Source: Tragulus kanchil (Eukaryota > Chordata > Mammalia > Artiodactyla > Tragulidae). Taken from it: a stretch of DNA of 64,000 nt. Of this stretch, positions 1-64,000 are shown in pieces; position 1 is the stretch's first letter; each line of letters opens with the position of its first letter. Position numbers and translations under genes: made by a program. The notes under the pieces were generated by a model. It did no database searches and was not told where the DNA came from. It worked only from the letters and a program-made list of their open reading frames with translations. The stretch spans positions 174,463,298 through 174,527,297 of the forward strand of contig JAIOJX010000030.1 in the NCBI GenBank assembly GCA_022376925.1, written 5' to 3'.

Positions 1-300
1 CTGAAATGAAAATCTAGAGGGAAGTCAAAAGGTATGAACTTCTGGTTATAAAATAAAGTCAGTCCTGGGGATGTGATATACAGCATGGTGACTATTGTTA
101 ATAATAGTGTATTTAACAGTTGCTAAGAGAACAGATCTTAAAATGTTTCATCACAAGAGAAAACATATTATAGCTGTATCTGGTGATGGGCATTGACTTC
201 TTGAGGCGATTATTTTGCAATATATACAAATATCAAATCATTATGTTGTATACCCAAACCTAATATAATGTTATGTGTCAATTATATCCCAATTTTAAAA
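1..300 (+). mobile_element. L1 LINE 3' UTR remnant
   Basis: The stretch carries the typical L1M 3' UTR word order: 'acagcatggtgactattg' near 81, 'attttgcaatatatacaaat' near 212, and the terminal 'atataatgttatgtgtcaat' followed by 'cccaattttaaaa'. It is the 3' end of an old L1 whose upstream part lies outside the window. No open frame remains. Confidence 0.75.
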
Positions 301-984
301 ATCTAGTAAGAAAACAAACTGAGCATGGAACCACAACTTGGAATGACTGCACTGTGAACTGTTAAACCAAGTTTGTTTGCTTTAGAACAAAGCATTCCCA
401 ATTACATTGTTCTTACAAAATATGAATTATAACATTAGAACACTTTAAGAGGTTTTATACTATTAATAAAGTAAAATAATTTTAGAAATAAAAACAGTGT
501 ACACTTACGCTGTACTCTTACATGAAAGTGAACAAAGAAGGGGACTTTGAATGGATCAAGATGCTGCTATCCATTCAGAGTGGTATTTGTGCTTTCTAAC
601 ATACGTTCAGAAGTTCTGGCAACATCCGTTGCTGGGGTGTGGTGGAGGAGTGGTCACAGAGCATTGCACGGCATTGCCAACACTCACTGCTGGATGAATG
701 CCTCTCCAATATTTTAAGAGAAGGCTTATGAGTAAAATGTTTCTCAGAAGCTATTGGAGGAAATTAAGCTTAGAAACATGCAGCTCCACCTGAAATTAAC
801 ATTATCATACAATTGATCCATGTAGTCCCAGAATCTTTTCCAGGAAATTGAGCTGGCTTAAGATGGCTTGCTTAATAGAGTGCAGCGCAACCTTGGATTT
901 CTCCTTACCATAATGTCCCAAGAAACTCCCACCATTTAAAATAGGTGACCTAAGAAGTGACACCTTCTATTCCCTGTGCTATGT
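301..984. other. unassigned non-coding stretch
   Basis: I see no open frame of note, no SINE or LINE signature and no simple repeat here. The composition is AT-rich (for example around 440-500). It may hold old decayed repeats that eye inspection cannot place. Confidence 0.5.
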
Positions 985-1477
985 GTGTGTATGCTCAGTC
1001 ACTTCACTTGTATCCAACTCTTTGCAACCCTATGGACTGTAATCTACCAAGCTCCTCTGTCCATGGGATTCTTCAGACAAGAATACTGGAATGGGGCTTC
1101 CCTGGTGGTCCAGTGGGTAAAGAGTCTGCCTTGTAGTGCAAGGGACACTGGTTCAATCTCTGGACCAGGAGGATCCCGCATGCTGTGGAGCGCCCGGGCC
1201 AGTGCGTCCAATTATGAGTCAGTGCTCTGGAGTGCATGCATCCAGAGCCGGTGCTCTGCAATGAGAAAGGCAACTGCAGTGGAGGCCCACACGGGCCAGA
1301 GAATAAAAATAAAAAAAAAAAAAGATGGATGAAAAATAAATAGATTAAAAAAAAGAAAAGAATACTGGAGTGAGTTGCCATGCCCTTCTCCACGGGTTTT
1401 TCCTGACCCAGGGATCAAATCTGGGTCTCCTGCATGGCAGGCAGATTCTTTACTGCTGAACCACCAGGGAAGACCCA
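985..1477 (-). mobile_element. Bov-tA-type SINE split by a younger SINE
   Basis: The two halves lie at 985-1094 and 1358-1477. Read on the minus strand they give the tRNA-like head (reverse complement of 'ccaccagggaagaccc' at 1461-1476) followed by the BovB-derived body ('ctctgtccatgggattc' near 1054). A CHR-like SINE sits between the halves and duplicated 'aagaatactggaatg' at its flanks (1079-1093 and 1358-1372, one mismatch). The chance frames at 976-1332 and 1375-1659 are SINE translations. Confidence 0.88.
1095..1357 (+). mobile_element. CHR-like tRNA SINE, nested
   Basis: It begins 'ggcttccctggtggtccagt' (tRNA-derived head) and continues through the family body ('agccggtgctctgcaatgag') to 'cacacgggccagagaataaa' and an A-rich tail. 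It is inserted in an older Bov-tA SINE with a 15-base target-site duplication, so it is the younger of the two. Confidence 0.88.
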
Positions 1478-1494
1478 TTTCCTGTTTCAGGTCA

Positions 1495-1628
1495 TGTGTG
1501 TGTGTTAGTCACTCAGTTGTGTCTGACTCTTTGAGACCCCCATGGACTGTAGCCCATCAGGCTCCTCTGTCCATGGAATTCTCTAGGCAAGAATACTGGG
1601 GTGGGCTGCCATTTCCTATTCCAGATTC
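1495..1628 (-). mobile_element. Bov-tA-type SINE fragment
   Basis: BovB-derived body in reverse orientation: 'gtcactcagttgtgtctgac', then 'ccatggactgtagcccatca' and 'gcaagaatactggggtgg'. The tRNA-like head is absent. Confidence 0.8.
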
Positions 1629-2149
1629 AGGTCACGCTAAATCACAATTCCCTGAATAGGCACCCATCTTTCTTTTGCAGTGACCATTCCAACTACCTAG
1701 ATGGTCTGGACTCAGTTGGCAGGTACACTTTTATTCATCTTTCTATTTACCCAACTCAGTTCCCATACCTCCCTCTCTAGAAATCCTTTACAGTGATTCT
1801 TTTATCCCAGATGTAGTGGTGGATACTCCCAGAACCTTGTGTAACTATCGCAGGCTATGATTTTCTTGATGCACTGAGACTCCTCGCTGACATACCCACC
1901 TTCTGGCTGAAATGTGAACTTGTTAGGGGTACAGACTTGAACCTGAAATCTTGAAGAAGCAGGGTGTTGTTAGATGATCTCTAATTACTAGTACCAAATC
2001 GAATATAACCAGAATCAATGGTTTGCCAATCTCTGCTGGCCACATATGGGAAACCATGTAACAGTAGTGCTTAATCTTCACTCTCATTTAATAGCTAGTT
2101 CTCTCAGATCCATATCTGCATTATGCTCACTGGTTGAGAATTAGGCTTT
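1629..2149. other. unassigned non-coding stretch
   Basis: No coding or repeat signature recognised. There are scattered stops in all frames. Confidence 0.5.
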
Positions 2150-2610
2150 TTTCTTTTTTTATTTTTTAATTTAATTTTACTTTTTACTTTTATAGAGTTT
2201 TGTTTACAAATATGTATGATCCCAGATTAGTCATACGTATATCCCCCCCATCCCACCCCTCCAGGCTGTCGCACAGCACTGCTACAGGGCCCCCTTTTCT
2301 CACAGCGCAATGACAATAGCTATTTTTTTCACATATGATAGTATATGTTTTCATGCTACTTCCTTTACACCTCCCACCCACTGTTCATTCCCCACAATGT
2401 CCATATGTCTACTGTCCACGTCTGTTTTTCCATCGCTTCACTGCGTGTGTTATCATTACCATCCTACTAGATTCCATATATATGTGTTAGTGTATTGTAC
2501 TTGTCCTTCTCTTTTTGACTTACTTTATTTTTTATGGCAGTTTCTAAGGTCCATCCACCTCATTAGGACTGATTCTTCTGCATTTCTTTGGGCTTTTTTC
2601 TTAACAACAA
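2150..2610 (-). mobile_element. L1 LINE fragment, antisense
   Basis: The segment reads as the reverse complement of the L1 ORF2 3' region. It contains 'gttagtgtattgtacttg', 'ctctttttgacttacttt' and 'ggtccatccacctcattagg', which correspond to the L1 segment seen in sense orientation near 35300-35400. The plus-strand frame at 2310-2618 is a by-product. Confidence 0.65.
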
Positions 2611-2761
2611 AGGTATAATTTCCTTCCTCTCTTCTCCTTCCCTGAACCTGTGACTCTTTACACCCATCATGACCTGGACCCACAATGACCTACTTCTGTT
2701 TAGCACTTCACCATGCCTCACAGGCTTCCATCATAACTTCCAGGGAAGCTGAATTGTACAG

Positions 2762-2998
2762 TCTTTCAGAGCACGAATCCTAGAGTTAGCATGCCCAGGT
2801 GGGTACCCAGAAATGCCTTGGTAGCTCTGAAATCTCCCTCTGCCTTTGTTCCCTCCTTGAAAAAGTGAGCAAAGTCTCTACATCATTATGGTACTGTGAG
2901 AATTAGATAGAATAATAAACGTAAAGTTGTTAGAACAGTGTATCGCCTATGGTAAGCATTCAATAGAAGGTTCTCCTCGTTATTGTTATTACCATCAG
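2762..2998 (+). mobile_element. MIR SINE
   Basis: It follows the MIR order: 'cctttgttccctccttga' (3' core), 'gtgagaattagatagaat', 'ttagaacagtgtatcgcc' and 'taagcattcaatagaagg'. It is old and heavily diverged. Confidence 0.65.
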
Positions 2999-3015
2999 TA
3001 TGACATTAGCATGAT

Positions 3016-3037
3016 GACATCATCATCATCATCATGA
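3016..3037. repeat. (CAT)n microsatellite
   Basis: Six to seven CAT units between two 'gacat' words. It is short and imperfect. Confidence 0.8.
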
Positions 3038-3430
3038 CATCAAAGGTTTCTCTAGGGTTCCCCGGATCAAGACTGTTCAGCTTGGGACTCAGCCCTTCCC
3101 TGGGGACTCAGCACTGAAGGAAGATGACAACATGATGCAAGCAAGAAGTGCAGAAAGAAAAATCCTAGAGAGAGAAACAAATGAGGATAGAGAATATATT
3201 GCTTTACCTGGGGAACCGTTTTCAGGAAGGCAATCTTCTCAGCGTCACTGGTGTATTTCCAGGCTGAATTCAATTCTCCTAAGCAAAACTCTCATAAGCA
3301 TCTATTTTTAAGCTGCTTAGTGAAGCACAAAACCACCTAAGACTTAGTCCCTGCTCACAAGAAACTTGCAAAGTTAAAAGAACCAAAACGTATGTTAATC
3401 TTTAAAAATATAATCTTTATATTTTGACCA

Positions 3431-3690
3431 GGCTTCCCTGATGACCAGGCTTCCCTGGCGGGCCAGTGGGTAATGAGTCCACCTTGCAATACAGGCGGCA
3501 GTGGTTTGATCCCTGGCCCAGGAGGATCTCATCTGCCATGGAGTGGCTGGACCAGTGTGTCCAATTACGAGCCAGTACTCTGGAGCGCATGCGCCCAGAG
3601 CCAATGCTCTGCAACAGAAGAGGCCACTGCAATGGGAGGCCCACACAGGCCAAAGAATAAAGATGAACGAAAATAAATAAATAAATAAAA
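3431..3690 (+). mobile_element. CHR-like tRNA SINE (copy 1)
   Basis: Full-length CHR-like SINE from 'aggcttccctggcgggcc' to 'aggccaaagaataaagatg' and an (AAAT)n tail. Its start is doubled: 'ccaggcttccct' occurs at 3429 and again about 17 bases later. The duplicated start is present in both copies of the surrounding 1.1-kb unit. Confidence 0.88.
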
Positions 3691-4019
3691 ACAATGAAAG
3701 AGGTCAAAATTTAAAAAATATATTATACCTATACTTAATAGCTTTGGGAAAAACTAAATAATCACATAGCTATTTAATGATTTTCATTTTCAACTTTTTA
3801 TAGGTATCAACAAAAATAAATATGAACATCTCAAACAAAAATTTGCAAAGGACATATGTGAAAAATTGGAGGAGAAAATACAAGAGGCTAGTAAAAGATG
3901 AGATACATTTTATTTTTAACATTAGCAAAATCTCCTAATGATGCAAACAGTGATAGCATGGTGCTATTATAATATAGTGGGTGATATTTAGTGTGTGATA
4001 ACTCTGTGCCAGATTTACT

Positions 4020-4115
4020 TTGTATATTTTACACTTCTATTTTTCCCAAAATTCTTTAAGGTGGCTATAGCATTTTCCACTTCCAGATGAGGAAACTGAG
4101 GTGGAGAACACAAGA
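4020..4115 (-). mobile_element. MIR fragment, antisense (copy 1)
   Basis: Contains 'ccagatgaggaaactgagg', the reverse of the conserved MIR 3' core, preceded by 'taactctgtgccagattta'. The copy at 5151-5246 is its duplicate. Confidence 0.6.
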
Positions 4116-4561
4116 CACACATTTAACATGATGGTTAATTTTATGTGTCAAATTGACTGGACCATGGTGCCCAGATATGTGGTCAAACATCACTCTGGGT
4201 GTTTCTGGGAGGGTGTTTGGGAAAGAAAGGGAAATTTTAATGTTTAAATAGAGTGGGCTTTGAATTGGTATCAGCACTGAAGGAAGATGACAACATGATG
4301 CAAGCAAGAAGTGCAGAAAGAAAAATCCTAGAGGCATTTAAAATTTTACGGGATTTTCAGGAGGGCTTCTCAGCGTCACTGGTGTATTTCCAGGCTGAAT
4401 TCAATTCTCCTAAGCAAAACTCTCATAAGCATCTATTTTTAAGCTGCTTAGTGAAGCACAAAACCACCTAAGACTTAGTCCCTGCTCACAAGAAACTTGC
4501 AAAGTTAAAAGAACCAAAACGTATGTTAATCTTTAAAAATATAATCTTTATATTTTGACCA

Positions 4562-4821
4562 GGCTTCCCTGATGACCAGGCTTCCCTGGCGGGCCAGTGG
4601 GTAATGAGTCCACCTTGCAATACAGGCGGCAGTGGTTTGATCCCTGGCCCAGGAGGATCTCATCTGCCATGGAGTGGCTGGACCAGTGTGTCCAATTACG
4701 AGCCAGTACTCTGGAGCGCATGCGCCCAGAGCCAATGCTCTGCAACAGAAGAGGCCACTGCAATGGGAGGCCCACACAGGCCAAAGAATAAAGATGAACG
4801 AAAATAAATAAATAAATAAAA
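4562..4821 (+). mobile_element. CHR-like tRNA SINE (copy 2)
   Basis: Identical to 3431-3690 at an offset of 1131, as part of tandem duplication 1. It is not an independent insertion. Confidence 0.88.
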
Positions 4822-5245
4822 ACAATGAAAGAGGTCAAAATTTAAAAAATATATTATACCTATACTTAATAGCTTTGGGAAAAACTAAATAATCACATAG
4901 CTATTTAATGATTTTCATTTTCAACTTTTTATAGGTATCAACAAAAATAAATATGAACATCTCAAACAAAAATTTGCAAAGGACATATGTGAAAAATTGG
5001 AGGAGAAAATACAAGAGGCTAGTAAAAGATGAGATACATTTTATTTTTAACATTAGCAAAATCTCCTAATGATGCAAACAGTGATAGCATGGTGCTATTA
5101 TAATATAGTGGGTGATATTTAGTGTGTGATAACTCTGTGCCAGATTTACTTTGTATATTTTACACTTCTATTTTTCCCAAAATTCTTTAAGGTGGCTATA
5201 GCATTTTCCACTTCCAGATGAGGAAACTGAGGTGGAGAACACAAG

Positions 5246-5690
5246 ACACACATTTAACATGATGGTTAATTTTATGTGTCAAATTGACTGGACCATGGTG
5301 CCCAGATATGTGGTCAAACATCACTCTGGGTGTTTCTGGGAGGGTGTTTGGGATGAGATTAATGTTTAAATAAGTGGGCTTTGAAAAAAACACATTGGTC
5401 TCCCTGATGAGGGTATCAGGTCATTATTTGAAGATGCCACTATGAACAAAGATGCCTTTGGATTCAAATTGCCCCTCTTCTCTGGTTCCTAACCTGCCAA
5501 CTGATTTCACCTTCTCTCCACTACTGCTTGACTCAGTTCCTCAAAATTCATGTCTTTTGTGCTTGCCCTCTTTCAAACACACATGCTCACTCTCATATAA
5601 ATACACACAAGCACACACAATCCTCCTGGTTCTGTTTCTTCACAGAACTCTAACTCATGCACTTACTATACAGCGGAGCTAAGTTTTGAG
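5246..5690. mobile_element. ancient interspersed repeat, family not assigned
   Basis: The segment opens 'catgatggttaattttatgt' and continues 'gtcaaattgactggaccatg', 'gatatgtggtcaaacatcac' and 'tgagattaatgtttaaata'. I recognise this word order as a widespread mammalian repeat but cannot name it securely. It ends near 'actctaactcatgcactt'. Its first part is duplicated at 4115-4250. Confidence 0.5.
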
Positions 5691-5721
5691 CCCAAATTTT
5701 CTGAGTGTTACACCTCAACGC

Positions 5722-5930
5722 TATGGATTGCCTGGTAGCACAGATGGTAAAGAATTTGCCTGCAAAGCAGGAGACCTAGGTTCCATCCCTGGGTCAGGAA
5801 GATCCCATGGAGAAGGTAATGGTAACCCACTCCAGTATTCTTGCCTGAAAACAATCCCTGGACAGAGGAGCCTGGTGGGCTACAGTCCATCGGGTTACAA
5901 AAGAGGTGGACATGACTGAGTGACTAAGCA
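5722..5930 (+). mobile_element. Bov-tA-type SINE
   Basis: tRNA-like head 'gatggtaaagaatttgcctg' and box-B-like 'aggttccatccctgggtc', then the body 'cagaggagcctggtgggcta' and 'gtggacatgactgagtgac'. It is complete apart from the 5' edge. Confidence 0.87.
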
Positions 5931-5944
5931 CATATTAACATATA

Positions 5945-6200
5945 CATTGAATCTATTCATTGATCAGTTGATGGACATTTGGGTATTTTACACTTCTAGG
6001 CTATTATAAATAATACTGCCACGAACATTCATGTATAAGGTCTGTGTGGAGATATGCTTTCTGTCTCTTGAGTTTATGCCTAGGATTAAAATTGCTGAAC
6101 CATTTGATCACTCTATGCTGAACTCTTTGAGGAAGTGCCTAACTGTTTTCCAAAGTGGATGCATCATTTTAACACCACCACCAGCAATGTGTTAGTGCTC
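5945..6200 (-). mobile_element. L1M 3' region, antisense
   Basis: It contains the reversed L1 3' UTR words 'cagttgatggacatttgggt', 'ataatactgccacgaacatt' and 'gttttccaaagtggatgc'. The same family is seen antisense at 24445-25260. Confidence 0.65.
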
Positions 6201-6542
6201 CAATTCCCTTCAGTAAATTTTAAGTATATCTTTTTCAGCAATTTTCCAAGTAGCTGTTCTCAGGCTCATAAAATGCACCATAACTTGTCACTAACTTAAT
6301 TTAGGTAGACATAGAAACTTTACTCTTGTTTTCTATCCCGTGCTCCATGTTTAGGGCTATTATAGTCATATATATCACACTGATACAGGTCACCATCCAA
6401 AATATAAGTATCTATGTAATTTTGAGTATTTTAAAGAGGCAAGCATATGTTTATAAAGTTTGCTATTGTAAATGTACTTCCCATGTCTTTTTTTTTTGAT
6501 TTTTTGTCTGCATTTGAGATAGAGAACAATTATGTGTTTGCC

Positions 6543-6606
6543 ATATATATATATATATATACACACACACATATATATACATATATATGTTGCATGCATA
6601 TATATG
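6543..6606. repeat. (AT)n/(AC)n compound microsatellite
   Basis: Alternating AT, then AC, then AT dinucleotides, ending in 'tgttgcatgcatatatatg'. It abuts the Bov-tA SINE at 6620. Confidence 0.9.
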
Positions 6607-6619
6607 TATATTGTGTGCA

Positions 6620-6836
6620 AACTAAGTCACTCTAGTCATGTCCAATTCTTTGCGACTCCTGGGACTATAGCCCGCCAGGCTCCTCTGGCCATAGGATTCT
6701 CCAGGCAAGAATACTGGAGAGAGACGCCATGCCCTCTTCCAGCGGGTCTTCCTGACCCAGGGATCAAATCCTCATCTCTTACCTCTACATGCATTGGGAA
6801 GTGGGTTCTTTACCACTAGTGCCACCTGGGAAGCCC
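6620..6836 (-). mobile_element. Bov-tA-type SINE
   Basis: Full-length in reverse: body 'ctcctctggccataggattc' and head 'agtgccacctgggaagccct' at the right end. It is flanked on the left by the microsatellite. Confidence 0.86.
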
Positions 6837-6837
6837 T

Positions 6838-6908
6838 ACAGGTTGTCAAAAAACTTAAATTCCAAAACATCTTATGGAACAACCCAAACAATTTTTTTAG
6901 CCAACCTC
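6838..6908. mobile_element. mariner-type MITE remnant
   Basis: A short near-palindromic element with ends 'ggttgtcaaaaaactt' (6841) and 'tttttttagccaacc' (6893-6907). Between them it has 'catcttatggaacaaccc', matching the internally deleted mariner elements common in ruminants. It has no coding capacity. Confidence 0.6.
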
Positions 6909-8232
6909 ATTACACACATACATTTATCACATGCAATTCTCAGCAGTTTCGTGTTGGGTTTGCTAGGCATAGGGTCTACTAGGCTCTTCGCACCATCATT
7001 CCAGAAGTCAAGCTGACTGAGTTTCATAAGGAAGGGAAAGTCATGGCTACCATGAAGCTAACAACACCCTGAAAGAGTCACAGAGCATGAAGGTACACTG
7101 TCCAGAGGAAGGGAGAATACACTCAATGGGAAAGTCACATTGATGACAGCTATTTTATATTGGTGGCATACTCCACTGCTCTCCCTCATCAGCTTGGTGC
7201 ACCAGCAAAAAGAATATCATTGAAATGCAGTTCACAGTCAATCCAGTTCTCTCTCCTGTCTTCGAAATGAAACTGTCTATACCTAACCCAGGATTAAGCC
7301 ACTTTGTTTACAAGCACCTGCCAGAGACTACAGAAAATATAGCTAACAGTTTCAATTACTCATGGAATCTAAGTCCTATAAGCTCTGAGCCTAAAAGTCT
7401 AACAAATCCACTTTGAATCTCACGAGTGAAGAAAAAAATTACATGTAAAAACACACTTTTACTGGAAGTCCTTCAAAGCAACAGCAAAGAACCTATTGAA
7501 GAAATAAAGTGAAAATCTTTTAGAAAAAAAAAAAAGGTAAGCAGGTAACTTAAATGTCAAGCAGAAAATGCAAGGTTAGGCCATTTGGAAGCTTATAATT
7601 TATTTAACATCGAAATTTCAAAATCAATTTTATACTTCACCACAAGTTACAGAAGTTATTACAGCAGAGGGGCAAAATACTGGAAAAGGTTCACTCTCCA
7701 AGGACTGTAATTTAGCTGCTGAATACTTAACTAATGGCAGAAGAATAGCAAGGGATAGCAAAAGCAAAGAATTAGAGTAACAGGGGCATGGCAGACCAAA
7801 AACACAAGATGCTTCAAGAGTTACTGCTGAGAAAGCAGCCCTGGGGAACGGGTGCTGAGAAAGAATTGGTGCCATATAAATGCCTGATGCATAGGCAGTT
7901 CCATGAGAGTCCAGACACACCACCATCCCCTAGCCATCAGTCCTGGAGAAACACAGTGTCAGCACTGTCTCAAGAAGCCAGAAACACAAGACCTCCTCTT
8001 GATTGCAACCCGGAAGGAACACTTGAGGCAGCATCTTGAACGAAGCATTTCTCTGCTTGAATCTGAGCCATGACTGTCATGGCAGGAGTCTGAGATTTGA
8101 GGACAAAGCCCAGAGGGTGATGTGGACCGTTTTCCCCCATAAACTTCCCCCAGCTGTGATTACCAAGAGTTTAGCAGTATTCTTTGTTTTTCAGGGAATA
8201 CAATCAGAAAAACTGAGGTAGCATTTAAAGGC
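6909..8232. other. unassigned non-coding stretch
   Basis: About 1.3 kb with no SINE or LINE that I can place. The frames at 7630-7926 (minus) and 7788-8039 (plus) show no domain, signal peptide or splice-site context, and the first overlaps the second on the opposite strand. An A-run lies near 7520. Confidence 0.45.
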
Positions 8233-8433
8233 AGCCTCCCTGACAGCTCAGCAGTAAAGAATCCACCTGACAATGCCGGAGACATGGGTTTCATCCCTGG
8301 GTTAGGAAGATCCCTTGGAGAAGGAAACAGCAACCTATTCCAGTATGCTTTCCTGAGGGATCCCATGGACAGAGGAGCCTAGTGGGATTGCATGAGGTCA
8401 CAAAAGAGTTGGACACGACTTAGCAACTAAACA
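8233..8433 (+). mobile_element. Bov-tA-type SINE
   Basis: Head 'agcagtaaagaatccacctg', box-B-like 'gtttcatccctgggttagg', body 'catggacagaggagcctagt' and 'gttggacacgacttagcaac'. Confidence 0.87.
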
Positions 8434-8712
8434 CATACCTACATGTGCATGTGCACACATACAGTATTAAAAGGTCTTCGTATCTACCTACCTCTCCATC
8501 TTCATCTTGAAAACCCACCAGGCACCTGACTCTGAAGTCATCAGGTGTTGTGTGCTATGTGGTCTTAGGCCTTCACATTTGGCTGGGTTCCTGGGCCTTG
8601 GAGGCCCTCTCCACCTTCTCTACATCTCACCAACCCATGTTTTCATTAAGGTTCATCTCAGGCAGCTCATCCTCTTGGAGGATGGGGTCCACTTTGTATT
8701 CAGTTAGATCTA

Positions 8713-8968
8713 GCTTCTCTGAAGCTCCAATACTTTGGCCACCTGATGCTAAGAACCTACTCAACTGGAAAAGATCCTGATTCTGGAAAAGATTGAAGGC
8801 AGGAGGAGAAAGGGACGAAAGAGGATGAGATGGTTGGATGGTATTGTCGATCCAATGGACATGAGAATGGGCAAACTCCAGGAGATGGTGAAGGACAGGG
8901 AAGCCTGGTGTGCTGCAGTCCATAGGGTCACAAAGAGTCAGATGTGACTCAGTGTCTGAACAACAGTA
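8713..8968 (+). mobile_element. BovB LINE 3' end
   Basis: Contains 'gctccaatactttggccacc', 'gaggatgagatggttggatg', 'gatggtgaaggacagggaag' and 'ggtcacaaagagtcagatg', the last quarter-kilobase of BovB. It is 5'-truncated. Confidence 0.88.
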
Positions 8969-9059
8969 AGAACCACAAGCTTCTCAGGTCTCACACAGCA
9001 TCTGGGAATTCCTTCTGGAACACAACTATGTTATAATCTTTAGTCTTCTCATCTCGAGA

Positions 9060-9225
9060 GCAGGGTTCTCAGATTTTAGCATCCCCCAGTATCATCCACA
9101 TTGCTGGCTCCTTCCAGAATAATTGAGCATTGCTTGGGCAGGGCCTAAAAATCTGCATTTCTAACAATCTGCATTTCTAACATGCTGATGCAGCTGGCCC
9201 AGGATGGTACTATGAGAAACACTGC
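9060..9225 (+). mobile_element. MER5A-like hAT-Charlie element
   Basis: Starts 'cagggttctcagattttagc' and ends 'atgagaaacactgctctaga', with 'agtatcatccacattgctgg' and 'aaaatctgcatttctaacaa' between them. These are the hallmark words of MER5A/B. A 17-base tandem doubling of 'tctgcatttctaaca' lies at 9151-9181. Confidence 0.78.
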
Positions 9226-9457
9226 TCTAGACAAGCTATGTGTCCTTCAGACCCCCTCCATGGGGTGGCTGGAGTGCCCAGCCCTATATCACCATTTGAC
9301 TGCTCCCTCTGCCCAAACCTTCCACAAATGCCCTCCAAAACATAATGCCCCCCAATTCTGTCTCAGCATCTGCTTCCAGAGACCTCCAACATATAATAAC
9401 TCTCAATAAACACATGTCAAATGAATGAATATGAACTCTGTATCAAGAGTGGCCCCA
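9226..9457 (+). mobile_element. possible L2/MIR-type 3' end
   Basis: The right part ends 'actctcaataaacacatgtc' and 'aaatgaatgaatatg', which resembles the tail of L2 or MIR. The left part has no clear signature, so the call is tentative. Confidence 0.35.
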
Positions 9458-9590
9458 CTGAGACTCTCCTTGGTGGTTCAGTGGTTAAGACATTGCACTT
9501 CCAATGCCAGGGACACAGGTTCAATCCCTGGTCAGGGATTTAAGATACTTCATGCCACATGGTGGAGCCAACAAATAAAAATAAAGATGG
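9458..9590 (+). mobile_element. tRNA-derived SINE (short form)
   Basis: Head 'tccttggtggttcagtggtt', box-B-like 'aggttcaatccctggtcagg', then a short body 'catgccacatggtggagcc' and an A-rich tail. It lacks the CHR-like body. Confidence 0.75.
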
Positions 9591-10104
9591 CACAATAGAG
9601 CCTGCACCCTCACTTCGCCCTCTATCGTGTGAAGAAAGAGTAAGATAAACCAGGAACTGGGCCCTCACCAGACACTGAATCTGCTAGCACCCTGAGTATG
9701 GACGCAGCCTCCAGACTTGTGACAAATAAATTGCTTACAAAAAAAAAAAGAGTATCCCCCACCAACTCCAGTGTAGAATCCCCAGCTTAATCCTCAAGGA
9801 CAGAGGAAGTTACACCTCAGAAGGAGGAATAGCTAAACAGATCTGACGGCTGAAGAGTTAACTAGGCAAAGAGAGCATTTTAGGTCCAGGTCTAGGCCAC
9901 CTGGAAGCTGAAAAGAAGGCCTGGGGTCTGGAACCCAGGAGAGAGAGGCAGTCGGCTGAAGGGGAGGAGGAACCCTGTTCTTTCCTTTTGCCCCATAATG
10001 ATCCTTGATGGCCAGTCAGAAAGAGCTTTGATCCCTGTGAAAACCAGAGCCCAGATTCCTCACAGCAAGAATGCTGGTTCCTCATTCCTCTCGGAAAAGA
10101 AATG
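9591..10104. other. unassigned non-coding stretch
   Basis: Contains an A-run near 9740. The minus-strand frame 9858-10277 gets its N-terminal part from the neighbouring SINE and shows nothing recognisable in its remainder. Confidence 0.45.
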
Positions 10105-10318
10105 CATGTACTGAGCTCAATCATGGCTGACTCTTCGTGACACCATTGACTGTAGTCTATCAGGCCCCTCTGTCCATGGGATTTCTCAGGCAAGAATATT
10201 GGAGTGGGTTGCCATTTCCTTCTCCAGGGGATCTTCCTAACCCAGGGGTCAAACCAAGTCTCTGGCATTTCCTGCACTGGCAGGCAAATTCTTTATCACT
10301 AGTGCCACCTAGGAAGGC
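10105..10318 (-). mobile_element. Bov-tA-type SINE
   Basis: In reverse: 'cccctctgtccatgggattt', 'ttctccaggggatcttcct' and the head 'gtgccacctaggaaggcc'. A short doubling, 'tctctggcatttcctgcact', lies inside. Confidence 0.86.
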
Positions 10319-10339
10319 CAGAAAAAGAAAGACCTTGTG

Positions 10340-11095
10340 TTAGGTTGAATAATGTCTCCCCAGAATGTCTATTTCCTAATTCCTAGAACTATAAAAATCT
10401 TAGTTGACATGGCAAAGAGGTTCTGCACATGTAACTAAGTTAAGGTTAGAAATATAAAGACAGGTAGGATCTTTGTTAAAGGGAGGTTCACTTCAGTTCA
10501 GTTGTTCATTCCTGGCCTACTCTTTTTGATCCCATGGACTACAGAATGCCAGGCTTCTCTGTCCTTCACCATCTCCCCTAGCCTGTTCAAACTCATGTCC
10601 AACTATCTCATCCTCTGTCACCCACTTCTTCTTCTGCCTTCTATTTTTCCCAGCATCAGTGTCTTTTTCAGTGAATTATCTCTTTGAACCAGGTGGCCAA
10701 AGTATGGGAGCTTCAGCTTCAGCCTCAGTTCTTCCAGTGTACATTCAGGGCTGACTTCCTTTAGGATTGACTGGTTTGATCTCCTTGCAGTCCAAGGGAG
10801 GTAGGATCAGAGGGAAAACTGGAAAATGTAGCACTGCTGGCTTTGAAGATGGAGGAAGCAGCTATAATTTCAGAAGTTCAGGCACAGTCTCTAGAAGCTG
10901 GCCACCGTGAGAAAATGAATTCTCCCCTAGACCTTCCAGAAGGAACCTAGCCCTGCTGATACCCTCATTTTACCAAGAGAAACTAATTTCAGACTGCTGA
11001 CCTCCAGATCCATAAGATAATACATTTGTTTTGTTTTAAGCCATTAAGCTGGTGGTAATTTGTTACAGCAGCAGAAGGAAGCTAATACAGACACA
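10340..11095. mobile_element. ancient interspersed repeat split by BovB
   Basis: The left part (10340-10471, 'gttgaataatgtctcccca') and right part (10799-11095, 'gccattaagctggtggtaat' to 'gaagctaatacag') are halves of one old mammalian repeat whose name I cannot fix. The BovB piece between them is flanked by 'aggtaggatc' at 10462-10471 and 10799-10808. Confidence 0.6.
10483..10798 (-). mobile_element. BovB LINE 3' end, antisense
   Basis: Reverse of the BovB 3' terminus, from 'cacttcagttcagttgttca' through 'ccttcaccatctccccta' and 'gaaccaggtggccaaagta' to 'gatctccttgcagtccaagg'. A 10-base target-site duplication, 'aggtaggatc', supports a discrete insertion. Confidence 0.88.
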
Positions 11096-11216
11096 TTCTT
11101 CAGAAACATAATTACCTGATGTTCTCTCCTTCCAGGGAGAGAGAAAATATCGGTCCATATCAAAGATGGATTCCTTCTCCTCCAGACTGAGCCAATGACC
11201 ACTCAGATACAGTGAT

Positions 11217-11256
11217 ACCCACCCACCCACCCACACACGCACACACACACATGCAT
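11217..11256. repeat. (CCCA)n/(CA)n microsatellite
   Basis: Four CCCA units grade into CA repeats and end in 'catgcatgcat'. Confidence 0.9.
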
Positions 11257-11820
11257 GCATTCCAATAAACACAGTTCTCCTAGGTAGAAAGAGCAGGTTC
11301 AACATTCATACGCTTCTAATGACAGATGACCAGTAGATAGCTTACTGTGAACGGTGTCAGATTCTTGATCTCCAAAGGAGAATTTCACATTGGGATCAAA
11401 AATAACTTGGCTTTGGTCACTCAGAACTTTGTGCAGGAAAGGTTTATTAAAGAAAAAAGAGATAGAGAAAGCTTCCCACTAAGGAAACTGGAAGGGGGAT
11501 GGAAGAGTACTTCCAGAAGTCAGTTTAGGTAAGGCATTTTGTACTTTTCCAGTTAGTTATTAACAAAGGATCAAAAGAATATTTTAAAGTTGTAAAGGTC
11601 TTATAAAACCCACACCCACAACATTAATATAAGATTAGCCAGAGGATGGTCGGATAGTCAGAGGATGGTCATCAGGACTAGATGAGACATTTCAATGCAA
11701 AATAGTTTGCCTGCATAAGACAAAGTGTTTGTTCCCCTCCTCCTTTTCTCCTCTTTGGAAGCAACTGGTCTCCTTACCTCATCTGTCTATTCACCCTTTT
11801 CACTAATAACCCAGTGCTGG

Positions 11821-11845
11821 GTGTGCATGTGTGTGTGTGTGTGTG
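11821..11845. repeat. (GT)n microsatellite
   Basis: About eleven GT units with one CA interruption. Confidence 0.85.
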
Positions 11846-11874
11846 GATTTGCCTTTATATACATATACTAACAT

Positions 11875-12055
11875 TTCAAGAGCACCAACTTCATGGCAGG
11901 ATTACACTTGACCATTTAGGTGTACTCTTTCATATGTTTCCCTCTATACTCAAGATAGCTCTGTGGCAGAAATATTACTCTCTGCAAGTTACAAAGGAAT
12001 AAACTTAGGGTCAAAAAAGATCAATTGTGCCCAAAGCTACAACTCAAATACTGAT
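11875..12055 (-). mobile_element. MIR SINE, antisense (tentative)
   Basis: Reversed MIR-like order: 'atgtttccctctatactcaa', 'gtggcagaaatattactctc', 'acaaaggaataaacttaggg' and 'tgcccaaagctacaactcaa'. Strongly diverged. Confidence 0.45.
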
Positions 12056-12237
12056 TGAGTACTGGTCTACCTTCCCCCAAGTACATCACTCTTCCTCTGA
12101 AATGGAGGGATTCCTCACTCAATCCTCTTGCTGTCTTTCCACTTTGCCATCCATCTCCCCTTATTTCCACCCTCTACACACCCTCTGTTCTCCAAATACA
12201 ATGAAAATCTTTTTCCTCCACACATATGGCCACTTAA

Positions 12238-12263
12238 TATTATTATTATTATTATTATTATTT
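12238..12263. repeat. (ATT)n microsatellite
   Basis: Eight to nine ATT units directly against the tail end of an antisense tRNA SINE, as expected when a SINE tail becomes a simple repeat. Confidence 0.9.
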
Positions 12264-12371
12264 TAATTGGCCACACCTTGTGGCATACAGATCCCCAGCC
12301 AGGGATCAGATCCAGATCCTCTGCTTTGGAAGCACAGAGTCTTAACTACTGGCCCATGGGGGAAGTCCCTC
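12264..12371 (-). mobile_element. tRNA-derived SINE, antisense
   Basis: Reverse of the short tRNA SINE: 'ggccacaccttgtggcatac', 'cagccagggatcagatccag', 'agtcttaactactggcccat' and 'ggggaagtccc'. Confidence 0.75.
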
Positions 12372-12384
12372 TACCCATTCTTTC

Positions 12385-12720
12385 TATCAACTGCCTCCTC
12401 CAGGTAGAATTCTCCTCCCCTTCATCTTTGCCTGGTGTACTCCTACTCATCCTTCACATCTTGGCATGAACCCAGGTTCCTCAAAGAAGACTTTCAAGTC
12501 CTGAATGGGCTCTTTCTGCCATGTGGTTTTAGAGTATTTCTGTTTTTCCACAGTCATTGTGCATATCACATTTCATGAGCCACTGCTTAACAGTCCATGT
12601 TGGCTGCCTCTCTCTGTCCCTAGGATGTAACTTCCTTAAGGTCAAGGACCATTCTGACCATGCTCACTATGGTATGCTGGGTGCATGCTAAAGCCCTTAT
12701 AGAAGCTTAGCACTGATTCT
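12385..12720 (+). mobile_element. L2 LINE 3' end
   Basis: Shows 'actcctactcatccttcaca', then 'gatgtaacttccttaaggtc' and 'aaggaccattctgaccatgc', matching the L2 3' end (the 'gtaagctccttgagggcagg' equivalent). The 3' part is duplicated at 13627-13796. Confidence 0.65.
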
Positions 12721-13317
12721 GTAATTAGGAAGGAGTGAAAGTATATCTGCTTTTAGTTGTATTAAGCTACACTGAAAATGGGTCTTAGAACTTTCAATTG
12801 TTAACTAAAGGAAAACTGTCACATCATGTTTCCTTGTTTGGTATGTTTCAATGATCATCTCAAAGAGTGATTCCCAGGCTTGAACTCGGACTGCATTACA
12901 TCACTCGCTGTGAAATCTGAGTTATGTAAACTGATGGGGACCTGCATGAAATTTTCTCATTTCCCAAAGCAGAGAGTGATAAAGACATCCTTGTTAACTT
13001 TTAGTCTCTTTCATCAAAGTTAAGGCCTTAAGGAAACAGTCATTTCTAATCCATTTAGTTGTCACTCTGTAATCGAGGATATGGGGATTAAGATTCATAT
13101 AAAGCACTCTGTGAAAGTAGGAGGAGGGAAATTCATGTTCCAGAACACAAAATCCCTGCTCTCATATCAGCTTAAGCTACAGTATATTTTCGGATTGGTG
13201 TCCTGTGGGCTTCAAGACATGGGTGGTAGCTTTCAAGGGCAGGTCCTTCATGATGATCTGCTGAGATGATTCATGACTACACCAAGAAGAGAGTAACAAC
13301 AGTCATGATAGTAACAA

Positions 13318-13560
13318 TAGTAACAGTGATCATTTACAGTACTTCTGTGCCAGATACTGGGCATTGTATGCATTCTATCAATGACTTCTCATTACTCATA
13401 AAGGAAGCTACTCCTGTTATCCCCATTGTACAGATGAGGAAACTAGCTCAGGAAAGACAGAGAGTACCGTACTAACTCAAACCATAGTGTTTTTACTAGA
13501 AATCCTGTGCTCTCAGTACTGTAACAGCTCTCTGCCCTAACTACAAATTTCTCATCTGCT
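13318..13560 (-). mobile_element. MIR SINE, antisense (copy 1)
   Basis: Reversed MIR with 'ctgtgccagatactgggcat', 'atccccattgtacagatgag' and 'gaaactagctcagg', which is the conserved core. Confidence 0.75.
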
Positions 13561-14392
13561 TATGAACACATTCCCCCATGTTTAGGTGTACTCCAAAAGG
13601 GTCCCAAATTTCTGTTTTTCAAAACCAGTCATTGTGCATATCACATTTCATGAGCCACTGCTTAACAGTCCATGTTGGCTGCCTCTCTCTGTCCCTAGGA
13701 TGTAACTTCCTTAAGGTCAAGGACCATTCTGACCATGCTCACTATGGTATGCTGGGTGCATGCTAAAGCCCTTATAGAAGCTTAGCACTGATTCTGTAAT
13801 TAGGAAGGAGTGAAAGTATATCTGCTTTTAGTTGTATTAAGCTACACTGAAAATGGGTCTTAGAACTTTCAATTGTTAACTAAAGGAAAACTGTCACATC
13901 ATGTTTCCTTGTTTGGTATGTTTCAATGATCATCTCAAAGAGTGATTCCCAGGCTTGAACTCGGACTGCATTACATCACTCGCTGTGAAATCTGAGTTAT
14001 GTAAACTGATGGGGACCTGCATGAAATTTTCTCATTTCCCAAAGCAGAGAGTGATAAAGACATCCTTGTTAACTTTTAGTCTCTTTCATCAAAGTTAAGG
14101 CCTTAAGGAAACAGTCATTTCTAATCCATTTAGTTGTCACTCTGTAATCGAGGATATGGGGATTAAGATTCATATAAAGCACTCTGTGAAAGTAGGAGGA
14201 GGGAAATTCATGTTCCAGAACACAAAATCCCTGCTCTCATATCAGCTTAAGCTACAGTATATTTTCGGATTGGTGTCCTGTGGGCTTCAAGACATGGGTG
14301 GTAGCTTTCAAGGGCAGGTCCTTCATGATGATCTGCTGAGATGATTCATGACTACACCAAGAAGAGAGTAACAACAGTCATGATAGTAACAA

Positions 14393-14636
14393 TAGTAACA
14401 GTGATCATTTACAGTACTTCTGTGCCAGATACTGGGCATTGTATGCATTCTATCAATGACTTCTCATTACTCATAAAGGAAGCTACTCCTGTTATCCCCA
14501 TTGTACAGATGAGGAAACTAGCTCAGGAAAGACAGAGAGTACCGTACTAACTCAAACCATAGTGTTTTTACTAGAAATCCTGTGCTCTCCAGTACTGTAA
14601 CAGCTCTCTGCCCTAACTACAAATTTCTCATCTGCT
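14393..14636 (-). mobile_element. MIR SINE, antisense (copy 2)
   Basis: Same element as 13318-13560 at an offset of 1075, differing by a single inserted C ('gctctccagtactg' against 'gctctcagtactg'). Confidence 0.75.
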
Positions 14637-14645
14637 TATGAACAC

Positions 14646-14955
14646 AATTTTTCCATGGTGCATCAACTGTGACTACTGACTTCTTTTTAGAGGGTGATTA
14701 AGAAGATTTTCCTTTATGCTGTTTTTAATGGTAGGTATATTCATGAGTGGTTTTAGATTATACTTTTAAAACAGAAAATTAAGATGTTCTAGGAATAACA
14801 TAAAGAAGTAATACAACAGAGCTGAAATGGGGTAAAACAGGTTTCAGAGACAGTAAAGATTTGTCCTCAACAACTGAGGGGGAGGGAAAGGGGAAGAAGC
14901 GTCCTCATCCAGAATAGGTGGTTTTGCTTCTAATTTTAAAGGCTGCAGTGGCAAC
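14646..14955. other. unassigned non-coding stretch
   Basis: No repeat or coding signature recognised. G-rich near 14878-14900. Confidence 0.45.
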
Positions 14956-14957
14956 GT

Positions 14958-15178
14958 TGGGCTTCCCAGGTGGCACTAGTGATAAAGAACCTGTCTGCCA
15001 ATGCAGGAGACGGAAGCGATACAGGTTCAGTCCATGGGTCAGGAAGATCCCCTGAAGGAGGGCATGGCAATTCACTCCAGTATGCCTGCCTGGAGAGTTC
15101 AATGGACAGAGGAGCCTGGCGGGCTACAGTCCACGGGGTCACAAGAGTTGGACACAGCTGAAGTGACCTAGCACACAC
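14958..15178 (+). mobile_element. Bov-tA-type SINE
   Basis: Complete: 'gggcttcccaggtggcacta' head, 'ggttcagtccatgggtcagg', 'acagaggagcctggcgggct' and 'gttggacacagctgaagtg'. Confidence 0.88.
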
Positions 15179-15179
15179 A

Positions 15180-15554
15180 TACGTGGCAACACAGAAAAAG
15201 TGCCAGACCTCGAGTCAGAGGATCTGGGTTTAAATTCTGTGCCTCCCCTACATCTTGTACAAACCTGGGAAGATGAGAAAATATTTATCCCAGGGTGCTA
15301 ACACAAACCAAAAATACCATGTGCATAAAAGCTTAGGATTCAATAGAAGTGAATTGAGTCTGACTTCACACTGAATCGTAAAAATGACAAATTTCAAAAG
15401 GAAGTAATTCTGGCACCTGTGTCATTACACAACAATATGACTGATGTCATCTGAAATTTTTCTAGATATTGGGAAGTGCTTACCAGAGAAGACAAAATAT
15501 TGTTTGGGGTCCAGAGCAATAGGACCAAGATACCCCTTCAAAGCTGATTATCAC
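15180..15554. other. unassigned non-coding stretch
   Basis: The words 'gtgccagacctcgagtcaga' and 'ggatctgggtttaaattctg' (15200-15240) suggest a MIR 5' part, but the rest is too decayed to place. Confidence 0.4.
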
Positions 15555-15648
15555 ATGGTGGTGTTGTTCTGTTACTCAGTCATATCTGACTCCTTGTGAC
15601 CCCATGAACTGCAGCACGCCAGGCTTCCCTGTCCTTCACCATCTCCCT
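15555..15648 (-). mobile_element. BovB/Bov-tA body fragment, antisense
   Basis: 'gttctgttactcagtcatat', 'atgaactgcagcacgccagg' and 'ccctgtccttcaccatctcc' mark a short reverse piece of the BovB 3' end. Confidence 0.8.
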
Positions 15649-16174
15649 AAGATTATCAAACGTTGTTAGGTATTTTCCATACAGAACATGGGGATCCTGA
15701 AATACAATGCCTATTAGTTCACATTTAAATTTTAATTAGTCCTTGACATTTTCCAAAGTCCTGTCTTTATCACTGTTGTTTAATGTATATCCAAAGACTA
15801 AGTACCTCCTTAGAAAATGTTTAACCTAACATTAAGAATTTAACATAGGCAGCTACTTGCCCCTCTCCAATCCTCATAAACTTCCTTGTGCAACACAGCA
15901 TTGGCTGTCTCATTTTAGTACATAGCTACATTAACAGAAGGATCTATCCCTTTCAAGTCCCTTAAACCTCTCATTAGATAGAAAAATGCTTTCTATGGAC
16001 AAAAATGTATTGTGCATCTGATATGTGTGATATTTGTCTCCAGGCACTTGTTGGGTGGATGGGGAAGAGGCTGATTCACAAGCAGCTGTTCGGATTAGGA
16101 AACTGAGAGTGGCGTAATCCACCCTAAGAATCCCAGACTATGGAGAGTTGTCCGTGGGACATGGTGTGGGTTCA

Positions 16175-16382
16175 TGGGCATGCTCAGTCACTCAATCATG
16201 TCCGACTCTTTGTGAACCCATGGACTGTAGCCCTCCAAGCTCCTCCGTCCATGGGATTTTCTAGGCAAGAATACTGGAGTGGGTTTCTATTTCCTCCTCC
16301 AGGGGATCTTCCCAAACCATGGATCAAACCTGTGTCTCCTGCATTGCCAAGCAGATTCTTTTCTGCGCCACCAGGGGAGCCC
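16175..16382 (-). mobile_element. Bov-tA-type SINE (copy 1)
   Basis: Reverse orientation: 'gctcagtcactcaatcatgt', 'ctcctccgtccatgggattt' and 'gcgccaccaggggagccc'. Complete. Confidence 0.87.
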
Positions 16383-16865
16383 ATTGTGAGACATGGTGTC
16401 TTTGTGTAAAGGCTGGTTCCTGCAGCCAGAAGGAGACATGTTCATGAGGAAGAATCAGAGAAATTAAAAATGACTATTCACGTGCACCACTATGTGAGCA
16501 AGCCCCCAAAGCAGTAGTAACTGTCAGACGCCCTGGAGAGATAAAGCAGGGCAATGCCTGATGAACTCTGTGAGTGGTCTCCCTGCACATTCCCCATTCC
16601 AGAGGACCCTGATCAGCACAGGTGCAAAGACAAAGGACTGACAGATCCATTTAAAACAACAGACACAGAGTCCTTGTAGCCAATGGGGAGATGTTTCCAA
16701 TTTTCAGGCACATTTCAGAAAATCTGGGAAAATGGGTGGCCTGTTGTCATAAGTCACCTGGTTAATTAGCACTTATAACTACTTTCTTAAAAATTTTTGT
16801 TAACATTTTGCCATGTGTGTAAGCCTAGGCTAAGAGATCTTGCAAGATCAAGAATGTGAATAAGG

Positions 16866-16956
16866 GACTTCTCTGGTAGTCCAATGGTTAAGAAATCTAT
16901 GCCTCTACTGCAGAGGGTGTAGGTTTGATCCCTGGTTAGGGAACTAAGATTCTGAT
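16866..16956 (+). mobile_element. tRNA-derived SINE cut by duplication junction
   Basis: Head 'gggacttctctggtagtcca', box-B-like 'aggtttgatccctggttagg'. It stops at 'gattctgatag', where the unit junction falls. The uncut version is at 17966-18095. Confidence 0.8.
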
Positions 16957-17275
16957 AGCCCATTAGGCTTGCTCTCATTTAAACTTCCTTGTGCAACACA
17001 GCATTGGCTGTCTCATTTTAGCATAGCTACATTAACAGAAGGATCTATCCCTTTCAAGTCCCTTAAACCTCTCATTAGATAGAAAAATGCTTTCTATGGA
17101 CAAAAATGTATTGTGCATCTGATATGTGTGATATTTGTCTCCAGGCACTTGTTGGGTGGATGGGGAAGAGGCTGATTCACAAGCAGCTGTTCGGATTAGG
17201 AAACTGAGAGTGGCGTAATCCACCCTAAGAATCCCAGACTATGGAGAGTTGTCCGTGGGACATGGTGTGGGTTCA

Positions 17276-17483
17276 TGGGCATGCTCAGTCACTCAATCAT
17301 GTCCGACTCTTTGTGAACCCATGGACTGTAGCCCTCCAAGCTCCTCCGTCCATGGGATTTTCTAGGCAAGAATACTGGAGTGGGTTTCTATTTCCTCCTC
17401 CAGGGGATCTTCCCAAACCATGGATCAAACCTGTGTCTCCTGCATTGCCAAGCAGATTCTTTTCTGCGCCACCAGGGGAGCCC
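17276..17483 (-). mobile_element. Bov-tA-type SINE (copy 2)
   Basis: Duplicate of 16175-16382 at an offset of 1101, not an independent insertion. Confidence 0.87.
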
Positions 17484-17965
17484 ATTGTGAGACATGGTGT
17501 CTTTGTGTAAAGGCTGGTTCCTGCAGCCAGAAGGAGACATGTTCATGAGGAAGAATCAGAGAAATTAAAAATGACTATTCACGTGCACCACTATGTGAGC
17601 AAGCCCCCAAAGCAGTAGTAACTGTCAGACGCCCTGGAGAGAGAAAGCAGGGCAATGCCTGATGAACTCTGTGAGTGGTCTCCCTGCACATTCCCCATTC
17701 CAGAGGACCCTGATCAGCACAGGTGCAAAGACAAAGGACTGACAGATCCATTTAAAACAACAGACACAGAGTCCTTGTAGCCAATGGGGAGATGTTTCCA
17801 ATTTTCAGGCACATTTCAGAAAATCTGGGAAAATGGGTGGCCTGTTGTCATAAGTCACCTGGTTAATTAGCACTTATAACTACTTTCTTAAAAATTTTTG
17901 TTAACATTTTGCCATGTGTGTAAGCCTAGGCTAAGAGATCTTGCAAGATCAAGAATGTGAATAAG

Positions 17966-18095
17966 GGACTTCTCTGGTAGTCCAATGGTTAAGAAATCTA
18001 TGCCTCTACTGCAGAGGGTGTAGGTTTGATCCCTGGTTAGGGAACTAAGATTCTGATGCTATCTGGTGGTGCGGCAAAAAAAAAAAAAAAAAAAG
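17966..18095 (+). mobile_element. tRNA-derived SINE, complete copy
   Basis: Same element as 16866-16956 but continuing to 'tgctatctggtggtgcggc' and a poly(A) run at 18076-18094. Confidence 0.82.
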
Positions 18096-19329
18096 CAAAC
18101 CCTACATCCATGTTATGGCTTCTATAAGAAAAAGAGAGTGCAAATAAAGAAAACAAAGCTAAAAAAAAAGAAAAAAGAACACAAAGCTATATTTAAAGAA
18201 ACATGATTTTCTATCTGTAATACATTGGAATTCATGATAATTATTAAGGCTTTATCAATAAAGTTCTCTGAGACTTGCTTTGGTTGTACCAGGCTCCTTT
18301 GAATGCTCCTTGATAAACCATGGGCTGGTTTATCATTTCCAAAGAATCACACAGACTACCCAAAAGGCGCAAATTCATGCTGATTTCATAGGCTGGCTCC
18401 AGTTTGACATCATCTTATTCTTTTCCATAAAGCTAATTCGTTAAGGTCATTCTGTTGTATTCATTGTGCTTTTTAAGGTAACCCATGGGTTGGAAGATAA
18501 AAGATCTTTTGTCTATGACATGTCCTTAATTATGGTCATCTTAAACCCTCTAAGACATGACACAGTACAAGGTAGTCAATAAGGTAGATGATGCTTGCAC
18601 ACACACCTCTGAAGTTTCATAACCATGCAGCTCACTGACTCAGATAAAGAACGGCCATTTGGATTTTGCTCTAAAAACTTTTCTGCTCTTTCTCTCCAGG
18701 GGAAAAGACTCATATACATAAGAAATCTAATCTAGTCTACCTAAAACTGTTGACTTCACAGAGGAAGCAAGGATAAAGAGTACGAATAAGAGGAAAGAGA
18801 GAGGAAGGCCTTGTAACAACAGCTGAGAATTGAATTCCCTAGGAAATTAAGCAGTTAAGGCAAGATTTGTGGTTCAGTGTCATTAACACCAACCACCATT
18901 CCTGTGAGGACCCCAGGCATTTACCAAGATACAGGCTGAGTGCTCTGTCTGCTCCCCAAATAAATGCCTGCTCACATCCCTGACAGATACACAATAGTCT
19001 TATTTGGAAAATGTTTCTCAAAGAAGAAAGCTCTCTCCACAGAGAGGATCCCGTGGGTAGCAAGGATGTGTTTGTATTAAATGTTTATCTGTTTAAATGG
19101 TTTACAAGGCTCAAACAACAACTGCAAATCATGGGTAAGACCAGCCGCATACCACAAACCTTACATATCCACAAAAATATTTCTTAGAAAGACACAGAAC
19201 ATTGTCACTGGCACATAGGTATATGGAATTGATGTATCTTAATGAGTTATTTGAAAGACATGGTGGGATAGCCAGGAACAGCAATGATCAAAGAAAAGTC
19301 ATCAAGATGGGCCATCTAATGAGGAGAAA
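18096..19329. other. unassigned non-coding stretch
   Basis: About 1.2 kb. A-rich near 18120-18190. The middle (18250-18560) has mixed composition with repeated 'tttatca' words and no repeat-family signature. The minus-strand frame 18839-19063 shows no domain. Confidence 0.45.
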
Positions 19330-19500
19330 AGGTATGAGGAGAAGGGGTGACAGAGGATGAGATGGTTGGATGGCATCACTGACTCAATGGACAAGAGTCT
19401 GAGCAAAACTCTGGGAGATGGTGAAGGACAGGGAAACCTGCAGTGGTGCCATCCGTGGGGTCACAAAGGGTCCGACATGACTGAGCAACTGAAGAGCAAC
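19330..19500 (+). mobile_element. BovB LINE 3' end
   Basis: 'agaggatgagatggttggat', 'ggcatcactgactcaatgg', 'gatggtgaaggacagggaaa' and 'gggtccgacatgactgagca'. Strongly 5'-truncated. Confidence 0.86.
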
Positions 19501-19694
19501 AAAAACAAATGAGAAAAAAAGAACTTTTTCACTCTACAGTGAAATCTCCTCTACGACACAGACTCCTAAGTCACACAATTGGGAAGATCTCTGAGCATCA
19601 TTATTCTCTGAAATCAGAGGTAGGTAGGACCACTGAGGGTGGGTATAAAAAGAAAAAATGTCATCAGGCATCTACATAAGCTTGCAGCTGGGTC

Positions 19695-19905
19695 TGGTGG
19701 TGGTTTAGTTGCTCACCTGTGTCTGACTCTGTTGTGACCCCATGGACTGTAGCCCACCAGGCTCCTCTGTTGACGGGATTTCCCAGGCAAGAATACTGGA
19801 GTATGGTGCCATTTTCTTCACCAGGGGATCTTCCCAACCCAAGAACTGAACCCAGGTCTCCTGCATTGCAGGTGGATTCTTTACTGACTGAAGTATGACT
19901 GAAGA
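19695..19905 (-). mobile_element. Bov-tA-type SINE
   Basis: Reverse: 'catggactgtagcccaccag', 'ggcaagaatactggagtatg' and 'ctcctgcattgcaggtggat'. The tRNA-like head is lost at the right end. Confidence 0.85.
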
Positions 19906-20309
19906 CCCCCAGCTGTGTCTACAACCCTGATTTTATCATCTTGCCTGGTGACGTAGCATTGGCGTGAGCTACCAACCCCTGCATCACTCACTGCATCATA
20001 AATTGAGAATAACATCCATCACTAAGGAGAGCTGCAATCACAGGCCCCACTGCCATCAATACCAAAGCACATATGAGACCTCAGGTCCATGTCCCGTCCC
20101 TGTAAACTAATACAACATTAACAAACTCAGAGACAGTTTGGTACAAATCCACATGAGAACCCAGAAACACTCAATAAATGTTCTTGTGGCAAATGAATTA
20201 AGTAAGAAAACAAAACATAGTCTGGAGAGACTGACAGAGCACAAGGCACTAAGAACCTTGAAAGCCATGTAAAAAATGTCCTTGTCTGTAAGTTGTTGAG
20301 AAACCACTG
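19906..20309. other. unassigned non-coding stretch
   Basis: The words 'aacactcaataaatgttctt' (20166-20185) look like the 3' tail of an L2 or MIR element. Nothing else was recognised. Confidence 0.4.
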
Positions 20310-20462
20310 GAAAATCTATTTATTTATTTGGCTGCCTGGGATCCAGCGTTTGTGGCATGTGGGTTTAGTTGCTCCATTGCATGTGGGATCTTAGTTCCCT
20401 AATAAGGAACCAAACCCACATCATAGGGCAAATTCTTAACCACTGAACCACCAGGGAAGGCC
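20310..20462 (-). mobile_element. tRNA-derived SINE, antisense
   Basis: 'tatttatttatttggctgcc' (reverse of the tail), 'gggatcttagttccctaata' and 'aaccactgaaccaccaggga' (reverse of the head). Confidence 0.8.
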
Positions 20463-20985
20463 CCATGGAAGAGTTTAAAGGAGTCTGGTAACAGCTTCAA
20501 GATGACTGGATGAGAGGAGAGAATGCACTGAGTAAGAGCCTCACGCACAATGTGGTGTCTCTCCTTCATGATGCTCATACCCCAACAAGATGGATGTACT
20601 TTTGAGTTGTCCCACCTCGACTGGAAATTCCATGAAGGCTGTTTCTCAAGTCTTAACCTCTGACCTCTTCAGTGATGACCTAAATGAATACAGCTTAGCT
20701 AACTAACAGGTGAGATCTTTACTTGCATCCTCAAAAGAGGCAAAGAGATAAAAGAGACCAAAATGAGAGAAAAAAAAAAAAGGCAAAGAAGATGCAGAAT
20801 TGTTTTCTCCTATAGGAACTAGATCCAGTATGTAATAGTGGATCTATTTGCAGACTCTCGAAGGGTCTCTACAAAATGTCTTCCATTTTGAGACATCACA
20901 TCAGGACTGAACCCATGATTTTTCACTCTCTCTGGGAAACTCTGCCTTGAAGATAGTCCTCCTCCTTGTGGTCTTTTCTGCTGAC
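20463..20985. other. unassigned non-coding stretch
   Basis: A short L2-like word set ('gactggaaattccatgaagg', 20619) occurs. An A-run lies at 20770-20781. The minus-strand frame 20819-21007 has no recognisable domain. Confidence 0.4.
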
Positions 20986-20989
20986 AAGG

Positions 20990-21490
20990 ATCCTTCCTTT
21001 TCACCACCTAATGATTCCCATGCATGTCCAGACAAAATTCTCTCTATGACCAAATGGGAAGCGGTCTCTTTTGACCCTGACTGGACTCCATCCTCGGGTC
21101 AGTCCCTTAAGGACCCAACATGAGGAAGTATCCTAAACAGGTTAAACCACATTCCCTGCCCTCGGTAACGCCTCACCCTGAATATCTGATTGAATTCCTC
21201 ATCCCCTCTCCCTCACCCCAGGCAATGTCCGATCACCCTGGCCTGCCTTTTTAGAGAATTCCATCAAGTCAGGTTAGCCAAGATCCCATCTCTTACGGGT
21301 GCCTCCTCTTAGTAAACTTCCATCCACTGATGTCCAGCCTGCTTCATGGCTATAAATCCCCACTTTTTCTTGTTGTGTTCAGAGTAGAATCCGTGTTCTC
21401 TCCCCTGCCTCAAAACCCCATGTGCTGTGGTGTGCACACTTGTCACAACATTATCCCTGAGGAGAGCCCGCCTTTCCATTTTTCAACTGT
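20990..21490 (+). mobile_element. candidate decayed endogenous retrovirus solo LTR
   Basis: The segment looks like an old ERV1-type LTR: C-rich U3-like sequence, a TATA-like 'ggctataaatccccacttt' at about 21348, an R-like start 'tgttgtgttcagagtagaat', and a U5-like C-rich run with 'caacattatccctgaggaga'. No flanking gag, pol or env frame is visible, so if real it is a solo LTR. Its edges cannot be set by eye, and a TG...CA boundary with target-site duplication was not found. Confidence 0.38.
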
Positions 21491-22335
21491 GTCATGAAGA
21501 TGTTTTTCGTTATTAATATAGAAGAGGAGTTATTTTCCAAGAGTCAAGTGAAAATCTGCTCTGTTAAGAAGAAAAGCTCATAATTTCTAATGAGAAAATA
21601 TTGGCCCAGAGGGATGGAATTTGGATACATTTTGATATTCAGATGCATGTAGAATAAACTATAACTAGAATCTCTCAATTAAGATATTCTGGGCTCAGGA
21701 TACACTTAGCCCAGTATCCTATTCTATCTTCAACACAATCTTCCCTATTCACTGAGAGCTCTAAGTGTAAGCAACCAGTAAATATTTGTTGACAGTCTGA
21801 AACCTGGGAGCTATAAAACCTTTCAGTCATTACTGATAATCTATACGATATTTTATTTTCCCGGACAGGGAAAAGAATAGATACTTTACAAAAAGATTTC
21901 CAATAAGATTTAAAGAGCAAACAAAAAGGGCTTCTGGCTTAGTGAAAGGGAACTGAAATGTTCAGTTATTGAAAACACCCTATCTAATATAAACATTTTG
22001 TTCATCTATGTTTTTCCTCATCAGTGAACCAAACTTATTTTCCTATAGCACACAAATCCTTTAGAAATGCCATCTTTAAGCAAGCGAAAGCATACAGATA
22101 AGGCAGAAAGTGAAAGACAAATGAGATTATAAGGAAATTAAAATAGAAGGAAAAAAAACCCTTGGACTAGAAAGATGTCATCGTGATTTCAAATAGCTAT
22201 GGAACCAATGGGCCTTATGTCCTGAAAAGAATCAGGAGGCTCAGTGCCCAACCCACTGTAACACATTACTTTGGAACTCCCCATAGCAGAAACCTCTGTA
22301 AGCTACAAAAATCCCTTTCTGTTTCATTTTCCCAT

Positions 22336-22500
22336 GGTAGCCAAGGATCTTCCCGGGGTTTGAGTCCTGGATTGGGAAGATCCCCCCAGAGAAGGAAATG
22401 GCAACCCACTCCAGTATTCTCACCTGGAGAATCCTGTGGACAGAGGAGCATGATGAGCTACAGTCCACAGAGTCGCAAGAGTCAGACATGACTTAGACAT
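22336..22500 (+). mobile_element. Bov-tA-type SINE fragment (copy 1)
   Basis: 'attgggaagatccccccaga', 'gcaacccactccagtattct', 'ctacagtccacagagtcgca' and 'gtcagacatgacttagac'. The tRNA-like head is incomplete. Confidence 0.85.
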
Positions 22501-23417
22501 TAAACCACCATCAAAGTGTTCCAATTAAAATGTTTATATAGTTTTGGTAATAGATGACTTTCAGGCCTTGTTCTGTTAATATGATAAGAAGAATTAATAT
22601 AGAAGAGGAGTTATTTTCCAAGAGTCAAGTGAAAATCTGCTCTGTTAAGAAGAAAAGCTCATAATTTCTAATGAGAAAATATTGGCCCAGAGGGATGGAA
22701 TTTGGATACATTTTGATATTCAGATGCATGTAGAATAAACTATAACTAGAATCTCTCAATTAAGATATTCTGGGCTCAGGATACACTTAGCCCAGTATCC
22801 TATTCTATCTTCAACACAATCTTCCCTATTCACTGAGAGCTCTAAGTGTAAGCAACCAGTAAATATTTGTTGACAGTCTGAAACCTGGGAGCTATAAAAC
22901 CTTTCAGTCATTACTGATAATCTATACGCATATTTTATTTTCCCGGACAGGGAAAAGAATAGATACTTTACAAAAAGATTTCCAATAAGATTTAAAGAGC
23001 AAACAAAAAGGGCTTCTGGCTTAGTGAAAGGGAACTGAAATGTTCAGTTATTGAAAACACCCTATCTAATATAAACATTTTGTTCATCTATGTTTTTCCT
23101 CATCAGTGAACCAAACTTATTTTCCTATAGCACACAAATCCTTTAGAAATGCCATCTTTAAGCAAGCGAAAGCATACAGATAAGGCAGAAAGTGAAAGAC
23201 AAATGAGATTATAAGGAAATTAAAATAGAAGGAAAAAAAACCCTTGGACTAGAAAGATGTCATCGTGATTTCAAATAGCTATGGAACCAATGGGCCTTAT
23301 GTCCTGAAAAGAATCAGGAGGCTCAGTGCCCAACCCACTGTAACACATTACTTTGGAACTCCCCATAGCAGAAACCTCTGTAAGCTACAAAAATCCCTTT
23401 CTGTTTCATTTTCCCAT

Positions 23418-23582
23418 GGTAGCCAAGGATCTTCCCGGGGTTTGAGTCCTGGATTGGGAAGATCCCCCCAGAGAAGGAAATGGCAACCCACTCCAGTATT
23501 CTCACCTGGAGAATCCTGTGGACAGAGGAGCATGATGAGCTACAGTCCACAGAGTCGCAAGAGTCAGACATGACTTAGACAT
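23418..23582 (+). mobile_element. Bov-tA-type SINE fragment (copy 2)
   Basis: Duplicate of 22336-22500 at an offset of 1082. Confidence 0.85.
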
Positions 23583-23763
23583 TAAACCACCATCAAAGTG
23601 TTCCAATTAAAATGTTTATATAGTTTTGGTAATAGATGACTTTCAGGCCTTGTTCTGTTAATATGATAAACTGAAGACCTAGCACAATGTCAGCCTTGAC
23701 TCTCTTTCATTTTGATAGATGGGTTTCCAAGAAAAATGGGTTACCACATAAAATGGTAACCAG

Positions 23764-24020
23764 GGGCTTCCCTGGTGGTCCAGTGGGTAAGGACACCGCC
23801 TTGCAGTGCAAGGGGCGCCAGCTCAATCCCTGGTCTGGGAAGATCCCATGTGCCATGGAGCCACTAGATCTATGTGACCAACTACTGAGCCAGAGCTCTG
23901 GAGCGCATGCACCCAGAGCCAGTGCTCTGCAGCGAGAGGGGCCACTACAATGGGTGACCCACACAGGCCAAAGAACAAAGAATAAATGACAGATCAATAG
24001 CAGTGGCCAAAAAAAAAAAA
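23764..24020 (+). mobile_element. CHR-like tRNA SINE
   Basis: 'ggggcttccctggtggtcca', 'cagctcaatccctggtctgg', 'ctctggagcgcatgcaccca' and 'aggccaaagaacaaagaata', ending in an A-run at 24009-24020. It faces an inverted copy 75 bases downstream. Confidence 0.9.
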
Positions 24021-24094
24021 GGTAACCAATCTGTTCACAAACTTTACGAGTCTCGGTCAGATTTTTCTGCCAATCTTGATTATGCATCCTTTTA

Positions 24095-24340
24095 ATTTTC
24101 ATTTATTTATTTATTTTCATCCATCTTTTTTCTTTGGCCTGTGTGGGCCTCTCATCACAACAGCCTCTCTCCTTGCAGAGCACTGGCTCCAGGCGCATCT
24201 GCTCCAGAACACTGGCTCACAACTGGATCCACCTGCCCAGCTGCTCCACGGCACAGGGTATCTTCCATGGCCAAGGAACGAACTGGTGCCCCCTGCATTG
24301 CAAGGCAGACTCCTTACCCACTGGATCACCAGGGAAGCCC
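24095..24340 (-). mobile_element. CHR-like tRNA SINE, antisense
   Basis: Reverse orientation, starting with the tail 'tttatttatttattttcatc' and ending with 'ggatcaccagggaagccc'. The plus-strand frames 24076-24416 and the minus-strand frame 23707-24102 are translations of this inverted pair. Confidence 0.9.
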
Positions 24341-24444
24341 TTTATTATACATTTTTAACAAGAGAAACTGTTTAAAAGACTTAGTGATAACTGGGAAAAC
24401 AGGTCATAAGAAGTAAAGAAATGAGAAACTTGTGGGCATTTTAA

Positions 24445-25260
24445 CAGTTTTGCTGAGATAGAATTCACATACTATACAATCTACCTAAGTCGAATGTTAA
24501 AGTCAATGGTTTTTCATATACTCAAAGAATTATGCCGTCTTTGCCACAATTAACTTTAACCCATTTTCACCACTTCAGAAAGAAGCCCAGAACCCCCAAT
24601 TACCTTTATCCCCAGCTCCTTGGAAATCACCAATCTCTCTGTCTCTATAGATTTGCCTATTCAATAAAGAAAATCATATAAAAATGTAGTCCTTTGTTAT
24701 TAGGGCTTCCTTAGAGGCTCAGATGGTAAAGAATCTGCCTTCAGAGCAGGAAACCCAGGTTATCAGGAAGCTCCCCTCAAGGAGGAAATGGTAACCCACT
24801 CCAGTATTCTTGCCTGGGAAATCCCATGGACAGAGGAGCCAGGCAGGCTGCAGTCTGCGGGGTCACAAAGAATCGGACATGAGCGAGTGAGTGAACAACT
24901 CTATAAACAGAATTATATAAAAATATAGTCCTTTTGTGATTGGCTGCTTTCACTCAGCAGAATGTTTACAGGGATTATCTATGTTGTATTCCCTCCTGCT
25001 GTCAAACAGTATTTCATTGGTTTTGTCAGCTGGTGGACATTTGAGTTGTTTCTACTTGTGCGCTCTCATGAATACTGTTTCTGTGACTACTTATGTATAA
25101 GCTATGCATCTAATCTCTTGTTTACACACCAAGGAGTGGAAATGTCAAGTCCTATGATAACTTTAATCATCTGAAGAACTGCCAGACTGTTTTCCATGAC
25201 AGTTGCACCATTTTACATTGCTACCAGACGTGTATGAGGAGGGTTCCTGCTTCTCTGTGA
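24445..25260 (-). mobile_element. L1M 3' UTR, antisense, split by Bov-tA
   Basis: Left part 24445-24702 ('gctgagatagaattcacata', 'cttggaaatcaccaatctct'), right part 24896-25260 ('gctttcactcagcagaatgt', 'gttttccatgacagttgcac'). The Bov-tA insertion duplicated about 26 bases of the L1 (24676-24701, repeated with small changes at 24913-24939). Confidence 0.72.
24703..24895 (+). mobile_element. Bov-tA-type SINE (copy 1)
   Basis: 'gggcttccttagaggctcag', 'atggtaaagaatctgccttc', 'ccatggacagaggagccagg' and 'cggacatgagcgagtgagtg'. It lies in the antisense L1 with a long target-site duplication. Confidence 0.88.
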
Positions 25261-25850
25261 GAATTTTGAATTTGTTATCCAATCTTTGAAAACATATTAA
25301 AACAGAATTTTAAGATAGATATTGATAGAGATATTTACCCAGAATTTTTTTCTTGAAACTATGGATACCATACTTCTTCACCAGACCATAATTGTGCCTC
25401 TATATTTTAAGACAAGAATTGTTCAGTTGTGTTTAGAAGCACTGGGTCAGAAGATGTATCAAGCAGATTTTTGTATTTCAGGTAAACATTATTTCTGCTA
25501 AATGAGGCTCAAAACTACACCAATCTGACTTTATGGCATTTAGTATTTGAACTCCTAGACAATGCTTAGAGAAGCAATTACAAGTTTAAGACTCCTGTGT
25601 TTAGCACATTGCACATTTTCTGTAATTTATTATTATTCAATTAGACTTAAACATACACAGACATACACACAAGTGCACGTGCAAGCACACACACAAGGTT
25701 TATTTTTCACCTGTTTTCCTCCATTTCCTCTACCTCAAGGTTTCTCTACCTCGAACATTGTTTGGTTACAGTACTTTTTTTGAGCATGTTATTTATATTA
25801 GTCAACTGAGATAGATCTAAATCCTTCCCTCTCTAAAAGTAAATTGGGAG
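25261..25850. other. unassigned stretch with CA-rich patch (copy 1)
   Basis: An imperfect (CA)n patch lies at 25651-25695, and T-rich sequence follows. The frame 25562-25783 is low-complexity and has no domain. The duplicate is 26451-27043. Confidence 0.45.
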
Positions 25851-25892
25851 ATTCAATAAAGAAAATCATATAAATGTAGTCCTTTGTTATTA

Positions 25893-26085
25893 GGGCTTCC
25901 TTAGAGGCTCAGATTGTAAAGAATCTGCCTTCAGAGCAGGAAACCCAGGTTATCAGGAAGCTCCCCTCAAGGAGGAAATGGTAACCCACTCCAGTATTCT
26001 TGCCTGGGAAATCCCATGGACAGAGGAGCCAGGCAGGCTGCAGTCTGCGGGGTCACAAAGAATCGGACATGAGCGAGTGAGTGAA
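25893..26085 (+). mobile_element. Bov-tA-type SINE (copy 2)
   Basis: Duplicate of 24703-24895 at an offset of 1190, with one substitution (near 25915). Confidence 0.88.
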
Positions 26086-26450
26086 CAACTCTATAAACAG
26101 AATTATATAAAAATATAGTCCTTTTGTGATTGGCTGCTTTCACTCAGCAGAATGTTTACAGGGATTATCTATGTTGTATTCCCTCCTGCTGTCAAACAGT
26201 ATTTCATTGGTTTTGTCAGCTGGTGGACATTTGAGTTGTTTCTACTTGTGCGCTCTCATGAATACTGTTTCTGTGACTACTTATGTATAAGCTATGCATC
26301 TAATCTCTTGTTTACACACCAAGGAGTGGAAATGTCAAGTCCTATGATAACTTTAATCATCTGAAGAACTGCCAGACTGTTTTCCATGACAGTTGCACCA
26401 TTTTACATTGCTACCAGACGTGTATGAGGAGGGTTCCTGCTTCTCTGTGA
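26086..26450 (-). mobile_element. L1M 3' UTR, antisense (copy 2)
   Basis: Duplicate of 24896-25260. The left L1 part before the SINE is mostly missing here, because the second unit starts inside it at 'attcaataaag'. Confidence 0.72.
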
Positions 26451-27043
26451 GAATTTTGAATTTGTTATCCAATCTTTGAAAACATATTAAAACAGAATTT
26501 TAAGATAGATATTGATAGAGATATTTACCCAGAATTTTTTTCTTGAAACTATGGATACCATACTTCTTCACCAGACCATAATTGTGCCTCTATATTTTAA
26601 GACAAGAATTGTTCAGTTGTGTTTAGAAGCACTGGGTCAGAAGATGTATCAAGCAGATTTTTGTATTTCAGGTAAACATTATTTCTGCTAAATGAGGCTC
26701 AAAACTACACCAATCTGACTTTATGGCATTTAGTATTTGAACTCCTAGACAATGCTTAGAGAAGCAATTACAAGTTTAAGACTCCTGTGTTTAGCACATT
26801 GCACATTTTCTGTAATTTATTATTATTCAATTAGACTTAAACATACACAGACATACACACAAGTGCACGTGCAAGCACACACACACAAGGTTTATTTTTC
26901 ACCTGTTTTCCCTCCATTTCCTCTACCTCAAGGTTTCTCTACCTCGAACATTGTTTGGTTACAGTACTTTTTTTGAGCATGTTATTTATATTAGTCAACT
27001 GAGATAGATCTAAATCCTTCCCTCTCTAAAAGTAAATTGGGAG

Positions 27044-27275
27044 ACTGGGGTTGACAGATATACACTATGTACAATAGATAATCAGTAAGAATCAACTGCA
27101 AAGCACAGGGAACTCTATTCAATATTCCGTAATGATCTATCTGGGAAAAGAACATAAAAAGAGTAGCTCTATGTATATGTATAACTGACTCACTTTTGTG
27201 TTGTAGGAACTAACACAGCATTGTAAATCAACTCTATTCCAATTTTTAAAAATTAATTTTAAAAAAGCCTTAAAA
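27044..27275 (+). mobile_element. L1 3' end
   Basis: Artiodactyl L1 3' end: 'ctggggttgacagatataca', 'gcacagggaactctattcaa', 'gactcacttttgtgttgtag' and 'aaatcaactctattccaatt', followed by an A-rich tail. Confidence 0.8.
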
Positions 27276-27316
27276 ATATTTGGGGGAGAATGTATACTTT
27301 TGGCGGGGGAGCGGGG

Positions 27317-27445
27317 GGGCTTCCCTGGTGGGAAACAATCCGCCTGCAATGCGGCACACCCAGGTTTGATCTCTGGGTTGGGAAGATCCGCTGGTGAAGG
27401 GCATGGCACGCACTCCAGTCTTCTTGCCTGGAAAATGTCAGCTAA
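27317..27445 (+). mobile_element. Bov-tA-type SINE, truncated
   Basis: Starts 'ggcttccctggtgggaaaca' (part of the head is missing), then 'aggtttgatctctgggttgg' and 'cactccagtcttcttgcctg'. It breaks off where the body should continue. Confidence 0.84.
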
Positions 27446-27502
27446 GTTACACCTGACACTATCCAATAGTGTTAATTAGCTCCACTTCCATGTAAAGTAA
27501 AA

Positions 27503-27506
<4 letters not shown>

Positions 27507-27536
<30 letters not shown>
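27507..27536. repeat. (GT)n microsatellite
   Basis: About fourteen uninterrupted GT units. Confidence 0.92.
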
Positions 27537-27538
<2 letters not shown>

Positions 27539-27539
27539 T

Positions 27540-28565
27540 AAAGGAGCTTCTGTTATCTGATAGCCTGTGATTATATTTGCATAACTCTTCATGTTCTTTT
27601 TACCCCAGGTCAGAGTTCATTTTGCAGAGAGAATAGTCCTTAAAAGGTTCTGAATAGGAAAAAAAATAAGATTTTTTAAATCTTTTCTTCAGTTGAAAGG
27701 AAATGATGTTTTGATTGCCCAGAGGAGTTGTTTTCTTGAGTATATTATAGCCACTCTTTTTTCTTCTTCTAATGTCCAGTGAAGAAAATGAGAAATCAGA
27801 GGCCAGTATTAATCCCCTTTGAAAATAATGCAGTCTTTCTGTCTGCAAGATTCTAAGATTTCTTTTTTAAGCTTAAACCCGAAGTATTTTCCTAGGAGTG
27901 TGACTTTTCTTCTTAATCCTAAGAATCTGAGACTTTTTCTAACCTCTGACTTTGGCTCAAGGAAGATGCCCCTTATTATTTATTTAATCTGCCTTCCCTG
28001 TTTTTGTTCCCTCTGAAGGGACTACTGTTCATTTGTTATACCTCCTGCATTTGACTTCCACATATTTTCTCTTTTCTCTCATAGTTGACGTATGTTTGTA
28101 ATTTTGATCCATATTTTACAAAATTTCTTTTCCATCACCCTCAAGGGCACGAATTAAAGTCTGTAATCACCTGTCTTTTCTTTCAATTAACATTTTAGTT
28201 CTAAAGCCATGAAAGCGAGTGTGAATTTGTGAGTGTGCTATTGTGCGATGTATGAAAGTTCTCTATTATTAGCTTATTCAAACATTGTCTCTTGCAACTG
28301 TGCTCTTCAGCAAGAGGTCGTTTTTCCTAATGTCTTGCTTACTTTCCCTCTCTCTGAACACAAAGTCCAAGTGAATATGTTTTAGATTCTCAGGACCAAC
28401 TCTGCACATAGGTAGGCAGTGTGCCAGCTCCCATCGAGTCCCAAACAAAGGCAGCAAACCTCTCTCCTTTGGTTTTCTCAGCTATGAAATTACAGCCTTC
28501 TGCTTCAGTAATAAACCCATCTCAGCCCCCTTACATGGTAATGATGTAACCTCCACAAATAGGAG
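27540..28565. other. unassigned non-coding stretch
   Basis: About 1 kb, T-rich on the plus strand, with no repeat signature I can name and only short frames (27600-27848 minus, 27819-28016 plus) without domains. It may be a decayed antisense LINE. Confidence 0.4.
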
Positions 28566-28770
28566 GTCTTTACTGGTGACCAGGTGGTAAAGAATCTGCC
28601 TGCAGTGCAGGAGACACGGGCTCAATCCCTGGGTTGGAAAGATCCCCTGGAAAAGAGGATGGCAACCCACCCCAGTATTCTTGCCTGGAGAACCCCATGA
28701 ACAGAGGAGCCTGGAGGGGTACAGTCCATGGAGCCACAAAGAGTTGGACATGACTGAGTGATTAAGCATA
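28566..28770 (+). mobile_element. Bov-tA-type SINE
   Basis: 'ggtaaagaatctgcctgcag', 'gctcaatccctgggttggaa', 'acagaggagcctggaggggt' and 'gttggacatgactgagtgat'. Complete. Confidence 0.88.
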
Positions 28771-29389
28771 TATTGACACTCACACACACAAACAAGAATG
28801 CCAGGAAGCTCTCCACGAGTCAACCTGAGGATGTGGTCCCTCATTCTGAGGGGGTTCTACTAGCTGATCCCCAAACCCTAAGTCTAGGTGACAGTGCTAC
28901 TTCCTTCTAGATCTTAGAGCTTGAAGCTATTTCTCCCTTTTTGGTCAATCATTCCTGCTGCTCTGGTAGCTTTGTGACTCAGGTAAAAATAAGATTATTA
29001 ACAAGAACAGTAATAACCAATATTTCTGGGACACCTTATAGCAACACTTAGCAATAAGCCAAAGGAGCTTTTCACTTTGGGATGCCTATTTATTCTTCAT
29101 TAGTCAGCTAAAATGCACATAAGAGACATTCCAAACTGTCACTATGCCTCTAAACAAAATAAGGCAGAGTTGGAAGAAACTATAAAGTGACGCAAAGATG
29201 TTTTAATGCTTCATGATTGAAGATTTAGATAAACCTCACCCAATAGAAAAGCCCAAGCAAAGATGCAAATTTAGAGACTTACGAGCATGTGGCCATTAAT
29301 GTTTTCAAAAGAATCAAAGCTCTGTTATTAAATAAGCTTGATATTGAATCCCTAGCATCAATTTTACTTTTCTGAAGCTCAAAACCCTT

Positions 29390-29515
29390 CCATGAAATAG
29401 AACCCAGAAGATCTTCTGCACAGGGTCTCTGCAAGGAATTTATGAGAAAACATCCTCAGAACCTGGCATGTAGCAAGAGGTCAGTAAGAATCAACACCCT
29501 TTCTGTTTTCTAACT
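29390..29515 (+). mobile_element. MIR fragment (copy 1)
   Basis: 'cagggtctctgcaaggaatt' and 'cctcagaacctggcatgtag' followed by 'caagaggtcagtaagaatc' resemble the MIR 3' part. The duplicate is at 30487-30612. Confidence 0.5.
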
Positions 29516-29819
29516 ATTTTCTTTAAACAAAGCCTCAGATGAGCCAGGTGCTTGTCTTACCCCTACTACAAACCCCTTACCCTCAACAATATAAATTATA
29601 AATTCCCTGGGGTTGGCAATTGCTGCCCACTTCATGTACACACCTCACGTGTTCCCAGGTCTTAGAATAACCTCCAGCACTCACTGATATTTGTGGAACA
29701 CTAAACAGAAGTATCAGAGAATGCTGATAGACTGTCTCAGTTAGTTTAAAAAGAACATCAGTGTTCACTGTTTTACTTGAGCAGTGTACTAGTCCCATTA
29801 TTACTCCCTCCTTGTGTTA

Positions 29820-29847
29820 CGCGTGCGCGCGCGCATGTGTGTGTGTT
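29820..29847. repeat. (GC)n/(GT)n microsatellite (copy 1)
   Basis: A CG-rich alternating run, 'cgtgcgcgcgcgcatg', grading into GT repeats. The copy at 30917-30944 has the same unit count. Alternating purine-pyrimidine sequence of this kind can adopt Z-DNA. Confidence 0.88.
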
Positions 29848-29962
29848 AAGTTGTGCCGGTTGTTTCCAACTCTTCTGTGCCCCTATGAACTGTAGCCCAC
29901 CAGGCGTCTCTGTTCATGGGGTCTTCCAGGTAAGAATACTGGAGTGGGTTGCCATGCTCACA
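29848..29962 (-). mobile_element. Bov-tA-type SINE cut by duplication junction
   Basis: Reverse body from 'ttaagttgtgccggttgttt' to 'ggagtgggttgccatgctca', then the junction. The tRNA-like head is missing here but present in copy 2. Confidence 0.85.
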
Positions 29963-30944
29963 AGTGATCCCCAAACCCTAAGTCTAGGTGACAGTGCTAC
30001 CTTCTAGATCTTAGAGCTTGAAGCTATTTCTCCCTTTTTGGTCAATCATTCCTGCTGCTCTGGTAGCTTTGTGACTCAGGTAAAAATAAGATTATTAACA
30101 AGAACAGTAATAACCAATATTTCTGGGACACCTTATAGCAACACTTAGCAATAAGCCAAAGGAGCTTTTCACTTTGGGATGCCTATTTATTCTTCATTAG
30201 TCAGCTAAAATGCACATAAGAGACATTCCAAACTGTCACTATGCCTCTAAACAAAATAAGGCAGAGTTGGAAGAAACTATAAAGTGACGCAAAGATGTTT
30301 TAATGCTTCATGATTGAAGATTTAGATAAACCTCACCCAATAGAAAAGCCCAAGCAAAGATGCAAATTTAGAGACTTACGAGCATGTGGCCATTAATGTT
30401 TTCAAAAGAATCAAAGCTCTGTTATTAAATAAGCTTGATATTGAATCCCTAGCATCAATTTTACTTTTCTGAAGCTCAAAACCCTTCCATGAAATAGAAC
30501 CCAGAAGATCTTCTGCACAGGGTCTCTGCAAGGAATTTATGAGAAAACATCCTCAGAACCTGGCATGTAGCAAGAGGTCAGTAAGAATCAACACCCTTTC
30601 TGTTTTCTAACTATTTTCTTTAAACAAAGCCTCAGATGAGCCAGGTGCTTGTCTTACCCCTACTACAAACCCCTTACCCTCAACAATATAAATTATAAAT
30701 TCCCTGGGGTTGGCAATTGCTGCCCACTTCATGTACACACCTCACGTGTTCCCAGGTCTTAGAATAACCTCCAGCACTCACTGATATTTGTGGAACACTA
30801 AACAGAAGTATCAGAGAATGCTGATAGACTGTCTCAGTTAGTTTAAAAAGAACATCAGTGTTCACTGTTTTACTTGAGCAGTGTACTAGTCCCATTATTA
30901 CTCCCTCCTTGTGTTACGCGTGCGCGCGCGCATGTGTGTGTGTT

Positions 30945-31148
30945 AAGTTGTGCCGGTTGTTTCCAACTCTTCTGTGCCCCTATGAACTGTAGCCCACCAG
31001 GCGTCTCTGTCCACGGGATTCTCCAGGCAGGAATACTGGAGTGGGTTGCCATGCCCTTCTCCAGGGGATTGTCTCAACCTAGGGATCGAACCCGAATCTC
31101 CTGTTCCCTGCTTGGCACGGGGAGTTCTTTACCACTAGTGCCAAAGCC
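30945..31148 (-). mobile_element. Bov-tA-type SINE, complete copy
   Basis: Same element as 29848-29962, continuing through 'cttctccaggggattgtctc' to the head 'ctttaccactagtgcc'. Confidence 0.86.
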
Positions 31149-31317
31149 CAAACTCAATGAGGTCACATGACTAGTCCAAGAAAAGCAGAGAGAAAAATGA
31201 AGTTTAGTCTTCAGATCACAAATCAATGATCTCTGTTATTTTTTTAAGATTTTTTCTGACGCAAACTGTTTTAAAAGTTTTAATTAAATTTGTTACAATA
31301 TTACTTCTGTTTTAAGT

Positions 31318-31432
31318 GTTGGTTTTTTGACCATGAGGCACATGGGATCTTAACTCCCCAACCAGGGATTAAACCCACACCCGCAGCATTGGAAGGCCAT
31401 GTCTTAACCTCTGGACCGACAGGGAAGTCCCG
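31318..31432 (-). mobile_element. tRNA-derived SINE, antisense
   Basis: 'acatgggatcttaactcccc', 'aaccagggattaaacccaca' and 'ctctggaccgacagggaag' are the reverse of the short tRNA SINE. Confidence 0.8.
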
Positions 31433-31869
31433 TGATCTCTGTTTTTTGAATGTGGAACCTTCTCTCCTGCTTATTAGCTACAAAAGCAGACAACTTACTC
31501 TGATGCCTTCTACCATGGTGGGAAGGAGTTCCACTACAACTTCTATCTTTTATTAAAAAAAATAATAATAACTATTCTAGTGGGTCACACAGGGTCCAGG
31601 ATCTGAATGACGCAGAATGTCCAGCAGCAGCGGTCTCACAGCATAGTGTTCTCATTCCTTTGAGCAGCACAAGACTGGCCTCAGGCAGCTGAGAACACAA
31701 AGGCTTCACAATCAGGAATTAAATTTTCCAGATCCCAGGAGGAAAGACTAGTCTCATCCTGGGGAGCTCAGACACAAAGCGATTTCAGAACAAGTTGCTG
31801 CAGGCCGAGTTTACTCACTGACCAGGAGGAAACCTCAGAGATGCTTTGTACAGGAAGAAGGTGAATGTC

Positions 31870-31990
31870 TTTCATTATACAGAAGAGGATACTGGTCTCC
31901 AGAGAGGCCCAGTCACCTGCCTGAAGTCACACAGCAAGTTGATAAAGGAACTGGAACTAGCGAGCCCAGGTTTCCAGCCTCCAAGACTGT
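31870..31990 (-). mobile_element. MIR SINE, antisense (copy 1)
   Basis: 'acagaagaggatactggtct', 'ctgaagtcacacagcaagtt' and 'gagcccaggtttccagcctc' are the reversed MIR core. The duplicate is at 32958-33078. Confidence 0.72.
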
Positions 31991-32094
31991 ACTAACAGTA
32001 TCAGAGCCCAGAGAATGTGAGGTTGAGATGGAGATGCTGACTGACGGTCCTATGGCCGACGGCCCTGTATCCCACGACAAACCCTTCCTGTGGG

Positions 32095-32250
32095 TCAAGC
32101 CCTGTGTGCTATGCACTCCACACATTCGATCTCATTAAATCTTCTATTAGTTTCAATCATATATTCATGTCAGCTAAAAAAAGGAGGAGAGAAAAATCTT
32201 GCCCAAAGGCAACATAGCTAATAAGCTCTGAAATCAACAGACCATTGTGT
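32095..32250 (-). mobile_element. MIR SINE, antisense (second element, copy 1)
   Basis: 'ctgtgtgctatgcactccac', 'tctcattaaatcttctatta', 'cttgcccaaaggcaacatag' and 'ctaataagctctgaaatc' follow the reversed MIR order. The duplicate is at 33183-33338. Confidence 0.6.
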
Positions 32251-32286
32251 CCCTATGTTAACAATTCTAAGAGTGAGGGGAAGGAA

Positions 32287-32287
32287 T

Positions 32288-32327
<40 letters not shown>
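32287..32327. repeat. (AT)n microsatellite (copy 1)
   Basis: About twenty AT units with one 'acat' interruption. The duplicate at 33375-33415 has the same length, which is notable for a fast-mutating repeat. Confidence 0.93.
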
Positions 32328-32330
<3 letters not shown>

Positions 32331-32397
32331 GAAATAGTCATGTGCTTCCTTCTAGAAGATAGTTGATAATGGATCAACTAATACAGTGGCGGTTTTT

Positions 32398-32520
32398 TAA
32401 GTTTGTTCTTTTTTTTTTTTTTTTTAATCATGGATCTTAGTTCCTCAACCAGGGTTTAAATCAAGGCCCTCCACATTGTAAGAACAGAGTCTTAACCACT
32501 GGACTGCCAGGGAAGTCCCT
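32398..32520 (-). mobile_element. tRNA-derived SINE, antisense (copy 1)
   Basis: Poly(T) start at 32409-32426, 'catggatcttagttcctcaa', 'ccagggtttaaatcaaggcc' and 'aaccactggactgccaggga'. Confidence 0.82.
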
Positions 32521-33375
32521 GTAACAACATGTCTTTAAGAATACTGGGTTGCTTAACTAGACCAAGACCCTTACCTTACTGCTATGTGACAGACTTTGCC
32601 CAGTCTTCACCAGTCCCTCACCTTGTAAGACCAGCCCCAGTGCTAAAATAGTTTCAGTATCTTCCTCAGTCTTCTCCTGAGAGACTGGGAAGGCTCCTGT
32701 AATGTCATGGTTCCCTCTTACATGAGATCTGATAAACCTGGCTGTGTTTTGTCTGCAGATAATGCTGGGGCATCCACCTAAGCAGGTGGCAGAACCAGAG
32801 CTCTGACCCAGAGGTGCTGAAATACAAGCGCCATGCTAGTCTCATCCTGGGGAGCTCAGACACAAAGCGATTTCAGAACAAGTTGCTGCAGGCCGAGTTT
32901 ACTCACTGACCAGGAGGAAACCTCAGAGATGCTTTGTACAGGAAGAAGGTGAATGTCTTTCATTATACAGAAGAGGATACTGGTCTCCAGAGAGGCCCAG
33001 TCACCTGCCTGAAGTCACACAGCAAGTTGATAAAGGAACTGGAACTAGCGAGCCCAGGTTTCCAGCCTCCAAGACTGTACTAACAGTATCAGAGCCCAGA
33101 GAATGTGAGGTTGAGATGGAGATGCTGACTGACGGTCCTATGGCCGACGGCCCTGTATCCCACGACAAACCCTTCCTGTGGGTCAAGCCCTGTGTGCTAT
33201 GCACTCCACACATTCGATCTCATTAAATCTTCTATTAGTTTCAATCATATATTCATGTCAGCTAAAAAAAGGAGGAGAGAAAAATCTTGCCCAAAGGCAA
33301 CATAGCTAATAAGCTCTGAAATCAACAGACCATTGTGTCCCTATGTTAACAATTCTAAGAGTGAGGGGAAGGAAT

Positions 33376-33418
<43 letters not shown>

Positions 33419-33485
33419 GAAATAGTCATGTGCTTCCTTCTAGAAGATAGTTGATAATGGATCAACTAATACAGTGGCGGTTTTT

Positions 33486-33608
33486 TAAGTTTGTTCTTTT
33501 TTTTTTTTTTTTTAATCATGGATCTTAGTTCCTCAACCAGGGTTTAAATCAAGGCCCTCCACATTGTAAGAACAGAGTCTTAACCACTGGACTGCCAGGG
33601 AAGTCCCT
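33486..33608 (-). mobile_element. tRNA-derived SINE, antisense (copy 2)
   Basis: Duplicate of 32398-32520 at an offset of 1088. Confidence 0.82.
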
Positions 33609-33925
33609 GTAACAACATGTCTTTAAGAATACTGGGTTGCTTAACTAGACCAAGACCCTTACCTTACTGCTATGTGACAGACTTTGCCCAGTCTTCACCA
33701 GTCCCTCACCTTGTAAGACCAGCCCCAGTGCTAAAATAGTTTCAGTATCTTCCTCAGTCTTCTCCTGAGAGACTGGGAAGGCTCCTGTAATGTCATGGTT
33801 CCCTCTTACATGAGATCTGATAAACCTGGCTGTGTTTTGTCTGCAGATAATGCTGGGGCATCCACCTAAGCAGGTGGCAGAACCAGAGCTCTGACCCAGA
33901 GGTGCTGAAATACAAGCTCCATGCT

Positions 33926-34270
33926 CCTAATGATTACATACTATTCCCCTCTTCGTCAAACTGTTACTTCTTTGTAACTCAATTCAAACACTGTCCTTCC
34001 TTCATCATCCACATCACATTCAAAGGCTCCTGACTCTGGTTTCCAACATATTGTGAGTTCACTGTTATCACAAATATTATTCAGCATATCCACCTGTCCC
34101 AGTGCCAATAGACTGTATATGTCACGAGAACAAGAGTCACCCTCATTGACTCATTCATTCACAGCTTTAACAAATACCTTTAAAGCACCTGCTATGTGTC
34201 CCGTTCTACGCTGTTTTCTCAAGATTTTATTATCATCATTTCAGTGCATAGGAGGCATTCAAGTACCTAC
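33926..34270. other. unassigned stretch, possible L2/MIR traces
   Basis: 'cattgactcattcattcaca' and 'aaagcacctgctatgtgtcc' (34143-34200) resemble L2 or MIR. The frame 34053-34346 has no domain. Confidence 0.4.
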
Positions 34271-34415
34271 AATCACTTGGGGTGATGATCTGGAGGGGTG
34301 GGAGGGGGGAACTGGGTGGGGGGAGGGTCCAGGGATATGCATATGAATGATCTGGGAACATACATGTTGGTGAACAACAAAATTCTGTAAAATCTTAAAA
34401 TGAAGAATTTAAAAA
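34271..34415 (+). mobile_element. 3' end of an interspersed repeat, family not assigned
   Basis: G-rich run then 'catatgaatgatctgggaac', 'atacatgttggtgaacaaca' and 'aaattctgtaaaatcttaaa', closing in a poly(A) tract at 34411-34424. A related 3' end occurs at 60537-60668, so this is a repeat with a poly(A) tail and not unique DNA. Confidence 0.55.
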
Positions 34416-35050
34416 AAAAAAAAGAAAACAATCTAACATGACTGAATGCAATAAATATAAAATAAAAGTAGGTTTACAATGTCAAGAAAAAAAAAAAGAA
34501 TGGAAATCACAGCAAAATCTTTTTAAATCCATCTCCATGAATAATGGAAATAAAAGCAAAAATAAACAAATGGAACCTACTTAAACTCGAAAGCTTCTGC
34601 ACAGCAAAGGAAACGATACACAAAGCAAAAAGATAACCCACAGACAGGGAGAAAATATTTGCAAATGATGTGACTGATGAGGCATTAGTCTCCAAAATTT
34701 ATAAACAGCTTATGACACTCAGTAGCATCAAAACAAACAAAAAGTGGGCAGAAGACCTCAACACACATTTCTCTAAAGGGGACATACAGATGGCCAACAG
34801 GCATGTGAAACAATGTTCAAAAATACTAGTTATTAGAGAAATGCAAATTAAAACTACAATAAGATACCACCTCACACCATTCAGGATGGCTATCATTAAA
34901 AAATCTACAAATAACAAATGCTGGAGAGGGTGCAGAGAGAAGGGAACCCTATTGCACTGTTGGTGGGAATGTAAATTGGTAAATCACTATGGAGAACTGT
35001 GTGAAATTTCCTTAAAAAATTAAACATAGAGCTACCGCATGACCCTACAA

Positions 35051-35099
35051 TGCCACTCCTGGGCATATATCTGGATATATGCCACTCCTGGGCATATAT
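35051..35099. repeat. 29-base tandem doubling inside L1
   Basis: 'tgccactcctgggcatatat' occurs at 35051-35070 and again at 35080-35099. The expected L1 sequence has it once, so this is a local duplication. Confidence 0.9.
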
Positions 35100-35228
35100 T
35101 CAGAGAAAAACATGGCTCAAAGCAATACTTGCTCCCTAATGCTCACTGCAATACTGTTTACAGTAGCCAAGACATGGAAACAACCTAAATGCCCATCGAC
35201 AGAGGAATGGATAAAGAGGATGTGGTAA

Positions 35229-35254
35229 GTGTGTGTGTGTGTGTGTGTGTGTGT
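35229..35254. repeat. (GT)n microsatellite in L1
   Basis: Thirteen GT units inside the L1 remnant, replacing a short 'gtatata' type segment of the element. Confidence 0.9.
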
Positions 35255-35725
35255 AATGGAATATTACTCAGACATTAAAAAGAATGACATAAGACCATTT
35301 GCAGAAATATGGATGGACCTAGAGAGTGTCATACTTAGTGAAGTAAGTCAGATAGAGAAGGAGAAATATCATATAACATCCATTTTATGTGGATTCTGAA
35401 AAGAAATGATACAAATTAACTTATTTACAAAATAGAAAGAGACTCACAGACTTAGAAAACAAACTTATGGTTGCAGTGTGGAGGGGATGGTTGGGGACTT
35501 GGAAAGTCCACATTTTGAAATGAATAACCAACAAAGATCTATTGTACAGCACATGGAACTCTGCTCAATGTTATGTACTAGCCTGGATGGGAGCAGGGTT
35601 TGGGGGAGAATGGATACATGTACATGTATGGCTGAGCCCCTTTACTGTTCACCTGAAACTAACTCAAAATTGTTCATTGGCTATACCCTAATAAAAATGT
35701 TTTTGGTGTTAAAAAATGAATGGAG

Positions 35726-36000
35726 GGGCTTCCCTGGTGGTCCAGTGGGTAAAAACACCACCTTGCAGTGCAAGGGGCACCAGTTTGATCCCAGGCCTGG
35801 GAGGATCCCCTGTGCCACAGAGCAGCTGGACCGATGTGTCCAACTACCGAGCCAGAGCTCTGGAGCGCATGCGCCCAGAGCCGGCTCTCTGCAGCTATCG
35901 AGGCCACTGCGATGGGAGACCCACACAGGCCAAAGAACAAAGATGGATGAAAAACAGATAAATGAAAGACCAATAGAAGTGGCCAAAAAAGAAAAAGGAA
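35726..36000 (+). mobile_element. CHR-like tRNA SINE
   Basis: 'ggggcttccctggtggtcca', 'accagtttgatcccaggcct', 'gagcgcatgcgcccagagcc', 'aggccaaagaacaaagatgg' and 'gaccaatagaagtggccaa'. It follows the L1 tail directly. The long plus-strand frame 35478-36269 (263 codons) is a read-through of the L1 tail, this SINE and the next one. The minus-strand frames of 141 and 158 codons are its antisense. Confidence 0.9.
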
Positions 36001-36012
36001 AAACAAATGGAG

Positions 36013-36284
36013 ATGGACTTCCCTTGTGGTCCAGTGGTAAAGAATGCCTTTGCCAATGCAGGAGACAGGGGTTCCATTTCTGGTCTGGGAAAATTCCACA
36101 CATTTTGGGGCAACTAACGCTGTGCACTACAACTAATGAGCCAGAACTCTGCAACAAGAGAAGTCAATGCAATGAGAAGCCCACGCACTGGAACAAAGAG
36201 CAGCCTCTGCTTGCCACAACTAGAGAAAACCTGTGCACAATGAAGATCTGGCACAGTCAAAAAAAATAAATAAAAAAATTTTTA
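36013..36284 (+). mobile_element. tRNA-derived SINE, long form (copy 1)
   Basis: 'ggacttcccttgtggtccag', 'gttccatttctggtctggga', 'ctgcaacaagagaagtcaat', 'ctagagaaaacctgtgcaca' and an A/T-rich tail. The body differs from the CHR-like type and is shared with 56332-56649. Confidence 0.85.
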
Positions 36285-36931
36285 AATGAATGGAGAGCTG
36301 AAATGATGGATAGGTGGGTAGATAGGGTTATAAAATAATCCTACTTTGTAAAAGCAAAGTGGAAAACTCTCAGTGTCGGGCCAGGGTGCCGCTGTCACCC
36401 TGATATGTCTTGTAGACTCTTGTTGGCTATGAAATGAAAGGATGAACACACATTGCTTTTTCTCCCAACACAGGAAAGAAAGCTCATGTATTCCCACAAG
36501 AGTATAAGAGCAGACAAATAAAGAGTCTCGTCCACTGCTTCCCACTGGGACATGCTACAGCCCAACAATATGAGAGAAGGGATTCATGTCAGGAGCCTGA
36601 TCACATGGGTCAGTGGGACTCCAAGGTTCCCTCGAATGGTCAATGCACTATATCCCTCCTCTTTCATAGTGACCTGTGAGGTCAAGCATTCAAAGCTTAT
36701 CCCAAGCCTCCTGCTCCTCACGCACCCACTCCTGGTCCCCTCAAGTAATTACAGGGAAAAGAAGGAGCAGAGTTCCAGAAGATTGCTGATGTGGGGTGTC
36801 TCTCTGTTTTCTCCAAATAAAGGTGACAGTGACAGAGAAGCAAGAAACAGAACAGTGGAGAGGAACGCAAGTGATCACTACAAAAATTCTTAAAGTCCTG
36901 ATGTCTCCTCTTTTTGCTACTCTCTTCCACA
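36285..36931. other. unassigned non-coding stretch (copy 1)
   Basis: About 650 bases without a repeat signature. Frames 36282-36545 (minus) and 36552-36893 (plus) have no recognisable domain and recur unchanged in copy 2 only because the DNA is duplicated. The duplicate is 37428-38074. Confidence 0.45.
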
Positions 36932-36990
36932 GGGCTTCCCAGGTGGCACTAGTCGTAAAGAACCCTCCTGCAAGGCCAGTTTGATCCATG
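36932..36990 (+). mobile_element. Bov-tA-type SINE head cut by duplication junction
   Basis: 'gggcttcccaggtggcacta' and 'gtcgtaaagaaccctcctg', then garbled sequence. The intact element is at 38075-38288. Confidence 0.8.
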
Positions 36991-37157
36991 GAGACCTGAA
37001 ATTTCCTGGAGCTGGCATGCGCCCAGAGCCGGCTCTGCAGCTATCGAGGCCACTGCGATGGGAGACCCACAGGCCAAAGAACAAAGATGGATGAAAAACA
37101 GATAAATGAAAGACCAATAGAAGTGGCCAAAAAAGAAAAAGGAAAAACAAATGGAGA

Positions 37158-37427
37158 TGGACTTCCCTTGTGGTCCAGTGGTAAAGAATGCCTTTGCCAA
37201 TGCAGGAGACAGGGGTTCCATTTCTGGTCTGGGAAAATTCCACACATTTTGGGGCAACTAACGCTGTGCACTACAACTAATGAGCCAGAACTCTGCAACA
37301 AGAGAAGTCAATGCAATGAGAAGCCCACGCACTGGAACAAAGAGCAGCCTCTGCTTGCCACAACTAGAGAAAACCTGTGCACAATGAAGATCTGGCACAG
37401 TCAAAAAAATAAATAAAAAAATTTTTA
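37158..37427 (+). mobile_element. tRNA-derived SINE, long form (copy 2)
   Basis: Duplicate of 36013-36284, one A shorter in the tail. Confidence 0.85.
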
Positions 37428-38074
37428 AATGAATGGAGAGCTGAAATGATGGATAGGTGGGTAGATAGGGTTATAAAATAATCCTACTTTGTAAAAGCAA
37501 AGTGGAAAACTCTCAGTGTCGGGCCAGGGTGCCGCTGTCACCCTGATATGTCTTGTAGACTCTTGTTGGCTATGAAATGAAAGGATGAACACACATTGCT
37601 TTTTCTCCCAACACAGGAAAGAAAGCTCATGTATTCCCACAAGAGTATAAGAGCAGACAAATAAAGAGTCTCGTCCACTGCTTCCCACTGGGACATGCTA
37701 CAGCCCAACAATATGAGAGAAGGGATTCATGTCAGGAGCCTGATCACATGGGTCAGTGGGACTCCAAGGTTCCCTCGAATGGTCAATGCACTATATCCCT
37801 CCTCTTTCATAGTGACCTGTGAGGTCAAGCATTCAAAGCTTATCCCAAGCCTCCTGCTCCTCACGCACCCACTCCTGGTCCCCTCAAGTAATTACAGGGA
37901 AAAGAAGGAGCAGAGTTCCAGAAGATTGCTGATGTGGGGTGTCTCTCTGTTTTCTCCAAATAAAGGTGACAGTGACAGAGAAGCAAGAAACAGAACAGTG
38001 GAGAGGAACGCAAGTGATCACTACAAAAATTCTTAAAGTCCTGATGTCTCCTCTTTTTGCTACTCTCTTCCACA

Positions 38075-38288
38075 GGGCTTCCCAGGTGGCACTAGTCGTA
38101 AAGAACCCTCCTGTCAATGCAGGATATGAAAGGGACACAAGTTCAATCACTGGGTCTGGGAGATCCCCTGGAGGAGGGCACAGCAACCCACTCCAGTATT
38201 CTTGCCTGGAGAACCCCCATGGACAGAGGAGCAGCGCAGGCTACAGTCCATGGGGTCCCAGAGTCACACATGACTGAAGAGACTTAGC
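38075..38288 (+). mobile_element. Bov-tA-type SINE, complete copy
   Basis: 'gggcttcccaggtggcacta', 'gttcaatcactgggtctggg', 'actccagtattcttgcctgg' and 'caggctacagtccatggggt'. Complete. Confidence 0.88.
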
Positions 38289-39735
38289 AGGCATCCATGG
38301 TCATGAATGAAGATGCTTTGCAGAAAACCACCCACGATGGCATGTTCCAAACATGTTTTTCTTCCCTTTCTCTTGGAACACTAGCCAGTGGTGCTGTGAA
38401 TATTACAGAAGAACGGGGCCATGTCTATAACCCTCACCCAAACACATCTTCATCCTCTACCTCAAGGGGATGAGAAGTAGCTCAATACACAGCCACTTGC
38501 TTCCCTTAGATCGATAGATGCAAAGCGGCAGCACATCACCACCTGCCTTTCTCACACTCAAACATGGCTGTGTTCATGAGGCTAAGGGAAGAGTGGTTAT
38601 CCTCGGTATGAGACACTGATAGGGAAAAAAGCCAAGAGGAATAAATCTCTTAAAAACAAACAAACAAATGAACAAAATAGCAGAAAACTAGCCCCAAATA
38701 TCGACAGAGACAAGAGGGATGAAAGGTGGATGCTGATCCTCGGTTTCCCCTATTTTTTCCTTTCCTATTCAAAGGACAGAGGTCAGATGGTAACCAAGTT
38801 ACCTCAAATTTAAAAAAAATTAAGATGGTCCTTGTAAACAGAAACAGGCTACCAGCACTAACTTACCCAAGAAGGACACCTAGAATGTTTGACACATTAT
38901 TAAAGGCCTAACGGTGGGCTTGGGAGAGGAGAGTCCAGGGGCAGGAGGTACAATTGGAATTCTCAGCCACTGTGGGCTTTTCTCCAGAAAAGAAATATTG
39001 GCCAAGGGCCAGAGAATTCATCCCTTGAGGTCTGGGGGAGGGAAGAGCAGTCCCAGAGAAAGGCAGGAGGCCTCAACCCCTGCCCAGAGCATCCTTCTCG
39101 AGGCAGCCAAGTCTTGCAGCACTGGGGGAGGGGACAAACACTGCCCTCAGGGCCATGTCGTGACCACTACAGACAGCAAAAATCCTGGCCTTCAAGGACT
39201 ACTTTGTCCATTAAAAAAATTAAAAATTACATTTTACACTTGTGTTGGTATAAAACTGGATATACTCCAAGGTGTTACTTTACATTTAATTATCATTCTA
39301 TTCATGTTTTCTTAATGATGTGGAATAAAGTAAAGCCTTGGTTTAGAGCCTAAAAAGTATAATGGGTTCTAGACATCCTATATTCTGGCTCTAGTGAAAA
39401 AGTTAGCAGGAGTGTTCCCTTAAAAAGGGACCGGGGAGCAGTGACTGCAGCCAGAAAAGGGAAGAAGAAAAGTCACCCAATCCTCACAGAAGGAAAGAGC
39501 TACCACTAAGAGCTTGCCAGGAGCTCTGGCTCACGTCATAGACACAGGACATGATATTGACTTGGACAGCCTTCACCAGAACCAGAGGACGCCCCCTTAC
39601 CACCTCCCAACATAAGCAGCCTAACCACCTAGTGAGCAACAGCAGCCACCTGGCCAAGAACACGGAGAAAAGGCCAAACCACCACTCAGTGCCAGGGGCA
39701 GAGTTCCCTGGGCTGTACAGTAGGTCCTGATTTCT
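38289..39735. other. repeat-poor stretch
   Basis: About 1.4 kb with little that I can place. 38880-39190 is richer in G+C than its surroundings. The frame 38914-39315 (133 codons) has no recognisable domain, no splice context I can defend and a low-complexity N-terminal half, so I do not call it a gene. Confidence 0.45.
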
Positions 39736-40030
39736 GCTCAATACTCCCTAAGAACCTCAAGGGGAAAAGAATTTGAAAAAGAACAGATACATGTATACAC
39801 CTATTGTTCATTGATTATGCCCCAATATAAAATGAAAATTTTTAAAACAAACCACACCAAAGAAACCTACAGGGTGGAGAACAGAACTGTTGTTGCCAAG
39901 GTTGGGGATGGGTGACAGGCTGGCACAGGTGTGACATGAGAAGATTTTTGGGGGTGGTGGTGGATGGAACTCAAACAACTGTACACCAAAAGGAGTGAAT
40001 TTTACTATATGTAAATACATTGATAAATAT
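39736..40030 (+). mobile_element. L1 3' end remnants
   Basis: 'cacctattgttcattgatta' and 'tgccccaatataaaatgaaa' mark one L1 tail. 'ctacagggtggagaacagaa', 'caacaactgtacaccaaa'-like words and 'agtgaattttactatatgta' mark a second L1 3' UTR piece. Confidence 0.6.
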
Positions 40031-41389
40031 TCATTAGCAGGAGCTAGAAATGCATTCAGACTGCTTCCTCTGTGCACTATCCTACGTTCAGCAGCCTCAC
40101 CTCTGCTTCTCCCACATAGCTTGGCCATCAAGAAGGAAAAACATCAAAAAGAAAAATAAGGCCAAGGCCCCCAAATGAAAATTCTCAATACATATACTAT
40201 GAACAGAAGCAGTGTTGGTGACTGAGAAAGAGTTTTGAGGAGAACACAAAACTTTTAAATACTTATGATACATTCTTATACTGATTATCCCAATCTCCCT
40301 GTGTTACTACTATTCATTTATTGCTTGAATAAAGAGATAAAACAAAATTATTAATGTGCCTTTGCCATCAATGATTAACCTCATCATGGGAGAAAGTGGG
40401 AAAGTAGATTTAAAAAAAATGCTTCCTCGAACAGTAATTGATATTTATCTCCTCTGTCTCTCTAACTATTAAGCACTGCTCATAACACTTATTAATGTCA
40501 TGAGGAGAAAAAACACTTAATCCATCATAATCCTAGGTGATTTATCCATAGATTGGAAAGGGGGCAGTGCTGCTCTTCTGGCAGCCATAAAACAGGAAGA
40601 GTCCAATAAATCACACCACAAAGGCTGCCATTCAAGTGCCATCTCCTCAGGTGTGAGCTTCACGGAATAGGTGCTTGATGCCATGATGATATATCAGATC
40701 CCCATTTATGTGACCAGACTCATGAACAGACTTCACATTTGAGTCAGGTCAGGAATGTGACCATCTGCTTATTCATCAGAAAGACCCCCTTCCCTAGCCT
40801 CACTGGCATAGGAGTTGATGGGGTAATTTGATTAATAATAACTCATATTTTACTAGATCTTACCCTCACCTGCTCATACAAGAGCCTCTGATCAGGTGCA
40901 ATGTCTCTCCTAAGGAGTCTACAGTCTAACGCCCATTATCCAGGGTCCAAAGAGTCAGCTCCTGTCACTTAAGGTGCCCACCTTGTCCTCTCCCCTGATC
41001 TTGTATGTTCTCTGCCCATGAGGACCCTTGAGAGGATCTCATTGCTACCATCACTGGTGAGAACCACCATAAGTGACCAACCACAGGCATCCATCCACCA
41101 ACCTGGGAGGTCCTCAATGCCCTCCTCCACCCTAGAGCTCCTCACCCCACTCTTGATTCCCACCATGTCACTCAAGTGGCTGTTTGTCCACCAGCTCTAA
41201 GTCTGTCATGATAACAGTTTCTTTTCATTCTCCTTAAAGTCTCCCTGTTGGGCCAAGCTGGGACAGATAAAGGCTGCATTTTTCATCCCAGAGTCCTCCC
41301 TTCAAACCAGGGCCTCAAACCTCTATTGAGCTATTTAAAAAATCTTTTGTTTGCTCATATAAGTTCCTCTATTTCTTGTTATTTTTTAC
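40031..41389. other. repeat-free stretch, possible conserved non-coding DNA
   Basis: This is the longest segment (about 1.35 kb) in which I see no interspersed repeat, microsatellite or duplication. 40330-40620 has AT-rich homeodomain-like words ('gattaacctcatcatgg', 'taatccatcataatccta'). Frames on both strands at 40969-41200 overlap and lack domains. Confidence 0.4.
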
Positions 41390-42075
41390 CATGATAAACA
41401 CGCACAATATAAAATTTAACACTGTGACCATCTTGAATTGTGGTGCTGGAGAAGATTCTTGAGAGTCCTCTGGACTGCAAGGAGATCAAATCAGTCAATT
41501 CTATAGAAAATCAACTATTAATATTCATTGGAAGGACTAATGGTGGAGTTGAAGCTCCAATACTTTGCCCACCTGATGTGAACAGCTGACTCATTATAAA
41601 ATACCTGGATGCTGGGAAAGACTGAGGGCAAGAGGAGAAGAGGATGACAGAGGATGAGATGGCTGGATGGCATCAATGACTTAGAGGACATGAATCTGAG
41701 CAAACTCTGAGAGACAGTGAAGGACAGGGAAGGCTGGCAAGCTGCAGTCCATGGGGTCACAACAATTTGGACACAACTTAGAAAGTGAACAACAACCATC
41801 ATTTAGAATGGTACAGTTCATCGCTATTAAATACATTCACATTTTTGTGTAACCATGACCACCATTGACCTCCAGAACTCTTTTCACTTTGCCAAAATGG
41901 AACTCTGTCCCCATTAAACACTAACTCTCCATCCCCCTCCCTCTAGCCACTGACAAACACCATTCTACCTTCTGTCTCTATGGCTCTAACTATTAATGTA
42001 TCTCATCCTAAGTGAAATCATACAGCGTCTGTCTTTTTATTAGTGGCTTGTTACACTTAGCATAATGATGAGTTT
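41390..42075 (-). mobile_element. L1M 3' UTR, antisense, split by BovB
   Basis: Left part 41390-41431 ('caatataaaatttaacactg'), right part 41796-42075 ('agaatggtacagttcatcgc', 'catgaccaccattgacctcc', 'ttagcataatgatgag'). The BovB insertion sits between short 'accatc' repeats at 41427-41432 and 41795-41800. Confidence 0.72.
41432..41795 (+). mobile_element. BovB LINE 3' end
   Basis: 'ttgaattgtggtgctggaga', 'ctggactgcaaggagatcaa', 'gaggatgagatggctggatg' and 'gacacaacttagaaagtgaa'. 5'-truncated, intact 3' end. Confidence 0.9.
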
Positions 42076-42214
42076 CATCCAAGATTTTCCTTTTCTTTTT
42101 CAAGAAAAGACAAAAACACAGTACAACACAAATTCTCAAAGCCTGTCCACCAGTTCACCAGCTATGCCTGAATTTCAACTTGGGCCCAAGGTAAGATGTG
42201 TATCTTCCATATTT

Positions 42215-42408
42215 ATGTGTGAGTCACTCAGTCTTGTCCAACTCTTTGTGACCCCATGGGCTGTACAGTACATCAGGCTCCTCTGTCCATGGGATTCTCC
42301 AGGTCAGAATACTGGAGTGGGTTGCCATTTCACTCTCCAGGGGATATTCCTGACCCAGGGATTGAACTCACATCTGCTTCATTGGCAGGCAGATTCTTTA
42401 CAGGGGAG
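42215..42408 (-). mobile_element. Bov-tA-type SINE
   Basis: Reverse: 'gagtcactcagtcttgtcca', 'ctcctctgtccatgggattc' and 'cattggcaggcagattcttt'. The head is lost at the right. Confidence 0.85.
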
Positions 42409-42569
42409 TCTAAGGACCTTCTTTCATAGACCATTTCTTCCATCTGCTATAATCCATGACATCTGTCTTGATAGGAGGTTATGATCCAAAGGGCGTATAA
42501 AATTCTACATTTGTTCCAAGCCTCACAGTCTCATTTCTTTCCTCTTGTCCCCTCATTTTTTGAAATTTT

Positions 42570-42833
42570 CTTTTTTTTTTTTTTTGCCTCGAAGTCATCA
42601 TTTATTTTCATCCATCTTTATTCTTTGACCTATGTGGGCCTCGCACTGCAGTGGCCTATCTCGTTGCAGAGCAATGGCTCTGGGCGCATGCGCTCTAGAG
42701 CACTGGCTCGTAATTGGACACACCAGCCCAGCCGCTCCACAACACATGGGATCTTCCTGGGCCAGGGATCATACCGGTGCCCCATGCACTGCAAGGTGGA
42801 CTCTTTATCCACTGCACCACCAGGGAAGCCCTG
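42570..42833 (-). mobile_element. CHR-like tRNA SINE, antisense
   Basis: Poly(T) at 42570-42585, 'tcatccatctttattctttg', 'gggcgcatgcgctctagagc' and 'accagggaagccct'. A partial duplicate (its right half) lies at 43799-43932. Confidence 0.9.
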
Positions 42834-42933
42834 TCTTGCCCCTTTTTAATAGGATACCTAGATTTCCAGTGTTGAGAAAAAGCGATAAGATATTTTCGTT
42901 GAACAAACTTAATTCTCAGCATCTCTAACTAGA

Positions 42934-43592
42934 GTAGCAAGCTGAAGGAAGCCTTTCATGTAGCTTCTGGAGCAAAAGAAGTTCAATATGTTGCCACTAG
43001 TTGCTCATAAGTATAAAATACTTATTGTTAAGCTCCAAATTCATTTACTATATTCAATAAAAAGTATTTTCTCACAAGGTTTTATTGTGTCCTAAATTGT
43101 ATGCTGCCAAGCAGTTTTTATAATCTGCTTTTAAGAAATTCTTATCTCAATCTACACTAGAAAGTCTAGTACAAGTAAAAAACTACCGATGCAAATAGGA
43201 CAAATTGAGTACACTCTCCAAATCCTCTCTGACATCTCTTGACAATTTTCTTATAACACAGAGATATTATCACAAATGAAATACTAAGTGTAATCATATT
43301 CATACCATGATTTATATGTCAATTTTTCAATATTTCTAAAAAATAACTTTCCTTTTCTACTTTTCACTTCGCTTTTCTGTTCATAAAGGGGACTGGACTA
43401 GACCACCTCAATTATTCAAATTATTCAAAACTTCAAAACTGACAATCCTTCTAGAAATTTTAGTATCCGTAACGTGGTCATGACTACAGTGTCTAGTAGG
43501 TGGCTGAAGAGGCAATTTGGCAGTCAGAAAAAAATTGGCTGAAATTCTAGCAACAGGGTGGCAGAAGAACAATATGAAAGACGGTCTTATCA
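42934..43592. other. unassigned non-coding stretch (copy 1)
   Basis: AT-rich, with no family signature. The minus-strand frame at 43408-43632 is partly SINE-derived. The duplicate is 44032-44690. Confidence 0.45.
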
Positions 43593-43780
43593 GTTTACCT
43601 GGTGGGTCAGATGGTAAAGAAGTCACCTCCAATGCAAGGGATGTGGGTCTGATTCCTGGGTTGGGAAGATCCCCTGGAGAAAGGTAAGGCTACCCACACC
43701 AGTATTCTTGCCTGGAGAATTCCACGGCTCATCCATGGTCGCAAAGAGTTCGACACGACTGAATGACTTTCACTTTCACT
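43593..43780 (+). mobile_element. Bov-tA-type SINE (copy 1 of 3)
   Basis: 'ttacctggtgggtcagatgg', 'gtctgattcctgggttggga', 'ccagtattcttgcctggaga' and 'cgacacgactgaatgacttt'. The same element is present three times because two duplications overlap here. Confidence 0.88.
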
Positions 43781-44690
43781 CATCATTTTATCGACGAGGC
43801 ACTGGCTCGTAATTGGACACACCAGCCCAGCCGCCCACAACACATGGGATCTTCCTGGGCCAGGGATCATACCGGTGCCCCATGCACTGCAAGGTGGACT
43901 CTTTATCCACTGCACCACCAGGGAAGCCCTGTCTTGCCCCTTTTTAATAGGATACCTAGATTTCCAGTGTTGAGAAAAAGCGATAAGATATTTTCGTTGA
44001 ACAAACTTAATTCTCAGCATCTCTAACTAGAGTAGCAAGCTGAAGGAAGCCTTTCATGTAGCTTCTGGAGCAAAAGAAGTTCAATATGTTGCCACTAGTT
44101 GCTCATAAGTATAAAATACTTATTGTTAAGCTCCAAATTCATTTACTATATTCAATAAAAAGTATTTTCTCACAAGGTTTTATTGTGTCCTAAATTGTAT
44201 GCTGCCAAGCAGTTTTTATAATCTGCTTTTAAGAAATTCTTATCTCAATCTACACTAGAAAGTCTAGTACAAGTAAAAAACTACCGATGCAAATAGGACA
44301 AATTGAGTACACTCTCCAAATCCTCTCTGACATCTCTTGACAATTTTCTTATAACACAGAGATATTATCACAAATGAAATACTAAGTGTAATCATATTCA
44401 TACCATGATTTATATGTCAATTTTTCAATATTTCTAAAAAATAACTTTCCTTTTCTACTTTTCACTTCGCTTTTCTGTTCATAAAGGGGACTGGACTAGA
44501 CCACCTCAATTATTCAAATTATTCAAAACTTCAAAACTGACAATCCTTCTAGAAATTTTAGTATCCGTAACGTGGTCATGACTACAGTGTCTAGTAGGTG
44601 GCTGAAGAGGCAATTTGGCAGTCAGAAAAAAATTGGCTGAAATTCTAGCAACAGGGTGGCAGAAGAACAATATGAAAGACGGTCTTATCA

Positions 44691-44878
44691 GTTTACCTGG
44701 TGGGTCAGATGGTAAAGAAGTCACCTCCAATGCAAGGGATGTGGGTCTGATTCCTGGGTTGGGAAGATCCCCTGGAGAAAGGTAAGGCTACCCACACCAG
44801 TATTCTTGCCTGGAGAATTCCACGGCTCATCCATGGTCGCAAAGAGTTCGACACGACTGAATGACTTTCACTTTCACT
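44691..44878 (+). mobile_element. Bov-tA-type SINE (copy 2 of 3)
   Basis: Duplicate of 43593-43780 at an offset of 1098. Confidence 0.88.
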
Positions 44879-44881
44879 CAT

Positions 44882-44955
44882 CATTTTATCGACGAGGAAA
44901 CTGAGACCCAGAGGGGTTATACACCACTCTGCCTTCTTCTCTGCAACAGCAAGCA
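44882..44955 (-). mobile_element. MIR fragment, antisense
   Basis: 'tatcgacgaggaaactgaga' is the reversed MIR core. It is cut at 43798 in copy 1 and duplicated at 45993-46066. Confidence 0.6.
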
Positions 44956-45746
44956 ATGTACTTCAATTCCCCAGTGTGCTCACCTGTACAACAGGCCTAA
45001 CAGCTTCTACAGCTAGGTTTGTGTTTACAATGACATGACATCTATGAAAGCATGAAATGTCGAGTCATGGCACATGCTGAATAAAAAGTACCTGCCATTG
45101 TTCTTACTTCAAGAGTTACTAGCAGAACTAAAAAGAGAAAGTAGTTCTTTTTTTCCTGAAATGTCAATACAATAACAATGTTTATTAATAATGTGGGAGA
45201 GGCCTTACTATCAGCTGTGTCATCTGAGCTGCACGCTCTACTGCTTAACTGCTTAATGTTCCCTTCCTTTCCTTCTTGGGCTTTCTGAGAAGCATTATGA
45301 CATTTTCAGAGATATTTGCAACTAAGCTTTAAATTTCTTTACAAATACATGTGAATATCTACCTTGAACTTCCTGTCACAGGTTGCTTAATGGTTGGGGC
45401 CTGACAGGCATGAAAGGAGCTGTGATAAAGTGACCTGAGGACAGAAACGAAGAGCATTATCACCTGGTAAGTAATGGAAGCTGACTTCACACCAGACATG
45501 GCATGAAGCACTCTCCCTGTATGAATCGACACTGACTCTTACAACAGAACACTTTCTTAAAATACTCCTTTATAAGCTTATTAAATATCTCTCTTTGTAA
45601 AATGATTTATCACTGAGGTAAGCATACGATGCAGTTCCTTTTGAAAATAAACACCCAAATACTATTAAATTAGCATTCAAAGTGTGAGATTTCCCACAGA
45701 TATTTCAAAATCATTTCAAATACATTTATATGTTTAGTCTAGAAAT
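44956..45746. other. unassigned non-coding stretch (copy 1)
   Basis: No repeat family recognised. AT-rich, with stops in all frames. The duplicate is 46067-46857. Confidence 0.45.
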
Positions 45747-45801
45747 GGGGGGATTCTAGCAACAGGGTGGCAGAAGAACAATATGAAAGACGGTCTTATC
45801 A

Positions 45802-45989
45802 GTTTACCTGGTGGGTCAGATGGTAAAGAAGTCACCTCCAATGCAAGGGATGTGGGTCTGATTCCTGGGTTGGGAAGATCCCCTGGAGAAAGGTAAGGCT
45901 ACCCACACCAGTATTCTTGCCTGGAGAATTCCACGGCTCATCCATGGTCGCAAAGAGTTCGACACGACTGAATGACTTTCACTTTCACT
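45802..45989 (+). mobile_element. Bov-tA-type SINE (copy 3 of 3)
   Basis: Duplicate of 44691-44878 at an offset of 1111. Confidence 0.88.
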
Positions 45990-47043
45990 CATCATTTTAT
46001 CGACGAGGAAACTGAGACCCAGAGGGGTTATACACCACTCTGCCTTCTTCTCTGCAACAGCAAGCAATGTACTTCAATTCCCCAGTGTGCTCACCTGTAC
46101 AACAGGCCTAACAGCTTCTACAGCTAGGTTTGTGTTTACAATGACATGACATCTATGAAAGCATGAAATGTCGAGTCATGGCACATGCTGAATAAAAAGT
46201 ACCTGCCATTGTTCTTACTTCAAGAGTTACTAGCAGAACTAAAAAGAGAAAGTAGTTCTTTTTTTCCTGAAATGTCAATACAATAACAATGTTTATTAAT
46301 AATGTGGGAGAGGCCTTACTATCAGCTGTGTCATCTGAGCTGCACGCTCTACTGCTTAACTGCTTAATGTTCCCTTCCTTTCCTTCTTGGGCTTTCTGAG
46401 AAGCATTATGACATTTTCAGAGATATTTGCAACTAAGCTTTAAATTTCTTTACAAATACATGTGAATATCTACCTTGAACTTCCTGTCACAGGTTGCTTA
46501 ATGGTTGGGGCCTGACAGGCATGAAAGGAGCTGTGATAAAGTGACCTGAGGACAGAAACGAAGAGCATTATCACCTGGTAAGTAATGGAAGCTGACTTCA
46601 CACCAGACATGGCATGAAGCACTCTCCCTGTATGAATCGACACTGACTCTTACAACAGAACACTTTCTTAAAATACTCCTTTATAAGCTTATTAAATATC
46701 TCTCTTTGTAAAATGATTTATCACTGAGGTAAGCATACGATGCAGTTCCTTTTGAAAATAAACACCCAAATACTATTAAATTAGCATTCAAAGTGTGAGA
46801 TTTCCCACAGATATTTCAAAATCATTTCAAATACATTTATATGTTTAGTCTAGAAATTTGAATGTGATGGGGAATAAAAATTTGGCTTTTTGAATTGGAA
46901 GTTCCATTATAATAATGTTGCTTACTCATCTCCATAAAAAGCAAGAATGACTTCAGTGATAATCTCTAAATGTAATGGGAAAGTCATCTGTGAAATGTGA
47001 TGGTAGATTGTTTATATTTCCCTGTAACTTTTAAAAAGATGTT

Positions 47044-47250
47044 TTCCCAGGTGGCTTAGTGGTAAAGAACCTGCCTGCCAAAGAAGGAGACATGGATTCA
47101 GTCTCTGGGTCAGGAAGACCCCCTTGAGGAGGAAATGGCAACCCATTCCAAAATGCGAATGGGAATTCCCAGGACAGAGAAGCCTAGCAGGTTACATACA
47201 GTCCATGGGGTCACAAAAGAGTTGGACACAACTTAGTGACTGAACAACTA
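47044..47250 (+). mobile_element. Bov-tA-type SINE
   Basis: 'tcccaggtggcttagtggta', 'ttcagtctctgggtcaggaa', 'cagtccatggggtcacaaaa' and 'gttggacacaacttagtgac'. Complete. Confidence 0.88.
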
Positions 47251-47452
47251 CAACAAATTAAAAAAAAAAAATTCTTATAACAAAACTTTGAAGCAGGTAC
47301 ATTTATTACTTTCATTTAGAGATGAGGAAATTGAAGCATAGGATCTACATAGAAATATATATTCTATTGCATCACAAAATGTTCTCAGTAACACTAGATT
47401 ATTTTCTCCTTTAATAAAATAAAAGTATTCATCTTAAAGATCAGGCTCTCTT

Positions 47453-47710
47453 GGGCTTCCTGGTGGACCAGTGAGTAAGGACACTGCCTTGCAGTGCAAG
47501 GTGTGCTGGTTCTATTCCTGGCCTGGGAAGATCCCACGTGCCGCGGAGCAGCCGGACCGATGTGTCCAACTACTGAGCTGGAGCTCTGGCGTGCGTGCGC
47601 CTGGAGCCAGTGCTCTGCAGGGAGAGAGGCCACTGTGATGGGAAGCCCACACAGGCCAAAGAACAAAGATAGAAATAAATGAAAGACCAACAGAAGCGGC
47701 AAAAAAAAAA
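47453..47710 (+). mobile_element. CHR-like tRNA SINE (copy 1)
   Basis: 'gggcttcctggtggaccagt', 'ggttctattcctggcctggg', 'aggccaaagaacaaagatag' and 'gaccaacagaagcggc'. Confidence 0.9.
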
Positions 47711-47961
47711 GATCAGACTGTCTTGAACAACTTCCCTTTCCTCAGTTAGTATCATTGTTGGTATCATTACAAATTACTTGGTATGCCAATGACAAGGATA
47801 ACATGAATCAACCAACCAATATCACAGTGTAATCTTGTCTCAAGTATTTTCTGACTCTACTTATTTCTTTTCTTAATGGGATTATTTATAGTGCTTATAA
47901 GCTATATTGTTATTTTATAATATTATGTGTAACTCAAGAAAATTATACTTATTTATAGGAT

Positions 47962-48339
47962 AATGCCAAATAATGTCCAAACTACTGCAGCACTGCACTC
48001 ATTTTACATGCTAGCAAAATTATGCTCAAAATCCTCCAAGTTAGGCTTCAACAGTATGTGACCTGAGAACTACCAGATGTACAAGCTGGATTTTCAAAAG
48101 GCAGAGGCACCAGTTCAAACTGTTTGACAGTCTGATGTTCAAACTGTCAACATCTGTTGGATCATTAAAAAGAACAATGAAATTCCAGAAAAACATCTAC
48201 TTCTGCTTCATTGACTAAGCCTTTGACTGTGTGGATCACAACAAGCTGTAGAAAATTCTGAGATGGGAATACCAGAGCACCTTACCTGTCTCCTGTGAAA
48301 CCTGTATGCAAGTCAAGAAGCAACAATTAGAACCAGACT
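47962..48339 (+). mobile_element. BovB LINE, 5' part of remnant (copy 1, cut)
   Basis: BovB ORF2 region from 'tgccaaataatgtccaaact' to 'caattagaaccagact', where the unit junction falls. The full remnant is 49042-50392. Confidence 0.88.
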
Positions 48340-48532
48340 GGAAAACAACGTCAATTATAACAAAACTTTGAAGCAGGTACATTTATTACTTTCATTTAGA
48401 GATGAGGAAATTGAAGCATAGGATCTACATAGAAATATATATTCTATTGCATCACAAAATGTTCTCAGTAACACTAGATTATTTTCTCCTTTAATAAAAT
48501 AAAAGTATTCATCTTAAAGATCAGGCTCTCTT

Positions 48533-48790
48533 GGGCTTCCTGGTGGACCAGTGAGTAAGGACACTGCCTTGCAGTGCAAGGTGTGCTGGTTCTATTCCTG
48601 GCCTGGGAAGATCCCACGTGCCGCGGAGCAGCCGGACCGATGTGTCCAACTACTGAGCTGGAGCTCTGGCGTGCGTGCGCCTGGAGCCAGTGCTCTGCAG
48701 GGAGAGAGGCCACTGTGATGGGAAGCCCACACAGGCCAAAGAACAAAGATAGAAATAAATGAAAGACCAACAGAAGCGGCAAAAAAAAAA
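48533..48790 (+). mobile_element. CHR-like tRNA SINE (copy 2)
   Basis: Duplicate of 47453-47710 at an offset of 1080. Confidence 0.9.
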
Positions 48791-49041
48791 GATCAGACTG
48801 TCTTGAACAACTTCCCTTTCCTCAGTTAGTATCATTGTTGGTATCATTACAAATTACTTGGTATGCCAATGACAAGGATAACATGAATCAACCAACCAAT
48901 ATCACAGTGTAATCTTGTCTCAAGTATTTTCTGACTCTACTTATTTCTTTTCTTAATGGGATTATTTATAGTGCTTATAAGCTATATTGTTATTTTATAA
49001 TATTATGTGTAACTCAAGAAAATTATACTTATTTATAGGAT

Positions 49042-50392
49042 AATGCCAAATAATGTCCAAACTACTGCAGCACTGCACTCATTTTACATGCTAGCAAAAT
49101 TATGCTCAAAATCCTCCAAGTTAGGCTTCAACAGTATGTGACCTGAGAACTACCAGATGTACAAGCTGGATTTTCAAAAGGCAGAGGCACCAGTTCAAAC
49201 TGTTTGACAGTCTGATGTTCAAACTGTCAACATCTGTTGGATCATTAAAAAGAACAATGAAATTCCAGAAAAACATCTACTTCTGCTTCATTGACTAAGC
49301 CTTTGACTGTGTGGATCACAACAAGCTGTAGAAAATTCTGAGATGGGAATACCAGAGCACCTTACCTGTCTCCTGTGAAACCTGTATGCAAGTCAAGAAG
49401 CAACAATTAGAACCAGACTTGGAACAACAGACTGGTTCCAAATTGGCAAAGGCATACGTCAAGGTGGTATATTGTCACCTTGCTTATTTAATTTATTTGC
49501 AGAGTACATCACGCAAAAAGGCCAGTCTGCATGAAGTAGAAACTGAAATCAAGATTGCCAGGAGAAGTATCAATAACCTCAAGTGTGCAGAGGACACCAC
49601 CCTTATGGGAAAAAGTGAAGAGTAACTAAAGAGCTTCTTGATAAAGTTGAAAGAGGAGAGTCAAAAAGCTGGCCTAAAGCTCAGCATTCAGAAAACTAAG
49701 ATCACGGCATCTGGTCCCAACACTTCATAGCAAACAGATGGGCAAACAAGGGAAACAGTGACAAATTTTATTTTATTGGGCTCCAAAATCAATACAGATG
49801 TTGACTGCAGTCATAAATTTTTTTAAAAAAAACACTTGCTCCTTGGAAGAAAAGCTACAACAAACCTAGACAGCATATTAAAAAGCAGAGATATCACTTT
49901 TCCAACCAAAGTCTGTATAGTCAAAGCTATGGCTTTCCTGGTAGTCATGTGAGGATGTGAGAGTCGGACCATAAAGAAGGCTGAGCTCTGAAAAACTGAT
50001 GTGTTTGAACTGTCATGAGGGAGAAGGATCTTCAGTGTACCCTTGGACTGCAAGGAGAACAAATCAGTCAATCCTAAAGGAAATCAACGCTGAATATTCA
50101 TTGGAAGGACTGATGCTGAAGCTGAAGCTTCAATACTTTGGCCACCTGAGAGAAGAGATGATTCACAGGAAAAGACCCTGATGTTGGGGGAAATAGAGGG
50201 CAAAAGGAGAAGGGGACAACAGAGGATGAGATGGTTGGATGGCATCTCTAAGTCAATAAATATGAGCTTTAGCAAGCTCTGGGAAATGGGAAACGGGGGG
50301 ACAGGGAATCCTGGCATGCCACAATCCATGGGGTTGCAAAGGTCAGACACAACTGAGCAACTGAACTATGACCACCATCATTGCAAACACTA
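49042..50392 (+). mobile_element. BovB LINE: decayed reverse transcriptase and 3' end
   Basis: The longest BovB piece in the window, about 1.35 kb and 5'-truncated. Three-frame reading gives reverse transcriptase words in order: a finger/palm segment with 'AFDCVDHNKL' near 49300, then the catalytic-box equivalent 'CAEDTTLMGKSEE' at about 49585-49625, where the usual YADD has become CAED. It ends with the conserved 3' region ('gactgcaaggagaacaaatc', 'gaggatgagatggttggatg', 'gtcagacacaactgagcaac'). The frame 49386-49625 (79 codons) covers part of the palm. Stops and frameshifts and the altered catalytic box show that it is dead. Confidence 0.92.
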
Positions 50393-51164
50393 AGGTCGAG
50401 CATGTGGGAAACAGTTGCTGATTTCAGCTCACTTGCACAGCCAATGGAGATAATAAATACAGGTCTACAATGACCCTGCCCACCTCACAATTTTTCAGCT
50501 GCCTCAGAACATGTGGTTTCATTTTCCTTCTTGTCACTGTTAAAAAACTACATGCATAGCTAAGATAATTCATCTCATAACATGTACCTTCTCAGGCATG
50601 CCATGGGAAATCTACTGGCTTTTCACAAAAAGTACACACTTGAGTATATTTCTAATATGCTTTTTCCCCAGAATTCAAATCCCCATGGATAAACCTAAAA
50701 ATTGAAGAAGTATTTAAAAAACCATCCATGTTAGGTTATGGACTGTATTCAATCAATCATGAATTGTGAGTAAAATGTCAGGTGTTTTTTTTTTTTTTTT
50801 TCATTTTAATAGGGAAGTATTTACTGGTAAAACCCATGTTGTCTGTTTCAAAACACAGCAGTATTGCTGAGCAGAGGACAGGACACAATACCAGAAGTGG
50901 TCACATGTGACAAGTTAGTTTATGGGAAAGAAGTCACTGCAGTGTGAAATTTTCCTATCACTTCTTCCTTAGTCAGCTTCCTTAGCACAGTCCTGATATT
51001 CCTGAAAGAGAGAGACAATATCTTATCCTTCCTATTTAAATCCACAACTTCTGGTCCTCAATGTGCTGCATGGTGTCAAACCCACTGGAAAAGATCACTG
51101 AATGTGGTTCGAGCTTTGAGCCATGACTACTCTGGCAGATCTTTCTATTAAATGAGGACTGGCG
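50393..51164. other. unassigned non-coding stretch (copy 1)
   Basis: No repeat family placed. A poly(T) run at 50787-50802 could be the tail of an antisense retroposed sequence. 50820-51164 follows it without a recognised frame. The duplicate is 51485-52259. Confidence 0.45.
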
Positions 51165-51200
51165 CCCCTAAAAAAATCCAAAAATCAACGCTGATTTGAG

Positions 51201-51484
51201 ACTGATGCTGAAGCTGAAGCTTCAATACTTTGGCCACCTGAGAGAAGAGATGATTCACAGGAAAAGACCCTGATGTTGGGGGAAATAGAGGGCAAAAGGA
51301 GAAGGGGACAACAGAGGATGAGATGGTTGGATGGCATCTCTAAGTCAATAAATATGAGCTTTAGCAAGCTCTGGGAAATGGGAAACGGGGGGACAGGGAA
51401 TCCTGGCATGCCACAATCCATGGGGTTGCAAAGGTCAGACACAACTGAGCAACTGAACTATGACCACCATCATTGCAAACACTA
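51201..51484 (+). mobile_element. BovB LINE 3' end (copy 2)
   Basis: Duplicate of 50109-50392. Only the final 284 bases of the BovB remnant are repeated here. Confidence 0.9.
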
Positions 51485-52259
51485 AGGTCGAGCATGTGGG
51501 AAACAGTTGCTGATTTCAGCTCACTTGCACAGCCAATGGAGATAATAAATACAGGTCTACAATGACCCTGCCCACCTCACAATTTTTCAGCTGCCTCAGA
51601 ACATGTGGTTTCATTTTCCTTCTTGTCACTGTTAAAAAACTACATGCATAGCTAAGATAATTCATCTCATAACATGTACCTTCTCAGGCATGCCATGGGA
51701 AATCTACTGGCTTTTCACAAAAAGTACACACTTGAGTATATTTCTAATATGCTTTTTTTCCCCAAAATTCAAATCCCCATGGATAAACCTAAAAATTGAA
51801 GAAGTATTTAAAAAACCATCCATGTTAGGTTATGGACTGTATTCAATCAATCATGAATTGTGAGTAAAATGTCAGGTGTTTTTTTTTTTTTTTTTCATTT
51901 TAATAGGGAAGTATTTACTGGTAAAACCCATGTTGTCTGTTTCAAAACACAGCAGTATTGCTGAGCAGAGGACAGGACACAATACCAGAAGTGGTCACAT
52001 GTGACAAGTTAGTTTATGGGAAAGAAGTCACTGCAGTGTGAAATTTTCCTATCACTTCTTCCTTAGTCAGCTTCCTTAGCACAGTCCTGATATTCCTGAA
52101 AGAGAGAGACAATATCTTATCCTTCCTATTTAAATCCACAACTTCTGGTCCTCAATGTGCTGCATGGTGTCAAACCCACTGGAAAAAGATCACTGAATGT
52201 GGTTCGAGCTTTGAGCCATGACTACTCTGGCAGATCTTTCTATTAAATGAGGACTGGCG

Positions 52260-52919
52260 ATATCTTCTCCATAATATTTCAGACTTAAAGAAGAGCAAAT
52301 ATTTATGCTAAGGCACCAGAAAATCCATAACTATGCAAGGAAGCTACTCCTGCCATGAAATACAACCCGAAATTCAGGTAATCTGCATAAGACAATCCAA
52401 TGCATTATTTTTTAACCAAAATATTTCTTAGGTAAATACACAGATTGAGACTGTACCGCTTATTGCTAACATCATCACAAAACCAGTAAAGTGAGGACAG
52501 TTGCAATGATATCAAAATATGAAAAGGTTGGAGCCTTATAATCTTTGGGGGCACAAAGTCAATGTATTTGGCCATAGACCTGGTCCTTTGCGTTACTGAT
52601 GGATTTCACTCCACACCTCAAAATCCACATGGAGGGCTTCTCCAGACAGCCGGCAATGTGGGGGCACTTGCCTGTTTGGCTCTTTCTATCTTACATTTGT
52701 TATAGGGAACAATCTTTCCTAAACTTCCAGGTTGCTATATCCAGCCCCTCAGAAGTACTAAGGAACCAAGATCTATCTATGGTGTTTCATTAATGTCCAA
52801 AAAGCAGAGAAAAATAAACCCAGCTGGAACAAAAATCAAAAGAGAAAACAAAGACAGAGAGCCTGAGGCATCTAAAAAAGTATACTGGGTTTGTGTCTCT
52901 ACATAAAAACTAACAAGAG
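52260..52919. other. unassigned non-coding stretch
   Basis: About 660 bases, with no repeat or domain recognised. Frames 52599-52793 and 52777-53037 are short, and the second is partly SINE-derived. Confidence 0.45.
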
Positions 52920-53180
52920 GGGCTTCCCTGGTGGTCCAGTGGGTAAGGACACCACCTGGCAGTGCAAGGGGAGCCGGTTCGATCCCTGGCCTGGGAAGGT
53001 CCCACGTGCTGTGGAGCGGCTGGACCGATGTGTCCAATTACTGAGCCGGAGCTCTGGAGCACGTGCGCCCTGAGCCGGTGCTCTGCGACGACAGAAGCCA
53101 TCGCGATGGGAGGCCCACAAGGGCCAAAGAACAAAGATGGATAAAAATAGACAAATGAAAGACCAATAGAAGTGGCCCGC
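52920..53180 (+). mobile_element. CHR-like tRNA SINE
   Basis: 'gggcttccctggtggtccag', 'ggttcgatccctggcctggg', 'ccggtgctctgcgacgacag', 'gggccaaagaacaaagatgg' and 'gaccaatagaagtggcccgc'. Many CpG sites are retained, suggesting a fairly young copy. Confidence 0.92.
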
Positions 53181-53698
53181 CAGCCCCCTCCCTCCCCAAC
53201 TCACCCCCCCATAAATGAATAAATAAATCTTTAAAAAAAAAAAACTGACAAGAGATGGATACCTAACATATATTAAGCAGACGATACATATTTTTCATAC
53301 ATATACACACACTTACGTGTCTATTTGCACACACCAAGAGAACTAGAGCACATATCCAGAAGTAGATGCAATCATATGTGGGATTTTAGTATATAATAAA
53401 GGCTACATTTCAATATCGAGAAGAAAAAATTATAATGATATTAAAAAATAGCAATCCCATAAAAAATAAAGTTGGATCCCTCCTTCATACCTAACAGCAA
53501 GATAATACCTAATGGATAAAATAATTAAACAAAAAGGAAATTACAAATGCACCAGAAGAAAGCAAAGGGAAGTTAATTTGATGACACCAAAATGTAAAGT
53601 GTATTCTTAAATATGACACGGAGCCCAGAGACGTGTGAGAAAGGATCTGGGTTCAACTATGCAAACTTGTAATGCTTACATAGCAAAAACACCAAAAA
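53181..53698. other. unassigned non-coding stretch
   Basis: C-rich just after the SINE, an A-run at 53232-53243, then AT-rich DNA. 53440-53600 has L1-like wording ('ggatccctccttcataccta', 'aagataatacctaatggata'), probably an L1 ORF2 fragment. Confidence 0.45.
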
Positions 53699-53945
53699 GG
53701 GGCTTCCCTGGTAATCCAGTGCGTAAAGAGTCCGCCTTGCAGTGAGAGGGGCATCAGTTCTATTCCTGGCCCGGGAAGATCCCACATATCACAGACAGGC
53801 TGGACTGGCGTGTCCAATTACGAGCCAGCCTCTGAAGCGCATGCGCCCAGAGCTGGTACTCTGCAACAAGAAAGGCAACTGCAGTGCAAGGCCCACACAG
53901 GCCAAAGAATAAAGATGGATGAAAATAAATAAATAAGTAACCAAT
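53699..53945 (+). mobile_element. CHR-like tRNA SINE
   Basis: 'ggggcttccctggtaatcca', 'cagttctattcctggcccgg', 'gcgcatgcgcccagagctgg' and 'aggccaaagaataaagatgg', ending in an (AAAT)n tail. It is followed 18 bases later by another copy in the same direction. Confidence 0.9.
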
Positions 53946-53963
53946 CAAAGAGGCCAAAATTAG

Positions 53964-54243
53964 GGCTTTCCTGGTGGTCCAGTGAGTAAGGACACCGCCT
54001 TGCAGTGCAAGGGGCGCTGGTTCAATCCCTGGCCTGGGAAGATCCCACGTGCTGCGGAGCAGCTGAACCAATGGATGGACTGCATATGCCCAGAGCTGGT
54101 GCTCTGCAACGAGAGAGGCCACTGTGATAGGAGGCCCACACAGGTCAAAGAACAAAGATGGATGGAAATAAATGAAAGACCAATAGAAGTGGCCAAAAAG
54201 AAAAAAGAAAAAAAAAAAGAGGCCAAAAAAAAAAAAAAAAAAA
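53964..54243 (+). mobile_element. CHR-like tRNA SINE
   Basis: 'gggctttcctggtggtccag', 'ggttcaatccctggcctggg', 'gaacaaagatggatggaaat' and 'gaccaatagaagtggccaaa', with a long A-rich tail. About 25 bases of the mid-body are missing ('gaaccaatggatggactgca'). The 170-codon minus-strand frame 53760-54272 is the antisense of this and the preceding SINE. Confidence 0.9.
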
Positions 54244-54896
54244 CCCAGCTGCAAGAAAAGCAAAACACACAAAAAAATTCAATTCATATCACAGAGGACA
54301 AAGAATTCCTATGAGTCACAAGGTAAAACCAACAATAGTATTAAACATGGGTAACCAATATGAACAGCTGGTTCAGAGAAAAACACAGCTATTACACACA
54401 TGAAATGGTTCTTAAAACTTTCTTTTAGAGAAATAAACCTATAAAGAGACAGCAAAATTGTTAGATGGAATATGATACAATTTAGTAAACACCTCATTGG
54501 CAAGACTGTGGAAAACTATTTTTATGTGTGGTTCTTAGAAATACAATGTGAACTCATAATGACTAGAAATTCAGTGACATCATTATCCATCAAAATTGTA
54601 TAATTGATAACTGCTATATCCATCCACCAAGGAACCTCAAGTTTAGCAATGTACTACAAACACACACACACACTCCAATGTGTGAAGTCATGTGCACAAG
54701 ATACTCACTGTAGCAGTATTTATATTAGCAAAACCCTTGAAATAACCTAAACATACATAAATGGGAGAACAGTCAAATCAATTATAGTACATATATACAA
54801 AAGGAATAATTGTCAAATATTCAAAGGAAGAAACTCTATAGCTTCTGAAATGGAAAATTCCCTGAGATATACACTTAAGTATCAAAGACCAGGGCA
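54244..54896. other. unassigned non-coding stretch (copy 1)
   Basis: Has a short (AC)n at 54658-54674 and L1-like words near 54700-54790 ('actgtagcagtatttatatt', 'aacctaaacatacataaatg'), probably an L1 ORF2 3' fragment. The duplicate is 55340-55992. Confidence 0.45.
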
Positions 54897-54898
54897 GG

Positions 54899-55172
54899 GC
54901 TTCCCTGGTGGTCCAGTGGGTAAGGACACCACCTTGCAGTGCAAGGTGCACCAGTTCGATCCCTGGCCTGGGAAGATCCCATGTGCCCCGTAGCGGCTGG
55001 ATCGATGTGTCCAATTACCAAGCCGGAGCTCTGAGTGCATACGCCCAGAGCTGGTGCTCATGACAACAGAGGCCACGCGATGGGAGGCCCATAAGGGCTG
55101 AAGAACAAAGATGGATGAAAATAGATAAATGAAAGACCAATGGAAGTGGCCCGCCCACCCCCCTCCCAAAAA
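54899..55172 (+). mobile_element. CHR-like tRNA SINE (copy 1)
   Basis: Flanked by the target-site duplication 'aagaccagggcagg' at 54885-54898 and 55173-55186. Contains the usual head, and the tail 'gaccaatggaagtggcccgc'. It differs from copy 2 by three small deletions. Confidence 0.92.
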
Positions 55173-55234
55173 AAGACCAGGGCAGGACAGTATTTATACC
55201 ACATATAGGTATATTAATAAAGTACCTATTCTTG

Positions 55235-55311
55235 GGCTTTCCTGGTGGTCCAGTGGTTAAGAATCTGCCTCACAATGCAGGGGACACTGGTCCAATTCTT
55301 GGTCCAGAAAG
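55235..55311 (+). mobile_element. tRNA-derived SINE, long form, cut by junction
   Basis: 'gggctttcctggtggtccag' to 'cttggtccagaaag', then the duplication junction. The complete copy is at 56332-56649. Confidence 0.85.
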
Positions 55312-55994
55312 CCCTATAAGAATGCCAAAAAAAAAAAAACCCAGCTGCAAGAAAAGCAAAACACACAAAAAAATTCAATTCATATCACAGAGGACAAAGA
55401 ATTCCTATGAGTCACAAGGTAAAACCAACAATAGTATTAAACATGGGTAACCAATATGAACAGCTGGTTCAGAGAAAAACACAGCTATTACACACATGAA
55501 ATGGTTCTTAAAACTTTCTTTTAGAGAAATAAACCTATAAAGAGACAGCAAAATTGTTAGATGGAATATGATACAATTTAGTAAACACCTCATTGGCAAG
55601 ACTGTGGAAAACTATTTTTATGTGTGGTTCTTAGAAATACAATGTGAACTCATAATGACTAGAAATTCAGTGACATCATTATCCATCAAAATTGTATAAT
55701 TGATAACTGCTATATCCATCCACCAAGGAACCTCAAGTTTAGCAATGTACTACAAACACACACACACACTCCAATGTGTGAAGTCATGTGCACAAGATAC
55801 TCACTGTAGCAGTATTTATATTAGCAAAACCCTTGAAATAACCTAAACATACATAAATGGGAGAACAGTCAAATCAATTATAGTACATATATACAAAAGG
55901 AATAATTGTCAAATATTCAAAGGAAGAAACTCTATAGCTTCTGAAATGGAAAATTCCCTGAGATATACACTTAAGTATCAAAGACCAGGGCAGG

Positions 55995-56271
55995 GCTTCC
56001 CTGGTGGTCCAGTGGGTAAGGACACCACCTTGCAGTGCAAGGTGCACCAGTTCGATCCCTGGCCTGGGAAGATCCCATGTGCCCCGTAGCGGCTGGATCG
56101 ATGTGTCCAATTACCAAGCCGGAGCTCTGGAGTGCATACGCCCAGAGCTGGTGCTCTGCGACAACAGAGGCCACCGCGATGGGAGGCCCATAAGGGCTGA
56201 AGAACAAAGATGGATGAAAATAGATAAATGAAAGACCAATGGAAGTGGCCCGCCCACCCCCCTCCCAAAAA
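55995..56271 (+). mobile_element. CHR-like tRNA SINE (copy 2)
   Basis: Same insertion as 54899-55172. The target-site duplication 'aagaccagggcagg' lies at 55981-55994 and 56272-56285. Confidence 0.92.
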
Positions 56272-56331
56272 AAGACCAGGGCAGGACAGTATTTATACCA
56301 CATATAGGTATATTAATAAAGTACCTATTCT

Positions 56332-56649
56332 TGGGCTTTCCTGGTGGTCCAGTGGTTAAGAATCTGCCTCACAATGCAGGGGACACTGGTCCAATTCTTG
56401 GTCCAGAAAGATCCCATATGCCACAAAGCAACTAAGCCAGTGTGCCCAAACTATCATGCTCTAGAGCCTGCGAGCTGCAACTACTAAGCCCATGTGCCTA
56501 GAGCCCAAGCTCTGCAACAAAAGAAGTCACCGCAGTAAGAAACCTGTGTACCACAGCAGAGTAATCCCCACTCACCTCAACTAGAGAAAGTCCTCAAATG
56601 AATGAAGACTCAGCAGAGCCAAAAGTACAGACAAATAAATAAAAATTTT
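56332..56649 (+). mobile_element. tRNA-derived SINE, long form, with target-site duplication
   Basis: Complete element from 'gggctttcctggtggtccag' through 'gctctgcaacaaaagaagtc' and 'caactagagaaagtcctcaa' to 'aaataaataaaaatttt'. The exact 14-base target-site duplication 'aaagtacctattct' lies at 56318-56331 and 56650-56663. It is related to 36013-36284. Confidence 0.9.
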
Positions 56650-56796
56650 AAAGTACCTATTCTGACAATGCACAGTATATATTTTACATACAGACATTCA
56701 ACCGAGTAATAACACTGCTATTTCTCGGGGAGAGAAATGAATTCAGAATCAAGGTTTGGAGAATCTGAGAAAGGAAAACCTTTATGAATGTGAAGT

Positions 56797-57015
56797 GAAG
56801 TGAAGTGAAACTCACTCAGTCATGTCCCACTCTTAGCGACCCTGTGGACTACAGCCTGCCAGGCTCCTCTGTCCATGGGATTCTGAATACTGGCAAGAAA
56901 ACTGGAGTGTATTATCACACCTTCCTCCAGGGGATCTTCCCAACCCTGGGACTTAACTCACATCTCCTGCATTGCAGGCAGATTCTTTACCATCTGAGCC
57001 ACCAGAGAAGCCCCT
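56797..57015 (-). mobile_element. Bov-tA-type SINE
   Basis: Reverse: '(gtgaa)n'-like start near 56790, 'aaactcactcagtcatgtcc', 'ctcctctgtccatgggattc' and 'ctgagccaccagagaagccc'. Complete apart from a small rearrangement at 56884-56900. Confidence 0.87.
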
Positions 57016-57349
57016 TACAAATGTGGTACTATATAGATGTGCCACTTACTCAGATAAATTAAGTATAAAAAATTTGAGGTCCCTTTATTCCCTAATTTGT
57101 AGAAACTTCTTGTGAGCTCTTCCTACATTTTTACCAGGAGATCCCTAGATACTCTGAATCCCAACAGAGACTCAGTGTCTATGAACTCAAAGGGGGAAAA
57201 AATCAGAAAAAGAGAAAACACCTAAGTGCTATTGTTACTTCTGTATAGTGGGATTATGGATAATGTTTCCTTTATTTTTTATACTAAATATATACAAAGC
57301 ATATTTATAAATAATGAAAAAGTTACAAATGAATTAAAAGAATGCATAT
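57016..57349. other. unassigned AT-rich stretch
   Basis: No clear signature. It leads into the L1M remnant. Confidence 0.45.
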
Positions 57350-58252
57350 GCAACAGGTAAAATACTGAAAGACATATTATCTAATACAAATCAAAAAAAC
57401 TGGAGTAACTGTATTAATTTTAGACAAAACAGAATTCAGACCAATGAAATGTATCAGTGATAAAGAAGGGAATTACAGAATGATAAAGTGGCCAATACGC
57501 CAAGAAAACATAATAATCTTTTACGTATGTGCATCTAACAGAGTGTGAATTAACATGCGTGAGTTAAGAACTGACAGAAATGAAATAAGCAAGTCCACTA
57601 TTACAGGTGGAGGTGTCAAAACACCTCTCTTTATGTAATTGATAGATCAAGTAGACAGAAAATCAGTTACAATAAAAATGACCTGAACAACACTGTCATT
57701 TAACTTGATCTACCTGACATTTCTAAAATTCAGCATCGAACAAGAGAATAACCATTTTTCTCAGACTCACATGAAATATTCTCATAGACAGACCACACTT
57801 TGAGCGATAATACACACACATATCATACCAAAGTTAAAAGGAAAGAATTTGTACAAAGTTTATTCTCAATCAATAATTAAAGTAGAAATCCACAGCAGAA
57901 AGGGAAGTGAAAAAATTCCCCAATATCTGGAGATTAAACAAGACACTTTTGAATATCGTGTAGGTCAAAGAATTCTCAAGAGGAATTTACAGTTTACCAA
58001 AATTTATAGAATGTGGCAAAAGTGGTGTTAAGGGGTAAATTTATACCATTAAATTTATATATTATAAAATAATAAAGAAAAAAGAAAAACTAAAAAAATA
58101 TAATAATAATAATAAAGAATGAAAATCAATTCTCTCAGCATCTACAACAGGATAATACAGAAATAAGAACCATATACAATGACAGAAGAAAAGAATTGTA
58201 ATAAAATAGTACAGAAATTGAAAATAAGAAAATTAGTGGCGAAAAGCTGGTG
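57350..58252 (+). mobile_element. L1M LINE: ORF2 endonuclease-domain remnant
   Basis: Nucleotide order matches the old L1M ORF2 5' half: 'gaagggaattacagaatgat', 'ccaagaaaacataataatct', 'attgatagatcaagtagaca', 'agacagaccacactttgagc', 'aatatctggagattaaacaa' and 'gtgttaaggggtaaatttat'. The reading frame is broken many times. It runs to 'cgaaaagctggt', where other elements interrupt it. It resumes at 60162. Confidence 0.8.
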
Positions 58253-58596
58253 CTAAAAATAGACCTACCATATGACTTATTAATTCCACTCCCGGGTATG
58301 TACTTGAAAAGATACATGGACCCTATTGTTCGTAGCAGCATTATCTGTAATTGCCAAGATATGGAAGTAACCTAAGTGTCCATCAATAGATGAATGGATG
58401 AAAGATACCATGTACACACACACAGAGACACACACACAATGGAGTATTACTCAGCCATTAGAAGAATGAAATATTGCCATCTGCACCAACACAGATACAC
58501 CTGAAGGTTAATACCCAAGACACAGAGAAAGACAAATAGGGTATGACTTGTATGTGGAATCTAAAAAACACAACAAACTAATGCATGGGGGTGGAG
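58253..58596 (+). mobile_element. L1 ORF2 3' end inserted in L1M (copy 1)
   Basis: 'gacctaccatatgacttatt', 'gccaagatatggaagtaacc', 'tggagtattactcagccatt' and 'gacttgtatgtggaatctaa', the 3' end of an L1 ORF2. The duplicate is 59364-59707. Confidence 0.8.
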
Positions 58597-58599
58597 GGG

Positions 58600-58777
58600 C
58601 TCAGTAGTACTGAATGACCCTTTGAGATCTCATGGACTATAGCCTGCAAGTCTCCTCTGCCCATGGAATTCTCTAAGCAAGAATACTGGCGTGGGTTGTC
58701 ATTTTCTTCTCCAGAGGATCTTCCCAACCTCAGGAGAGAATCTGCATCTCCTGCAGGCTTCCACCTGGGAAGCCCTG
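58600..58777 (-). mobile_element. Bov-tA-type SINE (copy 1)
   Basis: Reverse: 'ctcatggactatagcctgca', 'gcaagaatactggcgtgggt' and 'tccacctgggaagccc'. The duplicate is 59711-59888. Confidence 0.86.
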
Positions 58778-58789
58778 GACACCAATAAT

Positions 58790-58942
58790 CTATTTCTCCT
58801 TGTGAGTTTTGGTAGTTTGTGATGTTTAAGTAATTAATCCATTTAATCTAAGTTATTAAATTTGTAGCGACTGAGTTGTTTATGGCATTCCTTTATTACC
58901 ATTTTAATGTCCCTCGAACTAGTAGTGCTAATTCCTCCTTCA
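58790..58942 (-). mobile_element. L1 ORF2 fragment, antisense (copy 1)
   Basis: 'aattaatccatttaatctaa', 'gagttgtttatggcattcct' and 'taccattttaatgtccctcg' read as antisense L1 ORF2. The duplicate is 59901-60053. Confidence 0.65.
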
Positions 58943-59710
58943 AATTAAAAGGAAAGAATTTGTACAAAGTTTATTCTCAATCAATAATTAAAGTAGAAAT
59001 CCACAGCAGAAAGGGAAGTGAAAAAATTCCCCAATATCTGGAGATTAAACAAGACACTTTTGAATATCGTGTAGGTCAAAGAATTCTCAAGAGGAATTTA
59101 CAGTTTACCAAAATTTATAGAATGTGGCAAAAGTGGTGTTAAGGGGTAAATTTATACCATTAAATTTATATATTATAAAATAATAAAGAAAAAAGAAAAA
59201 CTAAAAAAATATAATAATAATAATAAAGAATGAAAATCAATTCTCTCAGCATCTACAACAGGATAATACAGAAATAAGAACCATATACAATGACAGAAGA
59301 AAAGAATTGTAATAAAATAGTACAGAAATTGAAAATAAGAAAATTAGTGGCGAAAAGCTGGTGCTAAAAATAGACCTACCATATGACTTATTAATTCCAC
59401 TCCCGGGTATGTACTTGAAAAGATACATGGACCCTATTGTTCGTAGCAGCATTATCTGTAATTGCCAAGATATGGAAGTAACCTAAGTGTCCATCAATAG
59501 ATGAATGGATGAAAGATACCATGTACACACACACAGAGACACACACACAATGGAGTATTACTCAGCCATTAGAAGAATGAAATATTGCCATCTGCACCAA
59601 CACAGATACACCTGAAGGTTAATACCCAAGACACAGAGAAAGACAAATAGGGTATGACTTGTATGTGGAATCTAAAAAACACAACAAACTAATGCATGGG
59701 GGTGGAGGGG

Positions 59711-59888
59711 CTCAGTAGTACTGAATGACCCTTTGAGATCTCATGGACTATAGCCTGCAAGTCTCCTCTGCCCATGGAATTCTCTAAGCAAGAATACTGG
59801 CGTGGGTTGTCATTTTCTTCTCCAGAGGATCTTCCCAACCTCAGGAGAGAATCTGCATCTCCTGCAGGCTTCCACCTGGGAAGCCCTG
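59711..59888 (-). mobile_element. Bov-tA-type SINE (copy 2)
   Basis: Duplicate of 58600-58777 at an offset of 1111. Confidence 0.86.
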
Positions 59889-60057
59889 GACACCAATAAT
59901 CTATTTCTCCTTGTGAGTTTTGGTAGTTTGTGATGTTTAAGTAATTAATCCATTTAATCTAAGTTATTAAATTTGTAGCGACTGAGTTGTTTATGGCATT
60001 CCTTTATTACCATTTTAATGTCCCTCGAACTAGTAGTGCTAATTCCTCCTTCATTTT

Positions 60058-60106
60058 GTTATATATGTATGTTATATATATATATATGACATATATGTAT
60101 ATATTT
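60058..60106. repeat. (AT)n-rich microsatellite
   Basis: Imperfect AT/GTAT repeats ending in 'atatattttttc'. Confidence 0.88.
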
Positions 60107-60161
60107 TTTCTTGACAGAGTGGATATACGGTATTACTCATATAAACTGCAAACTAAAAAGA

Positions 60162-60432
60162 AAAGTTAGTTCTTTGAAAAAAAAAAAAACTCTTTAAAAT
60201 TAACAAATCATTAGCAAAGATCACCAATGAGAGGGAGAGAGAACAAATTACAAATAACAAAAATGAAAGCAGAATTACCACTACCAGTTCCATGGAGATT
60301 AAAATGACAGTAAAGAATACCAAACAACACAGTGGTTACCAATTCAGTAACTTAGGTTAAATGGATCAATTACTTTAAAGTCTCAAACTACCAAGACTCA
60401 TAGGGAGAAATGGAGAATCTGGTAGAGCCTAA
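60162..60432 (+). mobile_element. L1M LINE resumes: segment before the reverse transcriptase
   Basis: 'aaagttagttctttgaaaaa' picks up where 58252 ('aaaagctggt') stopped. It continues 'gcaaagatcaccaatgagag', 'agaattaccactaccagttc' and 'tcaaactaccaagactcata'. The interruption therefore lies inside one L1M copy. Confidence 0.7.
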
Positions 60433-60668
60433 AACTATGAGACAAAATGATGTAAAGGAAGTAGCATGAAGGCCTGTACTATCATAAGTGAAGAAAATAG
60501 GTATAGTCATTGCTCTGTGAGAAAAGGGGATCCTTTAGGGGTGCTGTGTGATGGTCAGGAGGGATGGGAAGGGGGGGATATACATATGACTAATCTGGGA
60601 ACATACATATCTGTAAACAACAAAACTCTGTAAAAGTTAAAAGTAAAATAAAGGTTTAAAAAAAATTA
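60433..60668 (+). mobile_element. inserted repeat 3' end, family not assigned
   Basis: Its right part, 'gactaatctgggaacataca', 'ctgtaaacaacaaaactctg', then a poly(A) tract, resembles 34276-34415. It splits the L1M copy. From 60602 on it is duplicated at 61761. Confidence 0.55.
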
Positions 60669-62920
60669 ATACACTTCCCCCCCAAAAGCATCAACCCCAA
60701 CAGTTTTACCAGTGAACTCCATCAAATATTTAAGGAAGAGAGGATACCAATTCTTCACCATCTCTTCCAGAAAACAAAAGGACTTTCTAACTCATTCTAT
60801 AAGAAGAAAATTACTCTAATATTAAAAATAAGACAAAGACATTACAAGAAAGGAAAACTAAAGATAAATGTCTCTTGACAATATATTGCAAAAATCCTGA
60901 ACAAAATATTGTCAAACTGAATCAAACTACATATAAAAACAATTATATGCCATGGCCAAGTCATGGCATTTACCCCAGGTATTCAGGACTGGCTCAAGGT
61001 TTTTTTTTTTTTTTTAAATCAATCAGTGTAACCACTGCATTACGAAACTAAAGAAGAAAATTTATTTAATCACATCTGTATAGAGAAAGCATTTGACATA
61101 ATTCAACATCCATTTATTATAAAAACTCTCAGCAAAGTATAAACAGAGGGGAACTTCCTCAACTTGATGAGGAACATTTATAAAAACTGGATACTTAACA
61201 TCATAATTAACAGTGAGAAAATGAACACTTTGTTCCTAAGATCAGGAGCAACACAAGTACATACTGACAATCTGATTTAATATAATACTAGAAGATGTGG
61301 ATAGTGAAGTAAGACAATAAAAGGAAATGAAAGAAAAGGAAAAAATACAAGTACCTGTTTTCACAGATGAGAGATGACATTATTGTCTATGTAGAAAACC
61401 CCAAAGACTCAACCAAAATAGAAACCCAGACAAACCCGTATTTCTTAACAAAGCTCAATGCAGTCTCACATAATCCAGCAATCATGTTTCTGGATAGTTA
61501 CTAAACTGATTTTAAAACTTACTTACGTCCATACAAAACATGCAATGTAAATGTTTTTAGTAGTTTTGTTCGTAATTACTGGAAGCAACTAAAATGTCCC
61601 TTAATAGGTGAATAAACAAACTGTAGTATATCTATACAATGGAATATGATTCAGTAATCTAAAGCAACAATTGACTAAGACATAGTAGAATGACTCCTAG
61701 ATGCATATTGCTAAATGAAAGACACCTATCTGAAATAGCTGTATCTTCTGTTATTCCAATCATACATATCTGTAAACAACAAAACTCTGTAAAAGTTAAA
61801 AGTAAAATAAAGGTTTAAAAAAAATTAATACACTTCCCCCCCAAAAGCATCAACCCCAACAGTTTTACCAGTGAACTCCATCAAATATTTAAGGAAGAGA
61901 GGATACCAATTCTTCACCATCTCTTCCAGAAAACAAAAGGACTTTCTAACTCATTCTATAAGAAGAAAATTACTCTAATATTAAAAATAAGACAAAGACA
62001 TTACAAGAAAGGAAAACTAAAGATAAATGTCTCTTGACAATATATTGCAAAAATCCTGAACAAAATATTGTCAAACTGAATCAAACTACATATAAAAACA
62101 ATTATATGCCATGGCCAAGTCATGGCATTTACCCCGGGGATTCAGGACTGGCTCAAGGTTTTTTTTTTTTTTTTAAATCAATCAGTGTAACCACTGCATT
62201 ACGAAACTAAAGAAGAAAATTTATTTAATCACATCTGTATAGAGAAAGCATTTGACATAATTCAACATCCATTTATTATAAAAACTCTCAGCAAAGTATA
62301 AACAGAGGGGAACTTCCTCAACTTGATGAGGAACATTTATAAAAACTGGATACTTAACATCATAATTAACAGTGAGAAAATGAACACTTTGTTCCTAAGA
62401 TCAGGAGCAACACAAGTACATACTGACAATCTGATTTAATATAATACTAGAAGATGTGGATAGTGAAGTAAGACAATAAAAGGAAATGAAAGAAAAGGAA
62501 AAAATACAAGTACCTGTTTTCACAGATGAGAGATGACATTATTGTCTATGTAGAAAACCCCAAAGACTCAACCAAAATAGAAACCCAGACAAACCCGTAT
62601 TTCTTAACAAAGCTCAATGCAGTCTCACATAATCCAGCAATCATGTTTCTGGATAGTTACTAAACTGATTTTAAAACTTACTTACGTCCATACAAAACAT
62701 GCAATGTAAATGTTTTTAGTAGTTTTGTTCGTAATTACTGGAAGCAACTAAAATGTCCCTTAATAGGTGAATAAACAAACTGTAGTATATCTATACAATG
62801 GAATATGATTCAGTAATCTAAAGCAACAATTGACTAAGACATAGTAGAATGACTCCTAGATGCATATTGCTAAATGAAAGACACCTATCTGAAATAGCTG
62901 TATCTTCTGTTATTCCAATC
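60602..62920. repeat. tandem duplication 15 (period 1159)
   Basis: Copy 1 is 60602-61764 and copy 2 is 61761-62920, overlapping by the 4-base microhomology 'cata'. One difference was found: 'taccccaggtattcagg' against 'taccccggggattcagg' (about 60973 and 62132). Confidence 0.97.
60669..61764 (+). mobile_element. L1M LINE: reverse transcriptase and C-terminal remnant (copy 1)
   Basis: 'agttttaccagtgaactcca', 'tcaccatctcttccagaaaa', 'gacaaagacattacaagaaa', 'aaatcctgaacaaaatattg' and 'agaaagcatttgacataatt' are the ORF2 reverse transcriptase in order. 'cagcaatcatgtttctggat' and 'caatggaatatgattcagta' are the C-terminal part. Poly(T) at 60996-61011 is an oddity inside it. Many stops. Confidence 0.82.
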
Positions 62921-63290
62921 ATATGATATTCTGAACAGGGCAGACCTACAGAGACATTATAAGATCAGTGGTTTCTGATAAAGAAGAAGGGGAGGAACAT
63001 TAGAATGGTGATGCCTAGGAAACTTTTTTAGAGCAGTGAAACTATTCTTCATGATTCCATAATTGTAGATATAAGATAATACACATTTTTCAAAACTCAT
63101 GAACCTTCACAACACAAAGAATGAATGCAATGTATACAGATTTTGATGAAATTATGCAGGAGATCACAGGAAATTTCAGTATGGAATGTAAAATGTGACA
63201 AAACAACCTAACTGTATTATATTTGTATGAAACAACCCTACTAAAGGTGAGCAAGGGGTAAGCTAATGACCTAAGTACCTTTGGAAAAAA
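61828..63290 (+). mobile_element. L1M LINE: reverse transcriptase remnant (copy 2) and 3' UTR
   Basis: The duplicate of 60669-61764 continues without a break into the L1M 3' UTR: 'atatgatattctgaacaggg', 'aagatcagtggtttctgata', 'gcagtgaaactattcttcat' and 'aaacaacctaactgtattat'. This confirms that copy 2 carries the natural right flank. Confidence 0.8.
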
Positions 63291-63560
63291 GCAAGTCCAT
63301 AAAATTAAAGACAAAGGAAACCATGGATGTATAACCACTATACTGTAGCTGGTGAAGTTGTTTCTCAGGGGGACATGGGTTCAAATGATGCTACTACCAG
63401 ACATGCAAAATGAAATTGAATAATTAAGCAAATAGATGCCCAACAATGAGAGTCACATTTTTCCTGGCCAGGATATGAGTTTATAGATTAGCAAAGGAGG
63501 ATAGAATGATCTGTATTTTCATGGGCTATTGTTGGAGATATCCATGTGAGTTGAATTTAA
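63291..63560. other. unassigned non-coding stretch
   Basis: No recognised repeat or frame. It includes 'ttcctggccaggatatgagt' near 63460. Confidence 0.45.
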
Positions 63561-63561
63561 C

Positions 63562-63564
<3 letters not shown>

Positions 63565-63597
<33 letters not shown>
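63565..63597. repeat. (AC)n microsatellite
   Basis: Sixteen uninterrupted AC units, the cleanest dinucleotide repeat in the window. It lies at the 5' edge of a BovB piece. Confidence 0.94.
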
Positions 63598-63598
<1 letters not shown>

Positions 63599-63599
63599 A

Positions 63600-63820
63600 T
63601 TCACTTGGACAGCAAGGACATCAAACCAGTTGATGGTAAAAGGAATCAACCCTGAATATTCACTGGAAGGACGGATGCTAATGTTGAAGCTCCAATACCT
63701 GATGTGAACAGAATGAATCATTGAAAAAGACCCTGATGCTGGGAAAGAATGAAGGCAGAAGGAGAAGAGGGTGGCAGAGGATGAGACGATTGGATGGCAT
63801 CACTGATTTAATGGACATGA
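63600..63820 (+). mobile_element. BovB LINE 3' region, cut by junction
   Basis: 'cttggacagcaaggacatca', 'attcactggaaggacggatg', 'gaggatgagacgattggatg' and 'cactgatttaatggacatga', then an abrupt change to L1 sequence at 63821. The usual BovB 3' end is missing because of the duplication junction. Confidence 0.88.
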
Positions 63821-64000
63821 TTCAGTAATCTAAAGCAACAATTGACTAAGACAAAATTTAAGGAATCTGTAGTATATCTATACAATGGAATATGATTCAG
63901 TAAAAAAAATTGACTAAGACATAGTAGAATGACTCCTAGATGCATATTGCTAAATGAAAGACACCTATCTGAAATAGCTGTATCTTCTGTTATTCCAATC

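Follow-up and report, generated by a model that had tools for sequence, protein, structure and literature searches.

The 64-kb window of Tragulus kanchil DNA analysed here (the whole stretch under study) carries fifteen complete head-to-tail direct duplications of about 1.1 kb each within positions 3108-64000, and a sixteenth that is cut by the window end. Judged by evidence internal to the window, these duplications are, as a class, almost certainly products of assembly. As the specific route, we consider it probable that overlaps between consecutive long-read layout units, probably of the wtdbg2 type, were left unmerged between them. An artefact had been preferred to biology in the first-pass annotation of this DNA, and that preference is borne out by the uniform length of unrelated sequence, the crowding of differences at copy ends, the filler at junctions, one scrambled copy and a minimum spacing between units.

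Extent, periods and content of the duplications

The units are listed below. Each row is based on self-BLAST and base-level alignment and, for the complete units, on the core period, which is the offset common to most 24-mers of a unit pair, and each span covers both copies.

Unit 1: 3108..5399, + strand; junction at about 4270; period 1131; 95.8% identical, with losses near both ends
Unit 2: 12536..14654, + strand; 33 bp of filler at the junction (13575-13607); period 1075; 99.5% identical
Unit 3: 15873..18057, + strand; 17 bp of filler at the junction (16957-16973); period 1101; 99.7% identical
Unit 4: 21496..23677, + strand; period 1082; 99.9% identical (self-BLAST)
Unit 5: 24659..27044, + strand; period 1190; 99.5% identical
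Unit 6: 28848..31054, + strand; period 1097; 99.1% identical (self-BLAST)
Unit 7: 31748..33925, + strand; period 1088; 99.9% identical
Unit 8: 35860..38113, + strand; 35 bp of filler at the junction (36971-37005); period 1143; 99.4% identical
Unit 9: 42700..44897, + strand; period 1098; has 256 bp (44642-44897) in common with unit 10; 99.9% identical
Unit 10: 44642..46857, + strand; junction filler GGGGGG; period 1111; 100% identical
Unit 11: 47238..49462, + strand; period 1080; 99.8% identical (self-BLAST)
Unit 12: 50070..52259, + strand; 10 bp of junction filler; period 1092; 98.7% identical
Unit 13: 54231..56427, + strand; period 1096; four interior differences at relative positions 802-845; 99.5% identical (self-BLAST)
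Unit 14: 57829..60053, + strand; period 1111; 99.9% identical
Unit 15: 60602..62923, + strand; period 1159; 99.8% identical, both differences interior; unit 16 begins before this unit ends
Unit 16: 62777..64000, + strand; second copy truncated where the window stops; in the junction-side copy, a 37-bp block at 63817 is out of place

Self-BLAST identity was 98.7-100% in 14 of the 15 complete pairs, unit 1 being the exception, and matches so long and so similar rule out chance. For the cut unit 16, 62777-62920 aligned with 63864-64000 at 93% over 144 columns, and self-BLAST placed its period at about 1080-1087. The core periods of the 15 complete units lie between 1075 and 1190 bp, with a mean of 1110.3 and an sd of 32.3, and unit lengths range from 1039 to 1193 bp with generous boundaries or from 1011 to 1163 bp with strict ones. 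Of the 24-mer pairs that recur at an offset between 1.0 and 3.5 kb, 15,643 fell at 1050-1199 bp, 317 at 2200-2249 bp and 60 elsewhere. The 317 pairs arise because the neighbouring pairs 9/10 and 15/16 overlap, and tandem-spaced repetition at other periods is almost absent from the 64-kb window over this range of offsets. Repeated sequence makes up about 16.7 of the 64 kb, and the whole window is free of N.

The sixteen head-to-tail duplications of about 1.1 kb that the first-pass annotation had called are all recovered by self-BLAST and base-level alignment, fifteen of them complete and one cut, and the periods given there agree with the core periods to within a few bp. Its statement that the units are alike in length only is upheld as well, in that self-BLAST found likeness among different units to be confined to dispersed repeats. 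A real biological process would have had to make sixteen same-length tandem duplications in 61 kb. Its products could look like the copies seen here, which are whole, directly oriented and almost identical, but the near absence of tandem duplications of any other size argues against it.

Several observations concern the dispersed repeats themselves. Two words from ruminant SINEs had 6 and 21 matches when up to 3 mismatches were allowed, where 0.00 and 0.04 would be expected; duplicated copies enter these counts twice. The DNA is therefore likely to come from a ruminant. A dispersed repeat of about 260 bp forms a cluster of copies at 52920-56266, partly inside unit 13; they share one orientation and are 76-89% alike by self-BLAST, and the cluster looks like several close SINE insertions. 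The sole Rfam match at the gathering score is a tRNA match at 9467-9539 (37.7 bits), which could represent either a tRNA gene or a repeat of tRNA origin. The window holds 35 open frames of at least 110 codons, which were judged by eye; one of them, of 128 codons at 34637-35023, reads like what is presumably a relic of a LINE-1 reverse transcriptase.

Independent ruminant DNA for a control was sought with a search for one SINE-like word, which returned no viral contigs and two genome contigs. One of these, a 3840-bp contig filed under Murimonas intestini (UNVERIFIED_CONTAM), had 78 BLAST pieces in common with the dispersed repeats of the window (contig positions 1003-3049) and, by this likeness, is probably ruminant contamination. 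BLAST of the other gave no pieces matching the window. The 1.1-kb tandem repeat was not found in the contig filed under Murimonas intestini, which at 3840 bp is too short for a real control.

Differences between copies and structure of the junctions

Mutations that follow a genuine duplication are expected anywhere along the unit. With generous boundaries, 58 of the 71 differences between copies were located within 130 bp of a copy end (34 at the start and 24 at the end), in zones that make up about 24% of unit length, and the rate was 14.9 per kb at the ends versus 1.0 per kb inside. Since generous boundaries can produce false end differences, the count was repeated with ends trimmed to exact runs. 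Runs of at least 20 bp left 22 of 35 differences within 130 bp of an end (5.6 vs 1.0 per kb); with runs of 12, 30 and 50 bp the corresponding figures were 32/45, 14/27 and 9/22, the last at 2.3 vs 1.1 per kb. The crowding at the ends shrinks under stricter boundaries and depends on the copy ends chosen, but its direction is kept.

Interior differences amount to 13 events in total, about 1.0 per kb, and 8 of the 15 units have none. Unit 10 is without any difference. Against the crowding at ends, the differences of unit 15 are interior only, and those of units 5 and 13 divide equally. These figures bear on the suggestion that the parental haplotypes of each stretch were set end to end, i.e. a heterotype false duplication, for which adjacent near-identical copies are the known appearance (PMC2864568, PMC9516828). 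Allelic differences would be spread along the unit, which those observed here are not, and the uniform length would be left unexplained, although the difference rate alone is still compatible with low heterozygosity. With so few interior differences and one common length, we regard haplotypes placed end to end as very unlikely.

The region in which units 15 and 16 overlap is present three times, and this permits the copies to be compared. Both copies belonging to unit 15 are identical; in the copy beside the unit 16 junction, unlike the two others, a 37-bp block is shifted ahead of its place. This scrambled copy looks like the decay of consensus at the end of an assembled piece. Frayed ends were also judged by other repeats in the window, scored by best match. 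Matches were available for 15 of 30 ends, with the outer copy preferred at five, the junction-side copy at two (each by 2-3 bits only) and a tie at eight. The test leans in the expected direction, the outer copy being correct, but the numbers are too small for a claim.

Filler of 6-35 bp is present at 5 of the 15 junctions (units 2, 3, 8, 10 and 12). Among the remaining junctions, one has a single extra base and nine of the 15 have 1-19 bp of shared bases, 1-5 bp in seven of these. Shared bases can be cited for a real process but are neutral, because real tandem duplications and chance alignment can both show them. A common breakpoint sequence was not evident by eye in the base-level alignments. 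Filler as a noisy continuation of the flanks was considered and rejected. Nine of the 15 units entered this test, and for the seven with at least 7 bp between their self-BLAST boundaries these bases were set against the sequence that follows the second copy and that which precedes the first; 12 of the 14 comparisons were matched by at least 65 of 500 shuffles, and the other two by 7 and 20 of 500. In most comparisons the filler is thus no more like the flanks than chance allows, which counts against the unmerged-overlap route.

For a real process, the pattern of end-crowded differences, the scrambled junction-side copy, the filler at a third of the junctions (5/15) and the want of an evident common breakpoint sequence are all unfavourable, and we hold such an origin to be extremely improbable. 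It would require that some length-quantised mechanism had, within 61 kb of a mammalian chromosome, duplicated arbitrary stretches of about 1.1 kb in tandem on sixteen occasions and had made its errors mainly near the copy ends. Such a process might be pictured as templated synthesis of fixed reach, and we give it hardly any credence.

The placement of the units relative to each other is also informative. The overlap of units 9 and 10 measures exactly 256 bp, a stretch whose three copies do not differ at all, and that of units 15 and 16 about 147 bp (self-BLAST). The smallest start-to-start distance between units is 843 bp in de-duplicated coordinates, which has P = 0.008 under random placement. 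Distances from junction to junction are irregular, between 1.95 and 9.3 kb. Quantisation of unit spacing in 256-bp bins was not significant (P = 0.13 on 12 of the 15 distances); drift of scale would hide such a signal, and the result weighs neither way.

Unmerged layout units as the probable route

Some fixed parameter must set the common length. In the route that we favour, a long-read assembler would have put the contig together as a chain of consensus units in which successive members have a node of about 1 kb in common. Were the shared node to go unrecognised and unmerged at a junction, both units would be written whole and the node would appear twice in tandem. The assembler wtdbg2, published in 2020 by Ruan and Li, is said to use graph nodes of 1024 bp in 256-bp bins, and neighbouring nodes may reportedly overlap by up to 256 bp. 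Its layout units are said to run from node to node and to be merged over the shared node by wtpoa-cns. The likeness lies in an overlap between neighbours of at most 256 bp, in junction distances of 2-9 kb and, subject to the condition given below, in a unit of about 1 kb. Neither of the two overlaps observed (units 9/10, 256 bp; units 15/16, about 147 bp) exceeds this limit, the smallest start-to-start distance of 843 bp likewise points to a program of this kind, and junctions 1.95-9.3 kb apart would suit units bridged by single long reads.

The agreement in length is conditional. After strict trimming the shortest unit has 1011 bp, less than a 1024-bp node, and unit lengths agree with such a node only if the length of the consensus departs from that of the reads. 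That most are longer than 1024 bp would be understandable if the reads tend, on balance, to fall short of the true sequence, or with ragged node ends. The absence of N between copies fits stitching inside a contig, and the lack of gaps would be explained by merges that failed within the layout or by gap filling at a later step.

Two routes to an artefact had been put forward in the first-pass annotation. The first, unmerged overlaps, stands and is here narrowed to layout units. The second, in which a gap-filling step pasted flanks twice, did not fare as well: a gap filler that pastes both flanks is disfavoured because two duplications per gap would be expected, and one is seen per junction. 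More generally, an overlap could have been left in place or pasted twice at contig or block boundaries by a block-wise polisher, a scaffolder or a gap filler whose overlap or flank parameter was near 1 kb. Such a step would yield the same single length and the same end-crowded differences, and there are good descriptions of false duplications where contigs meet (PMC8081667; PMC2864568). Irregular junction spacing is unsuited to blocks of fixed size, though, and both the 256-bp overlap and the minimum spacing are left unexplained; moreover, the copies are without N between them, whereas gaps are typical according to PMC9516828. We therefore treat another assembly step as possible but rather unlikely.

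With unmerged layout units as the preferred reading, it must be noted that no report of unmerged nodes giving such a pattern was found in the literature searched. While the geometry, the crowding of differences at ends, the filler and the scrambled end are seen directly, we infer that the program was wtdbg2 or similar and that nearly every join in the stretch failed. In extracts of papers that used wtdbg2, on dog (PMC8228171), barley (PMC8290290), human (PMC9668749) and the CSA pipeline (PMC7247394), the artefact is not described.

Relation to known false duplications and consequences

Among the assemblies of the Vertebrate Genomes Project, homotype false duplications at contig boundaries are described, and one set was traced to a bug in FALCON (PMC8081667; PMC9516828). 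Gaps between the copies are typical of false duplications but not required (PMC9516828). The likeness to our case is that adjacent, near-identical copies of single-copy sequence have differences tied to consensus quality. The copies in the window are adjacent and near-identical without haplotype-like differences (98.7-100% in 14/15, and 8/15 without interior differences), and their differences are tied to poor consensus at piece ends (58/71, 22/35 and 9/22, by boundary). An assembly gap between copies is not seen, the window having no N. The homotype duplications of those reports are about as long as reads and often gapped, whereas here one length of about 1.1 kb recurs every 2-9 kb with no N.

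Kelley and Salzberg (2010) examined genomes including that of the cow and described duplicated overlapping contigs, in which the ends of neighbouring contigs overlap unmerged and the overlap appears twice (PMC2864568), which resembles the present case. That text ascribes the duplications to haplotype divergence, with few above 99.5% identity, whereas about half of the units here exceed 99.5% and all are of one length. A contig gap is invisible here and the duplications apparently lie inside one contig, and duplications within one contig are, according to the same authors, rarely mis-assembled (PMC2864568). The present case is of the contig-boundary kind of false duplication, and it is unusual in its uniformity of length and its density.

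If the artefact reading is true, surplus sequence amounts to about 16.7 kb, or 26% of the 64 kb. Should the same apply across the whole assembly, genome size would be inflated, genes broken, exon duplications invented and scans for structural variants misled. Other assemblies can easily be screened for tandem offsets that peak sharply at 1.05-1.2 kb together with end-crowded differences. The duplications are thus to be taken as a warning on data quality and not as new biology, since they are very probably absent from the genome of the animal.
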